A stretch of 64,000 nucleotides of DNA, from NCBI RefSeq assembly GCF_001640025.1, contig NC_031673.1, positions 558,001 through 622,000 on the forward strand, in the 5' to 3' direction. Made by a program: the position numbers and the translations under genes. Below are positions 1 through 64,000 of the stretch, one piece after another. The stretch comes from Sugiyamaella lignohabitans (lineage: Eukaryota > Ascomycota > Dipodascomycetes > Dipodascales > Trichomonascaceae). Each line of letters opens with the position of its first letter. The stretch's first letter is position 1. The notes below the pieces were generated by a model. That model saw only the letters and a list, made by a program, of their open reading frames with translations, did not search any database and was not told where the DNA came from.

Positions 1-370
1 TTGTACGGTCTGACCGGAGAGTCGAGCTGGCTGCCATGGTGAACTGCCGTTATCTCACTCGAACACACACAAAAAAGCAATAAATAAATAAATAACAGAA
101 ATCCACGTCCAGTCTCTACTAAACCCTGAGATCAACTTCTGAACCCGTGAACTAAGCACCTGCCTGAATCTAGATTTAACTTTCTGTCCTCGAGCCACCG
201 CCAGCAAGCCCTGTGATGAAGTAGTAATATGGAGGTTGCTGAGTGGGGTACTGCATATCCGGGGAAATTTATGCGGGATCAAACCCATGCCGAGGACACA
301 GCCCTGCCGACCGCCGTGTCCCCGACCGTTGCCGAAGAAATACGTTTACCTGACACTTTTCAGGGGGTGT

Positions 371-430
371 GCCTCCGGCGGCTGGGGCTCTGCCCCAGAC
401 CCCATGGCTCCTCTCGCTACGCTCGAGTCG
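371..430 (+). repeat. GC double-hairpin element, copy 1 (left arm of inverted pair)
   Basis: It starts GCCTCCGGCGGCTGGGGC and contains the hairpin CTGGGGC-TCT-GCCCCAG, then the CTCTCGCT..CGCTCGAG module. It is antisense to KCH1; whether it is sense to a + strand gene left of the window cannot be seen. Confidence 0.9.
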
Positions 431-452
431 TTTCGTCGACGGTCCCGGTAAC

Positions 453-506
453 CTCCTGCGAAGCAGGAGCTACGGGGTCTGGGGCAGAGCCCCAGCCGCC
501 GGAGGC
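453..506 (-). repeat. GC double-hairpin element, copy 2 (right arm of inverted pair)
   Basis: Reverse-oriented copy. Its second module is the perfect hairpin CTCCTGC-NNN-GCAGGAG. It is sense-oriented 3' of KCH1, about 366 nt past the stop. Confidence 0.9.
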
Positions 507-872
507 AGTGCCCACCCGGTGAAGTTGCCCACCGCCAAAAAAAGTGTGTGGAATAAGCTACAACACCTTCTGTTCACGCCTGGTCTCCCACGGCATTACT
601 GAATAAGGCCCTCCGAGGCTTAAATATGATTGATCGGACGGGAAATCTTGCTGTACTCGAGATATGGTCGTAGCTGGCATCCGGTTTTTTATGTGGAAGT
701 AAAGTTGCAATGTGCTTCGCGGTGAATGGAAAAATTTAGTTGCAATCGAGTCGAATCCACATGGCTGTGCTCGTTCAAGTCTTATATAATCTCATGACGG
801 TATGGGCTTACACCGGAGGTGTAGGAGAAAGTGTGAGATAATGGGTCAATGCAAACAAATGTAATAAATAAG

Positions 873-3832
873 CTAGTAGAACGGGCTGGGCCTGCCAGAC
901 TGTTGCGATGCGGGTGACGAGGTGTCCTCGAAGGTGATTTTGGGAATGGTAGGCTGTCTCAGACGGGCTGCTGCTTTAGGAGGGGCATTGGGCTGAAAGA
1001 CAAAGGATACTGGTGACGGACCTCGAGGGTGGTTGTCATGGCCGAAGGGTGGTGGTTGTTCAGGCGAGGATATCTCGTCGTTTGAATAGACGATGAGATC
1101 CTCTTCAGCGTCTGAGAGCGATGACGTGGACTGTCTAAAAGGATTGCGGTCTTGTAAGTTAGGGAGTTTCGGTTCTCGAAACTGGAGTTCGGTTGGTGAG
1201 AGCTTGCTTTTTCGTAAATCGGCTGCCGTTTTGTGATCAGTGGTGGAGTGGTTTTCTTCAGAGGTACTCTCAAAGGGTAGTTTAGGCTCTCTGGACTTGA
1301 GCTCCTCGGGTGAGGGTTTGGTCTCTGCTGATAGCTGTCTTCTTAGATGTGCAGATAGCTCTGGTTTGCCAAAGTCAAAGGTATCAGCATCAGACTCATC
1401 AGAAGAAGGGTCGTTTTCAACTGTGGAAGTGAATGGCAGTTTTGGCTCCCGGAATTCAAGATCGCTGGGTTCCAGTTTACTCCCTCTGGATGAAGGAAGG
1501 TTTGTATCAGGGACACTGCTAAATGGTAGTTTGGGCTCTCTGTGTTCAATTTCGTCAGGCAAAAGTGTGCTTTTCCTGGACATGGGCATCTCTTTATTTA
1601 CTGGAATGGCAGCAGGCATGGTTTTCTGGCGACTGACGGACTTCGGTGGAATCTGTGTCTGTATTGGCAGAGATTTTTGTTTCACGAGTGGTCTTGGTTG
1701 GTCAACTACAACTACAGGCTGCTGGGGAACTGATCGTAGCTCCATTCCTTGGGGTACAACTGGCCCTTGACTGATATTTGCGGGATAAGAACTTAATGGG
1801 TTGGTGGTGTTGAAAGGTGTACTTGTCAAGCTTCGGCCATCAACTGGATAAGGCGTCGGTCGCTGTCGTTCAGCATTAGGATCCGGGAATGGCACCAACC
1901 GGTATGGATCTGGTCGCGGTGGTCTACCATCGTAGTCTTGCAATCCGGTCTGTGACTGGTCACTTGTTTGTACAGTGTTTGGAAAGTTGGGTTGTGTACC
2001 GAAAGACGGTGCTTGGCTGTAATTTGACATTCCTGTAGGAGCGACATTGCTTGGTTGGTATGGCTGTTGAACTCGCGTGTTCGTTGCCATATTTCGATAG
2101 GGCTTTTGACCATTATTTTGGTATTGATTGACATTCGGATTGAATTGGTTAGTTGGGAATGGATTGGAATTGGTGTTGGGTTGCTGAGTCTGATATGGAT
2201 TGGCATTCCGGTTTGATTGGTTTGGCACAAAATTTTCACGAGGAGTTGATAGGTTGGCACCTTTTGGTGGTACACTTGGTCGGCGATTGTAGATGTTGGT
2301 TTGACTGGTATTATTCCGGGGCAAGACCGGAGCAGGTGTCTTTGTTCGTGCATTCTGGTCCAGCAGAGGTGCATTATCATTTTCAGTAGAATCATATCCA
2401 TATCCACCTCCTCCAGTAATACCACCAGAAATTGAGTCAACTGATGTTGTTGAAGCGCCAAGGTCAGGTGTATTCACTGGATACTCTCGATATAGGGTGT
2501 CATTTTTGTTTGCTCGTGGCTGTAGCTGTGGCTGTGTTTGACTCCGAGGTGCACTCTGATTCCTGTAAACTCCTGCTCTGTTTCGATACGGTTGCTCTCC
2601 AGGGCGAGTTCTAGGACCGGGTCCAAACGTATCTTGTTTCAGGCTGGAACTTGGCTGAAGTGAGGACAACTGATCGAATGAATAACTGGCCTTCTCGTTG
2701 TAGCGACTGTGACTGTCGAGAGTGGATGTATCGACTCGAGGAAGTGATGGCTGTTTCTCTAACTTTTTATTGGCTTCTGCCAGCTCTTTCATTCCCTTTC
2801 GATGATACTTTTCAACTAGCCTGGCAATCCTTTTATTAACCTTAACACAGCAATACTCTTCTAGACCAGAAGCTTGGTCTCCAATATGAATGTAAATAGG
2901 CACAGCACAAATCAAAGCTAAGCCAAATTGGATGATATTCACTACCCATACCAACAAACTGAAAGCCATAAACCCAATTACCACAGCTTCAACCGTTGAG
3001 TTTTGTGCGAGCTTTTTAATTGTGCTCACAAAGTTCCCCTGAATCTGTAGCACCGAGTAAAGTGTCAATGCATTCAAAACTTGACGTGGCGAGTCTGCAA
3101 ATATCAAGCGGATCCAGCCTTTGAAACTAAAATACACAAATAGAGCCACATACTCTGTCAGACTTCTTGATTTGGTGAGCTTCGCAAACAGACAGAAGTA
3201 TCGGTACCCACGAATGCTGTAAACATTTCTCGCAATGGGGTCTGTATAGTTCAAGCTGATGTTCTTCGTTCGTATAGTAGTGTATGCCACAATGAAATCA
3301 TAGATAAAGAGCAAAACTGACAAAATAATACAGCCTCCAAAAAGCCATCTGGAAATCCTAAATGGCACATATGGCTCAATGGTAGAAGACCATCTATCAA
3401 ACGCTAGCAGCACAATACCAGTATAGATATCAGAGGCAAACGCTGCTATAGCAAGTAGAATACCAACATACATGACAAAGTATCCTGACAAGTATCGGAA
3501 CGACGTCGATACAAACTGATTTAGATCCTGTTCCTAGTTAGTATCAGCACCTAGCCACAACCTTAGCCATTTCCGCCTTCTTTTGCAATTGATCAAACTC
3601 TACCCCTTATAACTTCTTCTCATCTTTCAACAAATGCACAATGTCCTCAACACTCTATTCTCATAGTCCACAAAACAAACGATCCATAACTTGGGACCCT
3701 GTTACACAATCTCCACTGAACTACAATCCCCGAACCCCCTACTCCCACCACGCGACTTACTATCAGGTCGAAACGACTGTCGTCGTACTCGCGGACCCAT
3801 TTTTTGTTGAACAGTCCAAAAATGCGCAGCAT
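873..3832 (-). CDS. KCH1: KCH1/PRM6-family low-affinity K+ transporter, two exons
   Basis: Resembles the fungal Kch1 family, plasma-membrane proteins for low-affinity potassium uptake linked to calcium signalling in S. cerevisiae. The main exon (3527-873) encodes about four to five hydrophobic segments in its first 230 residues, then a long Ser/Gln/Asn/Pro-rich cytosolic tail. It has no upstream in-frame ATG near its start. I infer a first exon at 3832-3761 encoding MLRIFGLFNKKWVREYDD and further residues, a GTAAGT donor at 3760, a TACTAAC branch point near 3543-3537 and a CAG acceptor ending at 3528. The exons join in phase 0 to give about 908 aa and restore the expected hydrophilic N-terminus before the first membrane segment. 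The tail carries four copies of REPKLP(F) at about residues 684, 714, 769 and 807. It is divergent from BET4. Confidence 0.87.
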
Positions 3833-4111
3833 TTCTCTGTTCTGACAAACTAGCCAGCAAAATACACTTGATGATGGGTCCTGGTCTAAGTATACGGCAA
3901 ATGTGTATCAAGGGTGCAAAGATGATGATGTTTCGATCGTGAACCCCTGGATTGCCTCATTGGTCGCAATGGGTTGTGGTTTCATCCCTGATTTGTACTT
4001 GGAATTGGCGACGACGATCTATGCATGTGTCAACGGTTCCTCACCGAAATGGGAATCTGGCGTTTCTCTTATCTACAACCTCTTTTGTAAGACCGGACCT
4101 GTTGTGGGGTT

Positions 4112-4172
4112 TGCCTCCGGCGGCTGGGGCTCTGCCCCAAACCCCGTAGCTCCTCTCGCTTCGCTCGAGTCG
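4112..4172 (+). repeat. GC double-hairpin element, copy 3
   Basis: Carries GCCTCCGGCGGCTGGGGC and the TCT loop, with one change at the outer base of the first stem (CCCCAA instead of CCCCAG). It is not 3' of any visible gene. Confidence 0.9.
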
Positions 4173-5130
4173 AGTATCGGGGTTTGAAATTTTTCTCTGA
4201 TGTTAGCTGCAAATCGCGCTAAATCGTATTTTTTTCACAGATTTCAGATTTCACCCATTCAATTCTCTTTCTGCAAGAATATAGCAGAATTGTTTCAAAT
4301 TATTCTTCTCGCTTCAGTTATTGGTCGTGGTTCTGTTAATGTAACATTGGCTGCATTTAATTTTTTTTTTTTATTTTTCTTTTCGTGTAATTATAATATC
4401 TTTCTGCGTCCCAAATAATTATATTCCCCTCAAATTCTGCCGCTGCAGTAAGCACGGTGCTTGCCAATCATAAGTGCCCTGTGGTCCAAAAGCTGCACAC
4501 TTGGCTTGCAGCGTAGTTGAAACAGTTTCCGATATTTCCATCGGTACCCACTGCGCTGAACACTCTAATGAGATTACTGATCTTCCTAGAGCTATTTCTT
4601 TTATTTGCTTGGCGCATTAGCAGATTCTGACATCCACATGTCTTAAACTTATGCACGTTAGTTTCAAGTTTTTTAGTGCAGACCCCAACCATCAAACCAT
4701 TTAACCCTCTCGTTACTACGGCCTTCACCTCACTTGATAACGGTTTATTTAGATTGCGGTTGTATGAATAGTTTTCTATGAAATATACGTTGAACAGAAG
4801 TATGGCTATATAATAATGAGGGTATGAATGCGCGCATCTCAAAATATTACATAAGTAGACGGAAACCTGGGTTGTAACACTCCAAAAGAACACAATAACT
4901 CTTAATTTTCTTGAAGCTTACTGATAGTACTAACTCTCTTTCTTGAGCGAGACGCCTGCATGCCCCTGCAGGCTGTAACCTTATCTTGCATAACGTAGAC
5001 CCTGGACACGCTAACAGACTGTCTCTCCTCGGTGGTCTAAACGACGCAGTCCTCACCATTGTTAATGTTTTTTTGGCAGACAGCGCTTCCAATAATTGTT
5101 GATTGGGCTGTAAAATGGGGTGGGAAATTA

Positions 5131-5184
5131 GCCTCCGGCGGCTGGGGCTCCGCCCCAGACCCCGTTGCTCCTGCTTCGCAGGAG
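5131..5184 (+). repeat. GC double-hairpin element, copy 4
   Basis: First hairpin CTGGGGC-TCC-GCCCCAG; second hairpin CTCCTGC-TTC-GCAGGAG. Both have 7-bp stems and 3-nt loops, so this is the clearest two-hairpin copy. It lies in the upstream region of BET4. Confidence 0.9.
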
Positions 5185-5512
5185 ATTTCAGATTTTTTGC
5201 CAGTAGGTGGTTCAGCTTTAGTAGTTCAGATATCCCTGTGTTAGTTAACCACAAGAAGTATAGCTATTAATATAACAAATTGATCCTACTCTGGTTTGTT
5301 ACCCACAATTCAAAATTCTTGTACAACTTTTGTTCTCTTACCTCGGGCTCTAAATTAAAGGCTGTCTCCATTTTTTCTCGCCAAGGAATATACTCACAAT
5401 TTGATACTATCATACTATCATGTAACAAAGGTTTGTCCTTGCTCAAGAAGTAATTGAAGCTTCAACGATGGTATCTTTTTTTTTCTCACCCTATAACTGA
5501 TTATCTATGCTA

Positions 5513-5521
5513 TTCACGTGA
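5513..5521. promoter_or_regulatory. E-box TTCACGTGA upstream of BET4
   Basis: A CACGTG palindrome about 80 bp before the inferred BET4 ATG. CACGTG is bound by Cbf1/Pho4-type bHLH factors in yeasts. Use of this site is inference. Confidence 0.4.
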
Positions 5522-5599
5522 CTAGAGTAACTGACAGATGTGATAAACGCACCTCAGGCGAACATAGCTATCTTCATATTAATTATTAATTAATTAGAC

Positions 5600-6711
5600 A
5601 TGGTAGGTAAAAGTAATTGTAATTGATATCTGAGGATTCTTATTACGCATGGATCAAGCCTAATTGAATTGTCAGGAACAAATTGGACCTCTAATCTATA
5701 CTAACAATTCAGCATAGCATCAAGAAAGTGAAAACTACGGCCGAACAGGACGCCAAAAAGAAGCGAATTGAAGCTTCTCAGATCAAAGAGTATAATGATC
5801 TGGTAGAAAAGTATTTGGAACACAGAAAAGCTGGGAATCATGACAAAGAGGCATTTGATCTGACGACACAGATTCTCTCACTCAACCCCGAATCATATTC
5901 TATATGGAATTATCGAAGAGAGATCTTTGAAAAGGGATTCTTTCAAAAGGAAGGAGTCAGCAAAGATGATATCCAGCGCTTGTTAACAGATGATCTCAGG
6001 TTCTTGGATTCGAAAATGAGACAATTTCCAAAAGTTTACTGGATGTGGAACCACCGGCGATGGTGTTTAGAAAGCAGTCCGACACCTGACTGGCAGCGGG
6101 AATTGGGTCTGGTCTCTAAAATGCTTGAGTTGGACCCTCGTAATTTTCATGGCTGGCACTATCGTCGATATATCGTAGATCAAATCGAGAAGCATACTGG
6201 CGAATCTCTAGTAGATTCTGAGTTCCGATACACTACAGTCAAGATCAACCAGAACTTCTCCAACTTCTCCGCATGGCATAACCGAGCACAGCTCATTCCT
6301 CCGCATTTATCTCAACAAACTCCTGAAGAACGACGAGCGTTTCTCAAGTCCGAACTCGAATATATAACACAAGCCCTCTATACAGATCCAGATGACCAGT
6401 CCTCTTGGATTTATCATCAATGGCTTGTGACAACCGATTCAGTGGTCCCTGACCTCACTACTACTGAGAAAGTGACTATAATCAGCCAGGAGATTGATTC
6501 AATTAACCAGCTCTACGACCTTGAACCAGACAGCAAATGGTGCTGTCACCAGCTTGTCATCCTACACCAGCAGCTCAACAAAGTCTCTGGCACGCCAACC
6601 ACACCTGCAACAAAATCACTTCTTCTCAGCTACCTCGAAAAACTGGTCCTGATCGACCCCCTCCGCATTAACCGCTACAAGTATCTTATCTCCCTCGTCA
6701 ACCAGAGCTAA
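5600..6711 (+). CDS. BET4: Rab geranylgeranyltransferase (type II) alpha subunit Bet4; first exon is only the ATG
   Basis: Alpha subunit of GGTase-II, which with the beta subunit Bet2 and the escort protein Mrs6 prenylates Rab GTPases. The sequence shows repeated prenyltransferase alpha motifs of the type W-N-x-R-R (IWNYRRE, MWNHRRW, GWHYRRY, AWHNRAQ, WIYHQW). The main frame has no ATG at its start. It is preceded by TACTAAC-AATTCAG at 5699-5712, a perfect branch point and acceptor, and by an in-frame stop inside the intron. An ATG at 5600-5602 directly followed by GTAGGT gives exon 1 = ATG, intron 5603-5712 (110 bp) and exon 2 = 5713-6711. The product starts MHSIKKVKTTAEQ and is 333 aa. This matches the conserved MHG-x-x-KVKT start of Bet4/RABGGTA, which strongly supports the model. 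A GC element begins 15 nt after the stop. Confidence 0.93.
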
Positions 6712-6726
6712 GATGTGGATGGTTTT

Positions 6727-6777
6727 GCCTCCGGCGGCTGGGGCTCTGCCCCAGACCCCGTGGCTCGCTTCGCTCGT
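6727..6777 (+). repeat. GC double-hairpin element, copy 5 (3' of BET4, sense)
   Basis: Starts 15 nt after the BET4 stop in the sense orientation. First hairpin CTGGGGC-TCT-GCCCCAG; the second module is shortened. Confidence 0.9.
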
Positions 6778-7051
6778 TATTTCGGGTGCCACTTCAAATG
6801 CAAAATCAATTAACATGAAGAATGAGTAGCAAGCAGGAGGGTGATAAAAGGTGGATTTATTATCACATAAATTCGAGCCGTTGCTTGCCAATGCTGACTT
6901 GTCAATGCACTAGTTTATGCAACGAGAGAATCGAGTTAGAGGGTCGGGACAGGTCCTAAATGCTATAATTATCTCATTATGTGAAATTTTTAATATATCT
7001 ACAAAATTGGTTGTCTCAGGGGCAGAGGGGCTCGAAGAGGGGTATGGTGAT

Positions 7052-7078
7052 CCCCCGCGCATCGCGGGTGCGCGGGGG
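7052..7078. repeat. Perfect GC hairpin unrelated to the main family
   Basis: CCCCCGCGC and GCGCGGGGG form a perfect 9-bp stem around a 9-nt loop. It does not share the GCCTCCGG core of the other elements. Only one copy was seen in the window. Confidence 0.75.
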
Positions 7079-7731
7079 TCGGAGGGGACTGGGTGCAAAT
7101 TTCACCGAAGAGAGAAGATAAATTTTTGTATCATGCTCAAACAGCTCAATTCATTTGTTACTTCACAGACTACAAACAGATCGGGTCACAAACGGTATTC
7201 TGAGCGATAGAGTTGGATACGTGGCGAGATGTGAGACCTACAGGGTTTGGGGGCAGGAGTCGGGATCAGTAGTGCCAGGTTGTCAGAAAGCGATCTCTAT
7301 GTAGGGTCTGGTGGGATGCATGACACGCGTCCTCGGAATATATTCTAATTAGATCTCGAGCGGGGCTGGCATCTGTCTGTCTGTATCTATTTATTTATAT
7401 ATACACGTACAAGTCTATCCTCGACAACTTTCACTTGTATTTTTGACAATTGCTGATTGCTTGTCTTTTGGATTTGGACAGTAGTGGCCGTTAAATCAGT
7501 AAACTTCTCAGTTGAGGTTAATTGAGTCAAAACTGAGACCTCTGTAGTGTCTGAGATTAAATCAAGCTGTCAGTGGTTCATATTTGAAACTTGGCTTTCA
7601 TCTTGATCTCGAATATCTCTTGGCATTTTTAGCATTTTGGATTGACATTGACATTGACATTTTTTTATCTTCGTGGCAGGAACTTGATTCATTAATTGCA
7701 ATTTTGCACTGGTGGAATTCTTCATTGAAAA

Positions 7732-9987
7732 ATGCCTTCTGAGCTCCGTAATAGAAAAGGTGCCTCGGCCACGTTGCGCTCTCCTGAGCCTGTAGAAAAG
7801 AAGAAGGCCAAGAAACCTGTTTTCAAATCTACAGTGGCTGACTCTAATACTGATAATAGATATCGTCTGGCCAAGATCATTGTCACAGTCTTTGCATTCG
7901 CTACGCGATTTTATCTCATTAACGATCCTAAGGAAGTTGTGTTCGATGAGGTGCACTTCGGTAAGTTTGCCAGTTACTATCTGGAAGGAACTTACTTTTT
8001 TGATTTGCACCCTCCTTTTGCTAAAATGTTGATTGCTTTTGTTGGTTGGTTAGTTGGTTATGATGGTGCTTTCAAATTCGAAAATATCGGTGATAGTTAT
8101 ATTGCCAACCGGGTGCCTTATGTTGCTTATAGATCTCTGTCAGCTACTTTGGGAGCTTTGACTGTCCCAATTGTGTTTGAGACTTTGCAAGAGTGTGGCT
8201 TCTCGGTTTGGGCATGTGTTATTGGTTCGTCATTAATTTTGTTCGACAATGCTCATATTGCTGAGACTAGACTTATTCTGCTTGATGCTACTTTGATCAT
8301 CTCTGTAGCTCTTAGTTTGTATGCTTATGTTAGATTCTCCAAGCAAAGAGACAGTCCATTCAGCCGTGACTGGTGGACTTGGCTTTTAGCTACTGGTGTC
8401 TCATTGTCATTTGTTATCAGTACCAAGTATGTAGGTGCTTTCACCTTCACTACTGTTGGAGCTGCTGTCTTGATTGATTTATGGAATTTGTTGGATTATC
8501 GTAGAGGACTTTCTATGAAAGAGTTTGGCAAGCATTTCTTTGCCCGTCTTTTCTCACTTATTTTCGTGCCTCTATGTATCTTCCTATTCTGGTTCTGGGT
8601 CCATTTCGCTATTCTTACCAAGTCTGGTCCTGGTGATGGTTTCATGAGCTCTAAGTTCCAAGAGACTCTTGGCGATAATATTCTCGCCAAGCTTGCCAAG
8701 CAGGTTAATTATTATGACGAGATTACCATTTCTCATAAAGAATCACCTTTGTTCTTGAGCTCTGGATCTATTCACTACCCTCTTCGTTATGACGACGGAC
8801 GTATTTCTTCTCAGGGTCAACTCGTCTCTACTCAAGAGCTCGTAAATGGTGCTCCTACCAATGATCAGATTTGGCAGATTGTTCCAGTAGTCGACTTCCC
8901 CGAGGGTCACCGTGAAGGTATTCCTATTGAGACTGAGACTCAGGTTCGTCTTAAGCACGTCAGTACCAACAGCTTCCTTCTTGCTCATGATGTCGCCTCT
9001 CCTTACTACCCTACTAACGAAGAGTTTACTACTGCCAGCTTTGAGGAGGCCGAAGGACCTCGTTTCAACGATACCCTTTTTGAAATCAGATCTGTTACTG
9101 GTGAAAAGGATATCTTGAAGACCAAGGGTTCGTTCTTCCGTCTTATTCATGTTCCTACCAGAGTTGCTATGTGGACTCATGACGACAAGCAGCTTCCTGC
9201 TGAGTGGGCTAGTGGTCACTATGAAGTCAATGGTGTTAAGAACGTTCATGAACGTACTGCTACGTGGTTTGTCGACGAAATTGTGAACCTCACTGATCCA
9301 GAGCGTCTTAAATTCACTCCCAGAGCACCTAGAAAGATGAATTTCTTCAGAAAGTACCTTGAGTTGCAATACACCATGTTTGCTCAAAATAATGCTCTTA
9401 CCTCGTCTCACCCTTATGCCTCTGAGCCTATCACCTGGCCCTTCCTTGTTCGTGGTGTCTCTTTCTGGACTAAGGATACCGAACGCAGACAAATCTATTT
9501 CATTGGTAACTTCATCGGCTGGTGGATTGAGGCTGCTATGCTTGCCATCTACGCTGGTGTAGTTGTTGCCGACCAGCTGACCAGAAGACGTGCTATGTAT
9601 CCCATCAACGACGTTGCTCGTAGTAAGATTTACAACTCGCTTGGATTCTTCTTCATCGCTTGGGCCACTCACTACTTCCCATTCTTCCTGATGGGTAGAC
9701 AGAAGTTCCTCCACCACTACCTTCCTGCACACTTGGCAGCTGCCCTTCTTACTGGTGGTCTCTACGACTTTGTCTTCTGCGAGCTGGACGACGAAGCCGT
9801 CCACGCTGCTCAATCCGGCAAGAAACGCTCCAACTGGAGACTCAAAATCGTCAGTGTCATCTCGCTAGTCGGCATCGTCATCTGCTTTGCCTACTTCTCG
9901 CCATTGACCTACGGAAACACCCCCCTCACCCCCGCAGAGGTCCGTGCCAGACAATGGATGGACATCGAGCTCCACTTCGCAAAATAA
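7732..9987 (+). CDS. PMT4: Dolichyl-phosphate-mannose protein O-mannosyltransferase, PMT4 family
   Basis: Transfers mannose from dolichyl-phosphate mannose to Ser/Thr of secretory proteins in the ER membrane. PMT4-type enzymes act as homodimers, mainly on membrane-anchored substrates. At 751 aa it has normal family length. A short Lys-rich cytosolic N-terminus precedes the first membrane segment (about residues 46-63). The catalytic loop-1 acidic pair is in VVFDEVHFGKF at residues 72-73. Multiple membrane segments follow to about residue 300, then a lumenal MIR region (about 335-520), then C-terminal membrane segments. HFGKFASYYLEGTYFFD is the PMT4-type version of loop 1, unlike PMT1 or PMT2 members. 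Codon use is more biased in the 5' two thirds than near the end. A long opposite-strand open frame at 9813-8743 is a shadow of this codon bias. Confidence 0.96.
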   Translation: MPSELRNRKGASATLRSPEPVEKKKAKKPVFKSTVADSNTDNRYRLAKIIVTVFAFATRFYLINDPKEVVFDEVHFGKFASYYLEGTYFFDLHPPFAKMLIAFVGWLVGYDGAFKFENIGDSYIANRVPYVAYRSLSATLGALTVPIVFETLQECGFSVWACVIGSSLILFDNAHIAETRLILLDATLIISVALSLYAYVRFSKQRDSPFSRDWWTWLLATGVSLSFVISTKYVGAFTFTTVGAAVLIDLWNLLDYRRGLSMKEFGKHFFARLFSLIFVPLCIFLFWFWVHFAILTKSGPGDGFMSSKFQETLGDNILAKLAKQVNYYDEITISHKESPLFLSSGSIHYPLRYDDGRISSQGQLVSTQELVNGAPTNDQIWQIVPVVDFPEGHREGIPIETETQVRLKHVSTNSFLLAHDVASPYYPTNEEFTTASFEEAEGPRFNDTLFEIRSVTGEKDILKTKGSFFRLIHVPTRVAMWTHDDKQLPAEWASGHYEVNGVKNVHERTATWFVDEIVNLTDPERLKFTPRAPRKMNFFRKYLELQYTMFAQNNALTSSHPYASEPITWPFLVRGVSFWTKDTERRQIYFIGNFIGWWIEAAMLAIYAGVVVADQLTRRRAMYPINDVARSKIYNSLGFFFIAWATHYFPFFLMGRQKFLHHYLPAHLAAALLTGGLYDFVFCELDDEAVHAAQSGKKRSNWRLKIVSVISLVGIVICFAYFSPLTYGNTPLTPAEVRARQWMDIELHFAK

Positions 9988-11164
9988 AACAATATTTAAA
10001 CGCCTAATATAAATAAATACATGCTCATTGTATACTTTTCTGGCTGCAATCGCTCACTTTATCCTGACCGGGCTCAAGGGTAGTTGGCCAAGGTTGCCTC
10101 CGGCGGCTGGGGCTCTGCCCCAGACCCCGTGGCTCCTCTCGCTGCGCTCGAGTCGTTACTTCCTCAGTCCCAAGGCTCTCAAATTAAGTACGAGCAAATT
10201 GAGTTGACTACAGTAACCGAGATCACTCAGAACCAACCTCATACCCTATAATATATCTGCGCCCAATGGATCCCGCTTGTGAATTGTATCTGTGATTTAA
10301 ATTGATCCCGATTGTAGAAGGAGAACTTTATGTGATCAGTTGCTTGAAAATCTCAAGCCTGGATAATTTTATTTTTAAGGCAGCTTGCACCTGTTTGCTC
10401 ACTAAAAGACCAAGTAAATGCATTCACATCGCTGTATTTATATTCCAACCTCTGCATTGCTATAGTCTGAGAAATCACATTTGAGAAAGGCATGAGATAA
10501 AGTTTTAGCAGAAACACAATTTTCTCGTTCAGCGCGTGAACATAGAAATTTGCTTTCACCCTTATTAGCTATGTCTCAGTCAAATCTTTAAGTAACTATA
10601 TTTAGGGCTATGAGATTAGTTCATGTAATGAAATGTTCATATAGTGTTTTATAAAGGTAATACCAAGGATAAAACTCAATTATATTATCATTTCCATTAA
10701 CAAAGCGGTTGATTAGTAGTTAATTGACCAAGCTATCCCGTGCGATGAAAATGGCCAAACTAAATCTTCTAACAATTCACTGGTTGTTCGTCACCTACAT
10801 AGTACTCTTATAGCCCTTATATAAGAACCATATAAATTTACTAGTTATTTCAGTTGCAAATGTTTAAACCTAATTTCAAAGCTACTATATCATTATATGT
10901 TATGAATATCCCACCAATATCAAATTATTTACCCCAGAGCCTGCTGTTTCCTGTTTCTAGAATTTTAAATCTACTGGAAAGTCCTAACAGATATGATTGA
11001 TAAGCTGGATGGACCCTGGCGTCACATGACATGCAGGGTGCAGGTCTGTGGGAGAGTATAAATAAGCAAGTGATGCAACATAGAATGTAATTTAAGATAA
11101 TAACACCGACTGATCTGTCTGATCCAAAGCTCACTAAGCAAAGCTAGATATACAGATTCAAACA
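9988..11164. other. PMT4-TFB3 intergenic region
   Basis: AT-rich intergenic sequence with one GC double-hairpin element at 10096-10155 and no supportable gene. The TFB3 promoter should lie at its right end. Confidence 0.6.
10096..10155 (+). repeat. GC double-hairpin element, copy 6 (3' of PMT4, sense)
   Basis: Starts 108 nt after the PMT4 stop in the sense orientation. First stem intact with loop TCT; second module CTCTCGCTGCGCTCGAG. Confidence 0.9.
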
Positions 11165-12353
11165 ATGGCGACGTCCACGGTCACACAGTCGCTGAATAGC
11201 GATAGTGGTAAGTGTAAAAAGTCCACAGATCAGGATCATTGCTCAGAATTTGTAACATGACTCCAGGATCCCGTCGACCTCCACCGCCCGATGCCCGACT
11301 CGAGCTTCGCTTGAGGAGCAGCGGGGTCTGGGGCGGAGTCCCAGCTGCCGGAGGCAATACTCACTCCTCCGAGCTTGACCAAGAATCCCTGACCAGAAAA
11401 CTAACAGAGTAGACATGTGTCCGATATGCAAATCGTCGAGATACTTGAATCCAGATATGAGGTTCCTAGTGAATCCCGAGTGCTATCACAAAATCTGTGA
11501 GAGTTGTGTAGACCGGATATTCTCGGTGGGTCCAGCCCAGTGTCCGTATGCTGGATGTGAGAAGATTCTTCGAAAGAACAAGTTCAAGACACAGGTGTTC
11601 GAGGATTTGGGTGTAGAACGAGAAGTCGACATCCGGGCACGAGTCAGCAGAACTTTTAATAAGAGACAACAGGATTTTGACTCACTGGACGATTACAATG
11701 ACTATCTAGAAGAAGTGGAAAACATCATATTCAACCTCGTCAACGGAGTGGATGTTGAAGCCACAGAGTCTAAACTACAAGCATATGAACAAGCCAACAG
11801 AAACATTATCCTTGCCAATTCGCTACGGCAGAAACAGGAAGACGAACAGATGGAAGAATTACAGAGTTTAGAGACCCAGAGACGTCGTAAAGCGCAATTG
11901 TTAGCATTACAAGCAGAGGAGGATGAGAGAAGAATCAAAGAACAGACTGAGAAGGAGCTTGTACGGCAACTGGCGACTGGTGAAGGAGATGCAGCTGCGA
12001 TCATGAAAAACGTGTCCAACATGGCATTGAAACGGTCTAGTGCGAGAAGACGTCAACTCGAGGAGGAACTCAGACAGCCATTGTCCATTCCATTGAGACT
12101 GCGAGGAGCTCGTAGCGCGACTCCTGGCAATGCTACTCCATTCACCCCATTCAACGGCGATAGACAGCAGGAATACCTTTTCACAGTCAACGACGAGTAC
12201 TTCGATCCTCTCATGAACGACGTCGCCAACAACCCACAGTACCGTGCGTCAGGCTTCTCCGTCAAAGGCTCGTTCCGCCAGGCTCTTGTCAGCGCTTTTT
12301 TCGGCATCGGCTGCGATGTTCAGCATGAGAAGGCCGCTCCGCTGGCAGTGTAG
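11165..12353 (+). CDS. TFB3: TFIIH/CAK assembly subunit Tfb3 (MAT1), two exons
   Basis: RING-finger subunit that tethers the Cdk-activating kinase module (Kin28-Ccl1 in yeast) to TFIIH. Exon 1 is 11165-11207 (MATSTVTQSLNSDS plus one base) and ends at a GTAAGT donor. The intron 11208-11412 (205 bp) ends ACTAACAGAGTAG. Exon 2 is 11413-12353. The split codon gives Asp, restoring DMCPICK. The product is 327 aa. The C3HC4 RING starts at Cys17 (CPICK) and continues through NPECYHKICESCVDR to PAQCPYAGC. It is followed by the conserved RKNKFKTQVFEDL segment and a Glu/Gln-rich coiled coil. The intron contains an antisense GC double-hairpin element, and another element starts 9 nt after the stop. It is convergent with CGI121. 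Confidence 0.95.
11296..11355 (-). repeat. GC double-hairpin element, copy 7, inside the TFB3 intron (antisense)
   Basis: Antisense to TFB3 and wholly inside its intron, roughly 90 bp from the donor and 57 bp from the acceptor. Its first stem has one decayed position (GTCCCAG in place of GCCCCAG), consistent with weaker constraint here. Confidence 0.88.
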
Positions 12354-12362
12354 GGCGGGTGT

Positions 12363-12424
12363 GCCTCCGGCGGCTGGGGGCTGCGCCCCCAGACCCCCCG
12401 GCTCCTCTCGCTGCGCTCGAGTCG
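12363..12424 (+). repeat. GC double-hairpin element, copy 8 (3' of TFB3, sense)
   Basis: Starts 9 nt after the TFB3 stop. The first stem is one pair longer on both sides (CTGGGGGC-TGC-GCCCCCAG), a matched change in both arms. Confidence 0.92.
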
Positions 12425-12576
12425 GGCGTGGGGGTGCCAGGAGTTTGGAGGTTGGGGGAGCTGATCTAAGGAGCTTTCTTCCCGCTTTTGCCAAGTCCAA
12501 TTTGCTTCCCGGACGACAACCGATCGAAAAGCAGTTGCCCATGTTCCTCTACGAGCTGGGACACCCTCACGCCCGG

Positions 12577-12633
12577 CTCGAGCGAAGCGAGAGGCGCCAC
12601 GGGGTCTGGGGCGGAGCCCCAGCCGCCGGAGGC
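12577..12633 (-). repeat. GC double-hairpin element, copy 9 (3' of CGI121, sense)
   Basis: Minus orientation, 36 nt past the CGI121 stop. Together with copy 8 it forms an inverted pair about 150 bp apart in the TFB3/CGI121 convergent region. Confidence 0.92.
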
Positions 12634-12669
12634 AGCATCTCTGAACGAAACATAATCTTTCATATTTAA

Positions 12670-13248
12670 TTAATGACCTCGTAATGATATCGCGCCAATT
12701 ATGGCAGAGTTGTCTGTGAGTTTGTAGTTCTGGTATGGTTAGATTATTGGCTTGCTAGTAGGGAGAAGATGTGTGGTGATACTTACTTTCTTCACTAATG
12801 AGAGGTCGGTGTAAGGGCATGTGGCCTCGACTGTGACCACTTCGGTGCCATGAATATGTTCAGTAAGGGTTTGGTGATGCTTTTCTATAGTTGAAGGATC
12901 TGCTGATGGCGTGGGGATCAGTTTGATGGCGTAGAGTGAGGTGGTCGAGTCGGCGATGCCAAACCGCCGTAGACCGTCCATGATGTTATTGTTGGGAGAC
13001 ATGCAAAAAACCGCTTCGGAGTGGATATTCCGGGTGCGCATGAACCCGCTGGATGTATCGTTGACTGCTCTGTAGCAAGCTACCAGCAGATGCTCGAGCG
13101 AGACCACTGTAGCAGCATCGATGAAGGCATACTCGAAGTCGCTATTGCCAGCCAGTAGCTCTTCTCTGATCTTAGAGCTATTAGTCACTTCTGTAAATAG
13201 TGTTACTAGTACAGTGTAATTGAACTGCTTGAATTCCGTAACCAGCAT
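12670..13248 (-). CDS. CGI121: KEOPS/EKC complex subunit Cgi121, two exons
   Basis: TPRKB/Cgi121-family subunit of KEOPS, which makes the t6A37 modification of ANN-decoding tRNAs and affects telomeres in yeast. Exon 1 is 13248-12787 (154 codons), with the family core THR-type segments FAFID-like FEYAFIDA, MRTRNIHSEAVF and SPNNNI.DGLRRFGIAD. It ends at a GTAAGT donor (12786-12781). A 57-bp intron (12786-12730) ends CTAACCATACCAG. Exon 2 (12729-12670) encodes NYKLTDNSAIIGAISLRGH. Joined in phase 0 this gives ..VKKNYKL...AISLRG-, matching the C-terminal KIYKL...AIQLRG segment of yeast Cgi121. The total is 173 aa. The unspliced frame would end in an unrelated tail. Confidence 0.92.
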
Positions 13249-13974
13249 TTTTGTGTCTAAATCCTCGAGGCTCGAATTTATCGATAATAATGGCGTTTGA
13301 TTCGATTCCCCTGCTTGTTAATATTCAGGTCTGCCGGTGATTTAAAGCTTTTGCATGAAGATTAGCATGAGCCGCATTCAGGGGGTGTTTGCTGCAAGCA
13401 GTTCCTGCATCTTTAAACGTACTCAAATAAACTATTTCTATCGGCAATGCACGGAAACTTTCAGTTATTGATACATTGAGTCTCTAATTCTGGTCCTCCA
13501 AGTGTATATTACCAGAATTGACCTTCTCATTTAGATAAATTATAAAAGACTGCTCTCAGTTTGCTAGTGCCAGCACCTCTGCTAAGCCGCTAATTTTTCG
13601 AACTTCTTTTAAAGGGATCGAAAATAAAGTAGACAGTGTTAGTTGATAATTTTATGACATGAAACACACATTGAACTATACTTTACAAGGTATTTTTAAG
13701 CCTTGCTGCACCCACTCTACAAAATAGGCGGATTGGCTTCAGTTATCAGTCTGATTCCGATCTGATATTGAGCCGCATCAACAGTGCATCGGACGGATCT
13801 CAACCAAAACAGACATTTGCTGATGATGCTTTCCCTCTTTTCTTTCTCTCTTCTTTAATCCTTAAAATTCATAGGTAGGAACAAACTCCTTTTTGGAAAA
13901 AAGACTAGAAGACCAGATATTTATTTTCTGGAGTCGCTATACAATAGCGACAAAAAAAAAACGCATTTTGAAAT
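13249..13974. other. CGI121-RCR divergent promoter region
   Basis: No gene, RNA or repeat recognised. An A-run lies just before the downstream ATG at about 13954-13963. Confidence 0.5.
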
Positions 13975-14736
13975 ATGTATTTATATTTGGCAGAGGCGCT
14001 TCTTGTGAGGCGAGACAACAATGATGATTTAGTATGTGATGACGAAGGCGACTGTTATTATAACACTCCATGGTACAATTATGGTCGTTGGCTAGTGGTA
14101 GCAGCTATAGCTATTGTTTTTGCTGTTTCTATCTATCTTATGAGACGCAATGCTGCGAATAGACTGAGAGGTGCAATGGCCCCACTTTCTAACAGAGGAT
14201 GGACCTGGGTACCACCTACCTATCATCAGAGCCAGAGAGATTATAGCAACACGACACAAGCTCCTCCTGCTGCTCCTCCATACAATAGATCTCTAGGAAC
14301 CGAAGATGCCGGATATTACGATTCATATGGCAATTTCATTCAGACCGGACCTGTTCATACAGTTGCCCCCCCTACTGGTCCGCCACCACCTCCGTCGCCA
14401 CTTTCACCAGTCGACTCTTCTGGCGTCCAAATCCCTCCACCAGTTTTGCATCACCCATCTAATTACGAAATGAGGGACGTGTACCCATCGGATAGAAAGT
14501 CTCCTTCCGTATTTACATACGGCCCTTTTCCTGAAGACAGATATGAAGATTTGTCTGGCCCCAGCAATGGCTCTAGCAGTGATCCGAACCATATTATCCA
14601 CCACGAAAACTCTTCCAATGACCCCTCGTCTGCCGCTGGCGGCCCTTCATTCGTAGAGCTGGGTGGCGCGTCTGTCCCGCCCGTCGACGACCCCGAACAC
14701 CACCTTGTCCCCCCTCCCTCCCAACAGCATAACTAG
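13975..14736 (+). CDS. Single-pass membrane protein, RCR (Congo red resistance)-like
   Basis: A 253-aa protein with a short N-terminal segment holding two Cys and acidic residues, one membrane segment at about residues 39-56 followed by Arg-Arg, then a Pro-rich cytosolic tail with WVPPTYHQSQRDY and a PPPPPSP run. This layout, with Pro/Tyr motifs after one membrane span, is that of fungal Rcr1/Rcr2 proteins. Those act in endosome-vacuole trafficking of plasma-membrane proteins and in chitin deposition, recruiting Rsp5 through PPxY-type motifs. Assignment rests on architecture and the PPTY motif, not on strong sequence identity. It could instead be another single-pass Pro-rich protein. A sense GC element follows 56 nt after the stop. 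Confidence 0.6.
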   Translation: MYLYLAEALLVRRDNNDDLVCDDEGDCYYNTPWYNYGRWLVVAAIAIVFAVSIYLMRRNAANRLRGAMAPLSNRGWTWVPPTYHQSQRDYSNTTQAPPAAPPYNRSLGTEDAGYYDSYGNFIQTGPVHTVAPPTGPPPPPSPLSPVDSSGVQIPPPVLHHPSNYEMRDVYPSDRKSPSVFTYGPFPEDRYEDLSGPSNGSSSDPNHIIHHENSSNDPSSAAGGPSFVELGGASVPPVDDPEHHLVPPPSQQHN

Positions 14737-14792
14737 CCATCCTTTCATCTATTTCTAATCTGCATTTATCTCAATTTTCTAGCTGGGGGACA

Positions 14793-14852
14793 TGCCTCCG
14801 ACGGCTGGGGCTCTGCCCCAGACCCTGGTTGCTCCTCTAACTTCGCTCGAGT
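14793..14852 (+). repeat. GC double-hairpin element, copy 10 (3' of RCR-like gene, sense)
   Basis: Core GCCTCCGACGGCTGGGGC with the TCT loop; it starts 56 nt after the stop of the RCR-like gene. Confidence 0.9.
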
Positions 14853-15040
14853 TGTGCTTCGCGGTCCCCATATGGTTCGGTGGCTGTGAGTTATTTGGGC
14901 GGCTGCATTTTGCCGCATTTCTGGGGGAGTTTGCAAAAGCCTGATTCGTACATCTAGCAAATGCAGGGGCACTTGTATCTTGCATAATGCAAGATAGAAG
15001 CACCGTGCAGAACCCGTTTAGGAATAGCCTGTCCAACGCT

Positions 15041-15101
15041 CGACTCGAGCGCAGCTAGAGGAGCAACCAGGGTCTGGGGCGGAGCCCCAGCTGCCGGAGG
15101 C
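15041..15101 (-). repeat. GC double-hairpin element, copy 11 (3' of FOL2, sense)
   Basis: Minus orientation, 252 nt past the FOL2 stop. It forms an inverted pair with copy 10 in the RCR/FOL2 convergent region. Confidence 0.9.
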
Positions 15102-15353
15102 ATGTCCCACTTTCGTTCCTTAAATTAACATGTTGAAGCCTTATAGTAGTAATACATAAATAAAATTAGCAAATGGTGGGAGCAATACCAAGACCTGTGA
15201 GAATATTGGTGTGCTTCTGAGTTCGTTTCTTTTTTGGGTTTTAAATATTTTTTTGTGTTTTTTTCGTTTCCCGGATATTTGTGACGTCGTAAATCGTGAG
15301 TTGAATCATGCAAAGTGCGTGTATATACAGCTGTTTTCGAGCGGTGTGAGTGT

Positions 15354-16247
15354 CTATTTCTTGAGCAGACTCAAAAACTCCTCTCTAGTCCGTTGCGCTT
15401 CTCTAAATCTTCCCAGCATGCAACTGGTGGTAGTACTGCTTCCAGGCTTCTGGACTCCTCTCATAACCATACACATGTGACTGGCCTCCATAACTACAGC
15501 CACTCCTTGAGGCTGTAAAAGTTCCCAGAGGGCCATGGCCACTTGCTTTGTAAGTCGCTCTTGCACCTGTAATCTACGAGCAAACATCTCAGCCAGTCTG
15601 GCAAGTTTGGACAGACCAATGACACGAGAGTTGGGAATGTAGCCAATATGGATCTTACCATAAAATGGAACCAAATGGTGTTCGCATAAACTGAACACAT
15701 CGATATCTTTAACAATAACCATTTCATCATGGTCTTCCTCAAATAAGGCGTTTTTAATAACATCTTTAACATTGTCTTCGTAACCCTTGGTGAAGAATAG
15801 CATAGCTCTAGCGTATCTCTCGGGAGTCTCCAATAATCCTGATCTGTTAGGATCCTCGCCTAATTCTGTCAAAAGAGTGCGAACGGCATCTGCAATTCTC
15901 TTTTCACGAGCAGCCTTTTCTTCAACAGACGATTCAAGTCTTTCTCTAGCACCCACGCTAGGCCACGACAATCCGTCGTAATCAATGGGGTTTAAGTATG
16001 GAGACGAGGGTCTAGCATCAGCAAGTCGAGTCAGATGCTCAATATATTTGGGATATTGGTTGGGGGCAGTAGCCACTGGTCCAGATGGTGCACCCGAAGG
16101 AGCTCTATGGTGACTGGGAACTGTCGAAGGGACGATTGATCTGGAATCATGCTCACCAGCTGGTACAGAGTCGGAATCGACGATCGCAGACTCATTGGTA
16201 GCAGCAGCTGCTGAGAGATCTAATTTTGATGGTTCTGTATGAGCCAT
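15354..16247 (-). CDS. FOL2: GTP cyclohydrolase I
   Basis: Converts GTP to 7,8-dihydroneopterin triphosphate, the first step of folate (and pterin) synthesis; a cytosolic homodecamer. At 297 aa, a Ser/Pro-rich N-terminal extension of about 100 residues precedes the catalytic domain. Zinc ligands are visible as Cys188 and His191 in LCEHHLVPF and Cys259 in HMCMVMRGV. Other conserved segments are [35 protein letters not shown] and the QVQERLT substrate motif. The start ATG is the first in frame. It is convergent with the RCR-like gene and divergent from the gene at 17125. Confidence 0.97.
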
Positions 16248-17124
16248 GGTTAAGATATTCTAATAAAAAGTGAAAGAGTTTTCAGGATTGTCTGAATTGA
16301 ACCAATCACTGTCTCACTATAGTAAGGTGAGGCTATCTATCAATAGAGCGAGTGACAAATCGGTATGGTCGAACAAAGAGAGTATCTCTCGGGCCAAATT
16401 CTAAGTTTCTGGTCAATGAGTAAACCTAATGTCAGAAGTCTAGCTTCTAATTAGATATTCAGTGAATACTAGAGGAGATTTCGATTACTCAAAAAAATCT
16501 GGCTACCAAGTGAAAATGTTTCAGGCATGTGAAATTTAGATGTACGGCCTCATATCACCTGCGAATGACTCGTTCGGACGCCGCGGACGCCGCAGAGTCT
16601 TATGTAGATCAGGCAAGTGTACGGAGATCAGGCAACAGCTTCGACTTAAAAAATATGAAAATTCTTTACTATAAAAGTGTGAAAAGTTTCTGCCGACTCA
16701 ATTATGGCTCAATTGAGATAATTGATGTTTTTCTTCGCTTATTGTGACCCTCACCGTATTTTAAACATCGGACCAGATGCCTGATTTATGTCACTCTTGG
16801 CCTTGATCATGGGCTGATGAGATTAAAATACAAATTTCGCCAATATCTGTATAAAACTTAGCGACTCGACTGTAGTGAGAAGAGAAATCAAAGCTTAGGA
16901 TTAAGTCGCTACTGCTAAGGAATCCCCTTGAGATTAAGGGTCCATGCGGCGTATCGTGCAGCATGCACATATATATTAGAGGATAAATTATGTCCGGCAA
17001 AAGATAAGCGTCGAGTCAAGTTCTGCAAGTCAACCGGCCAGTGTTGGTTGACAGAAAATCTACGGACTTTTCGGAGCTGGGACATCTGCTATGCTAAGTT
17101 TTTAATTGCCATACCACCACCGGA
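16248..17124. other. FOL2 divergent promoter region
   Basis: About 880 bp between divergent starts. No RNA gene or repeat recognised; a 72-codon frame at 16529-16747 has no support. Confidence 0.5.
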
Positions 17125-19461
17125 ATGAATCCTTGGGCCGACAAAGAACCGTCACTTTCAGTGACAAGTCGGAACCACGGACATGACGATCTGACAGCTG
17201 TCTGGGGAGAGGTAGATGCGCCGTTAGATTCAGGGGGTATCCCAGATCCAGTCTGGACAGTAGCAGAAAAGACTTTGAAGACTGCAGAATTTGAAGATAA
17301 TGCTTATAAGGACTTAGACAACCGGTCAGAGGTTCATCAGGAGGGTATTGGATTGGGAATTACCAGTGGATATAATGACACACCAGTACCAGAACCAAAT
17401 GAGACTCGTCTTAGTGCTCCCAAAATTGACTCGGATCAAGAATCAGATGGTAATCTATCAGACATAAATGCCACAATACAATTGCAAGCCTTTGATGAAG
17501 AGCCATTGAATGACCCTGGTAGTCCCAACATGGTGTCGGAGTCTAATATGGCAAATGTCGAGAAATATTCTGAGGAGCTCTCAGATGCTGCAATCCAACC
17601 TGTGATATCCGAACAGAATGACATAGAGAATGAAAAAAATGAGGTTGAAAAGGACGACGACAACAGTATGAATGAAAGAGAAGACCCTATCAATAGCTTT
17701 GTGGAGGATCAGACAGCTGCAGCGACTGACGCAGTGACTGTATCTCCTTCTACTTCAGACACACCCGGTATCGAAAATAGTGATAAACCTGAGACTACCG
17801 ACAATGTTAATGACTCTGAAAGTGATGACGGTTTTGGTGAATTCAATGATTTTAGCGGGAATACCGAAGAGCCGGTGACTGATCCCGTCTCTGTTGATAT
17901 GCAGCACAAAATCATCACTTTTCATAAACCGCTCAAAACCCTTATTGATAACATTTATTCTGACCTAGAAAAAAGTCGTGTTAATAATAAGGGGTGTCCA
18001 GAAATTTCGATTCCATTTTCAGTTCTCGACATTGATACCCCGAGTTCAGCCTATACTCCTCGTAAACTACTCAATGGATTCACAAGACCCACTCGCCAGT
18101 TTCTTGCCATAGATTCCAAACCCGAACCAATAGTGAGATGGAACCAAAGTGCAGTTTCAAACGAAATGTCCAGAATCGTCACTGCTTGGAAACAGAAAGG
18201 TTACCATGTTCATCATAATAAAGACAGATTTGGCTGGGGCTCAAGCAAGAGCTCTAATTGGAAGAACCCCGTTAGGAGACAAAAAATCCCAGCTGTTGTT
18301 CCGTCCGTGAATAATGTTCCTGATCAAAATTCTACTAGACCTCCATCCATTAAAAAAATCGATACTTTTTCTCCTGACATCCATGGCCATTCAGCACAAC
18401 CAACTCCTTCACATCTCAGAGAACCACCACCATTGCATAAACCTCGATCATTACAAATTCCTCCCGCACCCAAGGTAACAACCAATTCTAGCCTCTCACC
18501 AAAATCTGCTCATTTGCCTAAATTGCTTTTGGACTCTTTATCAGGAACTTCGCATCTTAAATCTAATGCATCTCAAAAGTTTCATCGAGACACGGACCAG
18601 AAAGATTTTGAAAAGCCAATAGTAAAGCCTCCTTTGAAGACCGTGCCTTTTGAAGAGCACATAGAAAAGTCACTATTGGACGAAGAAGAATCCCAACCAA
18701 CCTCATTCCATGCTTTAGGAAGGCTACAATTTTCGTCTCCTCCTGGCACACCTCATGAGTCACTATTCCAAATGTTATCACCTAGTAACAGTAAACCAAG
18801 CAGCATACGTACTGCATCTCCACATAGCATAAAGTCTTTTCCTGAAACACCCGACCAGGGCACCCACTCCGATACAAACGATACAGACACAACATCCCCC
18901 AATGCATCCTCGACCGAATCTTTACCAAAACCCACCGTGCATCCCCCTCCATCTAAAGCAAAGTTGATAACATCAGTTCCGAGTCCAGCATATTCTCAAA
19001 ACAACTTTGATTTATCGATATTTGATATGCCTGTGCAAGAATCAACGGCTACTTTTCAAACGCAGTCGGGACTCATAGACCACCCAAGCTCTCCCGATAC
19101 AACAAAGCCCCCTCCGTCGAAATCTATAGACCTCTCTATGTTCCAAGCACCGGTATCCAACCCCCCCTCTTTGAAATCACCACTCCAATCCACCTCCATT
19201 AGCATCGACCGAAATCATGAGCCAATTTCACGAACAGCCCCAGTTTCTCCGTCAGTACCGCCATCTTTATCTACAACACCTAAATTTGCATCAACTGTTA
19301 ACACCGCATCCAATTTCCCATCGAAAAATACAATCGAGCTTTCAACGACCCGAGTCTTGCCACCCGCAGTCCAACTAAGACCCATTGTGCCTGTCGACAA
19401 CGATGACCTCGTGATTGATAAGATTGTGTCATCACTCCCCGATCTTTCTTTTCTGCTGTAG
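17125..19461 (+). CDS. Low-complexity protein with clathrin-adaptor-ear type motif; possible AP-1 accessory protein
   Basis: I do not recognise this 778-aa protein with certainty. It begins MNPWADKEPS. An acidic Ser/Asp/Glu-rich first third contains GFGEFNDF at about residues 236-243, the FGxF type of motif that binds gamma-ear domains of AP-1/GGA adaptors. A better-ordered block follows (about residues 255-380, with KTLIDNIYSDLE and WNQSAVSNEMSRIVTAWK). The rest is Pro/Ser-rich and ends IDKIVSSLPDLSFLL. Ordered islands inside disorder, with an ear-binding motif, suggest an accessory factor of clathrin/AP-1 traffic such as the Laa2/aftiphilin group; this is inference. It is the only gene in the element-bearing regions without a sense GC element 3' of it; the one nearby (19574-19633) is in HUA1 orientation. 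Confidence 0.75.
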   Translation: MNPWADKEPSLSVTSRNHGHDDLTAVWGEVDAPLDSGGIPDPVWTVAEKTLKTAEFEDNAYKDLDNRSEVHQEGIGLGITSGYNDTPVPEPNETRLSAPKIDSDQESDGNLSDINATIQLQAFDEEPLNDPGSPNMVSESNMANVEKYSEELSDAAIQPVISEQNDIENEKNEVEKDDDNSMNEREDPINSFVEDQTAAATDAVTVSPSTSDTPGIENSDKPETTDNVNDSESDDGFGEFNDFSGNTEEPVTDPVSVDMQHKIITFHKPLKTLIDNIYSDLEKSRVNNKGCPEISIPFSVLDIDTPSSAYTPRKLLNGFTRPTRQFLAIDSKPEPIVRWNQSAVSNEMSRIVTAWKQKGYHVHHNKDRFGWGSSKSSNWKNPVRRQKIPAVVPSVNNVPDQNSTRPPSIKKIDTFSPDIHGHSAQPTPSHLREPPPLHKPRSLQIPPAPKVTTNSSLSPKSAHLPKLLLDSLSGTSHLKSNASQKFHRDTDQKDFEKPIVKPPLKTVPFEEHIEKSLLDEEESQPTSFHALGRLQFSSPPGTPHESLFQMLSPSNSKPSSIRTASPHSIKSFPETPDQGTHSDTNDTDTTSPNASSTESLPKPTVHPPPSKAKLITSVPSPAYSQNNFDLSIFDMPVQESTATFQTQSGLIDHPSSPDTTKPPPSKSIDLSMFQAPVSNPPSLKSPLQSTSISIDRNHEPISRTAPVSPSVPPSLSTTPKFASTVNTASNFPSKNTIELSTTRVLPPAVQLRPIVPVDNDDLVIDKIVSSLPDLSFLL

Positions 19462-19573
19462 GGTTTCTGAACAAAATTATATACATACATTGTAGCTGGT
19501 TAGAAATTTGAGTACACGACTCGCAATATCAATTCAAAAGTCAAGAGCCCTATGAGGGGGGCCCCCAGTAAAA

Positions 19574-19633
19574 CGACTCGAGCAAAGCGAGAGGAGTAGC
19601 GGGGTCTGGGGCGCAGCCCCAGCCGCCGGAGGC
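19574..19633 (-). repeat. GC double-hairpin element, copy 12 (3' of HUA1, sense)
   Basis: Minus orientation, 37 nt past the HUA1 stop. First stem intact with a different loop (GCA on the + strand). Confidence 0.92.
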
Positions 19634-19670
19634 TTGTCCAGTGGCATATAAATGTGAATGCTAGTTAAAT

Positions 19671-20729
19671 TTATAAAAGTCTACCAACCCCACGGCACGT
19701 TGGGCAGGTCTCATCGCCGAAAAAGTCTGAGATCATGCCGCGACCTCTACAACGGCCACACAGAGTTCCGCCAATCGATGGGTCTCCAGGACGGACAACT
19801 CGAGGTGGTGGTTGACCTGGATAGTATGGAACGTAGCTGGTAGTGGGGCCCATGAACGGTGCGAGTGGGTTGAACATGGATGGCTGGCCGGAGTGGATGA
19901 CTTGAACATTACGGCCTTGTCGGGCAAAACGCCCATAGCAGTCCTGACAGGTGAGTCCGTTCTTGAGTTTGATGCCTGTATTGTTGCATTTATAACAGTA
20001 ATAGCCTGGTGGGTATGTGAATGGGAGATTTGGGTTCTGAGGAGGAGGATGATTAGTGTTCGCATTGCCGGGACGATGATGATATGCTTGATGTTGAGAA
20101 GTGGTGGGGCGGTTATGCGAATTATTGGTTTGTCCGTACGAGTGGTAATTTGAACCTGGAAATGCTGATGATTGTGGTCTTGGAGGTCGTGCTGGAGACG
20201 AAGAGGAGGCTGTAGTGGGTCGGGGAGGTCGAGCCGGTGGTGGTGGGTGCGGGGGAGGGTGGTAGGTTTGTGATTGAGGGTGACTGTTATTAACATGTGA
20301 CTGATTATGAGCGTGGTTTTGAAAATTGTTGTTTGATGTCTGACTGTTGCCAGTGGCCATAGATATCTGGGCTTGGATATGGGGTGGAATATTGCTCATT
20401 CCGGCTACCGACATGCCGGGCTCGGCCTCGGGGGTGTATGGAGGAGGTTCTTCATCTGGATGTTCTTCTTCTGGAGGTAAGATATGATTAGAAGTTGAAT
20501 TAGACTCGCTATTCCCAGATCCAATACTAGATCTGGAGTACGAGCCAGTCTCGGTTCTTGGAATAGATAATGTGCTGCTAGCATCACCACCAGTAGTCGA
20601 TGTATTTGGTCTGCTGGAGCCACCATTCGTATTGTATTGACTCAACCGACTGTCGCCATTTCTACTTGAACCACCAGTATTATTAGAGATAGGAACAGGC
20701 TTATGGCTTATAAATGGATTTGTACTCAT
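19671..20729 (-). CDS. HUA1: Hua1-like cytoplasmic zinc-finger protein
   Basis: A 352-aa protein with a Ser/Asn-rich N-terminus, a PPPYTPE motif (about residue 95), long Pro/Gln/Asn-rich stretches, and C-terminal paired Cys motifs of DnaJ type: CYKCNNTG, CQDCYGRF, CGRCRGRG and CPTCRGVG. This matches S. cerevisiae Hua1, a cytoplasmic protein with a J-protein-like zinc finger implicated in actin patch/Rsp5-linked functions. The PPPY motif fits binding to WW-domain ubiquitin ligases of the Rsp5 type. It is convergent with the gene at 17125. Confidence 0.88.
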   Translation of the reverse strand: MSTNPFISHKPVPISNNTGGSSRNGDSRLSQYNTNGGSSRPNTSTTGGDASSTLSIPRTETGSYSRSSIGSGNSESNSTSNHILPPEEEHPDEEPPPYTPEAEPGMSVAGMSNIPPHIQAQISMATGNSQTSNNNFQNHAHNQSHVNNSHPQSQTYHPPPHPPPPARPPRPTTASSSSPARPPRPQSSAFPGSNYHSYGQTNNSHNRPTTSQHQAYHHRPGNANTNHPPPQNPNLPFTYPPGYYCYKCNNTGIKLKNGLTCQDCYGRFARQGRNVQVIHSGQPSMFNPLAPFMGPTTSYVPYYPGQPPPRVVRPGDPSIGGTLCGRCRGRGMISDFFGDETCPTCRGVGRLL

Positions 20730-21588
20730 TATAAAGCTAGCTGATTATGGTCCAGTAATGCCAAAAGCCGAGGTTCGTCTTGACGGGGTGTTTTACTGTG
20801 ATGAAACCAAGTTCAACGATGGTGTCACTTTGAATATCTGTGAATCAAGTATCCAGGTAAGATGTGTAGGGGTTATTGTCAATTTAAGTCGGGTTGATTA
20901 TTTGATTACTAGCGCTTATCACCTCATCATTGTTCGACATGGCAGTGCCCTGCATAATGTGATCACCATAGCCACCGACCCTTGCCCATATCAAGGGTAT
21001 TAAATCTGGGGTATTTTGATATCATAACTTCTTATAATTGTGTAACAAATGGATTGGATGAGACTGCAATTTTTTTTTGTTATTCTGTGTTAGTTTATTT
21101 GAATATTAGTTGTACCAGTTACTGACTAAAGCGGGAACCCATTAGTCCGACGTGTCTGATGAGTAATTTGATTGTGGATAATATAACACACAGCCCTTAT
21201 CTACTATCGCTCATTCTATGAAATAATTAAACTAATAAATAAATAAAAGAAAATAAGAAAAAATAAGAAGGCCAGCTGGTGAGAATAAAATAGAAAGTAA
21301 CTAAGCGGAACCGAATAACAAGTCCATTCTACTGTAACTGCACCTATATGAATATAATGTCTCAAGGCTGATGAGGAGAAAAGAGAAGACGACAGCATAA
21401 ATCGGCGAGGTCAAACATCCGGAAAGCTGATAAATAGCTTATTACTTCCGCTTTTAAAGCCTACTAAAGATAGAGGCGGATAATAAGTTTAACGGGTACG
21501 GATAAATATTATTCCATGAGTCGCCGCCTAAATACAAACAAGGTTTTTTTTTTTGCATTATAATATATGAGCGCGAAAAAAATCTCGT

Positions 21589-21612
21589 ATATCGGCTTAT
21601 ATTTGCCGATAT
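21589..21612. repeat. Perfect inverted repeat
   Basis: ATATCGGC and GCCGATAT, perfect 8-bp arms around an 8-nt spacer, at the left side of the gene-poor island. Confidence 0.8.
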
Positions 21613-22479
21613 CTATCTGGCCGATCTATAATTCAGGGTAAAAAGATGTCTTAGATTCAGACCGAAAGTGTGTCAAAAAAAAAAACCCAACATCTAATAT
21701 GAATAGCGCTATACAGAACGTCACGAATGTGGACGCCATTCACAGGAGCTTATTTATTGCTTTTATCTTGATCCATTAGGCGATAGGCACTGCCTATAAG
21801 AACTGAATAAACAGACTATCTGTTATGGTATAGGCCAAAGATCGAATGGTTTAGCAACGTTCAATTCTATAGACACACTAACACAGACTTGCTCACAAAC
21901 ATTGTCCTTAGGACCGGTTTTGTTTGTTTTCTTTAGAGAACTAGCCCATGAGCAAATAAATTCGTCTCACGTGTCCCGCAAGTTAATCGCTGCGATTTAG
22001 GAATAGTTTCAGTCCAGTCCCCGCAAATGCGATCCAAAAGTTACACTAACAGATCTCACCCAACAGATGATATCCTGGGCAAGACTGGGTTTTATCAGGT
22101 TAAATCTCCTGCCAATCAATGCCCAAAAACATGGTTGATTCATGACAATTATTGCCAGGAAAGATATTATAAACGAGCCAGTTTCAAATCCACAAACCTT
22201 TGGCGGTCGGTTAGAGAAGAAAATGGGTTATCATCAGATTGAAAGAGGGGTCAAGTTGGCGGTCCCGACTGGGTTAGATATATGCAAAGATCTCAATTTG
22301 CCGTTCTGATTGCGATCGCCGGGCTTTACCGGATTCTATCGACATGATTCGAAAGGTCAGAGTACCAGAGGAGGCTCCAAAAACAGATCGCTCAACAGAA
22401 TTTGGTTTTTTAAATCCTTGACAAACTCTTTTGGCGATATCAATGAGACGGGTAGCCACGGATGGGCTTATCAATACGA

Positions 22480-22551
22480 GCCTTCATGGCCAAGTGGTAA
22501 GGCGCCTCACTAGTAATGAGGAGATCATCAGTTCGAGTCTGGTTGAAGGCA
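22480..22551 (+). tRNA. tRNA-Thr (anticodon AGT)
   Basis: A 72-nt cloverleaf: acceptor GCCTTCA/TGAAGGC, D arm GCC..GGC, anticodon stem CCTCA/TGAGG with loop CTAGTAA (anticodon AGT, read as IGU), T arm with TTCGAGT, discriminator A. No intron and no encoded CCA. A T-run follows at about 22590. The two copies at 37.1-37.3 kb are on the opposite strand. Confidence 0.96.
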
Positions 22552-23380
22552 TAGATTGCCAATCAAGATTGATCTATCAACTTGATTCTACATTTTTTTT
22601 ATTTGTTTTTATCTATTTTCATTTATTTTTATGTTTATTTGTAAGAAGAGCTTGCTTTTTGCACTTGTATTCGCTTCACTCACCAACTGCACTAACTACG
22701 TAGTTGACTACGTAAGACGCTCTAGTTGAAGTTTAATTATATGTGCTCTAGCTGAAACAGCGGCTATCAAGCTAACTATTCAAAGTAATGAACGAAACTT
22801 TAACAACTATTTAGTGCTAGATCGACGCAATTAAACACTTTGGCACTTGCATTTGACTCCCGCCCTGCCGCCATCATATTCCTGATCTGATTACAGTTAT
22901 TTGCACGCAAAAATTAACATTTGGGTTTAAGCACCTTAACAAGCTTCGGAAAAATGGGTTTAGAAACCCGAGTTGATTTTGCTCCGCAGTTTAATGGTGC
23001 CGTTCGTGCTTATTAAAGCGATGACCTTTTTACATAAGATGTACACGGCAACCTTAATTTTAAAGTTATGTTACTTCGTGGTGAATTGCCTGTCAAGTAG
23101 TATCTGACATGTTCGGTCCCGAGTTAGCACTGAACACTGGTCCGAGTATTTCGTATCCACTGAGACTTTGAACAGGGGGGGGTCAATTGTCCTTCCTTTC
23201 GCAGTTACGACATGAAAAATATTGTTGGGTAATTGACGGCAGCTGCTGCCGCAGCATGCTTTGTAGGGATTATCCATATTGTAAATATTTAACGGTGGCG
23301 TGATATTCTAATTGTAGCAGTCCAATTTAATCGGCATCCGACATCGGGTTATCTGGACAGACGACAAAATTACAGAAAAT

Positions 23381-23400
23381 GCCCCCACGTCGATGGGGGC
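23381..23400. repeat. Short hairpin with nearby direct repeat
   Basis: GCCCCC-ACGTCGAT-GGGGGC, a 6-bp stem. The left-arm sequence GCCCCCAC recurs at about 23422. Confidence 0.5.
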
Positions 23401-23698
23401 TCGATAAGCTCTACGAAACCGGCCCCCACGGCAATCATGGATATAAGATTATCCCTACAACCGACAACCATAACCTTTTGCAGTAGCACTGAGCAACAAG
23501 ACAAGGAGTAACCGGTGATCTTTTCGTATTTCTGAAATGGTTAACATATTCTCTTTTTGTTGGTTCCGCCTTTCATTGCTACTCCTTGGTGGGTGCTTGA
23601 GCTCATTAATATTATTTAGATAATACTCCCAAACCAGCTTTCAACTCAACTTGGCAGCTCACTTATCAATCATAAAAATCAAAGACGAGTAACAAACG

Positions 23699-23775
23699 AA
23701 TCATAGATTAATCATAATTTATCATAGATAAATCATAGATGAATCATAGATAAATCATAGATAAATCATAGATAA
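23699..23775. repeat. AATCATAGATA tandem array
   Basis: About seven units of an 11-bp repeat. The last four are nearly perfect and the first three degenerate. Sits inside the gene-poor island. Confidence 0.88.
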
Positions 23776-26700
23776 AAATCTGTCCAAATCGTAGATTCAC
23801 AAGGGGTCCCAATTATTACTTACCCTGCCGACATAAAGCTTTCTTTTTACTTACTTCCAACGGCGATGCAATGCACGGCAGTCTGCCCACCAAATTAAGT
23901 TGTAATATGTACAGAGGACGAGGCGCTATGTGCTTAAATTGGTGTCGACGGTTGACAAGATGGTGACAAATGTCTTACCTCTCGATTCAGATCAAAACCT
24001 GGGCTCATGACAAATAAAGGCTTGAAAATGGAATTCAATGGCATAAACACAGATCAAGACAGAAAATATCGAGAAAATTGGTTGAAGGCCAGGTTAAAAT
24101 GCAAACTAGCTGCTGGGACTATAAATATTAACCGCGGCACACCCATGTGCAAAGTGCATAGATCGCTTCGATTGCGTCTCTGCTCTGCAAATCTTTCACT
24201 TAATACTCCACTCTAATATCGGGGTCTTGATGCTTTTATATTACGCGAGTTTTAACCTCACCCAAACCATGGAGTCGAGTCTTAGAAACCATTATATAGA
24301 GGTCTGAAAAAGAAAACAAGTTCTCTGGAAGTTCGACTGATAGACAGCACTTACCAAATATGGCCAAATAGGAAGGTGAAAAGAAAATTCCGACCCAGAT
24401 CATACACACCTATGTGGAGAACGTGGAAAGTGAATGTGGAAGTGAATTGGATAGTGGTGGCTCAAAACATTTTAGATATGTGGCTGAATCTTTACGAATA
24501 TCCATTTCAAGGTGTGAGAAAGCCTATCATATATTGAATTTCAAGCTTTCGGCTGAACCGGTTTAACCGATCGAGCAGATCCTTCTTCTGAAATTTTGAA
24601 TTTAATTATTTTGAACAAGAGAATTTGCCCAGTCAGCATCACGGCCACAATTAACCTTGACCACACTATTGAGAAGAAAATACTTGATTTCCTAGATATC
24701 AAACATCAAACGCCCAATTGGGAGTTACCGCTAGCCTTCTTATCATGATTGCGTGATTAGGCTTAGCCTGACAATGAAGCTGACACAGGCGCCGATTACA
24801 TTGCTGCAAATGTTCTCAATAGAATTCACATCCAAAAGCTTATGCCCATTATACTCAGCTTGGGTCTTGGCCAGTCTGCGTGGGACGGAATGGATGCATG
24901 CACTGCATATAAAGTTTCAATCGGGAGCCAATGCTTCTGTGACCCGATGCTCTTACCCGTGTTGAAACTGGATACTAAATACCCCCAAAGCCTTGTCGTA
25001 GCGCTGTCCATAGATAATAATATTATATTACAAAGGACCAGTTAAGGCTCCAGTCCTATGGAAGTGATCCAACATAATTTCTCGGCTGACTTCTAGCCGG
25101 CGGGCTTTAGCATGTGATAGTGGCCATGACCAACAAATTGATGCCGTCTCTAAGACGCCTGGTGCCTGATACCATATACCGTTTGTTGGGAATAAGCATC
25201 TGGTGGTAGCGGTTATTATGCATTGGGGGAGAGAGAGAACTTGAGTTCAAGGGGCACCCAGCGCTGATACAATTCTGTTCGGGAAACTGTTCAACTGAGT
25301 ACTATTGTTGAATCCTGTAACTGGTTTCTTTCTGTCCGAGTAAGCCGAATACTTCTTCTTTCTTCAAGTTGCCCTGATATCAATTGACCAAAATAGAAAC
25401 CATAAACACTGGGCCTTTGTTGACTGTGATGGGTCTGCAGGTACAAGCTCTTGAGTGTTGAGTCCAGGCCTTGAGTCCAGGCCCAGCTTGCTTCGAATTC
25501 ACTCCAAGCTCTAAGCGAAGAAGACTTGTAACCCAACTGATCACCGGTTCTCGGGTAATTGATCAATCTGACTACTAGAATGAATTAGTTTAAGTACCAA
25601 TTGCATTTAGAGTTGAGGGATGACTTAGTCTGTGAATTTGGTCAATGCCACCATGGGGACATGATCGGGCTGCTCAACGTCTAACCCGCATCCAAATTAG
25701 AGTTAGAATTTGGCACGCAGGAGCATAACGAACACAACAACGCGAGATAATCACAGGCTGTTTACACTGTGTCTAATGCTTGTCTGAATAAATGTCTCAT
25801 CCAACTTGGTAATCAATTTTACAGCATCTATATCTAGTTACCAATAGCCAGTTTTATTTCTTCCATCCTGTAGCCCATCCGCTTTCTTCTGCATTTTGCA
25901 TATTATGTTTAACCGCTGCTGCTGCTGCGACCGGTTATAGTTAGAAATGAGCGACGCTATAGATCAACGGTCAATCTGAGAGCCCATATTGCTCCAATTC
26001 CATAGAAAACGATCTAGTTCCCTTTATCTTAGCATCCATAGATCCTGTCCCCAACTATAAGGTTAAATATAGATTCCGCAAGCTGGTTTGCTTACTGATG
26101 TGGAGAAGGTTCAATGTTGATAACCTTTGCTGCATATCAGCTTGCTGGTATTCTCTCGGCACTATGTTTACAGGTTTCAAATTCTAATATAGCGACGGTT
26201 AAATCAGCACAGTCAACTATCTGAGGGGAAAGCAATCTTGGTCAATTAAGAAGGGATACTAATCAAGTAAACAAAAAAAAAAAAAAACACCGCCAAACTC
26301 TATGATTAAATAATGTCACTTTCTGTTTCGATATTATATAACGTAGCGCCGTTCTGTATAAATGAAATCAGTTTTAGTACTGAAATTTGCCCAGAAAAAC
26401 GTGCTTGATTTCCTAAATTTTCGATAGCTTGAAATAATTCAATATCTGTTTTGTCACAGCAATTAGTTCAGCTCGCTCTTTACATCTGGTCTCTCAATTC
26501 TGCTGAGTTTGTTTGAAATACCTATCAAATACCTTGAATAATAGACACTTCTAGATTAAGTTACCGATACAGAGCTAGCTGACAAGTATCACGATTGCTA
26601 GTGAGAGACATTATGAAAAATTCCAATTTTTGCCAGTGAACTAGATGAGAGAATTTCTAGTTACTATTAGCCAGAGACTCACAAGTCGCTGAAATTTTGC

Positions 26701-28369
26701 TTCTGGATTTCCTTTCTAAGACAGCGCCAATAAATTCCTCTCAACAACTTCTTACTTGGCTATAACTTGCAATTTTGCTAGAACGATAGAGCCAGCAACT
26801 CACACATGTTTACTAGCAACAGCTACAAAGATGAAGGAAGTGTTAAGTCTTATTGACTAATTCTCTTGTGGTATCAATTCTGTTTAATTTTCTAAGGATT
26901 AAATTTGTCGCTATGCCTGTGCATTCTTCTGTTTAGAATCGGTCAAGTCTAGACCGGAACTAAGATTCGTACAACATAGTGGCGAGATTCTATTACTGTA
27001 TAATCTCTAACGGTGTCAAAATAACTAGCAGTTTAAAATATTGGGTTGAAGTATAATTTAAATCTTCTATGTAATAGTACGTAATAGTTAGTATGCTCTT
27101 TAACCAGGGCCGTATATCCTAACTGATGCGGTGTGATAAACACGTATATTCTTTGCCAAGTTTTGTTTGGTAGTTTACAATTAATTTTTTTTTAAATATT
27201 TGAAACCCATAAAAATATTATCAGTCCTGGAAAAAGCAACACCAATCCTAGCAAATAACCTACTCCAGCTCTTATTTTGTTGGGCAAGTTAACCCCAGCT
27301 ATGACCCCCAAACCTGAATATACCGTTTTACGTTTCAGAATTAAGCTGCCATCTGTTTTTTTTGTCAGGCTAAACAAATTACAGGTTGTCAGGTTAAATG
27401 TGATAAAAATATCCAAGCTAGAAATAAAATAAAAACTAGCAGTATATCAAAATGAAACAAACTCCGTCAGAACCGCAGTGGAAGTGCACATTTAGAAAAC
27501 CTACATCTTATTTTTGAACTCTTGTTTTGTAAGTAGTAATGGGGGTCACCGGAGCTTCTAATTACTTTGTCCAGCTGTGGTAGATAGGGGGTAAAATTTT
27601 AAATGGGCCATTAATTCATACCAAACCTATCACCTTCCTTCTCACCTGTTAAATAGTAGCATTCTGAGTAAACTATCTATCCTTGCTTTGCCCCATTGGA
27701 AATACAGCAACGTATTTGTTTTTATATAGTAGTCAGTCTGGAGATTATGTCTTTCAAATACCGCCCTGTCAATGGTTTTCAAGCTGAAAAGGGGACTAAT
27801 TATTGCGAATAGATATTGAGTTTGGTTTGAACTGAGAGTGAGACTGAAAAAAAATGGTTGAAAGAGTTACTAGGAACTGGGCAATAGTTCTTCACAAATA
27901 ATATGGACGGGACTTTGAAACACATAAATAATCAAATGGTCACGATATTACCAGCGTTAAATACATAACGGTCACGAAAGAAGAAGTGTTTCCAATATTA
28001 GTGCCCTACTGATACCCTCCCTACCTTTCTCTCATATACAAGTTCTCTAACTATTTTCAGAAATAAAGTACTACTTTCAAATTAGCGTCGTTTGTTCAAT
28101 GCCAAGGACTGTATCGAACAAGGTCGACTGTTTGCAGAAACTACATCTATATTCCGCAAGTTCCAACACGAGAATTATTTCCTGGTTATTACTTAGATAA
28201 TTTCGTAACGCCATTCAATTAGTACTTCCCATTTAATTGATTATCTTGAAAAGCTCGTAGTAAGCTCTCAAAGACAGAACAAAAATAGGTATATATATAT
28301 AGTTATATAATGCAGTCATTAAACAATTCGTGGAAAAAATTCCACAAAGATTTTCTCATTCACGATCTT

Positions 28370-29032
28370 CTACAGACCCTCACCTTTTGCTCTGCGAAGT
28401 ATGACTTTCCATCTATATCGTATAGTTTGGGCATCCCTTTTGTTCAAGACTCTTGCGTACTCGGCAAAATCCTGTGTAGGCAATGTGCTCATGACTAAAT
28501 CCACCAATTTTCTGTCATCTTCAATAGCCCAAGTGGAATTTTTGGCTTTTGATCGTTTCGATTTTCCTTTCTTGTCAGCTGCCGGGGTTCCTTCCGATTC
28601 ACCACCACTTACAGTCGCTACCGGAGCACCCTCAGTAGTAGGTTCAGATTTCACCACACTAGAACCAATCGATGGACCTGGTATAGAAGCCAATGATGAG
28701 CTTGACCCTGATGCAATGGTCGACGAAGCTGCAGTTGGCTCAGGCTCGATATCCCGAGGTAGCCCACCAGTCGAGTTACGAGTATTGAGATTTGAGTTGC
28801 CACTTTCGCTGGGACCTGCCGCACTAGGTGATTGCTGTAAAGGAGTCGAATCTGATTTCAGAGTACTAGTAGAACCATCAGCCAGCCTTTTCGGGTCGCT
28901 CCCGCCTTCAATGTCAGAAGAGTTTCGTGGCCGCTTTACAGGGGATCCAGACCTCGGTGATGTACTTCTACTAGACGCATTGTTATGGATTCTTTCTTCA
29001 CCGTCGTCATTCAATATTTCGGCGATGTTCAT
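28370..29032 (-). CDS. Small Myb/SANT-domain protein
   Basis: A 220-aa protein, the only convincing protein gene in the 16.8-kb island. The first 160 residues are Ser/Pro/Gly-rich with basic patches (PVKRPRN, KKGKSKRSKAKN). The C-terminal ~55 residues form one Myb/SANT-like repeat: STWAIEDDRKLVDLV (first helix with the conserved Trp and acidic residues), then LNKRDAQTIRYRWKVIL as the recognition-helix end. Single-repeat fungal Myb-like proteins are usually DNA-binding or chromatin factors. The partner and targets are unknown. The next protein-coding sequence on either side is more than 7 kb away, which leaves about 8 kb of upstream sequence. A same-size opposite-strand frame (28401-29066) is judged a shadow. 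Confidence 0.8.
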   Translation of the reverse strand: MNIAEILNDDGEERIHNNASSRSTSPRSGSPVKRPRNSSDIEGGSDPKRLADGSTSTLKSDSTPLQQSPSAAGPSESGNSNLNTRNSTGGLPRDIEPEPTAASSTIASGSSSSLASIPGPSIGSSVVKSEPTTEGAPVATVSGGESEGTPAADKKGKSKRSKAKNSTWAIEDDRKLVDLVMSTLPTQDFAEYARVLNKRDAQTIRYRWKVILRRAKGEGL

Positions 29033-30084
29033 GCGGACTCATATGTTTTCGGTAGAGGGGCGATAGATGTGTGTTACCTCTCACAGAGGGGTTTGCAGTT
29101 GTGATTAATGATAGTAAGGTTATTGGGTGTTGGGAAGGGTGACCAAGAGAAGAATCAACCCAAAGACAAAGCACTAATACCAGAATAGAGGAGATTGTCA
29201 GGGAACAGGATAAACGCAGACGACAAACTAGAAGTAAGTGCTAGGTAGACAACAAGTGACAGGCAGAGAGCAGGTTGAAGGCCAATAATTGAAATGATAT
29301 TTATAATCAGTTCAGAATTGAAACCAAAAATGTAATGTAATAATGCCTTGGTAATAAAAGTAGAGATAAGTATCAAATACAATTCAATCAAGTTCAGATG
29401 TAACTTGAAATATCGTTAGACCTTGCGAGGGAAATGGCAGTTATGGTTTAGTATCGAACAGTAACACAATTACACCACCATTAAACCAGGATGAAGAGTT
29501 GGTTGATCAATCAATACGGAAACAAATGAAACCGAAAAAAAATTATCAGAAAATAATAAGTATGAATGGGAAAATACAAAAAAAAAATTGTATCTTCGAA
29601 AAACGCAATGGCCACTGTCTAAAATACATAAATGGTCGTGCATGCCATAATATATATGTATTTATATTTATATTTATTTTATGCAGTTGCAGTGTACATC
29701 CATCCGGCTCATGTATGACAATAATAACGATAGTCACATTTTCCCGCAAGGCTCTACAGACGCAGCAAACCACCTCCAGCACCACCAGTCAGAACAATTA
29801 ATCGCCCATAATAAAATCATCAGAGTGGATGGCAAAGGGGAAGTTCAACTGTTTAAAAATGGAGAATGGACAATTGCCACTTAAATATAGACTAAAAACT
29901 TATCAGATACAAATCCGTTATGGCCTAGAATAAGAAATATCTCTAGCTAGGAATTGATCAGGCCCACCAGTTTGTACATCAGGTCATGCAGAACTAATAT
30001 CGGTCTTCCCCCGAAGAGCCGCAGGTTTGCACTGGCAGCTTGTAGGGTTTTGGATTGACGGGTAGAAATCATCAGTGGAACAGC

Positions 30085-30312
30085 AAGAGGGAAAAAAAAA
30101 GAAAAATACTTATTGTAAGCAGTAAACGGGAACAGGCATAACTACCCAACATGATAAGTAAGAAAAAAAAGAAACCAAAGAAAAGTAAGTTGAAAAGGAA
30201 GAAATCAAAAAAAGCAATTGTTCGAAAAAAGAAATATTGCTCAAACAAACTTTTAGAAGAGAGGCGGGGGTAGGTGGGAGGGAAGGGTAGCGAGGGAGAA
30301 GTGTCCCGGTAG
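30085..30312. other. Long purine-rich tract
   Basis: A run of A/G-rich sequence on the + strand, A-rich first and then G-rich (gggggtaggtgggaggg type) near 30265-30300. It is 5' of the Myb/SANT gene on its pyrimidine strand. The role is unknown. Confidence 0.6.
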
Positions 30313-33300
30313 ACTCTCAATGGCGCTAGTATAGAGTTGGGGGATACCAATGATTTTAATGTTTCTAGTGTCAAGTCTATGTATTTGTTATAATGCTCGT
30401 TTAGATATGACTTGTTTAACTGCTAGTGCTAAAAAATATTCAGCTATCCATTGTTAATGGAGAAATCGCAGAAAACAATAAACTACTCGAAAAGAAAACC
30501 TTGTAGACCATAGTATAAACAAATGTCAGATCCCACACGTTGTCTATGTGCAACTCTAGATTTGAACTGTCAGTCGGAGTAGCGAAAGACGTTAATCTGA
30601 ACAAAAGGAAAAATACAAAAATAAAAACCCAGAAAAAGTGAATATGAAGGCTAAAAAAGTAATTTAGTTCCCCCAATCAAAAAAAAAAAAAAGGAAGGCG
30701 GGGGGGTAGATGGAGAGAGATAAAGAGGGGCACAGGAGAGAATAATAGCCAAGACGGGCAACGAAGCGTGCTTAGGTAATACTCAGATGCAATATCTGCG
30801 AGTACTGCTAAACACTCTGACACCATCTTAGGCGACTCGGGCCAGTATCAGCATATGTCGCCAACAACCGGACTATCGCCAATAGCCGGAACATAGTTAA
30901 TAGGCGGGGATGTCTTAGATAAATGTGAAAACCTCAGTTCTAACGATATTGACTGAACCGGAGCTGTGGCAGGCAAATCCGTCTATACATTTGGCACCAT
31001 ACAGGGTGAGAACTATTGCCAAGGCTATAGAGGTTATCACGACTATTATCAGCAATAGCAATGGTTGTCCTCTGGAAACACCATTATAGTCATTGTCAGC
31101 AATGAGCTTGAGTTATACTGGACATATGATGGCACAACATCTGGTCCCTTGTACAGGGTGGTGTATTGTTGAGAGAAGACGGGCCGGCTCTTCTCCGGAA
31201 CATCTCCCACCAATTTCAGTAGTGATGGCGATGTTTCACGCCCTACAACTGTTTAGTCCTGATATATTTTTTTTTAATTTTCGCACTAAAGGCATAGCTC
31301 CAGTCTTCCGCCAAACGTGGCATTTTCGATATTTTACGTCCTTAATTACTCCACCTTTTACTAGTTTAATTAACTGGCTAATTTTTAAACCCTTGCCGCG
31401 GCAGTGCAAAAAGACTGTGAAAAATGTGGGAAGCGGGAAGGTGGTCCGCAGTATACGTCACGATGCTGTTTAAAACATATAAATAATACAGTGAAAATTG
31501 CGAGCTAGCTAAAACATCAATTACCACCTAACAATGATCCAATAAATAGATTAATAGAAAGGCGTGTCCCACTGGCGTACCTGTAGCTTTATTTAGCTAC
31601 AGCTACATCCAACCGTATCTCAAAGAGACAGAGGTATCAGCTATGGCCGAGTCTACGTAGTATCGTTCCATCGTCGTTACAGTCGTAAAGCAGAACTTCT
31701 GAGTCAGATCGACAATGTTGCAACTAACGTGTGCAAGGAATGCTGGGCAGCATCCATTTGACACGAGCAGAAGCCGTGCCCCATTTCCCCCTTTTTTTTA
31801 CTTATACCTTGACCGTCGTGTCTCAATACTCTGTCTTAAACCAACAACCTAGGTTTATAGATGGCTCTGTGATATGATGTTGAATCTGATACAATGAATC
31901 ATAATCGTACAATTTTTCCGTTTTGGTCGTGGCGATTTTGTTTTTCTCAGGATTAAGTTTGAAGGCTGATTATTGAGGAGTAATGTGATTTCTTTTCAGA
32001 AATCGTTTTCGTACTGCATGTTACCGAATTGTGTCCCAGACCGTTATGTCTCTCTGGCGGCATAAAAAGTAAACCTGCCATTCGTTCTAGGTAATTAGGT
32101 CTGCATGTGTAATCTGACAGAAAAAGAAACCAAAAATGGAACGAATGTTCGGAGCGTCTGAAATGCTGCGAAGCACCGAGCACCGAGCGGGAAGCTACAG
32201 AAGCTACTGTAACAACCAAGAAAAAATAATATAACCGACAAGACAGGCCACTTTCTTGTTTCACTTAACTGTGAGACAATTATCTATGAGGTCATCTGTT
32301 AAAAGAGGGGAAATGTTTCGGAATCCTGTATAAGCAACTGTTTAATGCATCGTCCTCTTTCGTATCTTCCAACTGTTCTTAGTTCATGAGCAAAGCTTCT
32401 ATTTGGACCCTCAACTTTAATAAGTTCGACATTATCTTGAGTACCGACGTTGTCACAGAGACCGCCTGTGTGCATTTGGTTTCTGTTTCTACCTTGCTTC
32501 TATGTAGTAAAAGCTGCTGCTTCTGCTTCTGTTCTGCAGGTGAGTTTTGACATACCCCGCTTGGCTGACATAAACAGTTCTTAAAATATGAACTGTTTTG
32601 CTAAAATAAACACCTTATTTTTCGTTACGCCTTTTTTATACCCTCATCTTCCATCCTTAATTAAAGTTGCCATATCTGCCCAAAGGATTTCCCAACAGAG
32701 GTTAGTCGCAGGTCCCCTCCACTGACCCTTGATGATCCGGTACTCGGAAGCTCTGCTCCGTATATACTTTTAACTCGTGCAAGACGGGTATGGCATCTGT
32801 GCTAGTTGAAAAAAAAAGTATATGTAGTTATTATTTTCAAGTTCCTTATTTTAGGCTCTATAACCTTGTTAAGTGTCTGACGACATATGTCCAACAGTTT
32901 ACTTTGGCTCATGGCTTCGTCTAATCATCCCACGTATAGCCCGATTCTGATCAGCTAGTGTTGATGTAAGTCTAATTGCCCTTCTAGGTATGTACACCCG
33001 TACATTACTGAGAATCTCAAGAGTCCAGTTGCCTGTACGTGCTCAGCAAAATCACTTAAAACAAGGGGAGACCTGTACTGAGTAATACGAAGATGTGTGT
33101 CAGTTTATTATTCAGGGTGATTTGTTTGCCGGGACCAATTCTGTTATATCTGACGACCCAGGACCATCGATCATTCCGTCATTAGTCCGTATTCTTGACG
33201 TATTTTTTTGTACCGGACATTTAATTTATTAATTAGTCAAGTCGTCTAAATATCTGACGGGTTTGACCCAGATTTGTTTTTTAATCCCAAGCTTGGCTGT

Positions 33301-35089
33301 TGTTTTCCCAATTCTCTCACTATTCTTAAATATAGATTCAAAATTTTTTGACAGATAAATGAGCGATAATTCTGTGGGATATGACAATATATACTCTATG
33401 ATATTCTCTGGTGCTAGCCATAACACTGCAATGGGCATCTATCATCATTGATATATTTACCCAAAGGGTATATTTAAAATGTTAGCTATTCAATATATCC
33501 CTGTGTCACTATAATTAAGCAACGTATACTGTACATTGTACTAGTTCTAATTGTTGCATTCTTTACGTTGTGTTAGAACGTTTTTAAGTCTCACGTTTTA
33601 CTTTGTTGTTATTAAATAACAGACTTCAACGTTTCTGTTTAGTGCGTTACAAGTCTCACTCACATTGCACGCTGAGATTAAAGGGCTGTGACTCGCGGAA
33701 GCTCCAATGTTTTACCTCTACATAACCTTGTACATGCTTAATTCGCTCATTGTACTCAATTGATCCGGTTACATTCTGAGCTTGCTATCTACCACATTTG
33801 TAATCGTCATGTCCCATTGACACTCTGAGTCTTTGGTGCCTGGTAGTCAAGTCCGCATTGGAATTTATAGAAAGAGTCATGAAAATCAAAGTATCTTCAA
33901 ATCTACTGTTTTAATTTTTGTAAACTTTAATGAGATTGATCTATAAAATATTATGTTGTGAATTTAATCTTGTTGATCTTATTCCATCTACGTAAGACTT
34001 CCGCCTTGACCCAGAGGGTGACGGCTTGTTTACAGATCGTAAAGCTTCACGACTTCTTTGTATCCCTCCACTATGGCCCGAAGATCATATCCCCTAGTTA
34101 CCTTCTCGTGCCTGGATAATATATTGACAGTCAATCGAGAGAGTATACACCAATCAATTAGCCTTTGCCCCTCTTTCCTAGCAGTATTATCCAGCCACTA
34201 TTCAATTTATCCACTAATCTTCTAAGACTATCTCGAACCAATTTGCCTTAGCCATTGGTGCTAATTTAGTTTATCTGATTAGATTGATTGGATATAAAGC
34301 CTTAAATGGCAGATATAGTTTACATAATGAATGCATGGCAATTTAATTTAACGTAACCATCTTAAGGCCGACTACATAGTTTCCGACAAACTGTTCTCAA
34401 GCTTTCGGGCTCATGGCTGATTTTTTCCTGCACGTATAAAATAACAAATAACCCAACGAATTTTGCCGCCCTGGCTTGTTGATAGATAGATAGACAGGCA
34501 CTTATGCCCAAAAAGACCCTAGTTGATATTTCTTACGGCGTCTAAAAAGCATGTGAAGATCAACTTCTGCAGGTAGCCGGCGCATGTCTATGATGATTTT
34601 TTGGTTGAGTCCAGGGGTTGCAAAAAGCCTATGGCATGTGCATGTGATCCTATAGTAGATTTGTTGAATCTTTATTTTAAGTTAAATTAGGTTCGGATAT
34701 TTGGTCGGATTAATTTTTTTTTGCTAGCCCATCCTTTTATTTAGTTAGTTGACTTATCTTGTATTTTGTTCCTTTTCGTCATATCTGTCAAGTTCTTCAC
34801 CTACAGACGCCTGTAAAAAAAATAAAAAAAATAAAAAGAAATGTGCATAGTCGCGAAAGGGTCCGTCGTATCTTTCCAAATCAGATGCGTTGCTGACTGA
34901 GTGTTTGTTCGATACTGATTCGAACGTCTAGGCACCAGACTTACAGAAATTCGATGCTTGTTTAGAATGCTTCGATCGTGGGCAAAGCATAGGCGGGCCG
35001 AGACAAGCAGACACAATTAATACATACCATACGGTTATAGTTCCTTTTTATGACATAATCATCATAGAAGAGCTGGCTGGAATTATTAG

Positions 35090-35123
35090 GTGGGGGAGAG
35101 GGGGAGGGGGGTTTGGTTACCCG
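35090..35123. promoter_or_regulatory. G-rich tract next to a Reb1-type site
   Basis: Runs of five to six G separated by AGA or A, followed by GGTTACCCG. TTACCCG is the Reb1 consensus. Function is inferred only. Confidence 0.35.
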
Positions 35124-37110
35124 CTTTATAAAGTGTCATTGAATATCTTGAGCCCTCATTGAGTGAATATATTAATTATAGACAGGCTGCTGTGTGGCAG
35201 TTGATATGCAGGCAAATTTCATTCATACCTGCAACTGTTGTGATCAATTGTGTATGATTTTCCGACTCCACTGGTTAGGAAACACTCTATTGTCTTGGTT
35301 GCGATCCCATACACGATGAACATCAGTGTCCGTCGGACATCCACTTAACATGATGGCGATGAATTTAACTCAACTAGCAAGTGTCGGGTTCAATTTAAAA
35401 TATCGTATTATCAATACTTAATCGATAATTGACCAATAGCAGTCAAGATATCGATTTCATTGTTGTTCCAAAGTAGCGTAATCGATGGGGAGTACCGGCC
35501 CGCAGAACATTGGCTAACCTCGGTAACAATCACTTGATGTTAAGTTCGTGAGCTATGATTGAGTCCCAAGGTTGAATCTTAATTGAAACGTCCGATCATC
35601 AAGTACCGATACGATCGAATCAAAAGAAAGCACGTATTGTAGTGCCAGAAAGGGTTCAAATCGACTGGTTAGTATTAGGTGAGAATGGAACTAGTTCATG
35701 AAACTGCCATTCTTAGCCTAAGTTTTTACGAACCGCGGTCGATGACCGGGGATAAATCATCAAGTTTCAGTCTCCGTATTAAATGGGTACAGTTGCTCGT
35801 GGCGGAATCAATCCGACGGCCAAGTTTCAGCTCTATAACAAACACTCTTTTTAGATATTTGCCCTTGTCAAAGGTATGGGATCGAAACAAGAAGCGGTCG
35901 CTAGCATGGAGGTAGCGCTAATCAGGGAAATTAAGATTATCGGTACAAAACGTTCCTGTCATCCGGCTGTGTGTTGTCCGATTACGGACCGTAGTAACCC
36001 TATTCAGTTAACCTCTTGCTCTAACCCGAACTTAATAATTGCATGAAGTTTTAAGCCGTTTCGCTGAATAATAAAGCATCTGACATTCATTGGCACCTAA
36101 ACATTCTGTCCTCCGAATAATACCGCATAAAATGAGATTCATTTCCGCTCGCGTTATCGTGCATCGAAACGCATGCAGGGAAGTTGTGTTCCCCTGAACA
36201 AGCTAATAGCAGCGATTGATCGACCTGATTTAAAGCTACTGATTCAGTAAAGATTCACTGTCACCAAATAGGTCTCACAAATAAAATATAATAGAAGGAC
36301 TTCCCAAAAAATCTCCGGACACATCATGCCACTGCCAGGGCAATAGATGGCCGAGTTCTTAGTTGCTGGACTCTATGTACCTGATATCCAACGATCCTTG
36401 CCGCGAGCCATTGAGCAGGTAAAATCTTAATTGTGCTTAAGCTACATTTAGGTATTTGCAGCAGGTCCAGTGCGGTATGTTCGATATTTGCTTTTGTTTC
36501 AAATCTCTTGGCTTTGCACCTTGTTTTTCACATTTAATTATATCATTCAGAGTCTGGCAATTGCTGATATTGGTTGCCAACTTACACCTTTTTAGCACAT
36601 CATTGAGGTAAATTGCTCGCCTCTCCATTGAATTGCATTGAGAGTCTTTATATTCTGTCCATCCATGATTATCTCATAGTCAATAATATAGTTTCACCCG
36701 AATTACTATAGTCTAGAACTTTACATATAACTTAAAATGCGCAAGCTTTGCATGTGAGACAAAATAATAATTATGTTATTGACGTTCGGACACTGTTCAG
36801 AACATTCAAACGCCGGATCAGGCTAAATGTGATTAACATATGCTCCCTCGTGTGAGCGGAGTGACGAAATTACAACGAAATCAGAGGTGGTCTCCGAGTG
36901 CAGCCATTGATTTGGATTCGGAACAATCCGAATTGGCAGTTTCTCGGTTCTAAGTAGAACCGGCATGTTGTCGTATAACTTAAATAACACACACATCTCC
37001 AGGGCAATAGAGGGGGGAATCTGAAACTGGCCAAGATCGTTGACCGAACTAGAGATATATATCTAAGGTAAAATAAGACAGAAAAAAAAAAGCAAAATGA
37101 ATATCTTAGA

Positions 37111-37182
37111 TGCCTTCGACCAGACTCGAACTGATGATCTCCTCATTACTAGTGAGGCGCCTTACCACTTGGCCACGAAGGC
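37111..37182 (-). tRNA. tRNA-Thr (anticodon AGT), second of a tandem pair
   Basis: Same cloverleaf as the copy at 22480, except that the last acceptor pair is G:C rather than A:T (GCCTTCG/CGAAGGC), a compensatory change. A T-run on the minus strand follows at about 37090-37080 and can serve as Pol III terminator. Confidence 0.96.
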
Positions 37183-37201
37183 GGCGTGAAAGATAATTAA
37201 C

Positions 37202-37273
37202 TGCCCTCAACCAGACTCGAACTGATGATCTCCTCATTACTAGTGAGGCGCCTTACCACTTGGCCATGAGGGC
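37202..37273 (-). tRNA. tRNA-Thr (anticodon AGT), first of a tandem pair
   Basis: Acceptor GCCCTCA/TGAGGGC, a compensatory C:G change at the fourth pair. It is transcribed toward the next tRNA, only 19 nt away (37183-37201), and the spacer has no run of four or more T. Joint transcription with the next tRNA is likely. Confidence 0.96.
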
Positions 37274-37361
37274 AATTTTTGATTTGCGAATACCCACGTT
37301 CCACTACGGTAAATGCTTTATCCCAAATATCCATATTTTCCAACGTTTAGTTGCCAGTATT

Positions 37362-37414
37362 TCCTGCGAAGCAGGAGCCAGGGGGTCTGGGGCGGAGCCC
37401 CAGCCACCAGAGGC
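37362..37414 (-). repeat. GC double-hairpin element, copy 13 (3' of UGA1, sense)
   Basis: Minus orientation, 152 nt past the UGA1 stop. It has the perfect second hairpin (TCCTGCGAAGCAGGAG). The outer core is partly decayed (CCACCAGAGGC). Confidence 0.88.
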
Positions 37415-37566
37415 AGGGTGGGCCCACCAAGGTGTCCTCTTGGAACGGTTCTGCAACCCAGAAAGCCCTGCAGCCGGCCTCGACGAGCAACAGCGCAGAA
37501 CTCTCGACAAAAAAACCAATTAATACATCATTATTTTTCATTACATAGACTTAAAACCACATATAT

Positions 37567-39051
37567 CTAGGCGGAGGCGACGATCTTCTCGACAACGTCA
37601 AGGAGGATATCGGCATGCTTCTCCTCGAAGGTCAAGGCAGGACGTAGACGGATAGCTTGAACACCACAGCCGCCAATGTTGACACCAAGTTCCTTGGCCT
37701 TCTTAATGAAGTTGTCACGGAACTCAGGAGAGGAGCAGTCCCATGCAATGAAGGTACCTTGACCCTTTCCTCTCAAGTTGGCGATGTTTTGAGGGTACTT
37801 GGTAGCAAGAGCCTCAAGCTTACCAAAGAGGTAGTCACCGACTTGAGCGGTGCGCTCAACGAGGTTGTTCTTTTTGATTTCGTTGAAGATGGCACTGGCA
37901 ATGATGGCCTTGGATGGGTCACCACACCAGGTGTTGAATTGACGGTATGCAAGCTTGGGTCTAAGCTCAGGGTTGCTGAAGTAGTAACCGGCAGCTTGAG
38001 CCTTTTTGGAGAAGGTGACAATGTCAGGAACCGAGTCGAGGTTCCAGTGCTCGTGAGCCCACAACTTACCAGTACCACCAACACCGGTTTGAACCTCGTC
38101 GACAATCATGACAACATCGTGCTTCTTGGTGATATCACGGATACCTTGGAAGAAGTCGCGAGAAGCGTGGAAATCACCACCCTCGGAAAGAATGGGTTCA
38201 ACAATGACAGCGGCAACTGGGGTCTTCCAGGTGGTCAAGATCTTCTCAAACTCCTCGAGACATCTCTTTTCTTCTTGCTTATTAGCCTCGACGTTCGCCT
38301 CAAGAGGGTATTGAAGTCTTGGGAAAGGAGCCTTGGGCCAGTCAAAAGCAGGAATATCGAGCTTGTGAATGGGCTTAGATCTGGTAGCAGACAACGAACC
38401 GAACAATCTACCGTGGAAAGAAGACTCGAATGACAAAATAGATCCGGCTGGGGAACCAGGAGCTTGGTTAGACATAGTAGTGGTCAACTCTTCCTGAGTG
38501 AAGCCACCAGAACCTCTCTTCTTAGAGGCTTGATAAATAAAGGCAGCCTTGAAAGCAGTTTCATTAGCATCCGAACCGGATAAAGCAGTCCAAACATTAG
38601 AGAATCCTTTGGGAGCAGCAGCCATGATTCCCTTCTCAAGAATATCAGCATAGTCGTTGGAAGGGAAGTTACCAGTAGCAGGTCTGTTAACAAGAGAATT
38701 GATCATGGCATCAGACTTGGCAGCTTCAATCAAAGCAGGATTATTGTATCCAAGAGCAATTGAAGCAATCTGAGCATAAACGTCTAAAAGAACATTACCG
38801 TCAACATCGACAATGTAGTTTCCAAGAGACTTGTAATAATCAGCTACAAAGTAAGCAGCTGGGATATCCATGCTTTTGTTGAGCTTCTCAAGAGCAGCCT
38901 TGGTTTGAGGACCAGGAATAGCTGTCTTGACAGAAGGAGCGGTGGGCTCATTGGGGAAATAGCTAGCAGCAACCGACGATGACAAACGAGTCAATCTGGC
39001 ACCAGCAACGCGATTGCGAAGCAATGATGATCTAGTAACAGATCTAATCAT
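37567..39051 (-). CDS. UGA1: 4-aminobutyrate (GABA) aminotransferase, likely mitochondrial
   Basis: PLP-dependent class-III aminotransferase that moves the amino group of GABA to 2-oxoglutarate, giving succinate semialdehyde in the GABA shunt. At 494 aa it shows GSDANETAFK, SFHGRLFGSLSATRSK, the PLP-binding IVDEVQTGVGGTGK and FSKKAQAAGYY with the Schiff-base Lys near residue 347. The N-terminus, MIRSVTRSSLLRNRVAGARL followed by Ser/Thr-rich sequence, is basic, lacks acidic residues and looks like a mitochondrial presequence; S. cerevisiae Uga1 lacks one. Codon choice is strongly biased, which fits high expression. A TATA tract lies about 100 bp upstream. Confidence 0.95.
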   Translation of the reverse strand: MIRSVTRSSLLRNRVAGARLTRLSSSVAASYFPNEPTAPSVKTAIPGPQTKAALEKLNKSMDIPAAYFVADYYKSLGNYIVDVDGNVLLDVYAQIASIALGYNNPALIEAAKSDAMINSLVNRPATGNFPSNDYADILEKGIMAAAPKGFSNVWTALSGSDANETAFKAAFIYQASKKRGSGGFTQEELTTTMSNQAPGSPAGSILSFESSFHGRLFGSLSATRSKPIHKLDIPAFDWPKAPFPRLQYPLEANVEANKQEEKRCLEEFEKILTTWKTPVAAVIVEPILSEGGDFHASRDFFQGIRDITKKHDVVMIVDEVQTGVGGTGKLWAHEHWNLDSVPDIVTFSKKAQAAGYYFSNPELRPKLAYRQFNTWCGDPSKAIIASAIFNEIKKNNLVERTAQVGDYLFGKLEALATKYPQNIANLRGKGQGTFIAWDCSSPEFRDNFIKKAKELGVNIGGCGVQAIRLRPALTFEEKHADILLDVVEKIVASA

Positions 39052-39151
39052 TATACAAATAAATTAACTGTCAATAAAAGCACAAAAAAAGACTTGTTGA
39101 CAGGGATAAGTAAAGAAGAAGAAACAGAATAGATCAATCCAGAAATCACCC

Positions 39152-39166
39152 TATATATATATATAT
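39152..39166 (-). promoter_or_regulatory. TATA tract of the UGA1 promoter
   Basis: A TA repeat of about 15 bp, 100 bp before the UGA1 ATG, at a distance normal for a yeast TATA box. Confidence 0.6.
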
Positions 39167-40052
39167 TTACCAGTTACACGCCTGTTCCCAATCAGGAGGG
39201 TCTTCCCCAGGTTTATGCGGCTAGGATTGCCGTGAATTAGGCGCCCTATCAGGCTATCCGTCGAAAATGGCAGGTTTCGACTGACTTGCCGCTGCTGATA
39301 CCTCTGGCGCGCTACTGGTCGGGTTTCTGCCGCGTGAACGGCAACCGTCTGGCGGCTGGTGATTCTGATCCTGACTTCAGGGCTCCGTTCTCCGGAATGT
39401 GCGCTTGTTTTTCAATTCAATTGTCCTGCCATTGCAATTGGTCAATTTATTACACCAGAATGGAATGTTCGTTGAAACGAGTCCACAATAAAAGTGGGTG
39501 ACTAGTATCTGTAGAGATTAGCATTAGTCATGGATTATTTAGATTCTGTATCTCCGAGACCTAGCGAGTTTCATAACCGTTTTCCAGTTGAATCAAGCGG
39601 GTTAGCAGCGAGCGATAAGCGGGCCCCGGATATTCCTGGCAAGGGTTTTCGGCCGGAATACAGTCATTCATCGCCTACTTCTACCGGAAATAGCATTCCC
39701 GGCCACTGCAAGCAGGGTTTGCCGCGAGCCTAGTTGGCTGCCAGCCCCGGTGGGTAACAGGCTTTCTCATCCCAACATTGTTCTCAAAGGCTCGGCTCGT
39801 CCGTAACCAGCGTTTATCTCATTTCATGTTTTTCCGGGTCACCTGCACGAACGCCGTCTGGTGGAGATAACTTTAGCCGCCGGGGTCCCCTGTAAACTGC
39901 GAGCGCCGATCTCAGATAAGGTTGCAATTAGCTTTCCTAACTAGGCAGGCAATCCCAGATTGCCCATATCAGGCAATAAACCCCTGACGCTATCTACTCA
40001 GGGGGGCCATTGCGGAGACACTTCTCCAGCTGGACCCTTCTATAGGAGGGTG

Positions 40053-40113
40053 TGCCTCCGGCGGCTGGGGCTGCGCCCCAGACCCCGTGGCTCCTCTCGC
40101 TGCGCTCGAGTCG
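40053..40113 (+). repeat. GC double-hairpin element, copy 14 (left arm of close inverted pair)
   Basis: First hairpin CTGGGGC-TGC-GCCCCAG. Antisense to SET2. The pair with copy 15 is separated by about 24 nt. Confidence 0.92.
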
Positions 40114-40137
40114 TTGCTCGGGGGTCGCCAGAGTGTT

Positions 40138-40180
40138 CGCTTCGCACAACGGGGTCTGGGGCGTAGCCCCAGCCGCCGGA
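40138..40180 (-). repeat. GC double-hairpin element, copy 15 (3' of SET2, sense)
   Basis: Minus orientation, 88 nt past the SET2 stop. First stem intact with yet another loop (GTA on the + strand). The second module is shortened. Confidence 0.9.
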
Positions 40181-40268
40181 GACACATCCACCATCCCCCT
40201 GAGACGCTGGCTGGCTGAATAAATTACATTAACTCGTAGAATACAATACATACAGAGGCCCGGTTGGC

Positions 40269-43018
40269 TCAGTCTACGCGGCGGCGTTTGTTGTCGGCGT
40301 CGCTCGTGTCGGATGTGCGCTTGGTCCTATTTTTGTGCTTTTCTTCGTACTTGGCTACCGCCTTTTCCATGTATATTTTCACGAACTTCTTGACCTTGGC
40401 TTTCTTGTCGTCAGACAGCTCGTGCGGACTCTTGATCTCGCGGCCATCTTTCGTCTCTTTTCCGACTAATGTCTTGACGATGTCTTTGGAAAATTGCTTC
40501 ATGTTCTCGTGACCGCCGACTTTGTCTTCGTACTTTTTCACCAGGTTCGGCACAAACTTGGCCAGCTAGAGTGTGTTAGTATGGTCATATATACTTCACG
40601 GTTTCTGGTCATCTCGTCTATACTCTCGTGAAGTGAGATGTGCTAGGTGCTACTTACAGTTCTGGTGAAGACGGATTCTGGAGTATCGTCCTCACGCTTC
40701 TTTTTCTTTTCACTGCTTGGCCGATGGCTGGACCGATGCGATGATTTGGTTTTCACAGCGTCGACAATGGACTGCAGCTCGTTGATTTTCTGCTGTTGCA
40801 GAAGCACAATATTTTGGCGACTTTGGTTTGCTGATTCGATGATCTGTTCGATTTGAAGCCGTTCTTGCTCTTTCTGCAGCAGTTCGGCCTTTTCTCTCTC
40901 GTTATCGGGAATAATGCGCGAGTCTTTTTGTGGAGACCCTTCTTTCGGTAGCGTCCAGGAACTGAGTCCTGTGGTGCGGTTGAAATAATATCGACGCCCG
41001 TCTGGTGCTAAAGCCGTTTCCCAGCCTGAAGGTAGCGGTGATGGTGATCTGGTCCTATTGCGACGGTACCGATTATCATAATCCCGCTCCCGGCCTCTAT
41101 TATTATAGTTATCTTTAGCACCCCAGTCTCGTCTCGGTAGCTTTTCACCACGGTTGTCTTGAATATTATCGTGGCTATTACTACCATAAGCACGAGGATA
41201 TGCTGGTCTGGTTGGTGACGATGACGCTCCCTCTTCTTGAGGAGTACCACTGGCTGAATTCGAATTAGTGCTTTCTTTAGCACCTCTTTCTCGTCGGGGA
41301 ATCCGATATGCCATTTCTAAACTGCTCCATTCTTGGAGTAAAGTGGATGCCAGTTTCTGCACTTTGTCTGATGTACTATCTTTAGCCAGTCCAGCTACGA
41401 TAGACTCGATTTTCGAACTGGAAATCTTGTTTTTGGTCAGTCGTGGCCATCGAGTCAGAATCTCCAGAATCATTAGTGGCACTACATCATTGGGCCAGTC
41501 TGCTGCTAATATTACACTGAACACTTGGTATCCATGCATTCTCATCACTTGGCCATGCACACTGCTATCATCCGTAATAAAAATACGGTTGACCAGTTTT
41601 TCAATTAACCACTGCTCCTGGCCTTGAAGCAGCGCACTCATGATTTTGGTTACCGACTCTTCCTGAACAGGTTTGGCAGGAAGCGACAGTGAATACTCTC
41701 GATACAGATCCTCATCTGAAGCCCCACTAGCATCAGCAGTGGCATATTTGCCATCTCGGCCATCTTTTTTGAATTTTTTGGCAATAGAAAGCCACTGCTT
41801 CTCATCTTGTCGCGTGAGATCGAGAACGTCGACTATTAGTTGCGGTAGTTTGGTAGCTGCTGCCTCCGTCTGAGTCTTTCCACCTAAGATACCTATGCAA
41901 TTCGACTCTCCACAATAACAAGGTTGTGCTTGAGTACCATATCGGTCTACATTATAATCAAAGGTAATCTCCTCGCCTTTGATAATATCCCGTTTGCTGA
42001 AAATGCCCATTCTAACTTTGTCGCCAACAATCCATTTGTCAACATAGCAGTTAGGACGACAGGAATGGTTACAGAATCGCGCCATACTTCCTTGTTTCGT
42101 GGCATCTATAAACTCGCCTTTCTGAAGCATCATAAAGTAAAAGTGTCGGATTCCTTCCAATTTATAGGTTTCCATTCTTTGACGGAAATTACTTTCGTCA
42201 ATGACCTCACCTATATATTCGTAGATAAAAGTATTTTGAGGAATCGCCTCCAACGCCCGTACACCATATCCTTTGAGCTCAGTTTGAATAACATCCACAT
42301 TAGCATATTGTTTAGCTTGAAACCTCTGATTGCCACAGTCGTCTCCGCATGTACAGTTATCGTTAGTACACTCAATAGACGTGAGTCTATTAATACAATC
42401 AGAATCATCACCACATGCAATATTTTTTCCATTAACCCAGTGCTCCCGGCAGTCACAGTTCATAGCTTCCACTTGACCTGAGCTACCAATATTGCCTCTT
42501 CCTTGGTATGTGCACTGTTCGAGCTGGATATATGTTGATTGAGCCTCTGCAGTCTTAGACTCTAGGTCGTTGAAGAGTTGTCGAGTAACTTTTACATTCT
42601 TTTTGTCTTCAGATTTCGGTTTAATCTGGTCGTCAAATGGATCAACAGGCTCTTCTGAACCAGCACTGTCGCCATCAGTAATTGTGTTTTCTTGTTTCAA
42701 ATCAGAGCGAGTCACAGTTCCGTTGCCTCTTGCCCTTCTGCCAGCTCCAGAAACTGGTTCGTCATCTTCGTCAATATCCGACTTGTCGTCATTACTAATA
42801 TCGATGATTTCCACCTTGGGTTTGCTAGTTGAAATTTTTATATTGTTTTCCTTTTTCAAGACCTTTGATGGGGCTGCCGCAACGCGGACCTTTTCACTCG
42901 AGACCGAGTTCTCTGCTGGTCCATGCGATCCGTTTTGTTTGCTGGGCTTATCTCCATACAGGTCGTCATCTGAGTCCGAAAATTCGATCACCTTAATAGG
43001 CCTTGATATTTTCGACAT
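40269..43018 (-). CDS. SET2: Histone H3 Lys36 methyltransferase Set2, two exons
   Basis: Methylates H3K36 during RNA polymerase II elongation. Exon 1 (43018-40658) encodes a Ser/Asp-rich N-terminus, the Cys-rich AWS domain (about residues 185-235), the SET domain (about 237-358, with RFCNHSCRPNCY and GEEITFDYN), a post-SET CYCGESNC motif, and a WW domain (about 661-692, GWETALAPDGRRYYF). The frame then runs into a GTAAGT donor. The intron 40657-40566 (92 bp) has the branch point TACTAAC and ends CACACTCTAG. Exon 2 (40565-40269) encodes LAKFVPNLVKKYEDKVGG and further helical sequence, the SRI domain that binds the phosphorylated Pol II CTD. The join is in phase 0 and gives 885 aa. Without splicing the protein would lose SRI. 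Confidence 0.96.
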
Positions 43019-43397
43019 TGGAGCATGAGGTAATCTCTCCTTTCGTTGGCCTGAAGTTTCCTTAATCAGAACTAGTTCATCAACGCGCGACTTCGCATCG
43101 CAGCCTTCACCGCATCCTACAGATATGCATGTATCCGCCTATTGAAGCCTATTACCGGATTCTTGGTAACAGCCCAGTAGCACTACTACCCCAGTCTGAG
43201 CTCCGTTTCAGGCCATTGTGTCCTCTCACTAATCTCGAGTCGTTTTCGAGGGGTTCCCAAATATCTCCTGCGTAGCAGGAGCCACGGGGTCTGGGGCAGA
43301 GCCCCAGTCGCCGAAGGCAAATGCAACATAGAACAGTAAAGCAAAATTTATTACTAAGCAGGGTGGAGAGGATTCATTAATCGTAATTGTGCTGTCA
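43019..43397. other. SET2 5' region / PNPOx 3' region
   Basis: Short intergenic region with the GC double-hairpin element at 43265-43319 and a degenerate trace of a facing left arm (TCCTCTCAC..CTCGAGTCG, about 43220-43243). Confidence 0.6.
43265..43319 (-). repeat. GC double-hairpin element, copy 16 (3' of PNPOx-like gene, sense)
   Basis: Minus orientation, 78 nt past the stop. Second hairpin CTCCTGC-GTA-GCAGGAG is perfect with a loop unlike the other copies. The outer core is slightly decayed (CGCCGAAGGC). Confidence 0.9.
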
Positions 43398-44336
43398 TTA
43401 GGGACTGAGGTCCTGCTCTTTCCATTCGTCGTATCGGACACGAGTGAATAGAGTGCGACGGCCGATAGACTCATCGACGACGATATCGACCTGGTTAACG
43501 AGCATGAGTACCACTACAAAGTGCTCTTTACCCGAATCCTCGCTCGCACCGTCGACTCCACGGGAAATTGAGTCAAGAGCTTTCGTCGTAGAACCGTCAA
43601 GCAATGATTTGGGTGTAGGATACTTGAAAGTCTTCTTCATGCGAGGGGACATGCTGGACCACAGTCGATTATATTCATTAAGCCACTCTTCAGCGGTGGG
43701 AGGAGGGAATATCGAGTCGTAGTCGGTAGATGGGTCGTATGAGGGTGTTATTACAGGATAGTAAGACCGTGGAAGGTGCTTTCGTGAAGTAGCAGCAGAC
43801 GCCAATGGAGCTAATATCGTCTCCGAAGGTGAGGAAGATGTACCTTTAGCTTCGTTATTGGCCGTATTATTTGATGAGGAATCTGGAACTGCAACAGGTG
43901 CTGATGAATTATTAGGATTTGGTGATCCAGGGTTTCCCGACGGAGATCCAGAACGGGACGACGATCCTGAAGATGGTGGTGACGACTTGACAGGTTGACT
44001 CAGCGGCAGAGTCGAAGAAAGCTGGGGTGTATGATTAGGCGATAACAGCTGTGCAAATCCAGACAGTCTGATTTGGGTACTTTTATTAGGGAAATAGAAA
44101 CATGCTTCATATGCGTCGTTTGTCTCATTGAGATCGCTTACTTTTTGCATTCTCATATCGGTGGTAAATACCAAAACTCCAGTGGATTTGTCGTCAAACA
44201 GCCATCCTCGTGACACACAGGTTCTTGCATGAGGGATCCGGTTGTGTGATACTGTACAAAATGTGAATGTTGGCAATTTCTCTACTGCTTTTAAGCATGA
44301 ATCAAGTAGCGGTGTCCACGGGGGAGGACAAGACAT
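43398..44336 (-). CDS. PNP oxidase-like FMN-binding protein (Alr4036/YLR456W type)
   Basis: A 312-aa protein with the N-terminal layout of the fungal pyridoxamine-phosphate-oxidase-like family (S. cerevisiae YLR456W/YPR172W): WTPLLDSCLK, then FCTVSHNRIPHARTCVSRGW, then VLVFTTDMRMQKV, which form the split-barrel flavin-binding core. A Ser/Asn/Pro-rich insert (about residues 110-180) is followed by a C-terminal part with EEWLNEYNRLWSSMSPRMKK and DIVVDESIGRRTLFTRVR, typical of this family's C-terminal end. The substrate is unknown; some relatives are proposed flavin-dependent oxidoreductases. Whether it makes PLP cannot be told. Confidence 0.83.
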   Translation of the reverse strand: MSCPPPWTPLLDSCLKAVEKLPTFTFCTVSHNRIPHARTCVSRGWLFDDKSTGVLVFTTDMRMQKVSDLNETNDAYEACFYFPNKSTQIRLSGFAQLLSPNHTPQLSSTLPLSQPVKSSPPSSGSSSRSGSPSGNPGSPNPNNSSAPVAVPDSSSNNTANNEAKGTSSSPSETILAPLASAATSRKHLPRSYYPVITPSYDPSTDYDSIFPPPTAEEWLNEYNRLWSSMSPRMKKTFKYPTPKSLLDGSTTKALDSISRGVDGASEDSGKEHFVVVLMLVNQVDIVVDESIGRRTLFTRVRYDEWKEQDLSP

Positions 44337-44719
44337 GATGATGATATTGCTTGTCGAACCAATGGGAAAACTAAACTACACCGGGTATATGCAAATAAAA
44401 TGCAGATATAAAAACAATTATCAGATAGATCGCTTGACAGGCTAGTTTCGCAAGATCAATTTAGAACTTAATTTCGAATTAATTGGATGTGAAATGTTGG
44501 GGCAACGGAACCCAGCCAAATAAATAGGATCGAAGAGAGTCAAGTCAAGTGGATCAGCTAACCAATATGCCGAATTGGCCTAATTATATTATGTTGCTGG
44601 TAATCGTTCAAAAATATCCCTGTTCCAGTTCCTTGACTACGGGAACGTTCGGATTGAGTATAATATTAGAATTAAACTTTTGCGAAGGGTCACTGAAAGA
44701 CGGAATATTTGATCAGCTT

Positions 44720-44728
44720 ATCACGTGA
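44720..44728. promoter_or_regulatory. ATCACGTGA, Cbf1-type E-box
   Basis: A perfect RTCACGTG site about 385 bp upstream of the PNPOx-like start. Cbf1/Pho4-type binding is known for this motif; use here is inference. Confidence 0.45.
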
Positions 44729-45544
44729 GTTTGATCCGAACTATTCCATTAACTCCGATGGCAAGAGGGCAATGAATGTTAAAGTAGTAAGGCGGCTCGA
44801 TTACTAAACAAAATAGTACCAAATATTTAGTGTGATCGGAAAATCTAAAGAAACGGATAATACAGACGTCGTGGTGATTTATATAAATTAAATTGATGAC
44901 CGATGCCGCATTCACACTGGGAAAATTATACCATTCACATACATTCTGCTGCATATAACAATGCTTGTTGCAGTGATTCACTGAGAGCATCGGACCAGCT
45001 CTGAGATGAGGGAAAAAACCACCCAGGGCCACCGCGGGCCAGTCAGGTTCGAATTAAGCGCCAGCATGGGTCTATAAAATCAATTGAAAGTCAGCTCAAG
45101 AATACAAACTATAACAAAGACTGCTGTCTAAAAAAGGTGTATTTCAATTCTGCTTCGATTAATTGATATTGGAAATGACTGATCATATTCTGGTAGCAGA
45201 CGGTTACGGCGTTTAGTCTATAACACCCCTACCCCCTCTTTCGTCCCCTATTTTTTTTTTTGTCCTTTCTGCATGATGGGTCAACTCAAGAGGGGCTCAT
45301 GAGACCAGCTGATGTCGCGTGTCAGCTTTTGGAGCCAGCACGAGACCGCTTTCCTCAACAGCCTTAGCTGATTTCACCAGTTCATCTTGGACCACGAATT
45401 AGCCAACCAAGAGGTTTATCGCGAGCACGAGCATCGTTGCCATCGATATCCAGCAGATAACGCATCTGTCTCACGGCATGCAGTGCACCAGGTGTGCCGC
45501 TACTTGAGCATATGTCCCCCACCAACGACGGGCCGAGTCGATCT

Positions 45545-45605
45545 GCCTCCGGCGGCTGGGACGTTGCCCCAGATCCCATTGCTCCTCTCGCGTTGCTCGA
45601 CTCGT
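45545..45605 (+). repeat. GC double-hairpin element, copy 17 (decayed)
   Basis: Core GCCTCCGGCGGCTGGG is kept but the first stem is broken (GACGTTGCCCCAG), with changes in the second module. It does not follow a stop codon in the sense orientation. Confidence 0.85.
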
Positions 45606-46055
45606 TTTCGCGACCTGTTCGTTACTTTTTTTTCCCTTATAAATATCGCGTATCTGATTTTTGGATCGATTATTATTGGTTTCATAAGTGATCAGTTGCA
45701 CCCCTAAATTAACAGTCATATATTAATTGCATCTCGGTTTGAAAAATATCTCGCACTAGTGATATAGGTAACCGGATTGTTTACTGGTTTGTTAATAAAT
45801 AAAGGGCCAACGCCATTAGAAGTTAAGTTTCTATTCTGTTTTTATCTTCAGATCGGTTTAAATCAGGGGTCATGCTGAGACGCCGCAGAGATGATCGTTC
45901 TGGGTAAATTCAGGGGTGAGTGGGGTGAGTGGGGTCGGTAGGGTAGAGTGGGGCACTACACAACCAGGGCCAGGGATATGTTTTGTGTTTCTCTATTGAA
46001 TCATAATTATTTTATTTAGATTACAAAAATACAACTGCTCGTGCAGACACGATTA

Positions 46056-46766
46056 TTAACTTACGGTACCATTGGTCAGACTCGCTACTGTGGCAGGATC
46101 GCCTGCATCGTTTCTAAGTACCAGGTCTCCCAGTTCATGGTCCCGGAATATGACTTCGTGGCTGACATTTACAAAAAGCTGCTTTTGCACCTCTTGCCAA
46201 ACTTTGGACTTTATTGATTTCAATGGCACTTGTTGACTTTGTGAAATTGGATATTTGTCAAAAAATAGTGTCTCACCAAGTGCTGCCTGTTTTGGCGGAG
46301 AGACCAATTCGAGCTTTTTGTTACCTGCACTGTCATCTCCAACTGCTGCTAAGAGCATGGCTTCGGACTTAATTCCTCTCAATTTACTAGGTTTCAGATT
46401 TGTGACCACCACAATGCGTCTTCCTTCTAATTCATCTTTAGGAACATATTTCACAAGTCCGCTGCACACTGTTAACAATTCGCTTGTTGGTCCACCTTCG
46501 ACACGAACTTGCGACACATATAAACTATCGGCATTTGGATGATAATCCACTTTCTCGACTACTGCTGTTTTGAATTGAACAACTGATGGGTTCGGTGTTT
46601 TAGGTTGATTCTCAGTCGAATACGTTCTGATGCTAGATTTTAATGGCCAATCGGGCAATCTGATATTCTGATTCGTATTTACTCGAAAAACCGAGTACTT
46701 GACTGAATAACTAGCAGAAGTTTTAAAAGTATGCTTTAAACATGTTCTACCTAGACACAAGGCCAT
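46056..46766 (-). CDS. Mitochondrial-type EMAPII/Arc1-like tRNA-binding protein
   Basis: A 236-aa protein. Residues 1-50 are basic and Ser/Thr-rich without acidic residues, as in a mitochondrial presequence. The core (about 65-170) is the OB-fold tRNA-binding domain shared with Arc1, EMAPII and MetRS C-termini: VEKVDYHPNADSLYVSQV, LLTVCSGLVKYVP, GRRIVVVTNLKPSKLRGIKS and EAMLLAA. The C-terminal part resembles the EMAPII-like extension. It lacks the N-terminal GST-like half of cytosolic Arc1. A role in mitochondrial tRNA aminoacylation or tRNA handling is inferred. Confidence 0.82.
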   Translation of the reverse strand: MALCLGRTCLKHTFKTSASYSVKYSVFRVNTNQNIRLPDWPLKSSIRTYSTENQPKTPNPSVVQFKTAVVEKVDYHPNADSLYVSQVRVEGGPTSELLTVCSGLVKYVPKDELEGRRIVVVTNLKPSKLRGIKSEAMLLAAVGDDSAGNKKLELVSPPKQAALGETLFFDKYPISQSQQVPLKSIKSKVWQEVQKQLFVNVSHEVIFRDHELGDLVLRNDAGDPATVASLTNGTVS

Positions 46767-47388
46767 TATTTTTGTTTTATTCTAACTCGGAATTTAGAAG
46801 TTTCAAGCAGCCAGTTCCTGATCTCGAATGTCTTGTTTCGGAATATCTTTCATGGGGCTTTTGACCGCCGCACATTATCTTGATGTCTCTTCCTTAGTAC
46901 ATCGTTTAGCCGAGGAACGAGTAAATCCGTGAGATGAACCTGCTGATAAAATGCAACCTACATAATAAGATACGACCTGGTTCGGCTAAAATTCCGGTTT
47001 CGAGCTGGTTCATAATATTTAATATTCGGCAGTGATATTTTTTGTCCGCGACGGGAAGTATGCAGATCGAAGAGTGGGGGTTAGGTGTCGGTCCTGCCAT
47101 GATATGTATGCAGGTAGTCTCCACTTATTAAACGAATTATACTTGATTCTGGAGTTCCATTGCTTATCGATAGACAGTGACAGCAATTTGATCAGTTATC
47201 AAATCTCGTTAATTATTGTTATTTCTCAGTTCTAAGAGTTTTTTCAGTCGATTTACAAGACAAAGGCTCAATAACTTTAACTTTTTTTATCAATTTGGTG
47301 ATTGTTTTGAGATTTGAAATGAAGCTGTAGTCAGTCGCCTTTCGCATCGCTTGGCTAACCAGTATTATTCGTAGTTATTGGGTCGAAA
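46767..47388. other. Divergent promoter region upstream of the LST4-like gene
   Basis: About 620 bp between divergent starts. No repeat or RNA gene is seen. Confidence 0.5.
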
Positions 47389-50388
47389 ATGCTGGGGAGA
47401 TTACTGTCTCATGCTTTTACATCTCCTGACGGGTCGAGTTCACCTGATGGTGGAAGGTTCAGTAGAGCTAGTTCTCCGAACTTTGTCAGCATCGGAGATG
47501 GCGCTAATGATGACGAAATCCACCCCACATTCCCTGTATCGTTTCTAGATGAAGCTGATACTAGGAATTTGTTATATGGTCAGTCATTTACACCTGCTGG
47601 TATATTGTCTTTGGATGTTCTTAAGGATATTCGAGTAGTGGTAATCTGCGATTCATCTTGTGTTGGGGGGTTCATTTATGATTCCGCAAGGGAAGTTACG
47701 GCATCTGGTAGTGTCAATACTAATAATAGTGTCAGTGGTGGAAAGACGAGCATCACACCTCATAGAGGTTCTTTAGACCATCGAACTAATTCTCCATCAT
47801 TGGTCGCATCTACTCTTTCCAGTGTAAGTGCTTTGACTCGCAGCTTCTCTTCTACTGCTCTGAGCAGTGCCGCCGCCATTAACAATCTGTCGGGATTGGG
47901 AATTGGATTGGGTCAGACTGATAGTACAACGGCAAATCCAGATGGTGTTACATCTGGAAAAGGACTTGGTGATTCCAGTCCCTCGAATAAGCCACTTGCT
48001 AGGCCAAATACAATTGCATCTCCTCAAATCTCCTCCGGTAGGGTATCAGCTCCCAACAGTCCACATAGAAGGAAATCATCTGGTAATAATCTACCAACTA
48101 TTGCACCAGATGTTGCTCCAATTCTTCAACTTGCACTTTTAAAAGATCTGGTATTTGGCTATTCAGCCATGAAATTTCAGGGCCAACTGACTAAAATCCA
48201 TCCCCTGCCCAGGTCTAAAGGTAGTTCTTCAAAGAAACAGCCTTGGATTGTATCACGCATTTTCAAAATAGCAGTAGACGATCCATCTCTGAACAGGACG
48301 GATCCTGTTAACCGCCAATCGACTACTATGAGAGTGGACTCTGCTCCCAAACAGTTTCTCACCTCGACAGGATCAACTATTTCAAATGCATCAGTTGATA
48401 CAAATAATACTGATTTAACAGTCGACGATGCTGATAATGAAAATGATAGTGCAACTGACGGATTACCAGGATGGCAGCCTAAATCCAACAGCACAGTTCC
48501 TCCTTTACCTCCACATACCAAGGATGTGCGATGTGCCATTTGCATTAGTTTCAATCTTCCTCCGGAGTCGGAAGATGCCATTACAAACCACTGGACTGAG
48601 CTTTCTTATGCACTTGCTGATTTACAGGCTACCATATATCGCAAATTAGAGAGACAATTGCCACAGGTAGTACTTGATTCCAGACGTAAGAAGCATACTC
48701 CAATAATGTCAGGCGGCCACGGATCAGGGCTTAACCACGATAGTCGATTCAGTGGCGGTCGCGTTCTTTATTCAATCGATGGAGATTTGGAAATCCAAAA
48801 TGCTGTTGATTTTTTCAAATCTCGGTTCTCAACTGCACTTCGTATCCCAAGAGTACTATGTGGTCAAGATAACTGGTCTGATTTGTACAGCGAAATGTGC
48901 ATAGCAGCCAAGAAATGGGAGGGTACATCTGATGGAGGATTTCTGGGTGCTATGATTTGTTGTTACATCGATTTCAACAAAGACCTTCTAGGTGGTTTGA
49001 TACATGAAGATGATGATATTCCGAAAAGGACAATTATTCTCGCCAACAACCGTATTGTTTCCAGGAAGCTGATATTTATTCTCAGTTCGCTTATTAGAAG
49101 CAGAACGTCAGAACGAATTCGAAAAAGAATTAGCCTTGCTAACTCGCTTAATGACAGCTTCGTAAAGACACATACCCAGCGATCTTCTTCTGTTTCGACC
49201 ACGTACTCTGTTGGCACTAATTCCCCACGTACGCGAACATCGGCAAAGTTCTCGTTTGTTGATGGAGGTTGGGAGGTTTCTCAACCGGCTTCGATGATCG
49301 AGCCAGTTGGAACAGTGGCCATTCCTCATGTAGTACGCCCTTCATTTTCTTCTTCATCCCTAGCGCATTCGGTAGGTTATGGAAGTACATCAGATGCTTT
49401 GAGTAGTAGCATCAACGGACGTAATTCTCGCAATAGTGGCGGCTTTTTTTCAAATCTTTGGAATTCAGATAACTCTTACCCTGAAACACCTGGGACTCCG
49501 TATGATGATTACTATTTCCATGAACAACTGGCAAATGCCGATAGAGATATGGCTTCTTCTTTCCAGTCTAAAAATTTCACTATTGGAGATACGACTAACG
49601 GTACGGTTACTCCATCACTTATCAGACCCTCGATGAGTCGATGCCATTCATCTGAACGGTCGGCAACCACTCTCAACACTATAAATCATAGACTTTACCA
49701 CCGACAACATACGGGAGAGTCCAATATCAGTGCTAACAATCCACATACAAGCTTGCATCAACGGACCCTGCTTCAAAATGCAAGCGATAACGACCTCACC
49801 AACCTTTCGTATCTTCCAACAGCGCCACCTTATAGGTTGGTCCACGACGAAGAGAACCAAATTGTCATTGATGTATCAGAATCTGCCACACCTGACCAAC
49901 CGTACGAAGATCTCAGGCCAATTGTACTTCCACGAGTCGCAGGTCATGTATCCAATTTCCATCCTGATTTTATACTCCAAGCTTGCCCAATTACACGAGA
50001 CTTGGAAGACCAAATTTCTAGAACTATGCTTCGAGATGGCGACGTTAATTCGGTTTCAATAGCAGCACGAAATAGCATATCCAGTGTTCCATCCAAGCGA
50101 CAGGCTCTTTCCAAATCTCTAATCATTAACCTAAGAACAAGAGAAATCTCAACTTACACCCTCGTGGCCAGTACAGATGAAACATCTAATATGACTCAAA
50201 AATTAGTGCGAAAAGTAGTATTTGCCAATCACAAACCCTCTCCTGGATTTTCAACTGCATTCGCAAATATATCAAAACAGATTGCTGATATTGTTGAGGG
50301 CGAGGAGGGGACGATACACAGTCCTAATCGTGGAGCATATTTCACCTCCCTGGTTAAGGCTTTTGAAGGCTGCTTTGGCCTTTTATAG
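47389..50388 (+). CDS. LST4: LST4-like (FNIP family) protein with longin/DENN parts
   Basis: A 999-aa protein. It shows a split longin-like N-terminal part (RVVVICDSSCVGGFIYDS, DLVFGYSAMKFQGQLTKIH, RCAICISFNLPPES) with long Ser/Asn-rich inserts. A DENN-like middle and C-terminal part follows (WSDLYSEMCIAAKKW, GGFLGAMICCYIDFNKD, RTIILANNRIVSRKLIFILSSLIRS, and a final block SLIINLRTREISTYTLVAS). This pattern fits yeast Lst4, partner of Lst7 (folliculin), a GAP complex for Gtr GTPases at the vacuole in TORC1 signalling. The match is by architecture and short blocks, so the symbol is tentative. It is convergent with TFB4 over about 250 bp, and no GC element lies there. Confidence 0.72.
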   Translation: MLGRLLSHAFTSPDGSSSPDGGRFSRASSPNFVSIGDGANDDEIHPTFPVSFLDEADTRNLLYGQSFTPAGILSLDVLKDIRVVVICDSSCVGGFIYDSAREVTASGSVNTNNSVSGGKTSITPHRGSLDHRTNSPSLVASTLSSVSALTRSFSSTALSSAAAINNLSGLGIGLGQTDSTTANPDGVTSGKGLGDSSPSNKPLARPNTIASPQISSGRVSAPNSPHRRKSSGNNLPTIAPDVAPILQLALLKDLVFGYSAMKFQGQLTKIHPLPRSKGSSSKKQPWIVSRIFKIAVDDPSLNRTDPVNRQSTTMRVDSAPKQFLTSTGSTISNASVDTNNTDLTVDDADNENDSATDGLPGWQPKSNSTVPPLPPHTKDVRCAICISFNLPPESEDAITNHWTELSYALADLQATIYRKLERQLPQVVLDSRRKKHTPIMSGGHGSGLNHDSRFSGGRVLYSIDGDLEIQNAVDFFKSRFSTALRIPRVLCGQDNWSDLYSEMCIAAKKWEGTSDGGFLGAMICCYIDFNKDLLGGLIHEDDDIPKRTIILANNRIVSRKLIFILSSLIRSRTSERIRKRISLANSLNDSFVKTHTQRSSSVSTTYSVGTNSPRTRTSAKFSFVDGGWEVSQPASMIEPVGTVAIPHVVRPSFSSSSLAHSVGYGSTSDALSSSINGRNSRNSGGFFSNLWNSDNSYPETPGTPYDDYYFHEQLANADRDMASSFQSKNFTIGDTTNGTVTPSLIRPSMSRCHSSERSATTLNTINHRLYHRQHTGESNISANNPHTSLHQRTLLQNASDNDLTNLSYLPTAPPYRLVHDEENQIVIDVSESATPDQPYEDLRPIVLPRVAGHVSNFHPDFILQACPITRDLEDQISRTMLRDGDVNSVSIAARNSISSVPSKRQALSKSLIINLRTREISTYTLVASTDETSNMTQKLVRKVVFANHKPSPGFSTAFANISKQIADIVEGEEGTIHSPNRGAYFTSLVKAFEGCFGLL

Positions 50389-50636
50389 CCCCTATTTATT
50401 TTGTTATGACCATTATGTTTTAATTTATTATTTTGCATTACTTGTAATCAGAGTTGCATATAGCACTCAGAGATATAGACATTGACTTCTGGCTTGCTCA
50501 TAAGATCAAAGAGTAGTAGAGCAAAGGATGAAGAAAAGGTTTCAGTCTTTGTACACACATTGCATCTTCGTAACCTATATCTTAGAATAAACAATGTGAT
50601 TCGTTAATAAATAATGTTTCCAATCCGATTGGCATC

Positions 50637-51689
50637 TCATGGGATAGGGGAAGGAGTACCGACGGGAGTAGAGTCCAGTTTCGCTTTCTTCTTCTTTGGT
50701 TTCTTCTTTACAATTACCATAGGCTTTCTGTTAATCTTTTGAAGAGCTTGAGGATCATATACTGTGCCACACATTGGACAGGAACCGTCGGCAGGAACTT
50801 TGCTCATAATGCATAAGCAAACGCTACAAACACACCCAATATCGACAACTGTTTTCGTGACAAAGCAAGCAGCACGGAAATCAACATCACGCTGAGTACT
50901 GAGGTTAACGTGCGGTAGGATGGCAGGATCCACTAGAAATGCACTTAACAAATATTGAACTAGTCCCCTGGGATGATCAAGTTTCATGTAAGTTCCATTT
51001 GTAGAATCGGAGGCTTGTTGCAAGAAAACAGTATCACCAGCAAGTTTGCACACATCAATAGGAATACGCTTTTTCTGAGCTGCAAAAATACAATTCATTG
51101 TGGGGATATATTGTGAAGACAAATCTCCAGATACACTGACCAGTAAAATGCGTGCATGGGTCTTAACTTCGTCTTCATTGGAATTCACTCGATTGATATA
51201 TGTGAGAGCTAGACTTAATGCGCCTGAGACCGCACTTTGTGTGGATCGAACGCTCTTCTCTGTAGCAGATGATACTAGCCGATCCAATTCACCTACAACT
51301 GCTTCATCAACCTCACGAAACTGTCGATACATGGTTTGCCTATCAAAAATATTCGCTGTGCCGGTGGTACCCGACATTGCTTTTAAGCTTGTATGGCCCG
51401 ATTGTGACCCATTTTCAAATGACGAACTCGGTGGTTTAGGATATAAGAACTTGGCCCCAGTGGTGTGTGCAGCAATCACTGCCACTCGATTAGCATTATT
51501 CAAAGATAAATGCGCATTGATAAATATAAGCAACGATTCAACCGCCTCTTTCAATGAGAGCTTATTTTCTAATTCAGCCCATGCAGTAGGATTTGTGTCT
51601 AAAACTATTCCCAAAAGTGTGGGATGCTCATCTGACCCGGTTCGTTCAGAACCTCCGAGGGAAGCATGTGTATCATCAACAGCATTCAT
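50637..51689 (-). CDS. TFB4: TFIIH core subunit Tfb4 (p34)
   Basis: A 350-aa core TFIIH subunit acting in transcription initiation and nucleotide excision repair. A von Willebrand A-like N-terminal domain is visible (LLGIVLDTNPTAWAEL, FINAHLSLNNANRVAVIAAH, ILLVSVSGDLSSQYIPTMNCIFAAQKKRIPIDVCK in segments). A C4 zinc motif follows near residues 290-315 (CVCSVCLCIMSK and SCPMCGTVYDP). The very C-terminus is Lys-rich (KKKPKKKKAK). The start is the first ATG. It shares a ~250-bp divergent promoter with the small multi-exon gene. Confidence 0.95.
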   Translation of the reverse strand: MNAVDDTHASLGGSERTGSDEHPTLLGIVLDTNPTAWAELENKLSLKEAVESLLIFINAHLSLNNANRVAVIAAHTTGAKFLYPKPPSSSFENGSQSGHTSLKAMSGTTGTANIFDRQTMYRQFREVDEAVVGELDRLVSSATEKSVRSTQSAVSGALSLALTYINRVNSNEDEVKTHARILLVSVSGDLSSQYIPTMNCIFAAQKKRIPIDVCKLAGDTVFLQQASDSTNGTYMKLDHPRGLVQYLLSAFLVDPAILPHVNLSTQRDVDFRAACFVTKTVVDIGCVCSVCLCIMSKVPADGSCPMCGTVYDPQALQKINRKPMVIVKKKPKKKKAKLDSTPVGTPSPIP

Positions 51690-51943
51690 GGCAATTGTCT
51701 ATTGGATTCGGATTCCACAATATCTAATATGCCTAGCTATAACAACAGAGTGTAACACGACAAATTCGGATCGCAAGCATAAAAGAATTATGCTTCAGAC
51801 CAGACCTAGACGTCGATTTGAGTCGTAGAATATATCTCCAAAGTGGGGATCAGGTCACAGATATCACCATTATTTTCAGCCGTGCCGATCTATTATATCG
51901 TGAACTGAAATTTGGGGATTGCGACTTTAATACCGATAGCACA

Positions 51944-52449
51944 ATGAGAGGACTCGGTGTGCCTTTGTTAACGGTTGTTCTCGGGGCGTGGTCTGGTAAG
52001 TCTTTAAATATTTAGTAAACTATTGAGAAACGATCGGGAGTTTTATCGTTCCAAGTATTTAAATATTTGCACTGGTGCACTTGCAAAAAGCATAAACTAA
52101 CATCTATTTTCAGGGTATACATTCTTTAGACCAGTGATAATGTAAGTTTCAACAGGCTGAGCGACTCGTCATTGCTTATGCTTCCAATTTGTGGCCTGAT
52201 CCAAACAAAAACAAGATACTCGAATATGAGGGTAGTCGCGCGTTACATGAGGTTGGGTGCTATTATCTTAGTATCATTATCGGAATCCGCTCCTAAGTTT
52301 ACTAACTAAGTAGCCGGCAATTAGAAGCAGACCATAACTTGAAAAAGGAGGTTGGAGACTCGTTCAAAATTGAAGAGGAACAGCGAGAGGCGCAGGAAGC
52401 TGAAATCGCTGCTATGAGAGATGCTGTCTTGTCTAAAAAGAACGAGTAA
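51944..52449 (+). CDS. Putative small multi-exon protein with N-terminal membrane anchor
   Basis: Not recognised. Exon 1 (51944-51995) encodes MRGLGVPLLTVVLGAWS and ends at GTAAGT. Exon 2 (52115-52141), after ACTAACATCTATTTTCAG, encodes GYTFFRPVI and ends at another GTAAGT. A third exon after TTTACTAACTAAGTAG (about 52294-52312) would encode QLEADHNLKKEVGDSFK and a Glu/Ala-rich helix ending at the stop at 52447-52449. A short hydrophobic anchor followed by a charged helix is typical of small mitochondrial or ER membrane proteins. The exon 2 to exon 3 phase does not close with the obvious acceptor (off by one base), so the last junction or a base call is unresolved. Confidence 0.42.
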
Positions 52450-52679
52450 AATATCGTCAATAGATTAGTATGCGAACTTTGTAAATAATAAATGTATTTT
52501 GGTTTTAAGCGAGTCAATACGTACCAGGAAGTTCTGTAACGAGAGAACAATTAGTGTGTAGAAATAGAAGGACATGAAATGTTATAAATTAAATATCTAT
52601 GTACAGATAGGTTGTAATCCAAGATCAACTAGAAAACCAGGATATCTTGAAACCATGAAAGCGTAATCATATGACCCAA

Positions 52680-53036
52680 CTAATTCTTCATACCAGCAAG
52701 GAAGTTGTTCATTTTAATCTTTTGACGGTTGGCGGATCTACGCTCCTTGCGAGCTTGCCTTCCAGCATCACTTTCTAGTTTCGCCTTCTGAGCGGCAGGA
52801 TCTAATAGCTCCCAGAGCCATTCAGGATACTCGTTTTCAGCGAGAGCAATGGGGTCTTCACCTCCCTTCTTGATATTGAGACCCTTGAGCTTAGTTCCGG
52901 CCGGGGCAATAGATGTGATAGTTTTCTTAGTGGAAGATGTTGTTTCGGTATTCGGGGCACTAGTAGATGCCAGTCGAACAAACGATGTCCTTGGAACTGT
53001 CGTTCTCAACACTTGACGGGTTATTAATCTCAACAT
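52680..53036 (-). CDS. MRPL37: Mitochondrial large-subunit ribosomal protein mL54 (Mrpl37)
   Basis: A 118-aa protein. The basic Ser/Thr-rich N-terminus (MLRLITRQVLRTTVPRTSF) is a likely mitochondrial targeting signal. The conserved block AGTKLKGLNIKKGGEDPIAL then NEYPEWLW is the mL54 signature, followed by a basic C-terminal helix (RQARKERRSANRQKIKM). It acts in mitochondrial translation. Confidence 0.93.
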   Translation of the reverse strand: MLRLITRQVLRTTVPRTSFVRLASTSAPNTETTSSTKKTITSIAPAGTKLKGLNIKKGGEDPIALAENEYPEWLWELLDPAAQKAKLESDAGRQARKERRSANRQKIKMNNFLAGMKN

Positions 53037-55344
53037 TTGTTATGAGTTTTGATGATATGAAATGTGAAGTATTCGTTGATCGACATTGAAAGTTCAAAAT
53101 CAAATTTCATGCTCAAGAAACCCGTTACGGTAATATTAATGATCTACAGAAATATCCGGATGTCATGCAGGGTCCAATCTTTGAATTCTGGGGTTAGCGG
53201 TCCATTTGCCAATACAGGAAACTTTCAGTGCTTAATCATAGTTTTGCAGAACTTGATAGTAATAACAGAAGAAGATACGAAATTTTTTGAGTGAATTTCG
53301 ACTGAGCCACCTGGAAGGAGTCGGTAGAACATACTTCGTCCCTATATATTTTATTCATTTTATATTATCCAAATACGTCTTCAGATTCTTTTATATCTTT
53401 TTTCATCCCTAAAATTAGACACTGATCAAAGACAATTGAAGAGGTTTAAGATTACTGGAGAAAGTCGATAGTTCACTTTACTTATGTGGCAACGGCGGCT
53501 GACGGCTAAACAGGACCCATATCGAATACCCAGTAAGAGTAACTATGCAATGAAATAATTCGAACCCCAAAAAAGGAAAACCTCTTAGTCCTCAAACATC
53601 CACATTTATATGCGTATAAAAAGTAGTTCAGCCACTTAATCCCATTCAATGGTTCGTTTTCATTCATATCAGTAACTGCCTGGATTTGGAAGTGAGCGTT
53701 CTCGAATTATATGGACCGAGATTTGCAAAAGATAGAAGTTAAAATCTGACCTATTAGTACTAGCCTATTGGACTGCCATATATCAAGTGGCAGTCCAAAT
53801 TTGGCAAGGATTATGATTAAATTGTAGAGCCACCAATCCAATATTGCCGACATACCCCCAGCAATAACATTGTGCATCCCAACAAGACAGGATGTGGTTG
53901 CCGTGTCTAAGACAACACCATTGGTAGTTATCAAATTGAATCATTGCATACCAACTTTCCTGAGTTTCAGGTTGAGTATAAGTTGGTATCCAAATACACC
54001 CAGTAGCTTGGAATTTCGAACCATACACTCCGGAATACTCATATACTTCTTGCTTAAAGTTCTACTAACCATAAATCTAAAATTAAGTTTAGATCTTCAA
54101 ATATAAAAATTATAGCCCATTTCTGACAGCGAAGGTGCTACCGATAGTTATGAAATCAGTATGACCGTGCATTAAAATTCGTATTAAATGTACTCATCAT
54201 GAACATCATTGGGTATAAAGAGGTTTCATAATCTGTTATGCATGTAAAACTTAGAGAAGCAATTACAGCTGTCAGCCTAGTATTGGAATTTTCTTGGCTT
54301 TCTATTGTCTTGTGCGAAACTTTAAATATCCCTTGAAAAAAGCAGTGGTAGAGCACCCCTGCCCCGAGTAACCGAGAATGCTACGCTGAATTAAATATTA
54401 TTATCCGATTATTGAAAAAATTAAGACGACTTCCTTTATCAAATATTATTTGAATTATTTTAAATTTTTGGAAAAAAGCATTTTGCTTGTTTGGGTTAAG
54501 AGAGAATATTCGAATGTTCAAATGGCAAGGCGTTATATGCACATTTTATGAGATCCAAAGGGCGGTTAGACTAATTAGCGAGGGTCAGATAGAATAATTC
54601 GAACTATAATTTTTAAACAAGAGAACTGAAGTTCTGTATGACTACGACGGAATGACTATTTTTATTTACACAAAATTCCTAAAAATCCGAAATCATTCAA
54701 TATCAGGTTCACAAACTAGAAGTGAATTATATTGGTGAAAGGGGCTTGGGCTCTCTTTTTTTTTCAAGCCAACAAAAGATTAGATCAATCTGAAAAGCAT
54801 CTAAAGTTATAGAATTTTTGCCGGAAATTACTCTTGGCAGTCAACTCTTATCTATTTACTACCTTGAATTGGATTATCGGATTATGCAAGATAACACAAC
54901 GTAGTGCAGGTTCCCGCCGATCTTAGTCATGGTTAAATTCCCCATACCAAAGATGAGGAGACCCAGACTGTAGTTGGGATTCATGGAACCGGGATATCTT
55001 AACCCTAGAACTCATATAATAATATTTAGTATTACTAACTATCTCTTTAGATTCTCTGAAAGTTAGAATATTCTTGACGATCTACAAAAAATTTCTTAAC
55101 AAATCGCTGAATTCCTGAAACTGAAGAAAAAAAGGCGTAAGATAATGAAAATGAAAAATGAAACCAATTTCTCCAAATAGGAAATACAGTTTTTTCATGG
55201 GTCACTTATTAAACCAAGGCCATCACAATGATGAATGAGGCTTTTTTGAGCCCATCAATATTTGTTTTAAAGACGCAATGATTTATACATGAAATGGGCA
55301 ATTTTTGTTTAACTTATAATGCAGACAGGGGAAGAACACTGACA

Positions 55345-55395
55345 CCGGGTAACATGGGGAAGTGCAGAACGGGTATGCCTACCACCGGGTAACAT
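55345..55395 (+). promoter_or_regulatory. Two CCGGGTAACAT motifs 40 bp apart
   Basis: Identical 11-mers at 55345-55355 and 55385-55395. Each contains CGGGTAA, the reverse complement of the Reb1 consensus TTACCCG. Confidence 0.6.
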
Positions 55396-55741
55396 TTCGT
55401 ATGCAGGGTCTGGTCCCGCTTCCAGTTAATGGTTCCAATTCCAAGCAAAAATATGAGTTAACTCATGAATTAACAGTGAAGATGAGAATTGTGATTAGTG
55501 GCTCCTGCTATTTGCTGTCTACTAATATTTATGCCCAGAATTTTGGTTTTAGTCTGTTGTGGCCCGGTAGCCCCCGACTAATATGACCTGACGCTTGAGT
55601 TCAATTGGTAATTCAAGGTTCACTTATGAAATAGTCTTCGCGTAGTTAACTTAAGTCTCCAGCTGATCGCTTCAATTGGTATTTGTCCGGTTCAGGGCTG
55701 TGAATTGGGGAACTTTAAAAATACTAACTAGAATATCAATG

Positions 55742-55752
55742 CCGGGTAACAT
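55742..55752 (+). promoter_or_regulatory. Third CCGGGTAACAT motif
   Basis: The same 11-mer as at 55345 and 55385. Confidence 0.6.
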
Positions 55753-55986
55753 CAAAAGTTCAAAAATCTTAGTTGTCAGAATACCGAAAACATGAGCCTA
55801 GATCGGATAAGCACATGCAAAAAAGAAAAAATAAAACGTATTAGTGCAAAGTTTTTAAAACATTTCAATTTTTATTTTTTTTCTAAGATATATCCAGAAA
55901 GTTATGAACAATATCCGAGAATCTAGCACCAAATTATTAAATGGAATGTGAGAAACACTACTTAGTAACAGGAGAATATACTGCGC

Positions 55987-55994
55987 TTACCCGG
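55987..55994 (-). promoter_or_regulatory. TTACCCGG, fourth Reb1-type motif, opposite orientation
   Basis: On the opposite strand to the three 11-mers; about 770 bp before the first possible GPI7 ATG. Confidence 0.5.
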
Positions 55995-56761
55995 TATATA
56001 AGAACTGTAACTATATGGTAATTTACGTTTCTGGCTGCGAAAATCGAACCAAAATGAAATTATTTATTTATTTCATACAATCAGCGCTTAGAATTCCACA
56101 AACAGGGAGTATTGGCAGGTAAAGCTCAAACTGCACATTTGTTAGGCGAAGAATCCATATCCAGCCCGGCTCTTGTGTATGTTTACCATAGCCAAATCCA
56201 TACTAACCGCCGAAAACACATATTGAGCACGATTAGCTGGAGGTATTATTTGGACACTCTACCTTGAAAGTCCATTAGTTGAGAATAGTAGTTTGAACAT
56301 AGACTGATATTAGTCTTGTCGATTTGTTAATACTTGCATTTATGATGGATATGCCATACACAGAAATACTATTCTTCATCTGGAAATAACTGTGTTAGAC
56401 TTGAATTTCCAGCGCTAGTCACTTAGAACTCTACCAGCATTTCATTTCACAACCTAGATCCAAAACAAGGTATTAGATCAGCTGGAAATATAGACGAGTT
56501 ATTGATGTCTTCAAATAGATTCACCCACAAAATGTTCATCTTCAGAAAATTTAGATTGTTTATAATAGTTGAGTACTCGTCAAGGGTAGTCTAATACTAA
56601 GTGCTTAAATGGGAGCTTCTTGAAAAAACTAGGTATACTTTTATTTTAACATTATATGACTACTAGGTAAATATATAATACCCATGAACAGGGGAAAATA
56701 GTCACGTCTTGCTGAATGGGTACGGGTATTGTGCCTCTAATAAATCAGGGGGATCTACAAA

Positions 56762-59515
56762 ATGATGTTAGGGTATGAGTGCCACGTTTTGGCACGATAC
56801 ATGAACGTCCCGGAGATGGAGTGGATTACAGAACAGTATTCTCTGGGAAGGATTGCAATGAACACTTCTGTCCGGAAATGGATTCTGATTGGAGTGATTC
56901 TCTGTCTTCAATTGGGAGGATTTGGGCTATTTGCTCGAGGATTCTTTCCTAAGAAGTTGGTATTACCGGGTGAGGGCGTATTTTTTTCTGACGAAAATGG
57001 GATGTTGAGCGTTGATGAGCTCGAACCGCGGTTTGATAAGCTGATTCTGGTAGTAATTGACGCTCTCCGAAGTGATTTTATATTTTCGTCTGGTAGGAGT
57101 GCTATGAGCGAAGTTCACCGGTTGATAAGAGACGGTGCTGGCTTTCCCTTCACGGCGCATTCTACACCACCAACAGTCACGCTACCGCGAATCAAAGGAT
57201 TAACAACTGGGTCCACCCCCAATTTTTTGGACGCTATTTTAAACATTGCCGAATCAGACACTTCATCAACTCTGGCTAATCAAGATTCTTGGGTCAATCA
57301 AATTCAAAAGCAAGGAAAAAGGCTGCATATGTTCGGCGATGATACGTGGATTAAGCTCTTCCCAAGAGCATTCGAGAAGTTTGATGGAACTGCTAGCTTT
57401 TTTGTTTCTGATTATACTGAAGTAGATAACAATGTCACACGACATATTGATTATGAGCTCGGTCCCGGTAGGGAGAGCTGGGATACATTAATACTTCACT
57501 ATCTTGGCCTAGATCACATCGGTCATAAAGGCGGCCCGGACAGCGTTTTTATGCCTGAGAAGCAGCGGGAAATGGATCATATTATTCACAAACTATATGA
57601 GAACATGGAAGAGAATACACTCTTGGTTGTAACTGGTGATCATGGTATGAATGAAGCGGGGAATCACGGTGGTTCAAGCAGTGGAGAGACATCTGCTGGT
57701 ATGGTATTCCTATCCCCTAAATTTGTCCAAATAAAGAACTCCAGCCAGGAAGGAAACAATGGACACAAAGCACCTCTGGATAATCCAACAGAGGGTGAAT
57801 TTACCTATTATTCAAGAATTCAACAGACAGATCTTGTTCCAACTCTGGCGTCCCTTTTAAAATTCCCTATTCCTAGAAACAGTTTAGGGGTGGTGATCCC
57901 CGATATCCTAGAGTTATGGGAAAATGGAGAGAAAGCTATTATATTAGAGCAAAATGTAAAACAGTTTGTCCATGTTATGGCTTCTACTTATCCCGGGTTT
58001 GATAAAATTGATGTCGACATTGAAATGAAGTGCCAGGCTGCTCAGGATTCGGTCGAACTAGGAGAAGTTGACGAGCTTCGGTGTTTGTGGTGGCGGCTTA
58101 AGAGCGGTGGACGAGAAATATACGGAGATAAAGATTTAGTTTTTGAATTTTTATACGGATGCCAAGACTTGCTAAGTAAGGCAGCTAGCAATTATGTCGA
58201 ACGAGACCTTCAGTTTGGATTAGGATTGGTTATACTGTCTGCAATTGTTGCTATAAGCGCTGTTTTCCTTTTGAAGTTTTCAGCGAATTTGAAAATAGTT
58301 CTTATCATTATCGCTGGCGTATTTTCTGCTTCTATGTTTGGCAGTAGTCTGGTAGAAGAAGAACACCATTTCTGGTATTGGGGTGCAACTGGCTGGCTCT
58401 CTTGGTTATACATTACATCGTCAAGACGGAAGTTCCGTGATGGTGGCAACTGGATAGCTTGCTTAATGTTAATAAGAATCATTCGTGGTTGGAATCAAAC
58501 CGGTCAGAAATATGCTGGTGGTCCAGATACCGCAAAATGGCTTGGCCAGGATTCATTAGGTGACAATATGGGTATGGAATCTGGAGCAGGCCAGGTCCTG
58601 TGGGGGCTTGTTTTAGTTCAGTACGCCTCACTTCTGGGAAAGTTATGGCTCGGGGGCTTTTCCGACGTCAGTTCATTAGCAGGATTTGTGTTTTCATTCT
58701 GCATTGCTATGTCCTCCTTGGTATTTAAAATTAATATGGCCATTCAATCTGGTGAATTTGTTCCAAAATATCTCCAGTTTATTGTTGTATCTGCAGATGA
58801 CAGTGAAGGTTTAATTAATTTGGCTCGACTGAGTTTTTTCACAATTGGACTAGCGTCCCTATATGAGCTTTCAAAACTGATATTGGCTCCGAGAGATAAC
58901 AGGGTTGCTGTATCATCCTCTCTAACAAACCTCAGCTACATTTTTGAAGCATTCCTGGTTACACAAACTAGAACTGTTAACATTCCGTTATTTATTTTCT
59001 TTCACCTGCTGCGAACATATCTGGCTCGTGCATATCTCATTAACCACCGTTCATCTCGAGACATTGTAATTATCATTACTATTTTCACCCTTATATTGCA
59101 GCATGTTTCATTTTTTGCCATGGGTAACTCCAATTCGCTGGCTTCCATAGACCTTTCCAACGCTTACAATGGTATTAGCTCATATCAGATTGTTCTTGTA
59201 GGAGTCTTGACTTTTGTCAACAATTGGGTTGGTCCTTTATACTGGACTGTTGCTGGTTTGACCATGCTAATAGATAGTGGTATTATTCCACAAACTACCA
59301 CAAAAGCCCAGATTATAAGCAACAAGATTTTGATTTCTCAAATGTTTTTTTCAATTGCGACAGCGGGAATTCTTGGTGCTTGTTATGTGCTGAAGCATCA
59401 CCTTTTCATCTGGACAGTTTTCTCACCAAAGCTGTTATACTCGGCAGCCTGGCTTATTCTGCAACATGGACTAATCGATATCATGGCAAGCACAGCATTG
59501 GCATATCTCTTTTAA
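56762..59515 (+). CDS. LAS21: GPI ethanolamine-phosphate transferase 2 (Gpi7/Las21)
   Basis: ER enzyme that adds ethanolamine phosphate to the second mannose of GPI anchors. The frame is 917 aa from 56762, but an ATG at 56858 (MNTSVRKWILIGVILCLQL) puts the signal-anchor segment near the N-terminus and is the likelier start (885 aa). The lumenal alkaline-phosphatase-like catalytic domain shows metal-binding segments LILVVIDALRSDF, HYLGLDHIGHKGGPD and VVTGDHGMNEAGNHGG, plus PTVTLPRIKGLTTGSTP. About ten hydrophobic segments occupy the C-terminal half (from about residue 480). The HxGHKGG spacing and the FIFSSGRSAM loop fit the GPI7 branch rather than MCD4 or GPI13. Confidence 0.93.
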   Translation: MMLGYECHVLARYMNVPEMEWITEQYSLGRIAMNTSVRKWILIGVILCLQLGGFGLFARGFFPKKLVLPGEGVFFSDENGMLSVDELEPRFDKLILVVIDALRSDFIFSSGRSAMSEVHRLIRDGAGFPFTAHSTPPTVTLPRIKGLTTGSTPNFLDAILNIAESDTSSTLANQDSWVNQIQKQGKRLHMFGDDTWIKLFPRAFEKFDGTASFFVSDYTEVDNNVTRHIDYELGPGRESWDTLILHYLGLDHIGHKGGPDSVFMPEKQREMDHIIHKLYENMEENTLLVVTGDHGMNEAGNHGGSSSGETSAGMVFLSPKFVQIKNSSQEGNNGHKAPLDNPTEGEFTYYSRIQQTDLVPTLASLLKFPIPRNSLGVVIPDILELWENGEKAIILEQNVKQFVHVMASTYPGFDKIDVDIEMKCQAAQDSVELGEVDELRCLWWRLKSGGREIYGDKDLVFEFLYGCQDLLSKAASNYVERDLQFGLGLVILSAIVAISAVFLLKFSANLKIVLIIIAGVFSASMFGSSLVEEEHHFWYWGATGWLSWLYITSSRRKFRDGGNWIACLMLIRIIRGWNQTGQKYAGGPDTAKWLGQDSLGDNMGMESGAGQVLWGLVLVQYASLLGKLWLGGFSDVSSLAGFVFSFCIAMSSLVFKINMAIQSGEFVPKYLQFIVVSADDSEGLINLARLSFFTIGLASLYELSKLILAPRDNRVAVSSSLTNLSYIFEAFLVTQTRTVNIPLFIFFHLLRTYLARAYLINHRSSRDIVIIITIFTLILQHVSFFAMGNSNSLASIDLSNAYNGISSYQIVLVGVLTFVNNWVGPLYWTVAGLTMLIDSGIIPQTTTKAQIISNKILISQMFFSIATAGILGACYVLKHHLFIWTVFSPKLLYSAAWLILQHGLIDIMASTALAYLF

Positions 59516-59831
59516 CTAATTATTATTTGTACATAATCACACTGTATTTATGCTTCACAAACCGCAATTGCTTATTACACATAGGGCTTTATCTTGCATT
59601 ATCTTGCATTTGCACAAAACCATATTAACTAACTGCTTTGCACTTTTGGCACTTGTTTGAATCAAAATTTTATCTAGTGAGGATGATGTATACAATTTGT
59701 GGGCAATGATTGTTCCCGTAGTTTATAAACATACATGATGCAGGAGCTTATGCCGCTTTTTTGCCTGTCGATCAGTTTTTTTCAAATCTTATCATGGACT
59801 GCCGAACTTGCCACTGTAATGAATCACCGAC
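59516..59831. other. Short GPI7-ZIM17 intergenic region
   Basis: Contains a short direct duplication, ATCTTGCATT twice at about 59590-59611. Nothing else is recognised. Confidence 0.5.
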
Positions 59832-60410
59832 ATGTTTCAAAGAACTCTGGCCAGTACTTGTAGGATTCAAATGCTCTCGTCTGTGAGGCGCTCGGCTATA
59901 AAGCCAATGGGAACAATTGGAAGCACACGACTCGTTAATATTTTTGCTTTAGGAATTTCCAGTCATTCTAGAGATGCGTTTTCAAAACGATATAACAGCA
60001 CCTCGTCCAGTCCTCCGGCAAATCACCAAAAGGATGGCCAGTTGAGAATGGATAAACCGACCTACCAGCTAACTTTTACCTGTAAGAAATGTTCAACAAG
60101 GTCCAGTCATAATGTTTCAAAGCAGGCCTACCATAATGGAACGGTCTTAATACAATGCCCAGGCTGTAAGAATCGTCATTTGATTGCGGATCATTTAAAG
60201 GTAAATCAAGAAGTTGTATAGGCTCTTTCAAAGTTGCTTAACTAACGTTTGTAGATATTTTCTGACAATCGTGTAACATTGGAGGATATCTTGGCAAGTA
60301 AAGGCGAAGGCATCACCAAAGGAACTATTGACGCTGATAATTTAGCGAATCAAGATCTAGAATGGGAAGAAGTTCCTTTAGCTCTGAAGGAAAAGAGGGC
60401 TAAGGAATAG
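59832..60410 (+). CDS. ZIM17: DNL-type zinc-finger protein Zim17/Hep1 (mtHsp70 escort), two exons
   Basis: Mitochondrial matrix protein that keeps mtHsp70 (Ssc1) soluble and active. Exon 1 (59832-60200) has a basic presequence-like N-terminus and the zinc finger with Cys84/Cys87 (CKKC) and Cys109/Cys112 (CPGC), ending ..[10 protein letters not shown] at a GTAAAT donor. The intron 60201-60254 (54 bp) ends CTAACGTTTGTAG. Exon 2 (60255-60410) gives [19 protein letters not shown] and the tail with [13 protein letters not shown]. The join in phase 0 recreates [13 protein letters not shown], the family signature. The total is 174 aa. The unspliced frame would stop six codons later and lose the conserved tail. 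Confidence 0.95.
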
Positions 60411-61168
60411 GATCAATCTGTACATACTCCTCCATATTTATTATATTTAGTTTAACAGTGACCAAAACATGCTGCTATTATTTTATTTTCTTTATAGTTC
60501 ATTATCGATGTGCACTAGAAATCAAACTGCCATTATTAGTTCAATTTATTCCTTTGGATAGGTTTAGGAGCATCGTTTTATTCACCTAACTAAATTGTTC
60601 ATCTCCATCGATATGCAACGGAACTTTCATCTAAAAAGCTACAAAACTATATAGGTCTACACGAAAGACAATAGTGATTCAAGTCTACAAATTTGTTAGT
60701 TGCTAATACTGTAGGACTAGTTAACTATCAACTAATAAGTCGTTTATCTCAGAGGTTTCCCATTTTATGATCATAATTTATCACCCGGCACTTCCTATAT
60801 ACAATTAAAACATGGTTGAATTCATCATTTCGGACTATTAGTATGTTTATCCCATTTTTACTTACCAGAACGAACATCGCTCATTTGTTCGGAAGGAATT
60901 TTGTCCCGCAAAGATTCCAAAAATCTGAAAAAATAGAACGTGAACAGGCATGCACGCTCTCATTTTATATGAAATTTTCAAATAGTAGCCGCACTTCTGC
61001 GAGTATATATCGAGGTGAGTTACCTTCACATGGAATATCAAGCCTCGATCCGAAAGGCAAGAGATAAAATATACTTTTTACTCAGGTTTCAACGATTATG
61101 GGCCAGATAACGTAACACCAACTATTATTCTCTATTGTCGTATGCCAATTGGCTGGTGAATATGTCTG
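60411..61168. other. ZIM17-WDR83 intergenic region
   Basis: About 760 bp, AT-rich. An 83-codon frame at 60816-61067 has no recognisable product. No repeats or RNA seen. Confidence 0.5.
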
Positions 61169-62080
61169 ATGTCGGTCAAGTTAAAAATTCCCCATGCACA
61201 CACGGGTGCTATCCACGCTCTTTCATATAACTCCAATGGTAGCTATGTACTATCTGGAGGTCAAGATAGAAAGGTCGTACTTTGGAATGCCAATTCGGGT
61301 GTAAAAGTTCAAGTATATCAGTTTCATGCCTACGAAATTTTAGATATCAATGTAACCTTTGATGATACAAGATTTGTCAGTTGCGGAGGAGATAGAACGG
61401 CCTATGTCTGCGATGTTTCCAGTGGTAAGACTACGAACCGATTCACTGGCCATATTGCTAGAATTAATAGCGCATGCTTTAATTTCGATTCGTCAGTAGT
61501 GGCAACTGCTAGTTATGATAAAACGGTAAAAATGTGGGATTGTCGGTCTAGCAGCCACTCCCCAATTCAGACTCTCACAGATGCTTCGGACAGCGTTTCA
61601 AGTGTGGTTATCGATAGAGCTCAGGTATTTACAGGTTCTGTTGATGGAAAAGTAAGGATATACGATATTCGAAAAGGGAAGCTATCTACTATGACAATTG
61701 GGTACCCTGTGACATCAGTAAAGCCTAATGTTGATGGCGATACTGTTCTTGTATCGTCTCTAGATAGTAGAATACGACTTATGGATGTTGCTGATGGCAA
61801 CCTCTTGAAGACATATAAGGGCCATGTTAATATGCTGTATCGGATTAAATCAGCATTTGTGAAAAATGAGTCTGAAGTTGTTACCTGCAGTGAAGACGGA
61901 AAAATATATTTCTGGGACATTGAATCTGGAGAAATCGAGCGAACCCTTACTCAAACCTCTCAATTGAACAGTAACAGTACAATGAGCTCGACATCATACT
62001 CGCTTGCAATCCATCCAACTACAAATGAAATATCAACGTCATCTCTTGACGGTTCTATTCAACTCTGGAATAAATTTTAA
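61169..62080 (+). CDS. WD40 protein, WDR83/MORG1-like
   Basis: A 303-aa seven-bladed WD40 protein. Repeats begin at about residues 10, 53, 95, 138, 178, 220 and 270, each with GH or AH and WD-type ends (GGQDRKVVLWN, GGDRTAYVCD, ASYDKTVKMWDCR, GSVDGKVRIYD, SSLDSRIRLMD, CSEDGKIYFWD, SSLDGSIQLWN). The order and wording (HAYEILDINVTFDD, TLTDASDSVSSVVI, LLKTYKGHVNMLY) follow WDR83/MORG1, a scaffold found with the spliceosome and with MAPK/prolyl-hydroxylase partners in animals. Saccharomyces has no clear orthologue that I recall, so loss there is possible. An out-of-frame ATG at 61162 lies just before the chosen ATG. Confidence 0.85.
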   Translation: MSVKLKIPHAHTGAIHALSYNSNGSYVLSGGQDRKVVLWNANSGVKVQVYQFHAYEILDINVTFDDTRFVSCGGDRTAYVCDVSSGKTTNRFTGHIARINSACFNFDSSVVATASYDKTVKMWDCRSSSHSPIQTLTDASDSVSSVVIDRAQVFTGSVDGKVRIYDIRKGKLSTMTIGYPVTSVKPNVDGDTVLVSSLDSRIRLMDVADGNLLKTYKGHVNMLYRIKSAFVKNESEVVTCSEDGKIYFWDIESGEIERTLTQTSQLNSNSTMSSTSYSLAIHPTTNEISTSSLDGSIQLWNKF

Positions 62081-62368
62081 TTTGATAAAATGTTCCAGAT
62101 ATGAAAGGATATTCTTATTCGCAACAGCACTAGTTTAGTCAGACGACCTCTTCTAGATACGAAAGGCTCGGAACAATACTAGTTTAGTTTTTAATTTATT
62201 TATTATTTATTTACTTATAATGAATGGGTCACCTTCCGTGATTCGCGTAGGCAAAGGTAACGATCTGCACAGCCGTACGAATGCTTTAATTTTCAAATTT
62301 CACTTCATGTACTGATCCAACTGCAAGATCTGCTGAACTGGTCGTTGCGGACAAAAAAATTACCGACA

Positions 62369-63115
62369 ATGCCCAGAAGAATCCCCAAGAGTATTAAACG
62401 CTCGTCGAGAGCTAAGCCACCTACCCCCTATATTCCCAAGCAAGTAAAGTTTCCTCTATCGAAGAAGGCACAAGCTAAACCTACTCCTAAAGGCCCCTCA
62501 TACTCAGAGAGAATCTTCAACAAACTCCAAGAAAGCATTGAAGGCGATGGACCACATTTTCCTGTGGGTGGTCGCGAGGTTTACTTTCCTCATGCTAAAG
62601 TAGTCCTTGTTCGTCCAAGTGCTAAGCATACCCCATATCAAGCTAAGTTTGTCGTTCCACGTTACTTCAACAAACTAGACTTGAGAGACTATCTTTATCA
62701 TGTCTACGGACTCAAAGCCCTAAATATCACCACCCAACTATTATGGGCTCGCTGGAAGAGAGATGCTCCTGGTAAGCCTCGTTACAGAACTCCACAAGTC
62801 AAGAAGATGACTATTGAGATGGCTGACCCATTTGTGTGGCCCAAACCTACTACCTTGCAAGAGATCAGAAAACACTACAACGTGAACTTTATCAAGGAAT
62901 TGCATAAATATGGTGAAGATGCCAATAGATTTGGCTCTGACAAACTAAAACCTCCAAGAGCATTCGGCGGAATTGCGGGTCCATATGTACCTCCCGCCAG
63001 CCCATTCTTGCCTAAACAAATCACGAGGCAGATGCTCAAGAAGAAGAAGGTTGCTGAGGTGCAAGCTCTTCGCCAAAAGGACGTTGACATGGTTAAAAAC
63101 TTCCTACGTCTATAG
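62369..63115 (+). CDS. MRP20: Mitochondrial large-subunit ribosomal protein uL23m (Mrp20)
   Basis: A 248-aa protein. The first ATG in frame is 62369 (MPRRIPKSIKRSSRAKPP), after a TTG that would otherwise open the frame. The uL23-type core shows VGGREVYFPHAKVVLVRPS, AKFVVPRYFNKLDLRDYLYH and VYGLKALNITTQ, with the long fungal C-terminal extension. uL23m lies at the exit tunnel and contacts the inner membrane. The basic N-terminus fits mitochondrial import. Confidence 0.93.
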   Translation: MPRRIPKSIKRSSRAKPPTPYIPKQVKFPLSKKAQAKPTPKGPSYSERIFNKLQESIEGDGPHFPVGGREVYFPHAKVVLVRPSAKHTPYQAKFVVPRYFNKLDLRDYLYHVYGLKALNITTQLLWARWKRDAPGKPRYRTPQVKKMTIEMADPFVWPKPTTLQEIRKHYNVNFIKELHKYGEDANRFGSDKLKPPRAFGGIAGPYVPPASPFLPKQITRQMLKKKKVAEVQALRQKDVDMVKNFLRL

Positions 63116-63263
63116 AGGGGCAAATCCCGCTTGTATAGAAAGATATTTGTATATATGTGAATAGTAAATTAATAACGAATCCCGTACGATCAGAGTGGCC
63201 AAACTGGGGTCTGGAATAGATGCGTTTTCAAGAATCAATGTATTATCATGTACATGCAAATAT

Positions 63264-63989
63264 CTAGCCATAGCCTCGGAAAGGCCGTCGTTTAGATTGA
63301 GTGCTACCCGGTGAATTAGGAACAGGGGCATTGGAAGTGTTTTGCACACCTCCTCTGCCTCTAATTCTTGTTTCAGTAGTGTTTCTAACGAGTGGATGTG
63401 GATGCTGTGGAGGTTGGGCCGCAATATTCTTTGTAACTCCATTGGACTCAGAAACATTCTCTTCTTCAGCACGAACCATTTCGTAACCAAGAAGCGATCG
63501 TTTAGGGAGTACAGGCTGGTCAATCCGAGCTTTGTGCTCTTCATCATTTAGTAACACTTCTCGGAATCGCACGCTGAGATCCTCAAACCTGTCTACCAAT
63601 TCATTGTACGCCGTGTTCAACTGATTATATCTGACTTCAGATGCTTTCTTGAAAGACTCTATGAATTGTGAAATGTCACTGCTCTCTCGTGACGGAGGAC
63701 CATTATTTCTGTTCATTCGAGTTTCATAATCAGCTACAAGTTTTTCCAATTCCTCAATTCGCTTGTCATAGGCAGTTACTATTTTATCTTTATCTGCTTC
63801 TAATCCATGATATGCCAATCTGAGCTGCTCTAATTGTCCTTGAACAACATCCACTTGTGGATTCGATTTATCTGTATTTTCTTGCTGTCGTTCTAATACC
63901 TCCACTTTCTGTTTGAGTTCTTCAAATGCTTTTTGCAGCGAGTCAAAAAGTACTGTGCGCTCTTTTGCAGCAGTCAGGTCAAGCTCCAT
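63264..63989 (-). CDS. Coiled-coil protein, 5' end possibly outside the window
   Basis: Not recognised. A 241-aa frame with heptad-rich helices over residues 1-95 (LFDSLQKAFEELKQKVEVL, LEQLRLAYHGLEADKDKI) and again at 100-150 (FIESFKKASEVRYNQLNTAY). A Pro/Ser/Arg-rich basic tail follows (RIRGRGGVQN, SKRRPFRGYG). The frame stays open from the ATG to the window edge, so the true protein may be longer. The layout would suit a tail of a motor or cytoskeletal or vesicle-tether protein, but no family can be assigned. It is convergent with MRP20. Confidence 0.65.
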   Translation of the reverse strand: MELDLTAAKERTVLFDSLQKAFEELKQKVEVLERQQENTDKSNPQVDVVQGQLEQLRLAYHGLEADKDKIVTAYDKRIEELEKLVADYETRMNRNNGPPSRESSDISQFIESFKKASEVRYNQLNTAYNELVDRFEDLSVRFREVLLNDEEHKARIDQPVLPKRSLLGYEMVRAEEENVSESNGVTKNIAAQPPQHPHPLVRNTTETRIRGRGGVQNTSNAPVPNSPGSTQSKRRPFRGYG

Positions 63990-64000
63990 TTTTGAGATTG

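What the first reader, a model, noticed from the sequence alone, without database searches (positions are those of the whole stretch)
371..45605. GC double-hairpin family sits just 3' of stop codons in the sense orientation
The sequence shows 17 arms of one element (core GCCTCCGGCGGCTGGGGC, then a 7-bp/3-nt hairpin). In the two regions that carry it (0.9-20.7 and 37.5-44.4 kb), 11 of 12 protein genes have a copy downstream of the stop in the same strand sense. Gaps are TFB3 9 nt, BET4 15, CGI121 36, HUA1 37, RCR-like 56, PNPOx-like 78, SET2 88, PMT4 108, UGA1 152, FOL2 252, KCH1 366. Six other arms are not so placed. Such orientation bias is unexpected for a neutral repeat. It could mark a 3'-end/UTR structure, an insulator between neighbours, or a mobile hairpin that inserts behind transcription units. 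Palindromic double-hairpin elements are known from some fungal mitochondrial genomes (Allomyces); a nuclear, orientation-biased set would be new as far as I know.
Basis: partly seen in the sequence, partly recalled or inferred. Interest (0 to 1): 0.78.

Follow-up and report, generated by a model that had tools for sequence, protein, structure and literature searches.

The report
Hairpin repeat family behind yeast genes
A yeast carries thousands of copies of a short GC-rich hairpin element that cluster just behind genes, and a hairpin of the same build recurs behind genes in some sulfate-reducing bacteria, which makes it a test case for how such repeats spread and what they do at gene ends.

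Summary
The repeat is real: 17 arms in the window and 6,932 copies of the 18-mer (up to 2 mismatches) in the 15.9-Mb yeast genome. In a 310-kb sample arms often form inverted units of about 139 bp: 56 '+ then -' neighbours within 200 bp against 4 '- then +'. In such a unit the arm facing any stop is 'sense' by geometry. Placement behind stops is genuine and holds outside the window: 20 units within 100 nt 3' of a stop, 5.8 expected (0 of 400 permutations), and 2 within 100 nt 5' of an ATG, 6.4 expected. A residual strand bias of solo arms is moderate and depends on how pairs are defined: 14:4 to 21:4 within 200 nt of a stop, outside the window 9:4 (p 0.13) to 13:4 (p 0.025). A 32-nt stretch of the arm (one base left open) occurs in two Desulfovibrionaceae genomes, where the same head, 3-nt-loop hairpin and similar tail form an interspersed repeat, often behind stops. 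Best reading: a non-autonomous palindromic repeat retained in transcription-end zones. A terminator or insulator role and shared descent with the bacterial repeat remain open.

The parts
359..518 (.). full inverted-pair element (B arm 371+, A arm 489-, 138 bp between arm ends) with flanking G-rich/C-rich tracts, 3' of KCH1
4113..4172 (+). solo B-type arm; outer stem GGGGTTT/AAACCCC
5131..5187 (+). solo A-type arm with perfect CTCCTGC-TTC-GCAGGAG hairpin
6727..6776 (+). solo arm, 15 nt 3' of BET4-like stop, sense
10096..10155 (+). solo B-type arm, 108 nt 3' of PMT4 stop, sense
11296..11355 (-). solo B-type arm with mismatches, in the region 5' of TFB3 (antisense to it)
12363..12633 (.). B/B neighbours (12363+ and 12616-, 273 bp) between convergent TFB3 and CGI121; one long unit or two arms
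14794..15101 (.). B/B neighbours (14794+ and 15084-, 310 bp) between convergent RCR-like gene and FOL2; one long unit or two arms
19574..19633 (-). solo B-type arm, 37 nt 3' of HUA1-like stop (sense) and 140 nt 3' of the 778-aa ORF (antisense)
37359..37414 (-). solo A-type arm, 152 nt 3' of UGA1 stop, sense
40054..40183 (.). inverted pair (40054+ B type, 40166-, 131 bp) 3' of SET2
43221..43318 (-). A arm with a degraded mate, 79 nt 3' of the PNPOx-like stop, sense
45545..45604 (+). solo B-type arm with mismatches

Best explanation
This is a high-copy, non-autonomous palindromic repeat of a yeast nuclear genome. Each arm is head GCCTCCGGCGGC, hairpin TGGGGC-NNN-GCCCCA, tail GACCC, then one of three exchangeable hairpins (A, B or C). 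Two arms in inverted order around a short spacer make a full unit of about 139 bp; many arms stand alone (shown). Copies are young, or kept alike, and differ mainly by subfamily marks in the loops (shown). The unit spreads by copying to new sites without a detectable target-site duplication, preferring G-rich/C-rich, partly palindromic sites at a T^A step (inferred from flanks). Copies are lost from ORFs and promoters and survive, or are placed, in the transcription-end zone just behind stop codons (location shown; cause inferred). Much of the apparent sense orientation follows from the inverted-pair geometry; a residual sense bias of solo arms is moderate and unexplained.
For: Whole-genome count 6,932, control 0+1. 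'+ then -' neighbours within 200 bp 56, '- then +' 4, same strand 12. With pairs up to 360 bp: 65 of 142 units are pairs, commonest lengths 138-141 bp, 41 of the 65 being A with B. Intact spacer plus part of B 448 times, control 0. Flanks differ between copies. Units in ORFs 15 of 142, 71.6 expected; within 100 nt 3' of stops 33, 10.8 expected; within 100 nt 5' of ATG 3, 9.0 expected. Units per kb: convergent 1.16, tandem 0.91, divergent 0.53. Hairpin-2 stem unchanged in 181 of 207 arms while its loop has 18 forms, some of them from shifted arms. In 55 pairs no direct-repeat excess in the flanks (z 1.2), but inverted similarity (z 3.3, above all 200 shuffles).
Against: No empty site could be shown and no mobilising enzyme was found among four families tried. 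A purely passive repeat should show no orientation: solo arms within 200 nt of a stop 14:4 to 21:4 sense; A/B pairs A-proximal 10, B-proximal 4 within 200 nt, 13:4 within 400; solo arms nearest a start antisense 9, sense 2 within 400 nt. The bacterial repeat behind stop codons hints at a function.
Confidence: 0.5

Rival explanations
1. The element works at gene ends: as DNA or RNA hairpin it helps end transcription or separates convergent and tandem neighbours, so copies behind genes are kept by selection.
For: Sharp placement within 100 nt of stops and a gradient convergent > tandem > divergent. Residual sense bias of solo arms. The one full unit folded gives -119 kcal/mol on either strand, z -11 and -12. 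The stop-to-element gap is AT-rich (59%) and holds TATATA in 8 of 49 and TTTTTT in 7 of 49 cases, against 6 and 1 of 49 in the 120 nt after the element, as if the element followed the poly(A) region. One mitochondrial transcript of Candida albicans stops at a GC-rich hairpin (PMC4618339, passages).
Against: 43 of 100 stops had no arm within 400 nt (2 more cut off by stretch ends). Many copies are far from stops. The three solo arms folded were less striking: z -3.4, -0.9, -2.0. The AT signals are no rarer behind genes without an element: TATATA and TTTTTT each 6 of 40 in the first 120 nt. Changes seen once hit stem and loop of hairpin 2 at similar rates per site (my reading). Purifying selection against ORF and promoter insertions gives the same placement.
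Confidence: 0.25
2. The yeast element and the Desulfovibrionaceae repeat are one lineage that crossed between bacteria and yeast.
For: The 32-mer (one base open) matches exactly in two Desulfovibrionaceae MAGs and nowhere else in the collection of 84,980 prokaryote species genomes. Same head, 3-nt loops of the same kinds, GACCC-type tail. 23 of 59 family genomes carry head plus closed hairpin, control 0 in all 59. '+ then -' pairs 181-240 bp apart: 4 in the part that was listed and 3 in that, against 1 '- then +' (46 bp).
Against: Hairpins A/B/C of the yeast were not seen in the bacterial copies read. A form with GGGGC stem is rare: 4 of 198 genomes of the phylum, G002 itself included. No intermediate host is known. 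GC-rich hairpins can converge, and in frame the head reads Ala-Ser-Gly-Gly in favoured codons, so the head alone is weak evidence.
Confidence: 0.2
3. A DNA transposon derivative (MITE) with long terminal inverted repeats and a lost or rare autonomous parent.
For: Terminal inverted arms, small size, thousands of copies. Two DDE_1 genes exist in the genome.
Against: No target-site duplication detected. No high-copy transposase among the families tried: Y1_Tnp 0, DDE_1 2, RVT_1 13; the Helitron search is void by its own control. Internally GC-rich with serial hairpins, unlike usual MITEs (recalled).
Confidence: 0.3

Closest known systems
Mitochondrial GC clusters and double-hairpin elements (yeasts, Allomyces, sponges)
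   Same: Short GC-rich palindromes, dispersed, conserved stems with some loop differences, inferred mobile, merging and shuffling of modules (PMC4478555, PMC4618339, PMC2800124: passages only).
   Different: Here nuclear, about 7,000 arms, a different sequence, no target duplication detected, strongly placed behind stop codons.
Bacterial extragenic palindromes of the REP/BIME type
   Same: Inverted palindromic arms in pairs, extragenic, behind genes (features of REP/BIME recalled).
   Different: Yeast genome; no Y1 transposase of the RAYT kind found; different sequence.
Desulfovibrionaceae GCCTCCGGCGGC hairpin repeat (unnamed as far as I know; found here)
   Same: Identical 12-nt head, adjoining hairpin with 3-nt loop, tail of GACCC type, 6 of 10 copies in L114-L121 within 34 nt 3' of a same-strand ORF end, '+ then -' pairs.
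   Different: Stem sequence varies widely and the following hairpins differ; at most 75 copies per genome in 59 genomes searched.
MITEs
   Same: Small, non-coding, terminal inverted repeats, high copy number.
   Different: No target-site duplication detected; GC-rich; no parent transposon found.

Membership tests
MITE | terminal inverted repeats in a small non-coding unit | tested here: met
   56 '+ then -' pairs within 200 bp against 4 '- then +'; commonest lengths 138-141 bp
MITE | target-site duplication of fixed length | tested here: not met
   no direct-repeat excess in the flanks of 55 pairs, z 1.2; inverted similarity instead
MITE | related autonomous transposon in the genome | tested here: inconclusive
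   DDE_1 2 matches, RVT_1 13 matches, their ends not compared; Helitron search void by its own control
REP/BIME with RAYT | RAYT (Y1_Tnp) transposase in the genome | tested here: not met
   0 matches in the own genome; the control search rang in 6 of 14 genomes
REP/BIME with RAYT | paired inverted palindromic arms in extragenic DNA behind genes | tested here: met
mitochondrial GC cluster / double-hairpin element | resides in mitochondrial DNA | tested here: not met
   window lies on a 2.28-Mb contig with nuclear genes
mitochondrial GC cluster / double-hairpin element | adjacent GC-rich stem-loops with conserved stems and variable loops | tested here: met
Desulfovibrionaceae GCCTCCGGCGGC repeat | head GCCTCCGGCGGC directly followed by a closed hairpin with 3-nt loop and GACCC-type tail | tested here: met
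Desulfovibrionaceae GCCTCCGGCGGC repeat | common descent | not testable with these tools
   no collection of other fungal genomes on hand; the own genome has no relatives in the tool

The most novel reading that the evidence does not exclude
One hairpin module, matching over 32 nt with one base left open, lives in a yeast nucleus and in Desulfovibrionaceae, in both cases spreading as inverted arms that settle, with a sense preference, just behind stop codons: a mobile gene-end hairpin shared across domains of life by horizontal transfer, acting in both as a transcript-end structure.
Probability: 0.15. Interest if true: 0.88.

Novelty: new variant of a known kind. Interest (0 to 1): 0.62.

Why it matters
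In the papers I saw, GC-rich hairpin repeats of this sort were described from mitochondria. A nuclear family of about 7,000 arms, placed at gene ends and open to yeast genetics, would let one test whether such hairpins are mere passengers or shape 3' ends of transcripts. If the link to the bacterial repeat is descent, it would be a mobile non-coding hairpin that crossed domains, and a route to finding what moves it.

Tried and rejected
Strand bias as the main finding: accepted only in part, since compact pairs make it automatic; the size of the residual bias depends on the pair definition, which I had first tested in one version only. The 150-bp version (30:5) splits true pairs and is not used. 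Chance repeats: rejected. Rfam at gathering thresholds: only tRNAs and 5S rRNA in the window. Direct target-site duplications: none detected. RAYT, Helitron, DDE_1 and reverse-transcriptase partners: no clear candidate; the Helitron answer is void by its own control. Codon-score gene calls missed known genes such as TFB3 and were not used; counts use ATG ORFs of at least 150 codons, so genes with introns or short ORFs are missed. Poly(A)-signal placement: too weak to decide. A first count with up to 4 mismatches held opposite-strand artefacts and was replaced by nhmmer arms. The 2.5-Mb gap in the place list is a listing artefact, because one search finds copies there. Viral contigs with the 32-mer and a 26-mer: 0 hits; with head plus GGGC: 56 contigs, 4 of which show an adjoining hairpin, so there the head is mostly noise. 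Phage and plasmid collections: partial matches, chiefly Streptomyces and Vibrio plasmids.
Full report
What is there. The 18-mer GCCTCCGGCGGCTGGGGC occurs 17 times in the window with up to 3 mismatches, and in none of 100 shuffles. The window is part of a 15.93-Mb genome in 4 contigs. The closest named homologues of its PMT4 among the listed hits are from Geotrichum (65%) and Trichomonascus (64%), so it is a yeast of that neighbourhood. The exact species was not identified; Sugiyamaella lignohabitans is my recollection from genome size. Genome-wide there are 3,436 forward and 3,496 reverse copies with up to 2 mismatches, control 0 and 1.

Sample. I read 309,731 bp: the window, 19 stretches of 10 kb spread over the four contigs, and 30 loci of 3 kb near the start of contig 1 that were picked for exact forward copies.

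Anatomy. An arm is T + GCCTCCGGCGGC + TGGGGC-NNN-GCCCCA + GACCC, then a short joint and a third hairpin in one of three main forms: A CTCCTGC-TTC-GCAGGAG, B CTCTCGCTNCGCTCGAGTCG, C GTGCTCGC-TTC-GCGAGC. Neighbouring arms within 200 bp are '+ then -' 56 times, '- then +' 4 times, same strand 12 times, so the inverted pair is a real unit. With a limit of 360 bp there are 65 pairs, the commonest lengths being 138-141 bp; 41 of the 65 join an A with a B arm around a spacer like GGGACCGTCGACGGAACGA. Spacer plus part of B occurs 448 times in the genome with up to 3 mismatches, control 0. The hairpin-2 stem is unchanged in 181 of 207 arms, while the loop has 18 forms led by TCC 117, TCT 31, GCT 19; a few of these come from shifted arms. 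Third hairpins keep perfect pairing across several different stem sequences, but the commonest form, B, is an imperfect hairpin. The one full unit folded gives -119 kcal/mol against -70 for shuffles (z -11); three solo arms gave z -3.4, -0.9 and -2.0.

Flanks. Left flanks are G-rich, right flanks C-rich, with T before and A after the unit. In 55 pairs the two flanks resemble each other as inverted repeats more than shuffled partners do (score 311.5, mean 282.7, largest of 200 shuffles 306), and not as direct repeats (z 1.2). A few copies extend the palindrome by 10 to 16 positions of copy-specific sequence with at most one mismatch; many show none. This argues against an ordinary target duplication and for palindromic targets or a fold-back mode of copying; it does not tell which.

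Placement. With ORFs of at least 150 codons, 15 of 142 units lie in ORFs against 71.6 expected. Of 127 intergenic units, 33 lie within 100 nt 3' of a stop (expected 10.8, 0 of 400 permutations reach it) and 3 within 100 nt 5' of an ATG (expected 9.0). In the 19 ten-kb stretches alone, without the window and without the selected loci: 20 against 5.8, and 2 against 6.4. Density falls from convergent (1.16 per kb) over tandem (0.91) to divergent intergenic space (0.53). Of 102 stops, 57 have an arm within 400 nt, 43 have none and 2 are cut off.

Strand. In a '+ then -' unit the arm facing any stop is sense by construction; 35 of the 57 first arms come from pairs. For solo arms the answer depends on where a pair ends. 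With pairs up to 360 bp, solo arms nearest a stop within 200 nt are 14 sense to 4 antisense (one-sided p 0.015), outside the window 9:4 (p 0.13). With pairs up to 200 bp they are 21:4 (p 0.0005), outside the window 13:4 (p 0.025); but within 400 nt outside the window 14:9 (p 0.20). The window is where the claim was made, so the outside figures count most. Full A/B units, which do have a direction, turn the A arm to the stop in 10 and the B arm in 4 within 200 nt, 13 and 4 within 400. Solo arms whose nearest gene end is a start within 400 nt: 9 antisense, 2 sense. The A/B and start-side tests were thought of after the fact. Together they make a sense preference likely but not established, and smaller than the raw 11 of 12 suggests.

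The bacterial counterpart. The pattern GCCTCCGGCGGCTGGGGCTCNGCCCCAGACCC matches exactly in just two contigs of the prokaryote collection, both Desulfovibrionaceae MAGs. One lies 1 nt behind an ORF end, in sense (I take the gene for argG from its sequence, not from a search). In that family the head followed by a closed GGGC-NNN-GCCC hairpin is found in 23 of 59 genomes, up to 75 copies each, with 0 control matches in all 59; the two starting genomes are among the 23. The form with a GGGGC stem is rare: 4 of 198 genomes of the phylum. Stems vary (CAAAGGGC, CAGGGGC, CAGAGAGGGC and others) with matching partners, loops include the kinds seen in yeast (TCC, TCT, GCT, TGC, TTC), and tails read GACCC, GAATCCC, GGAAACCCC and the like. 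In loci L114-L121, 6 of 10 copies lie 3 to 34 nt behind the end of a same-strand ORF (my reading). In the earlier loci the script's own rule finds this for 2 of 6 distinct copies, the other 4 overlapping an opposite-strand ORF; ORF calls in such GC-rich DNA are uncertain. '+ then -' pairs 181-240 bp apart occur 7 times in the listed parts, against one '- then +'. The head alone is poor evidence, since it can be codons; head, hairpin and tail together are not explained by that. Descent, common mechanism and convergence remain open.

Print. The two longer sequence strings give no paper; the 11-mer CCTCCGGCGGC gives 14 whose titles have nothing to do with repeats (listing only). Topic searches (titles and starts of abstracts only, 8 of 8, 1 of 1, 15 of 400 and 10 of 55 papers listed) showed no nuclear family of this kind; a search for Sugiyamaella lignohabitans listed 20 of 38 papers, none on repeats by title. 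Only open-access full texts are held, so this does not show that none exists. The nearest described things are mitochondrial GC clusters and double-hairpin elements (passages of PMC4478555, PMC4618339, PMC2800124).

Verdict. A real, large, gene-end-placed palindromic repeat family. The strand claim is in good part geometry, with a moderate remainder. The unexpected part is the bacterial counterpart.

Noticed in passing
L050 4654-4685; L051 1282-1313; L114-L121: Desulfovibrionaceae carry an interspersed repeat with the same head, 3-nt-loop hairpin and a similar tail as the yeast arm, often just behind stop codons.
   Followed up: partly
L116, L119, L121: In the bacterial repeat the tail after the hairpin seems to follow the stem: GGGG with CCCC, AAAGGGG with AAACCCC, GAGAGGG with CTCTCCC, as if a mirror repeat were kept (read by eye).
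   Followed up: no
window 555-675: A 5S rRNA gene (minus strand) lies beside the full element at 371-506.
   Followed up: no
window 22480-22551, 37111-37274: Three tRNA-Thr(AGT) genes, two of them in tandem.
   Followed up: no
window 23700-23776: Tandem array of an 11-bp unit like ATCATAGATAA.
   Followed up: no
window 40269-40565: A 98-aa open frame on the minus strand looks like the last exon of SET2, so SET2 probably has an intron near its end.
   Followed up: no
genome G000, C1:2077421 and C2:579589: Two listed elements lie within about 200 nt behind mitochondrial-carrier domain ends found independently, both sense or A-first; compared by hand, and the element lists show only the first 100 places.
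   Followed up: partly
sampled 10-kb stretches L031-L049: Element density varies from 0 to 16 arms per 10 kb and tends to rise with regional GC content (by eye).
   Followed up: no
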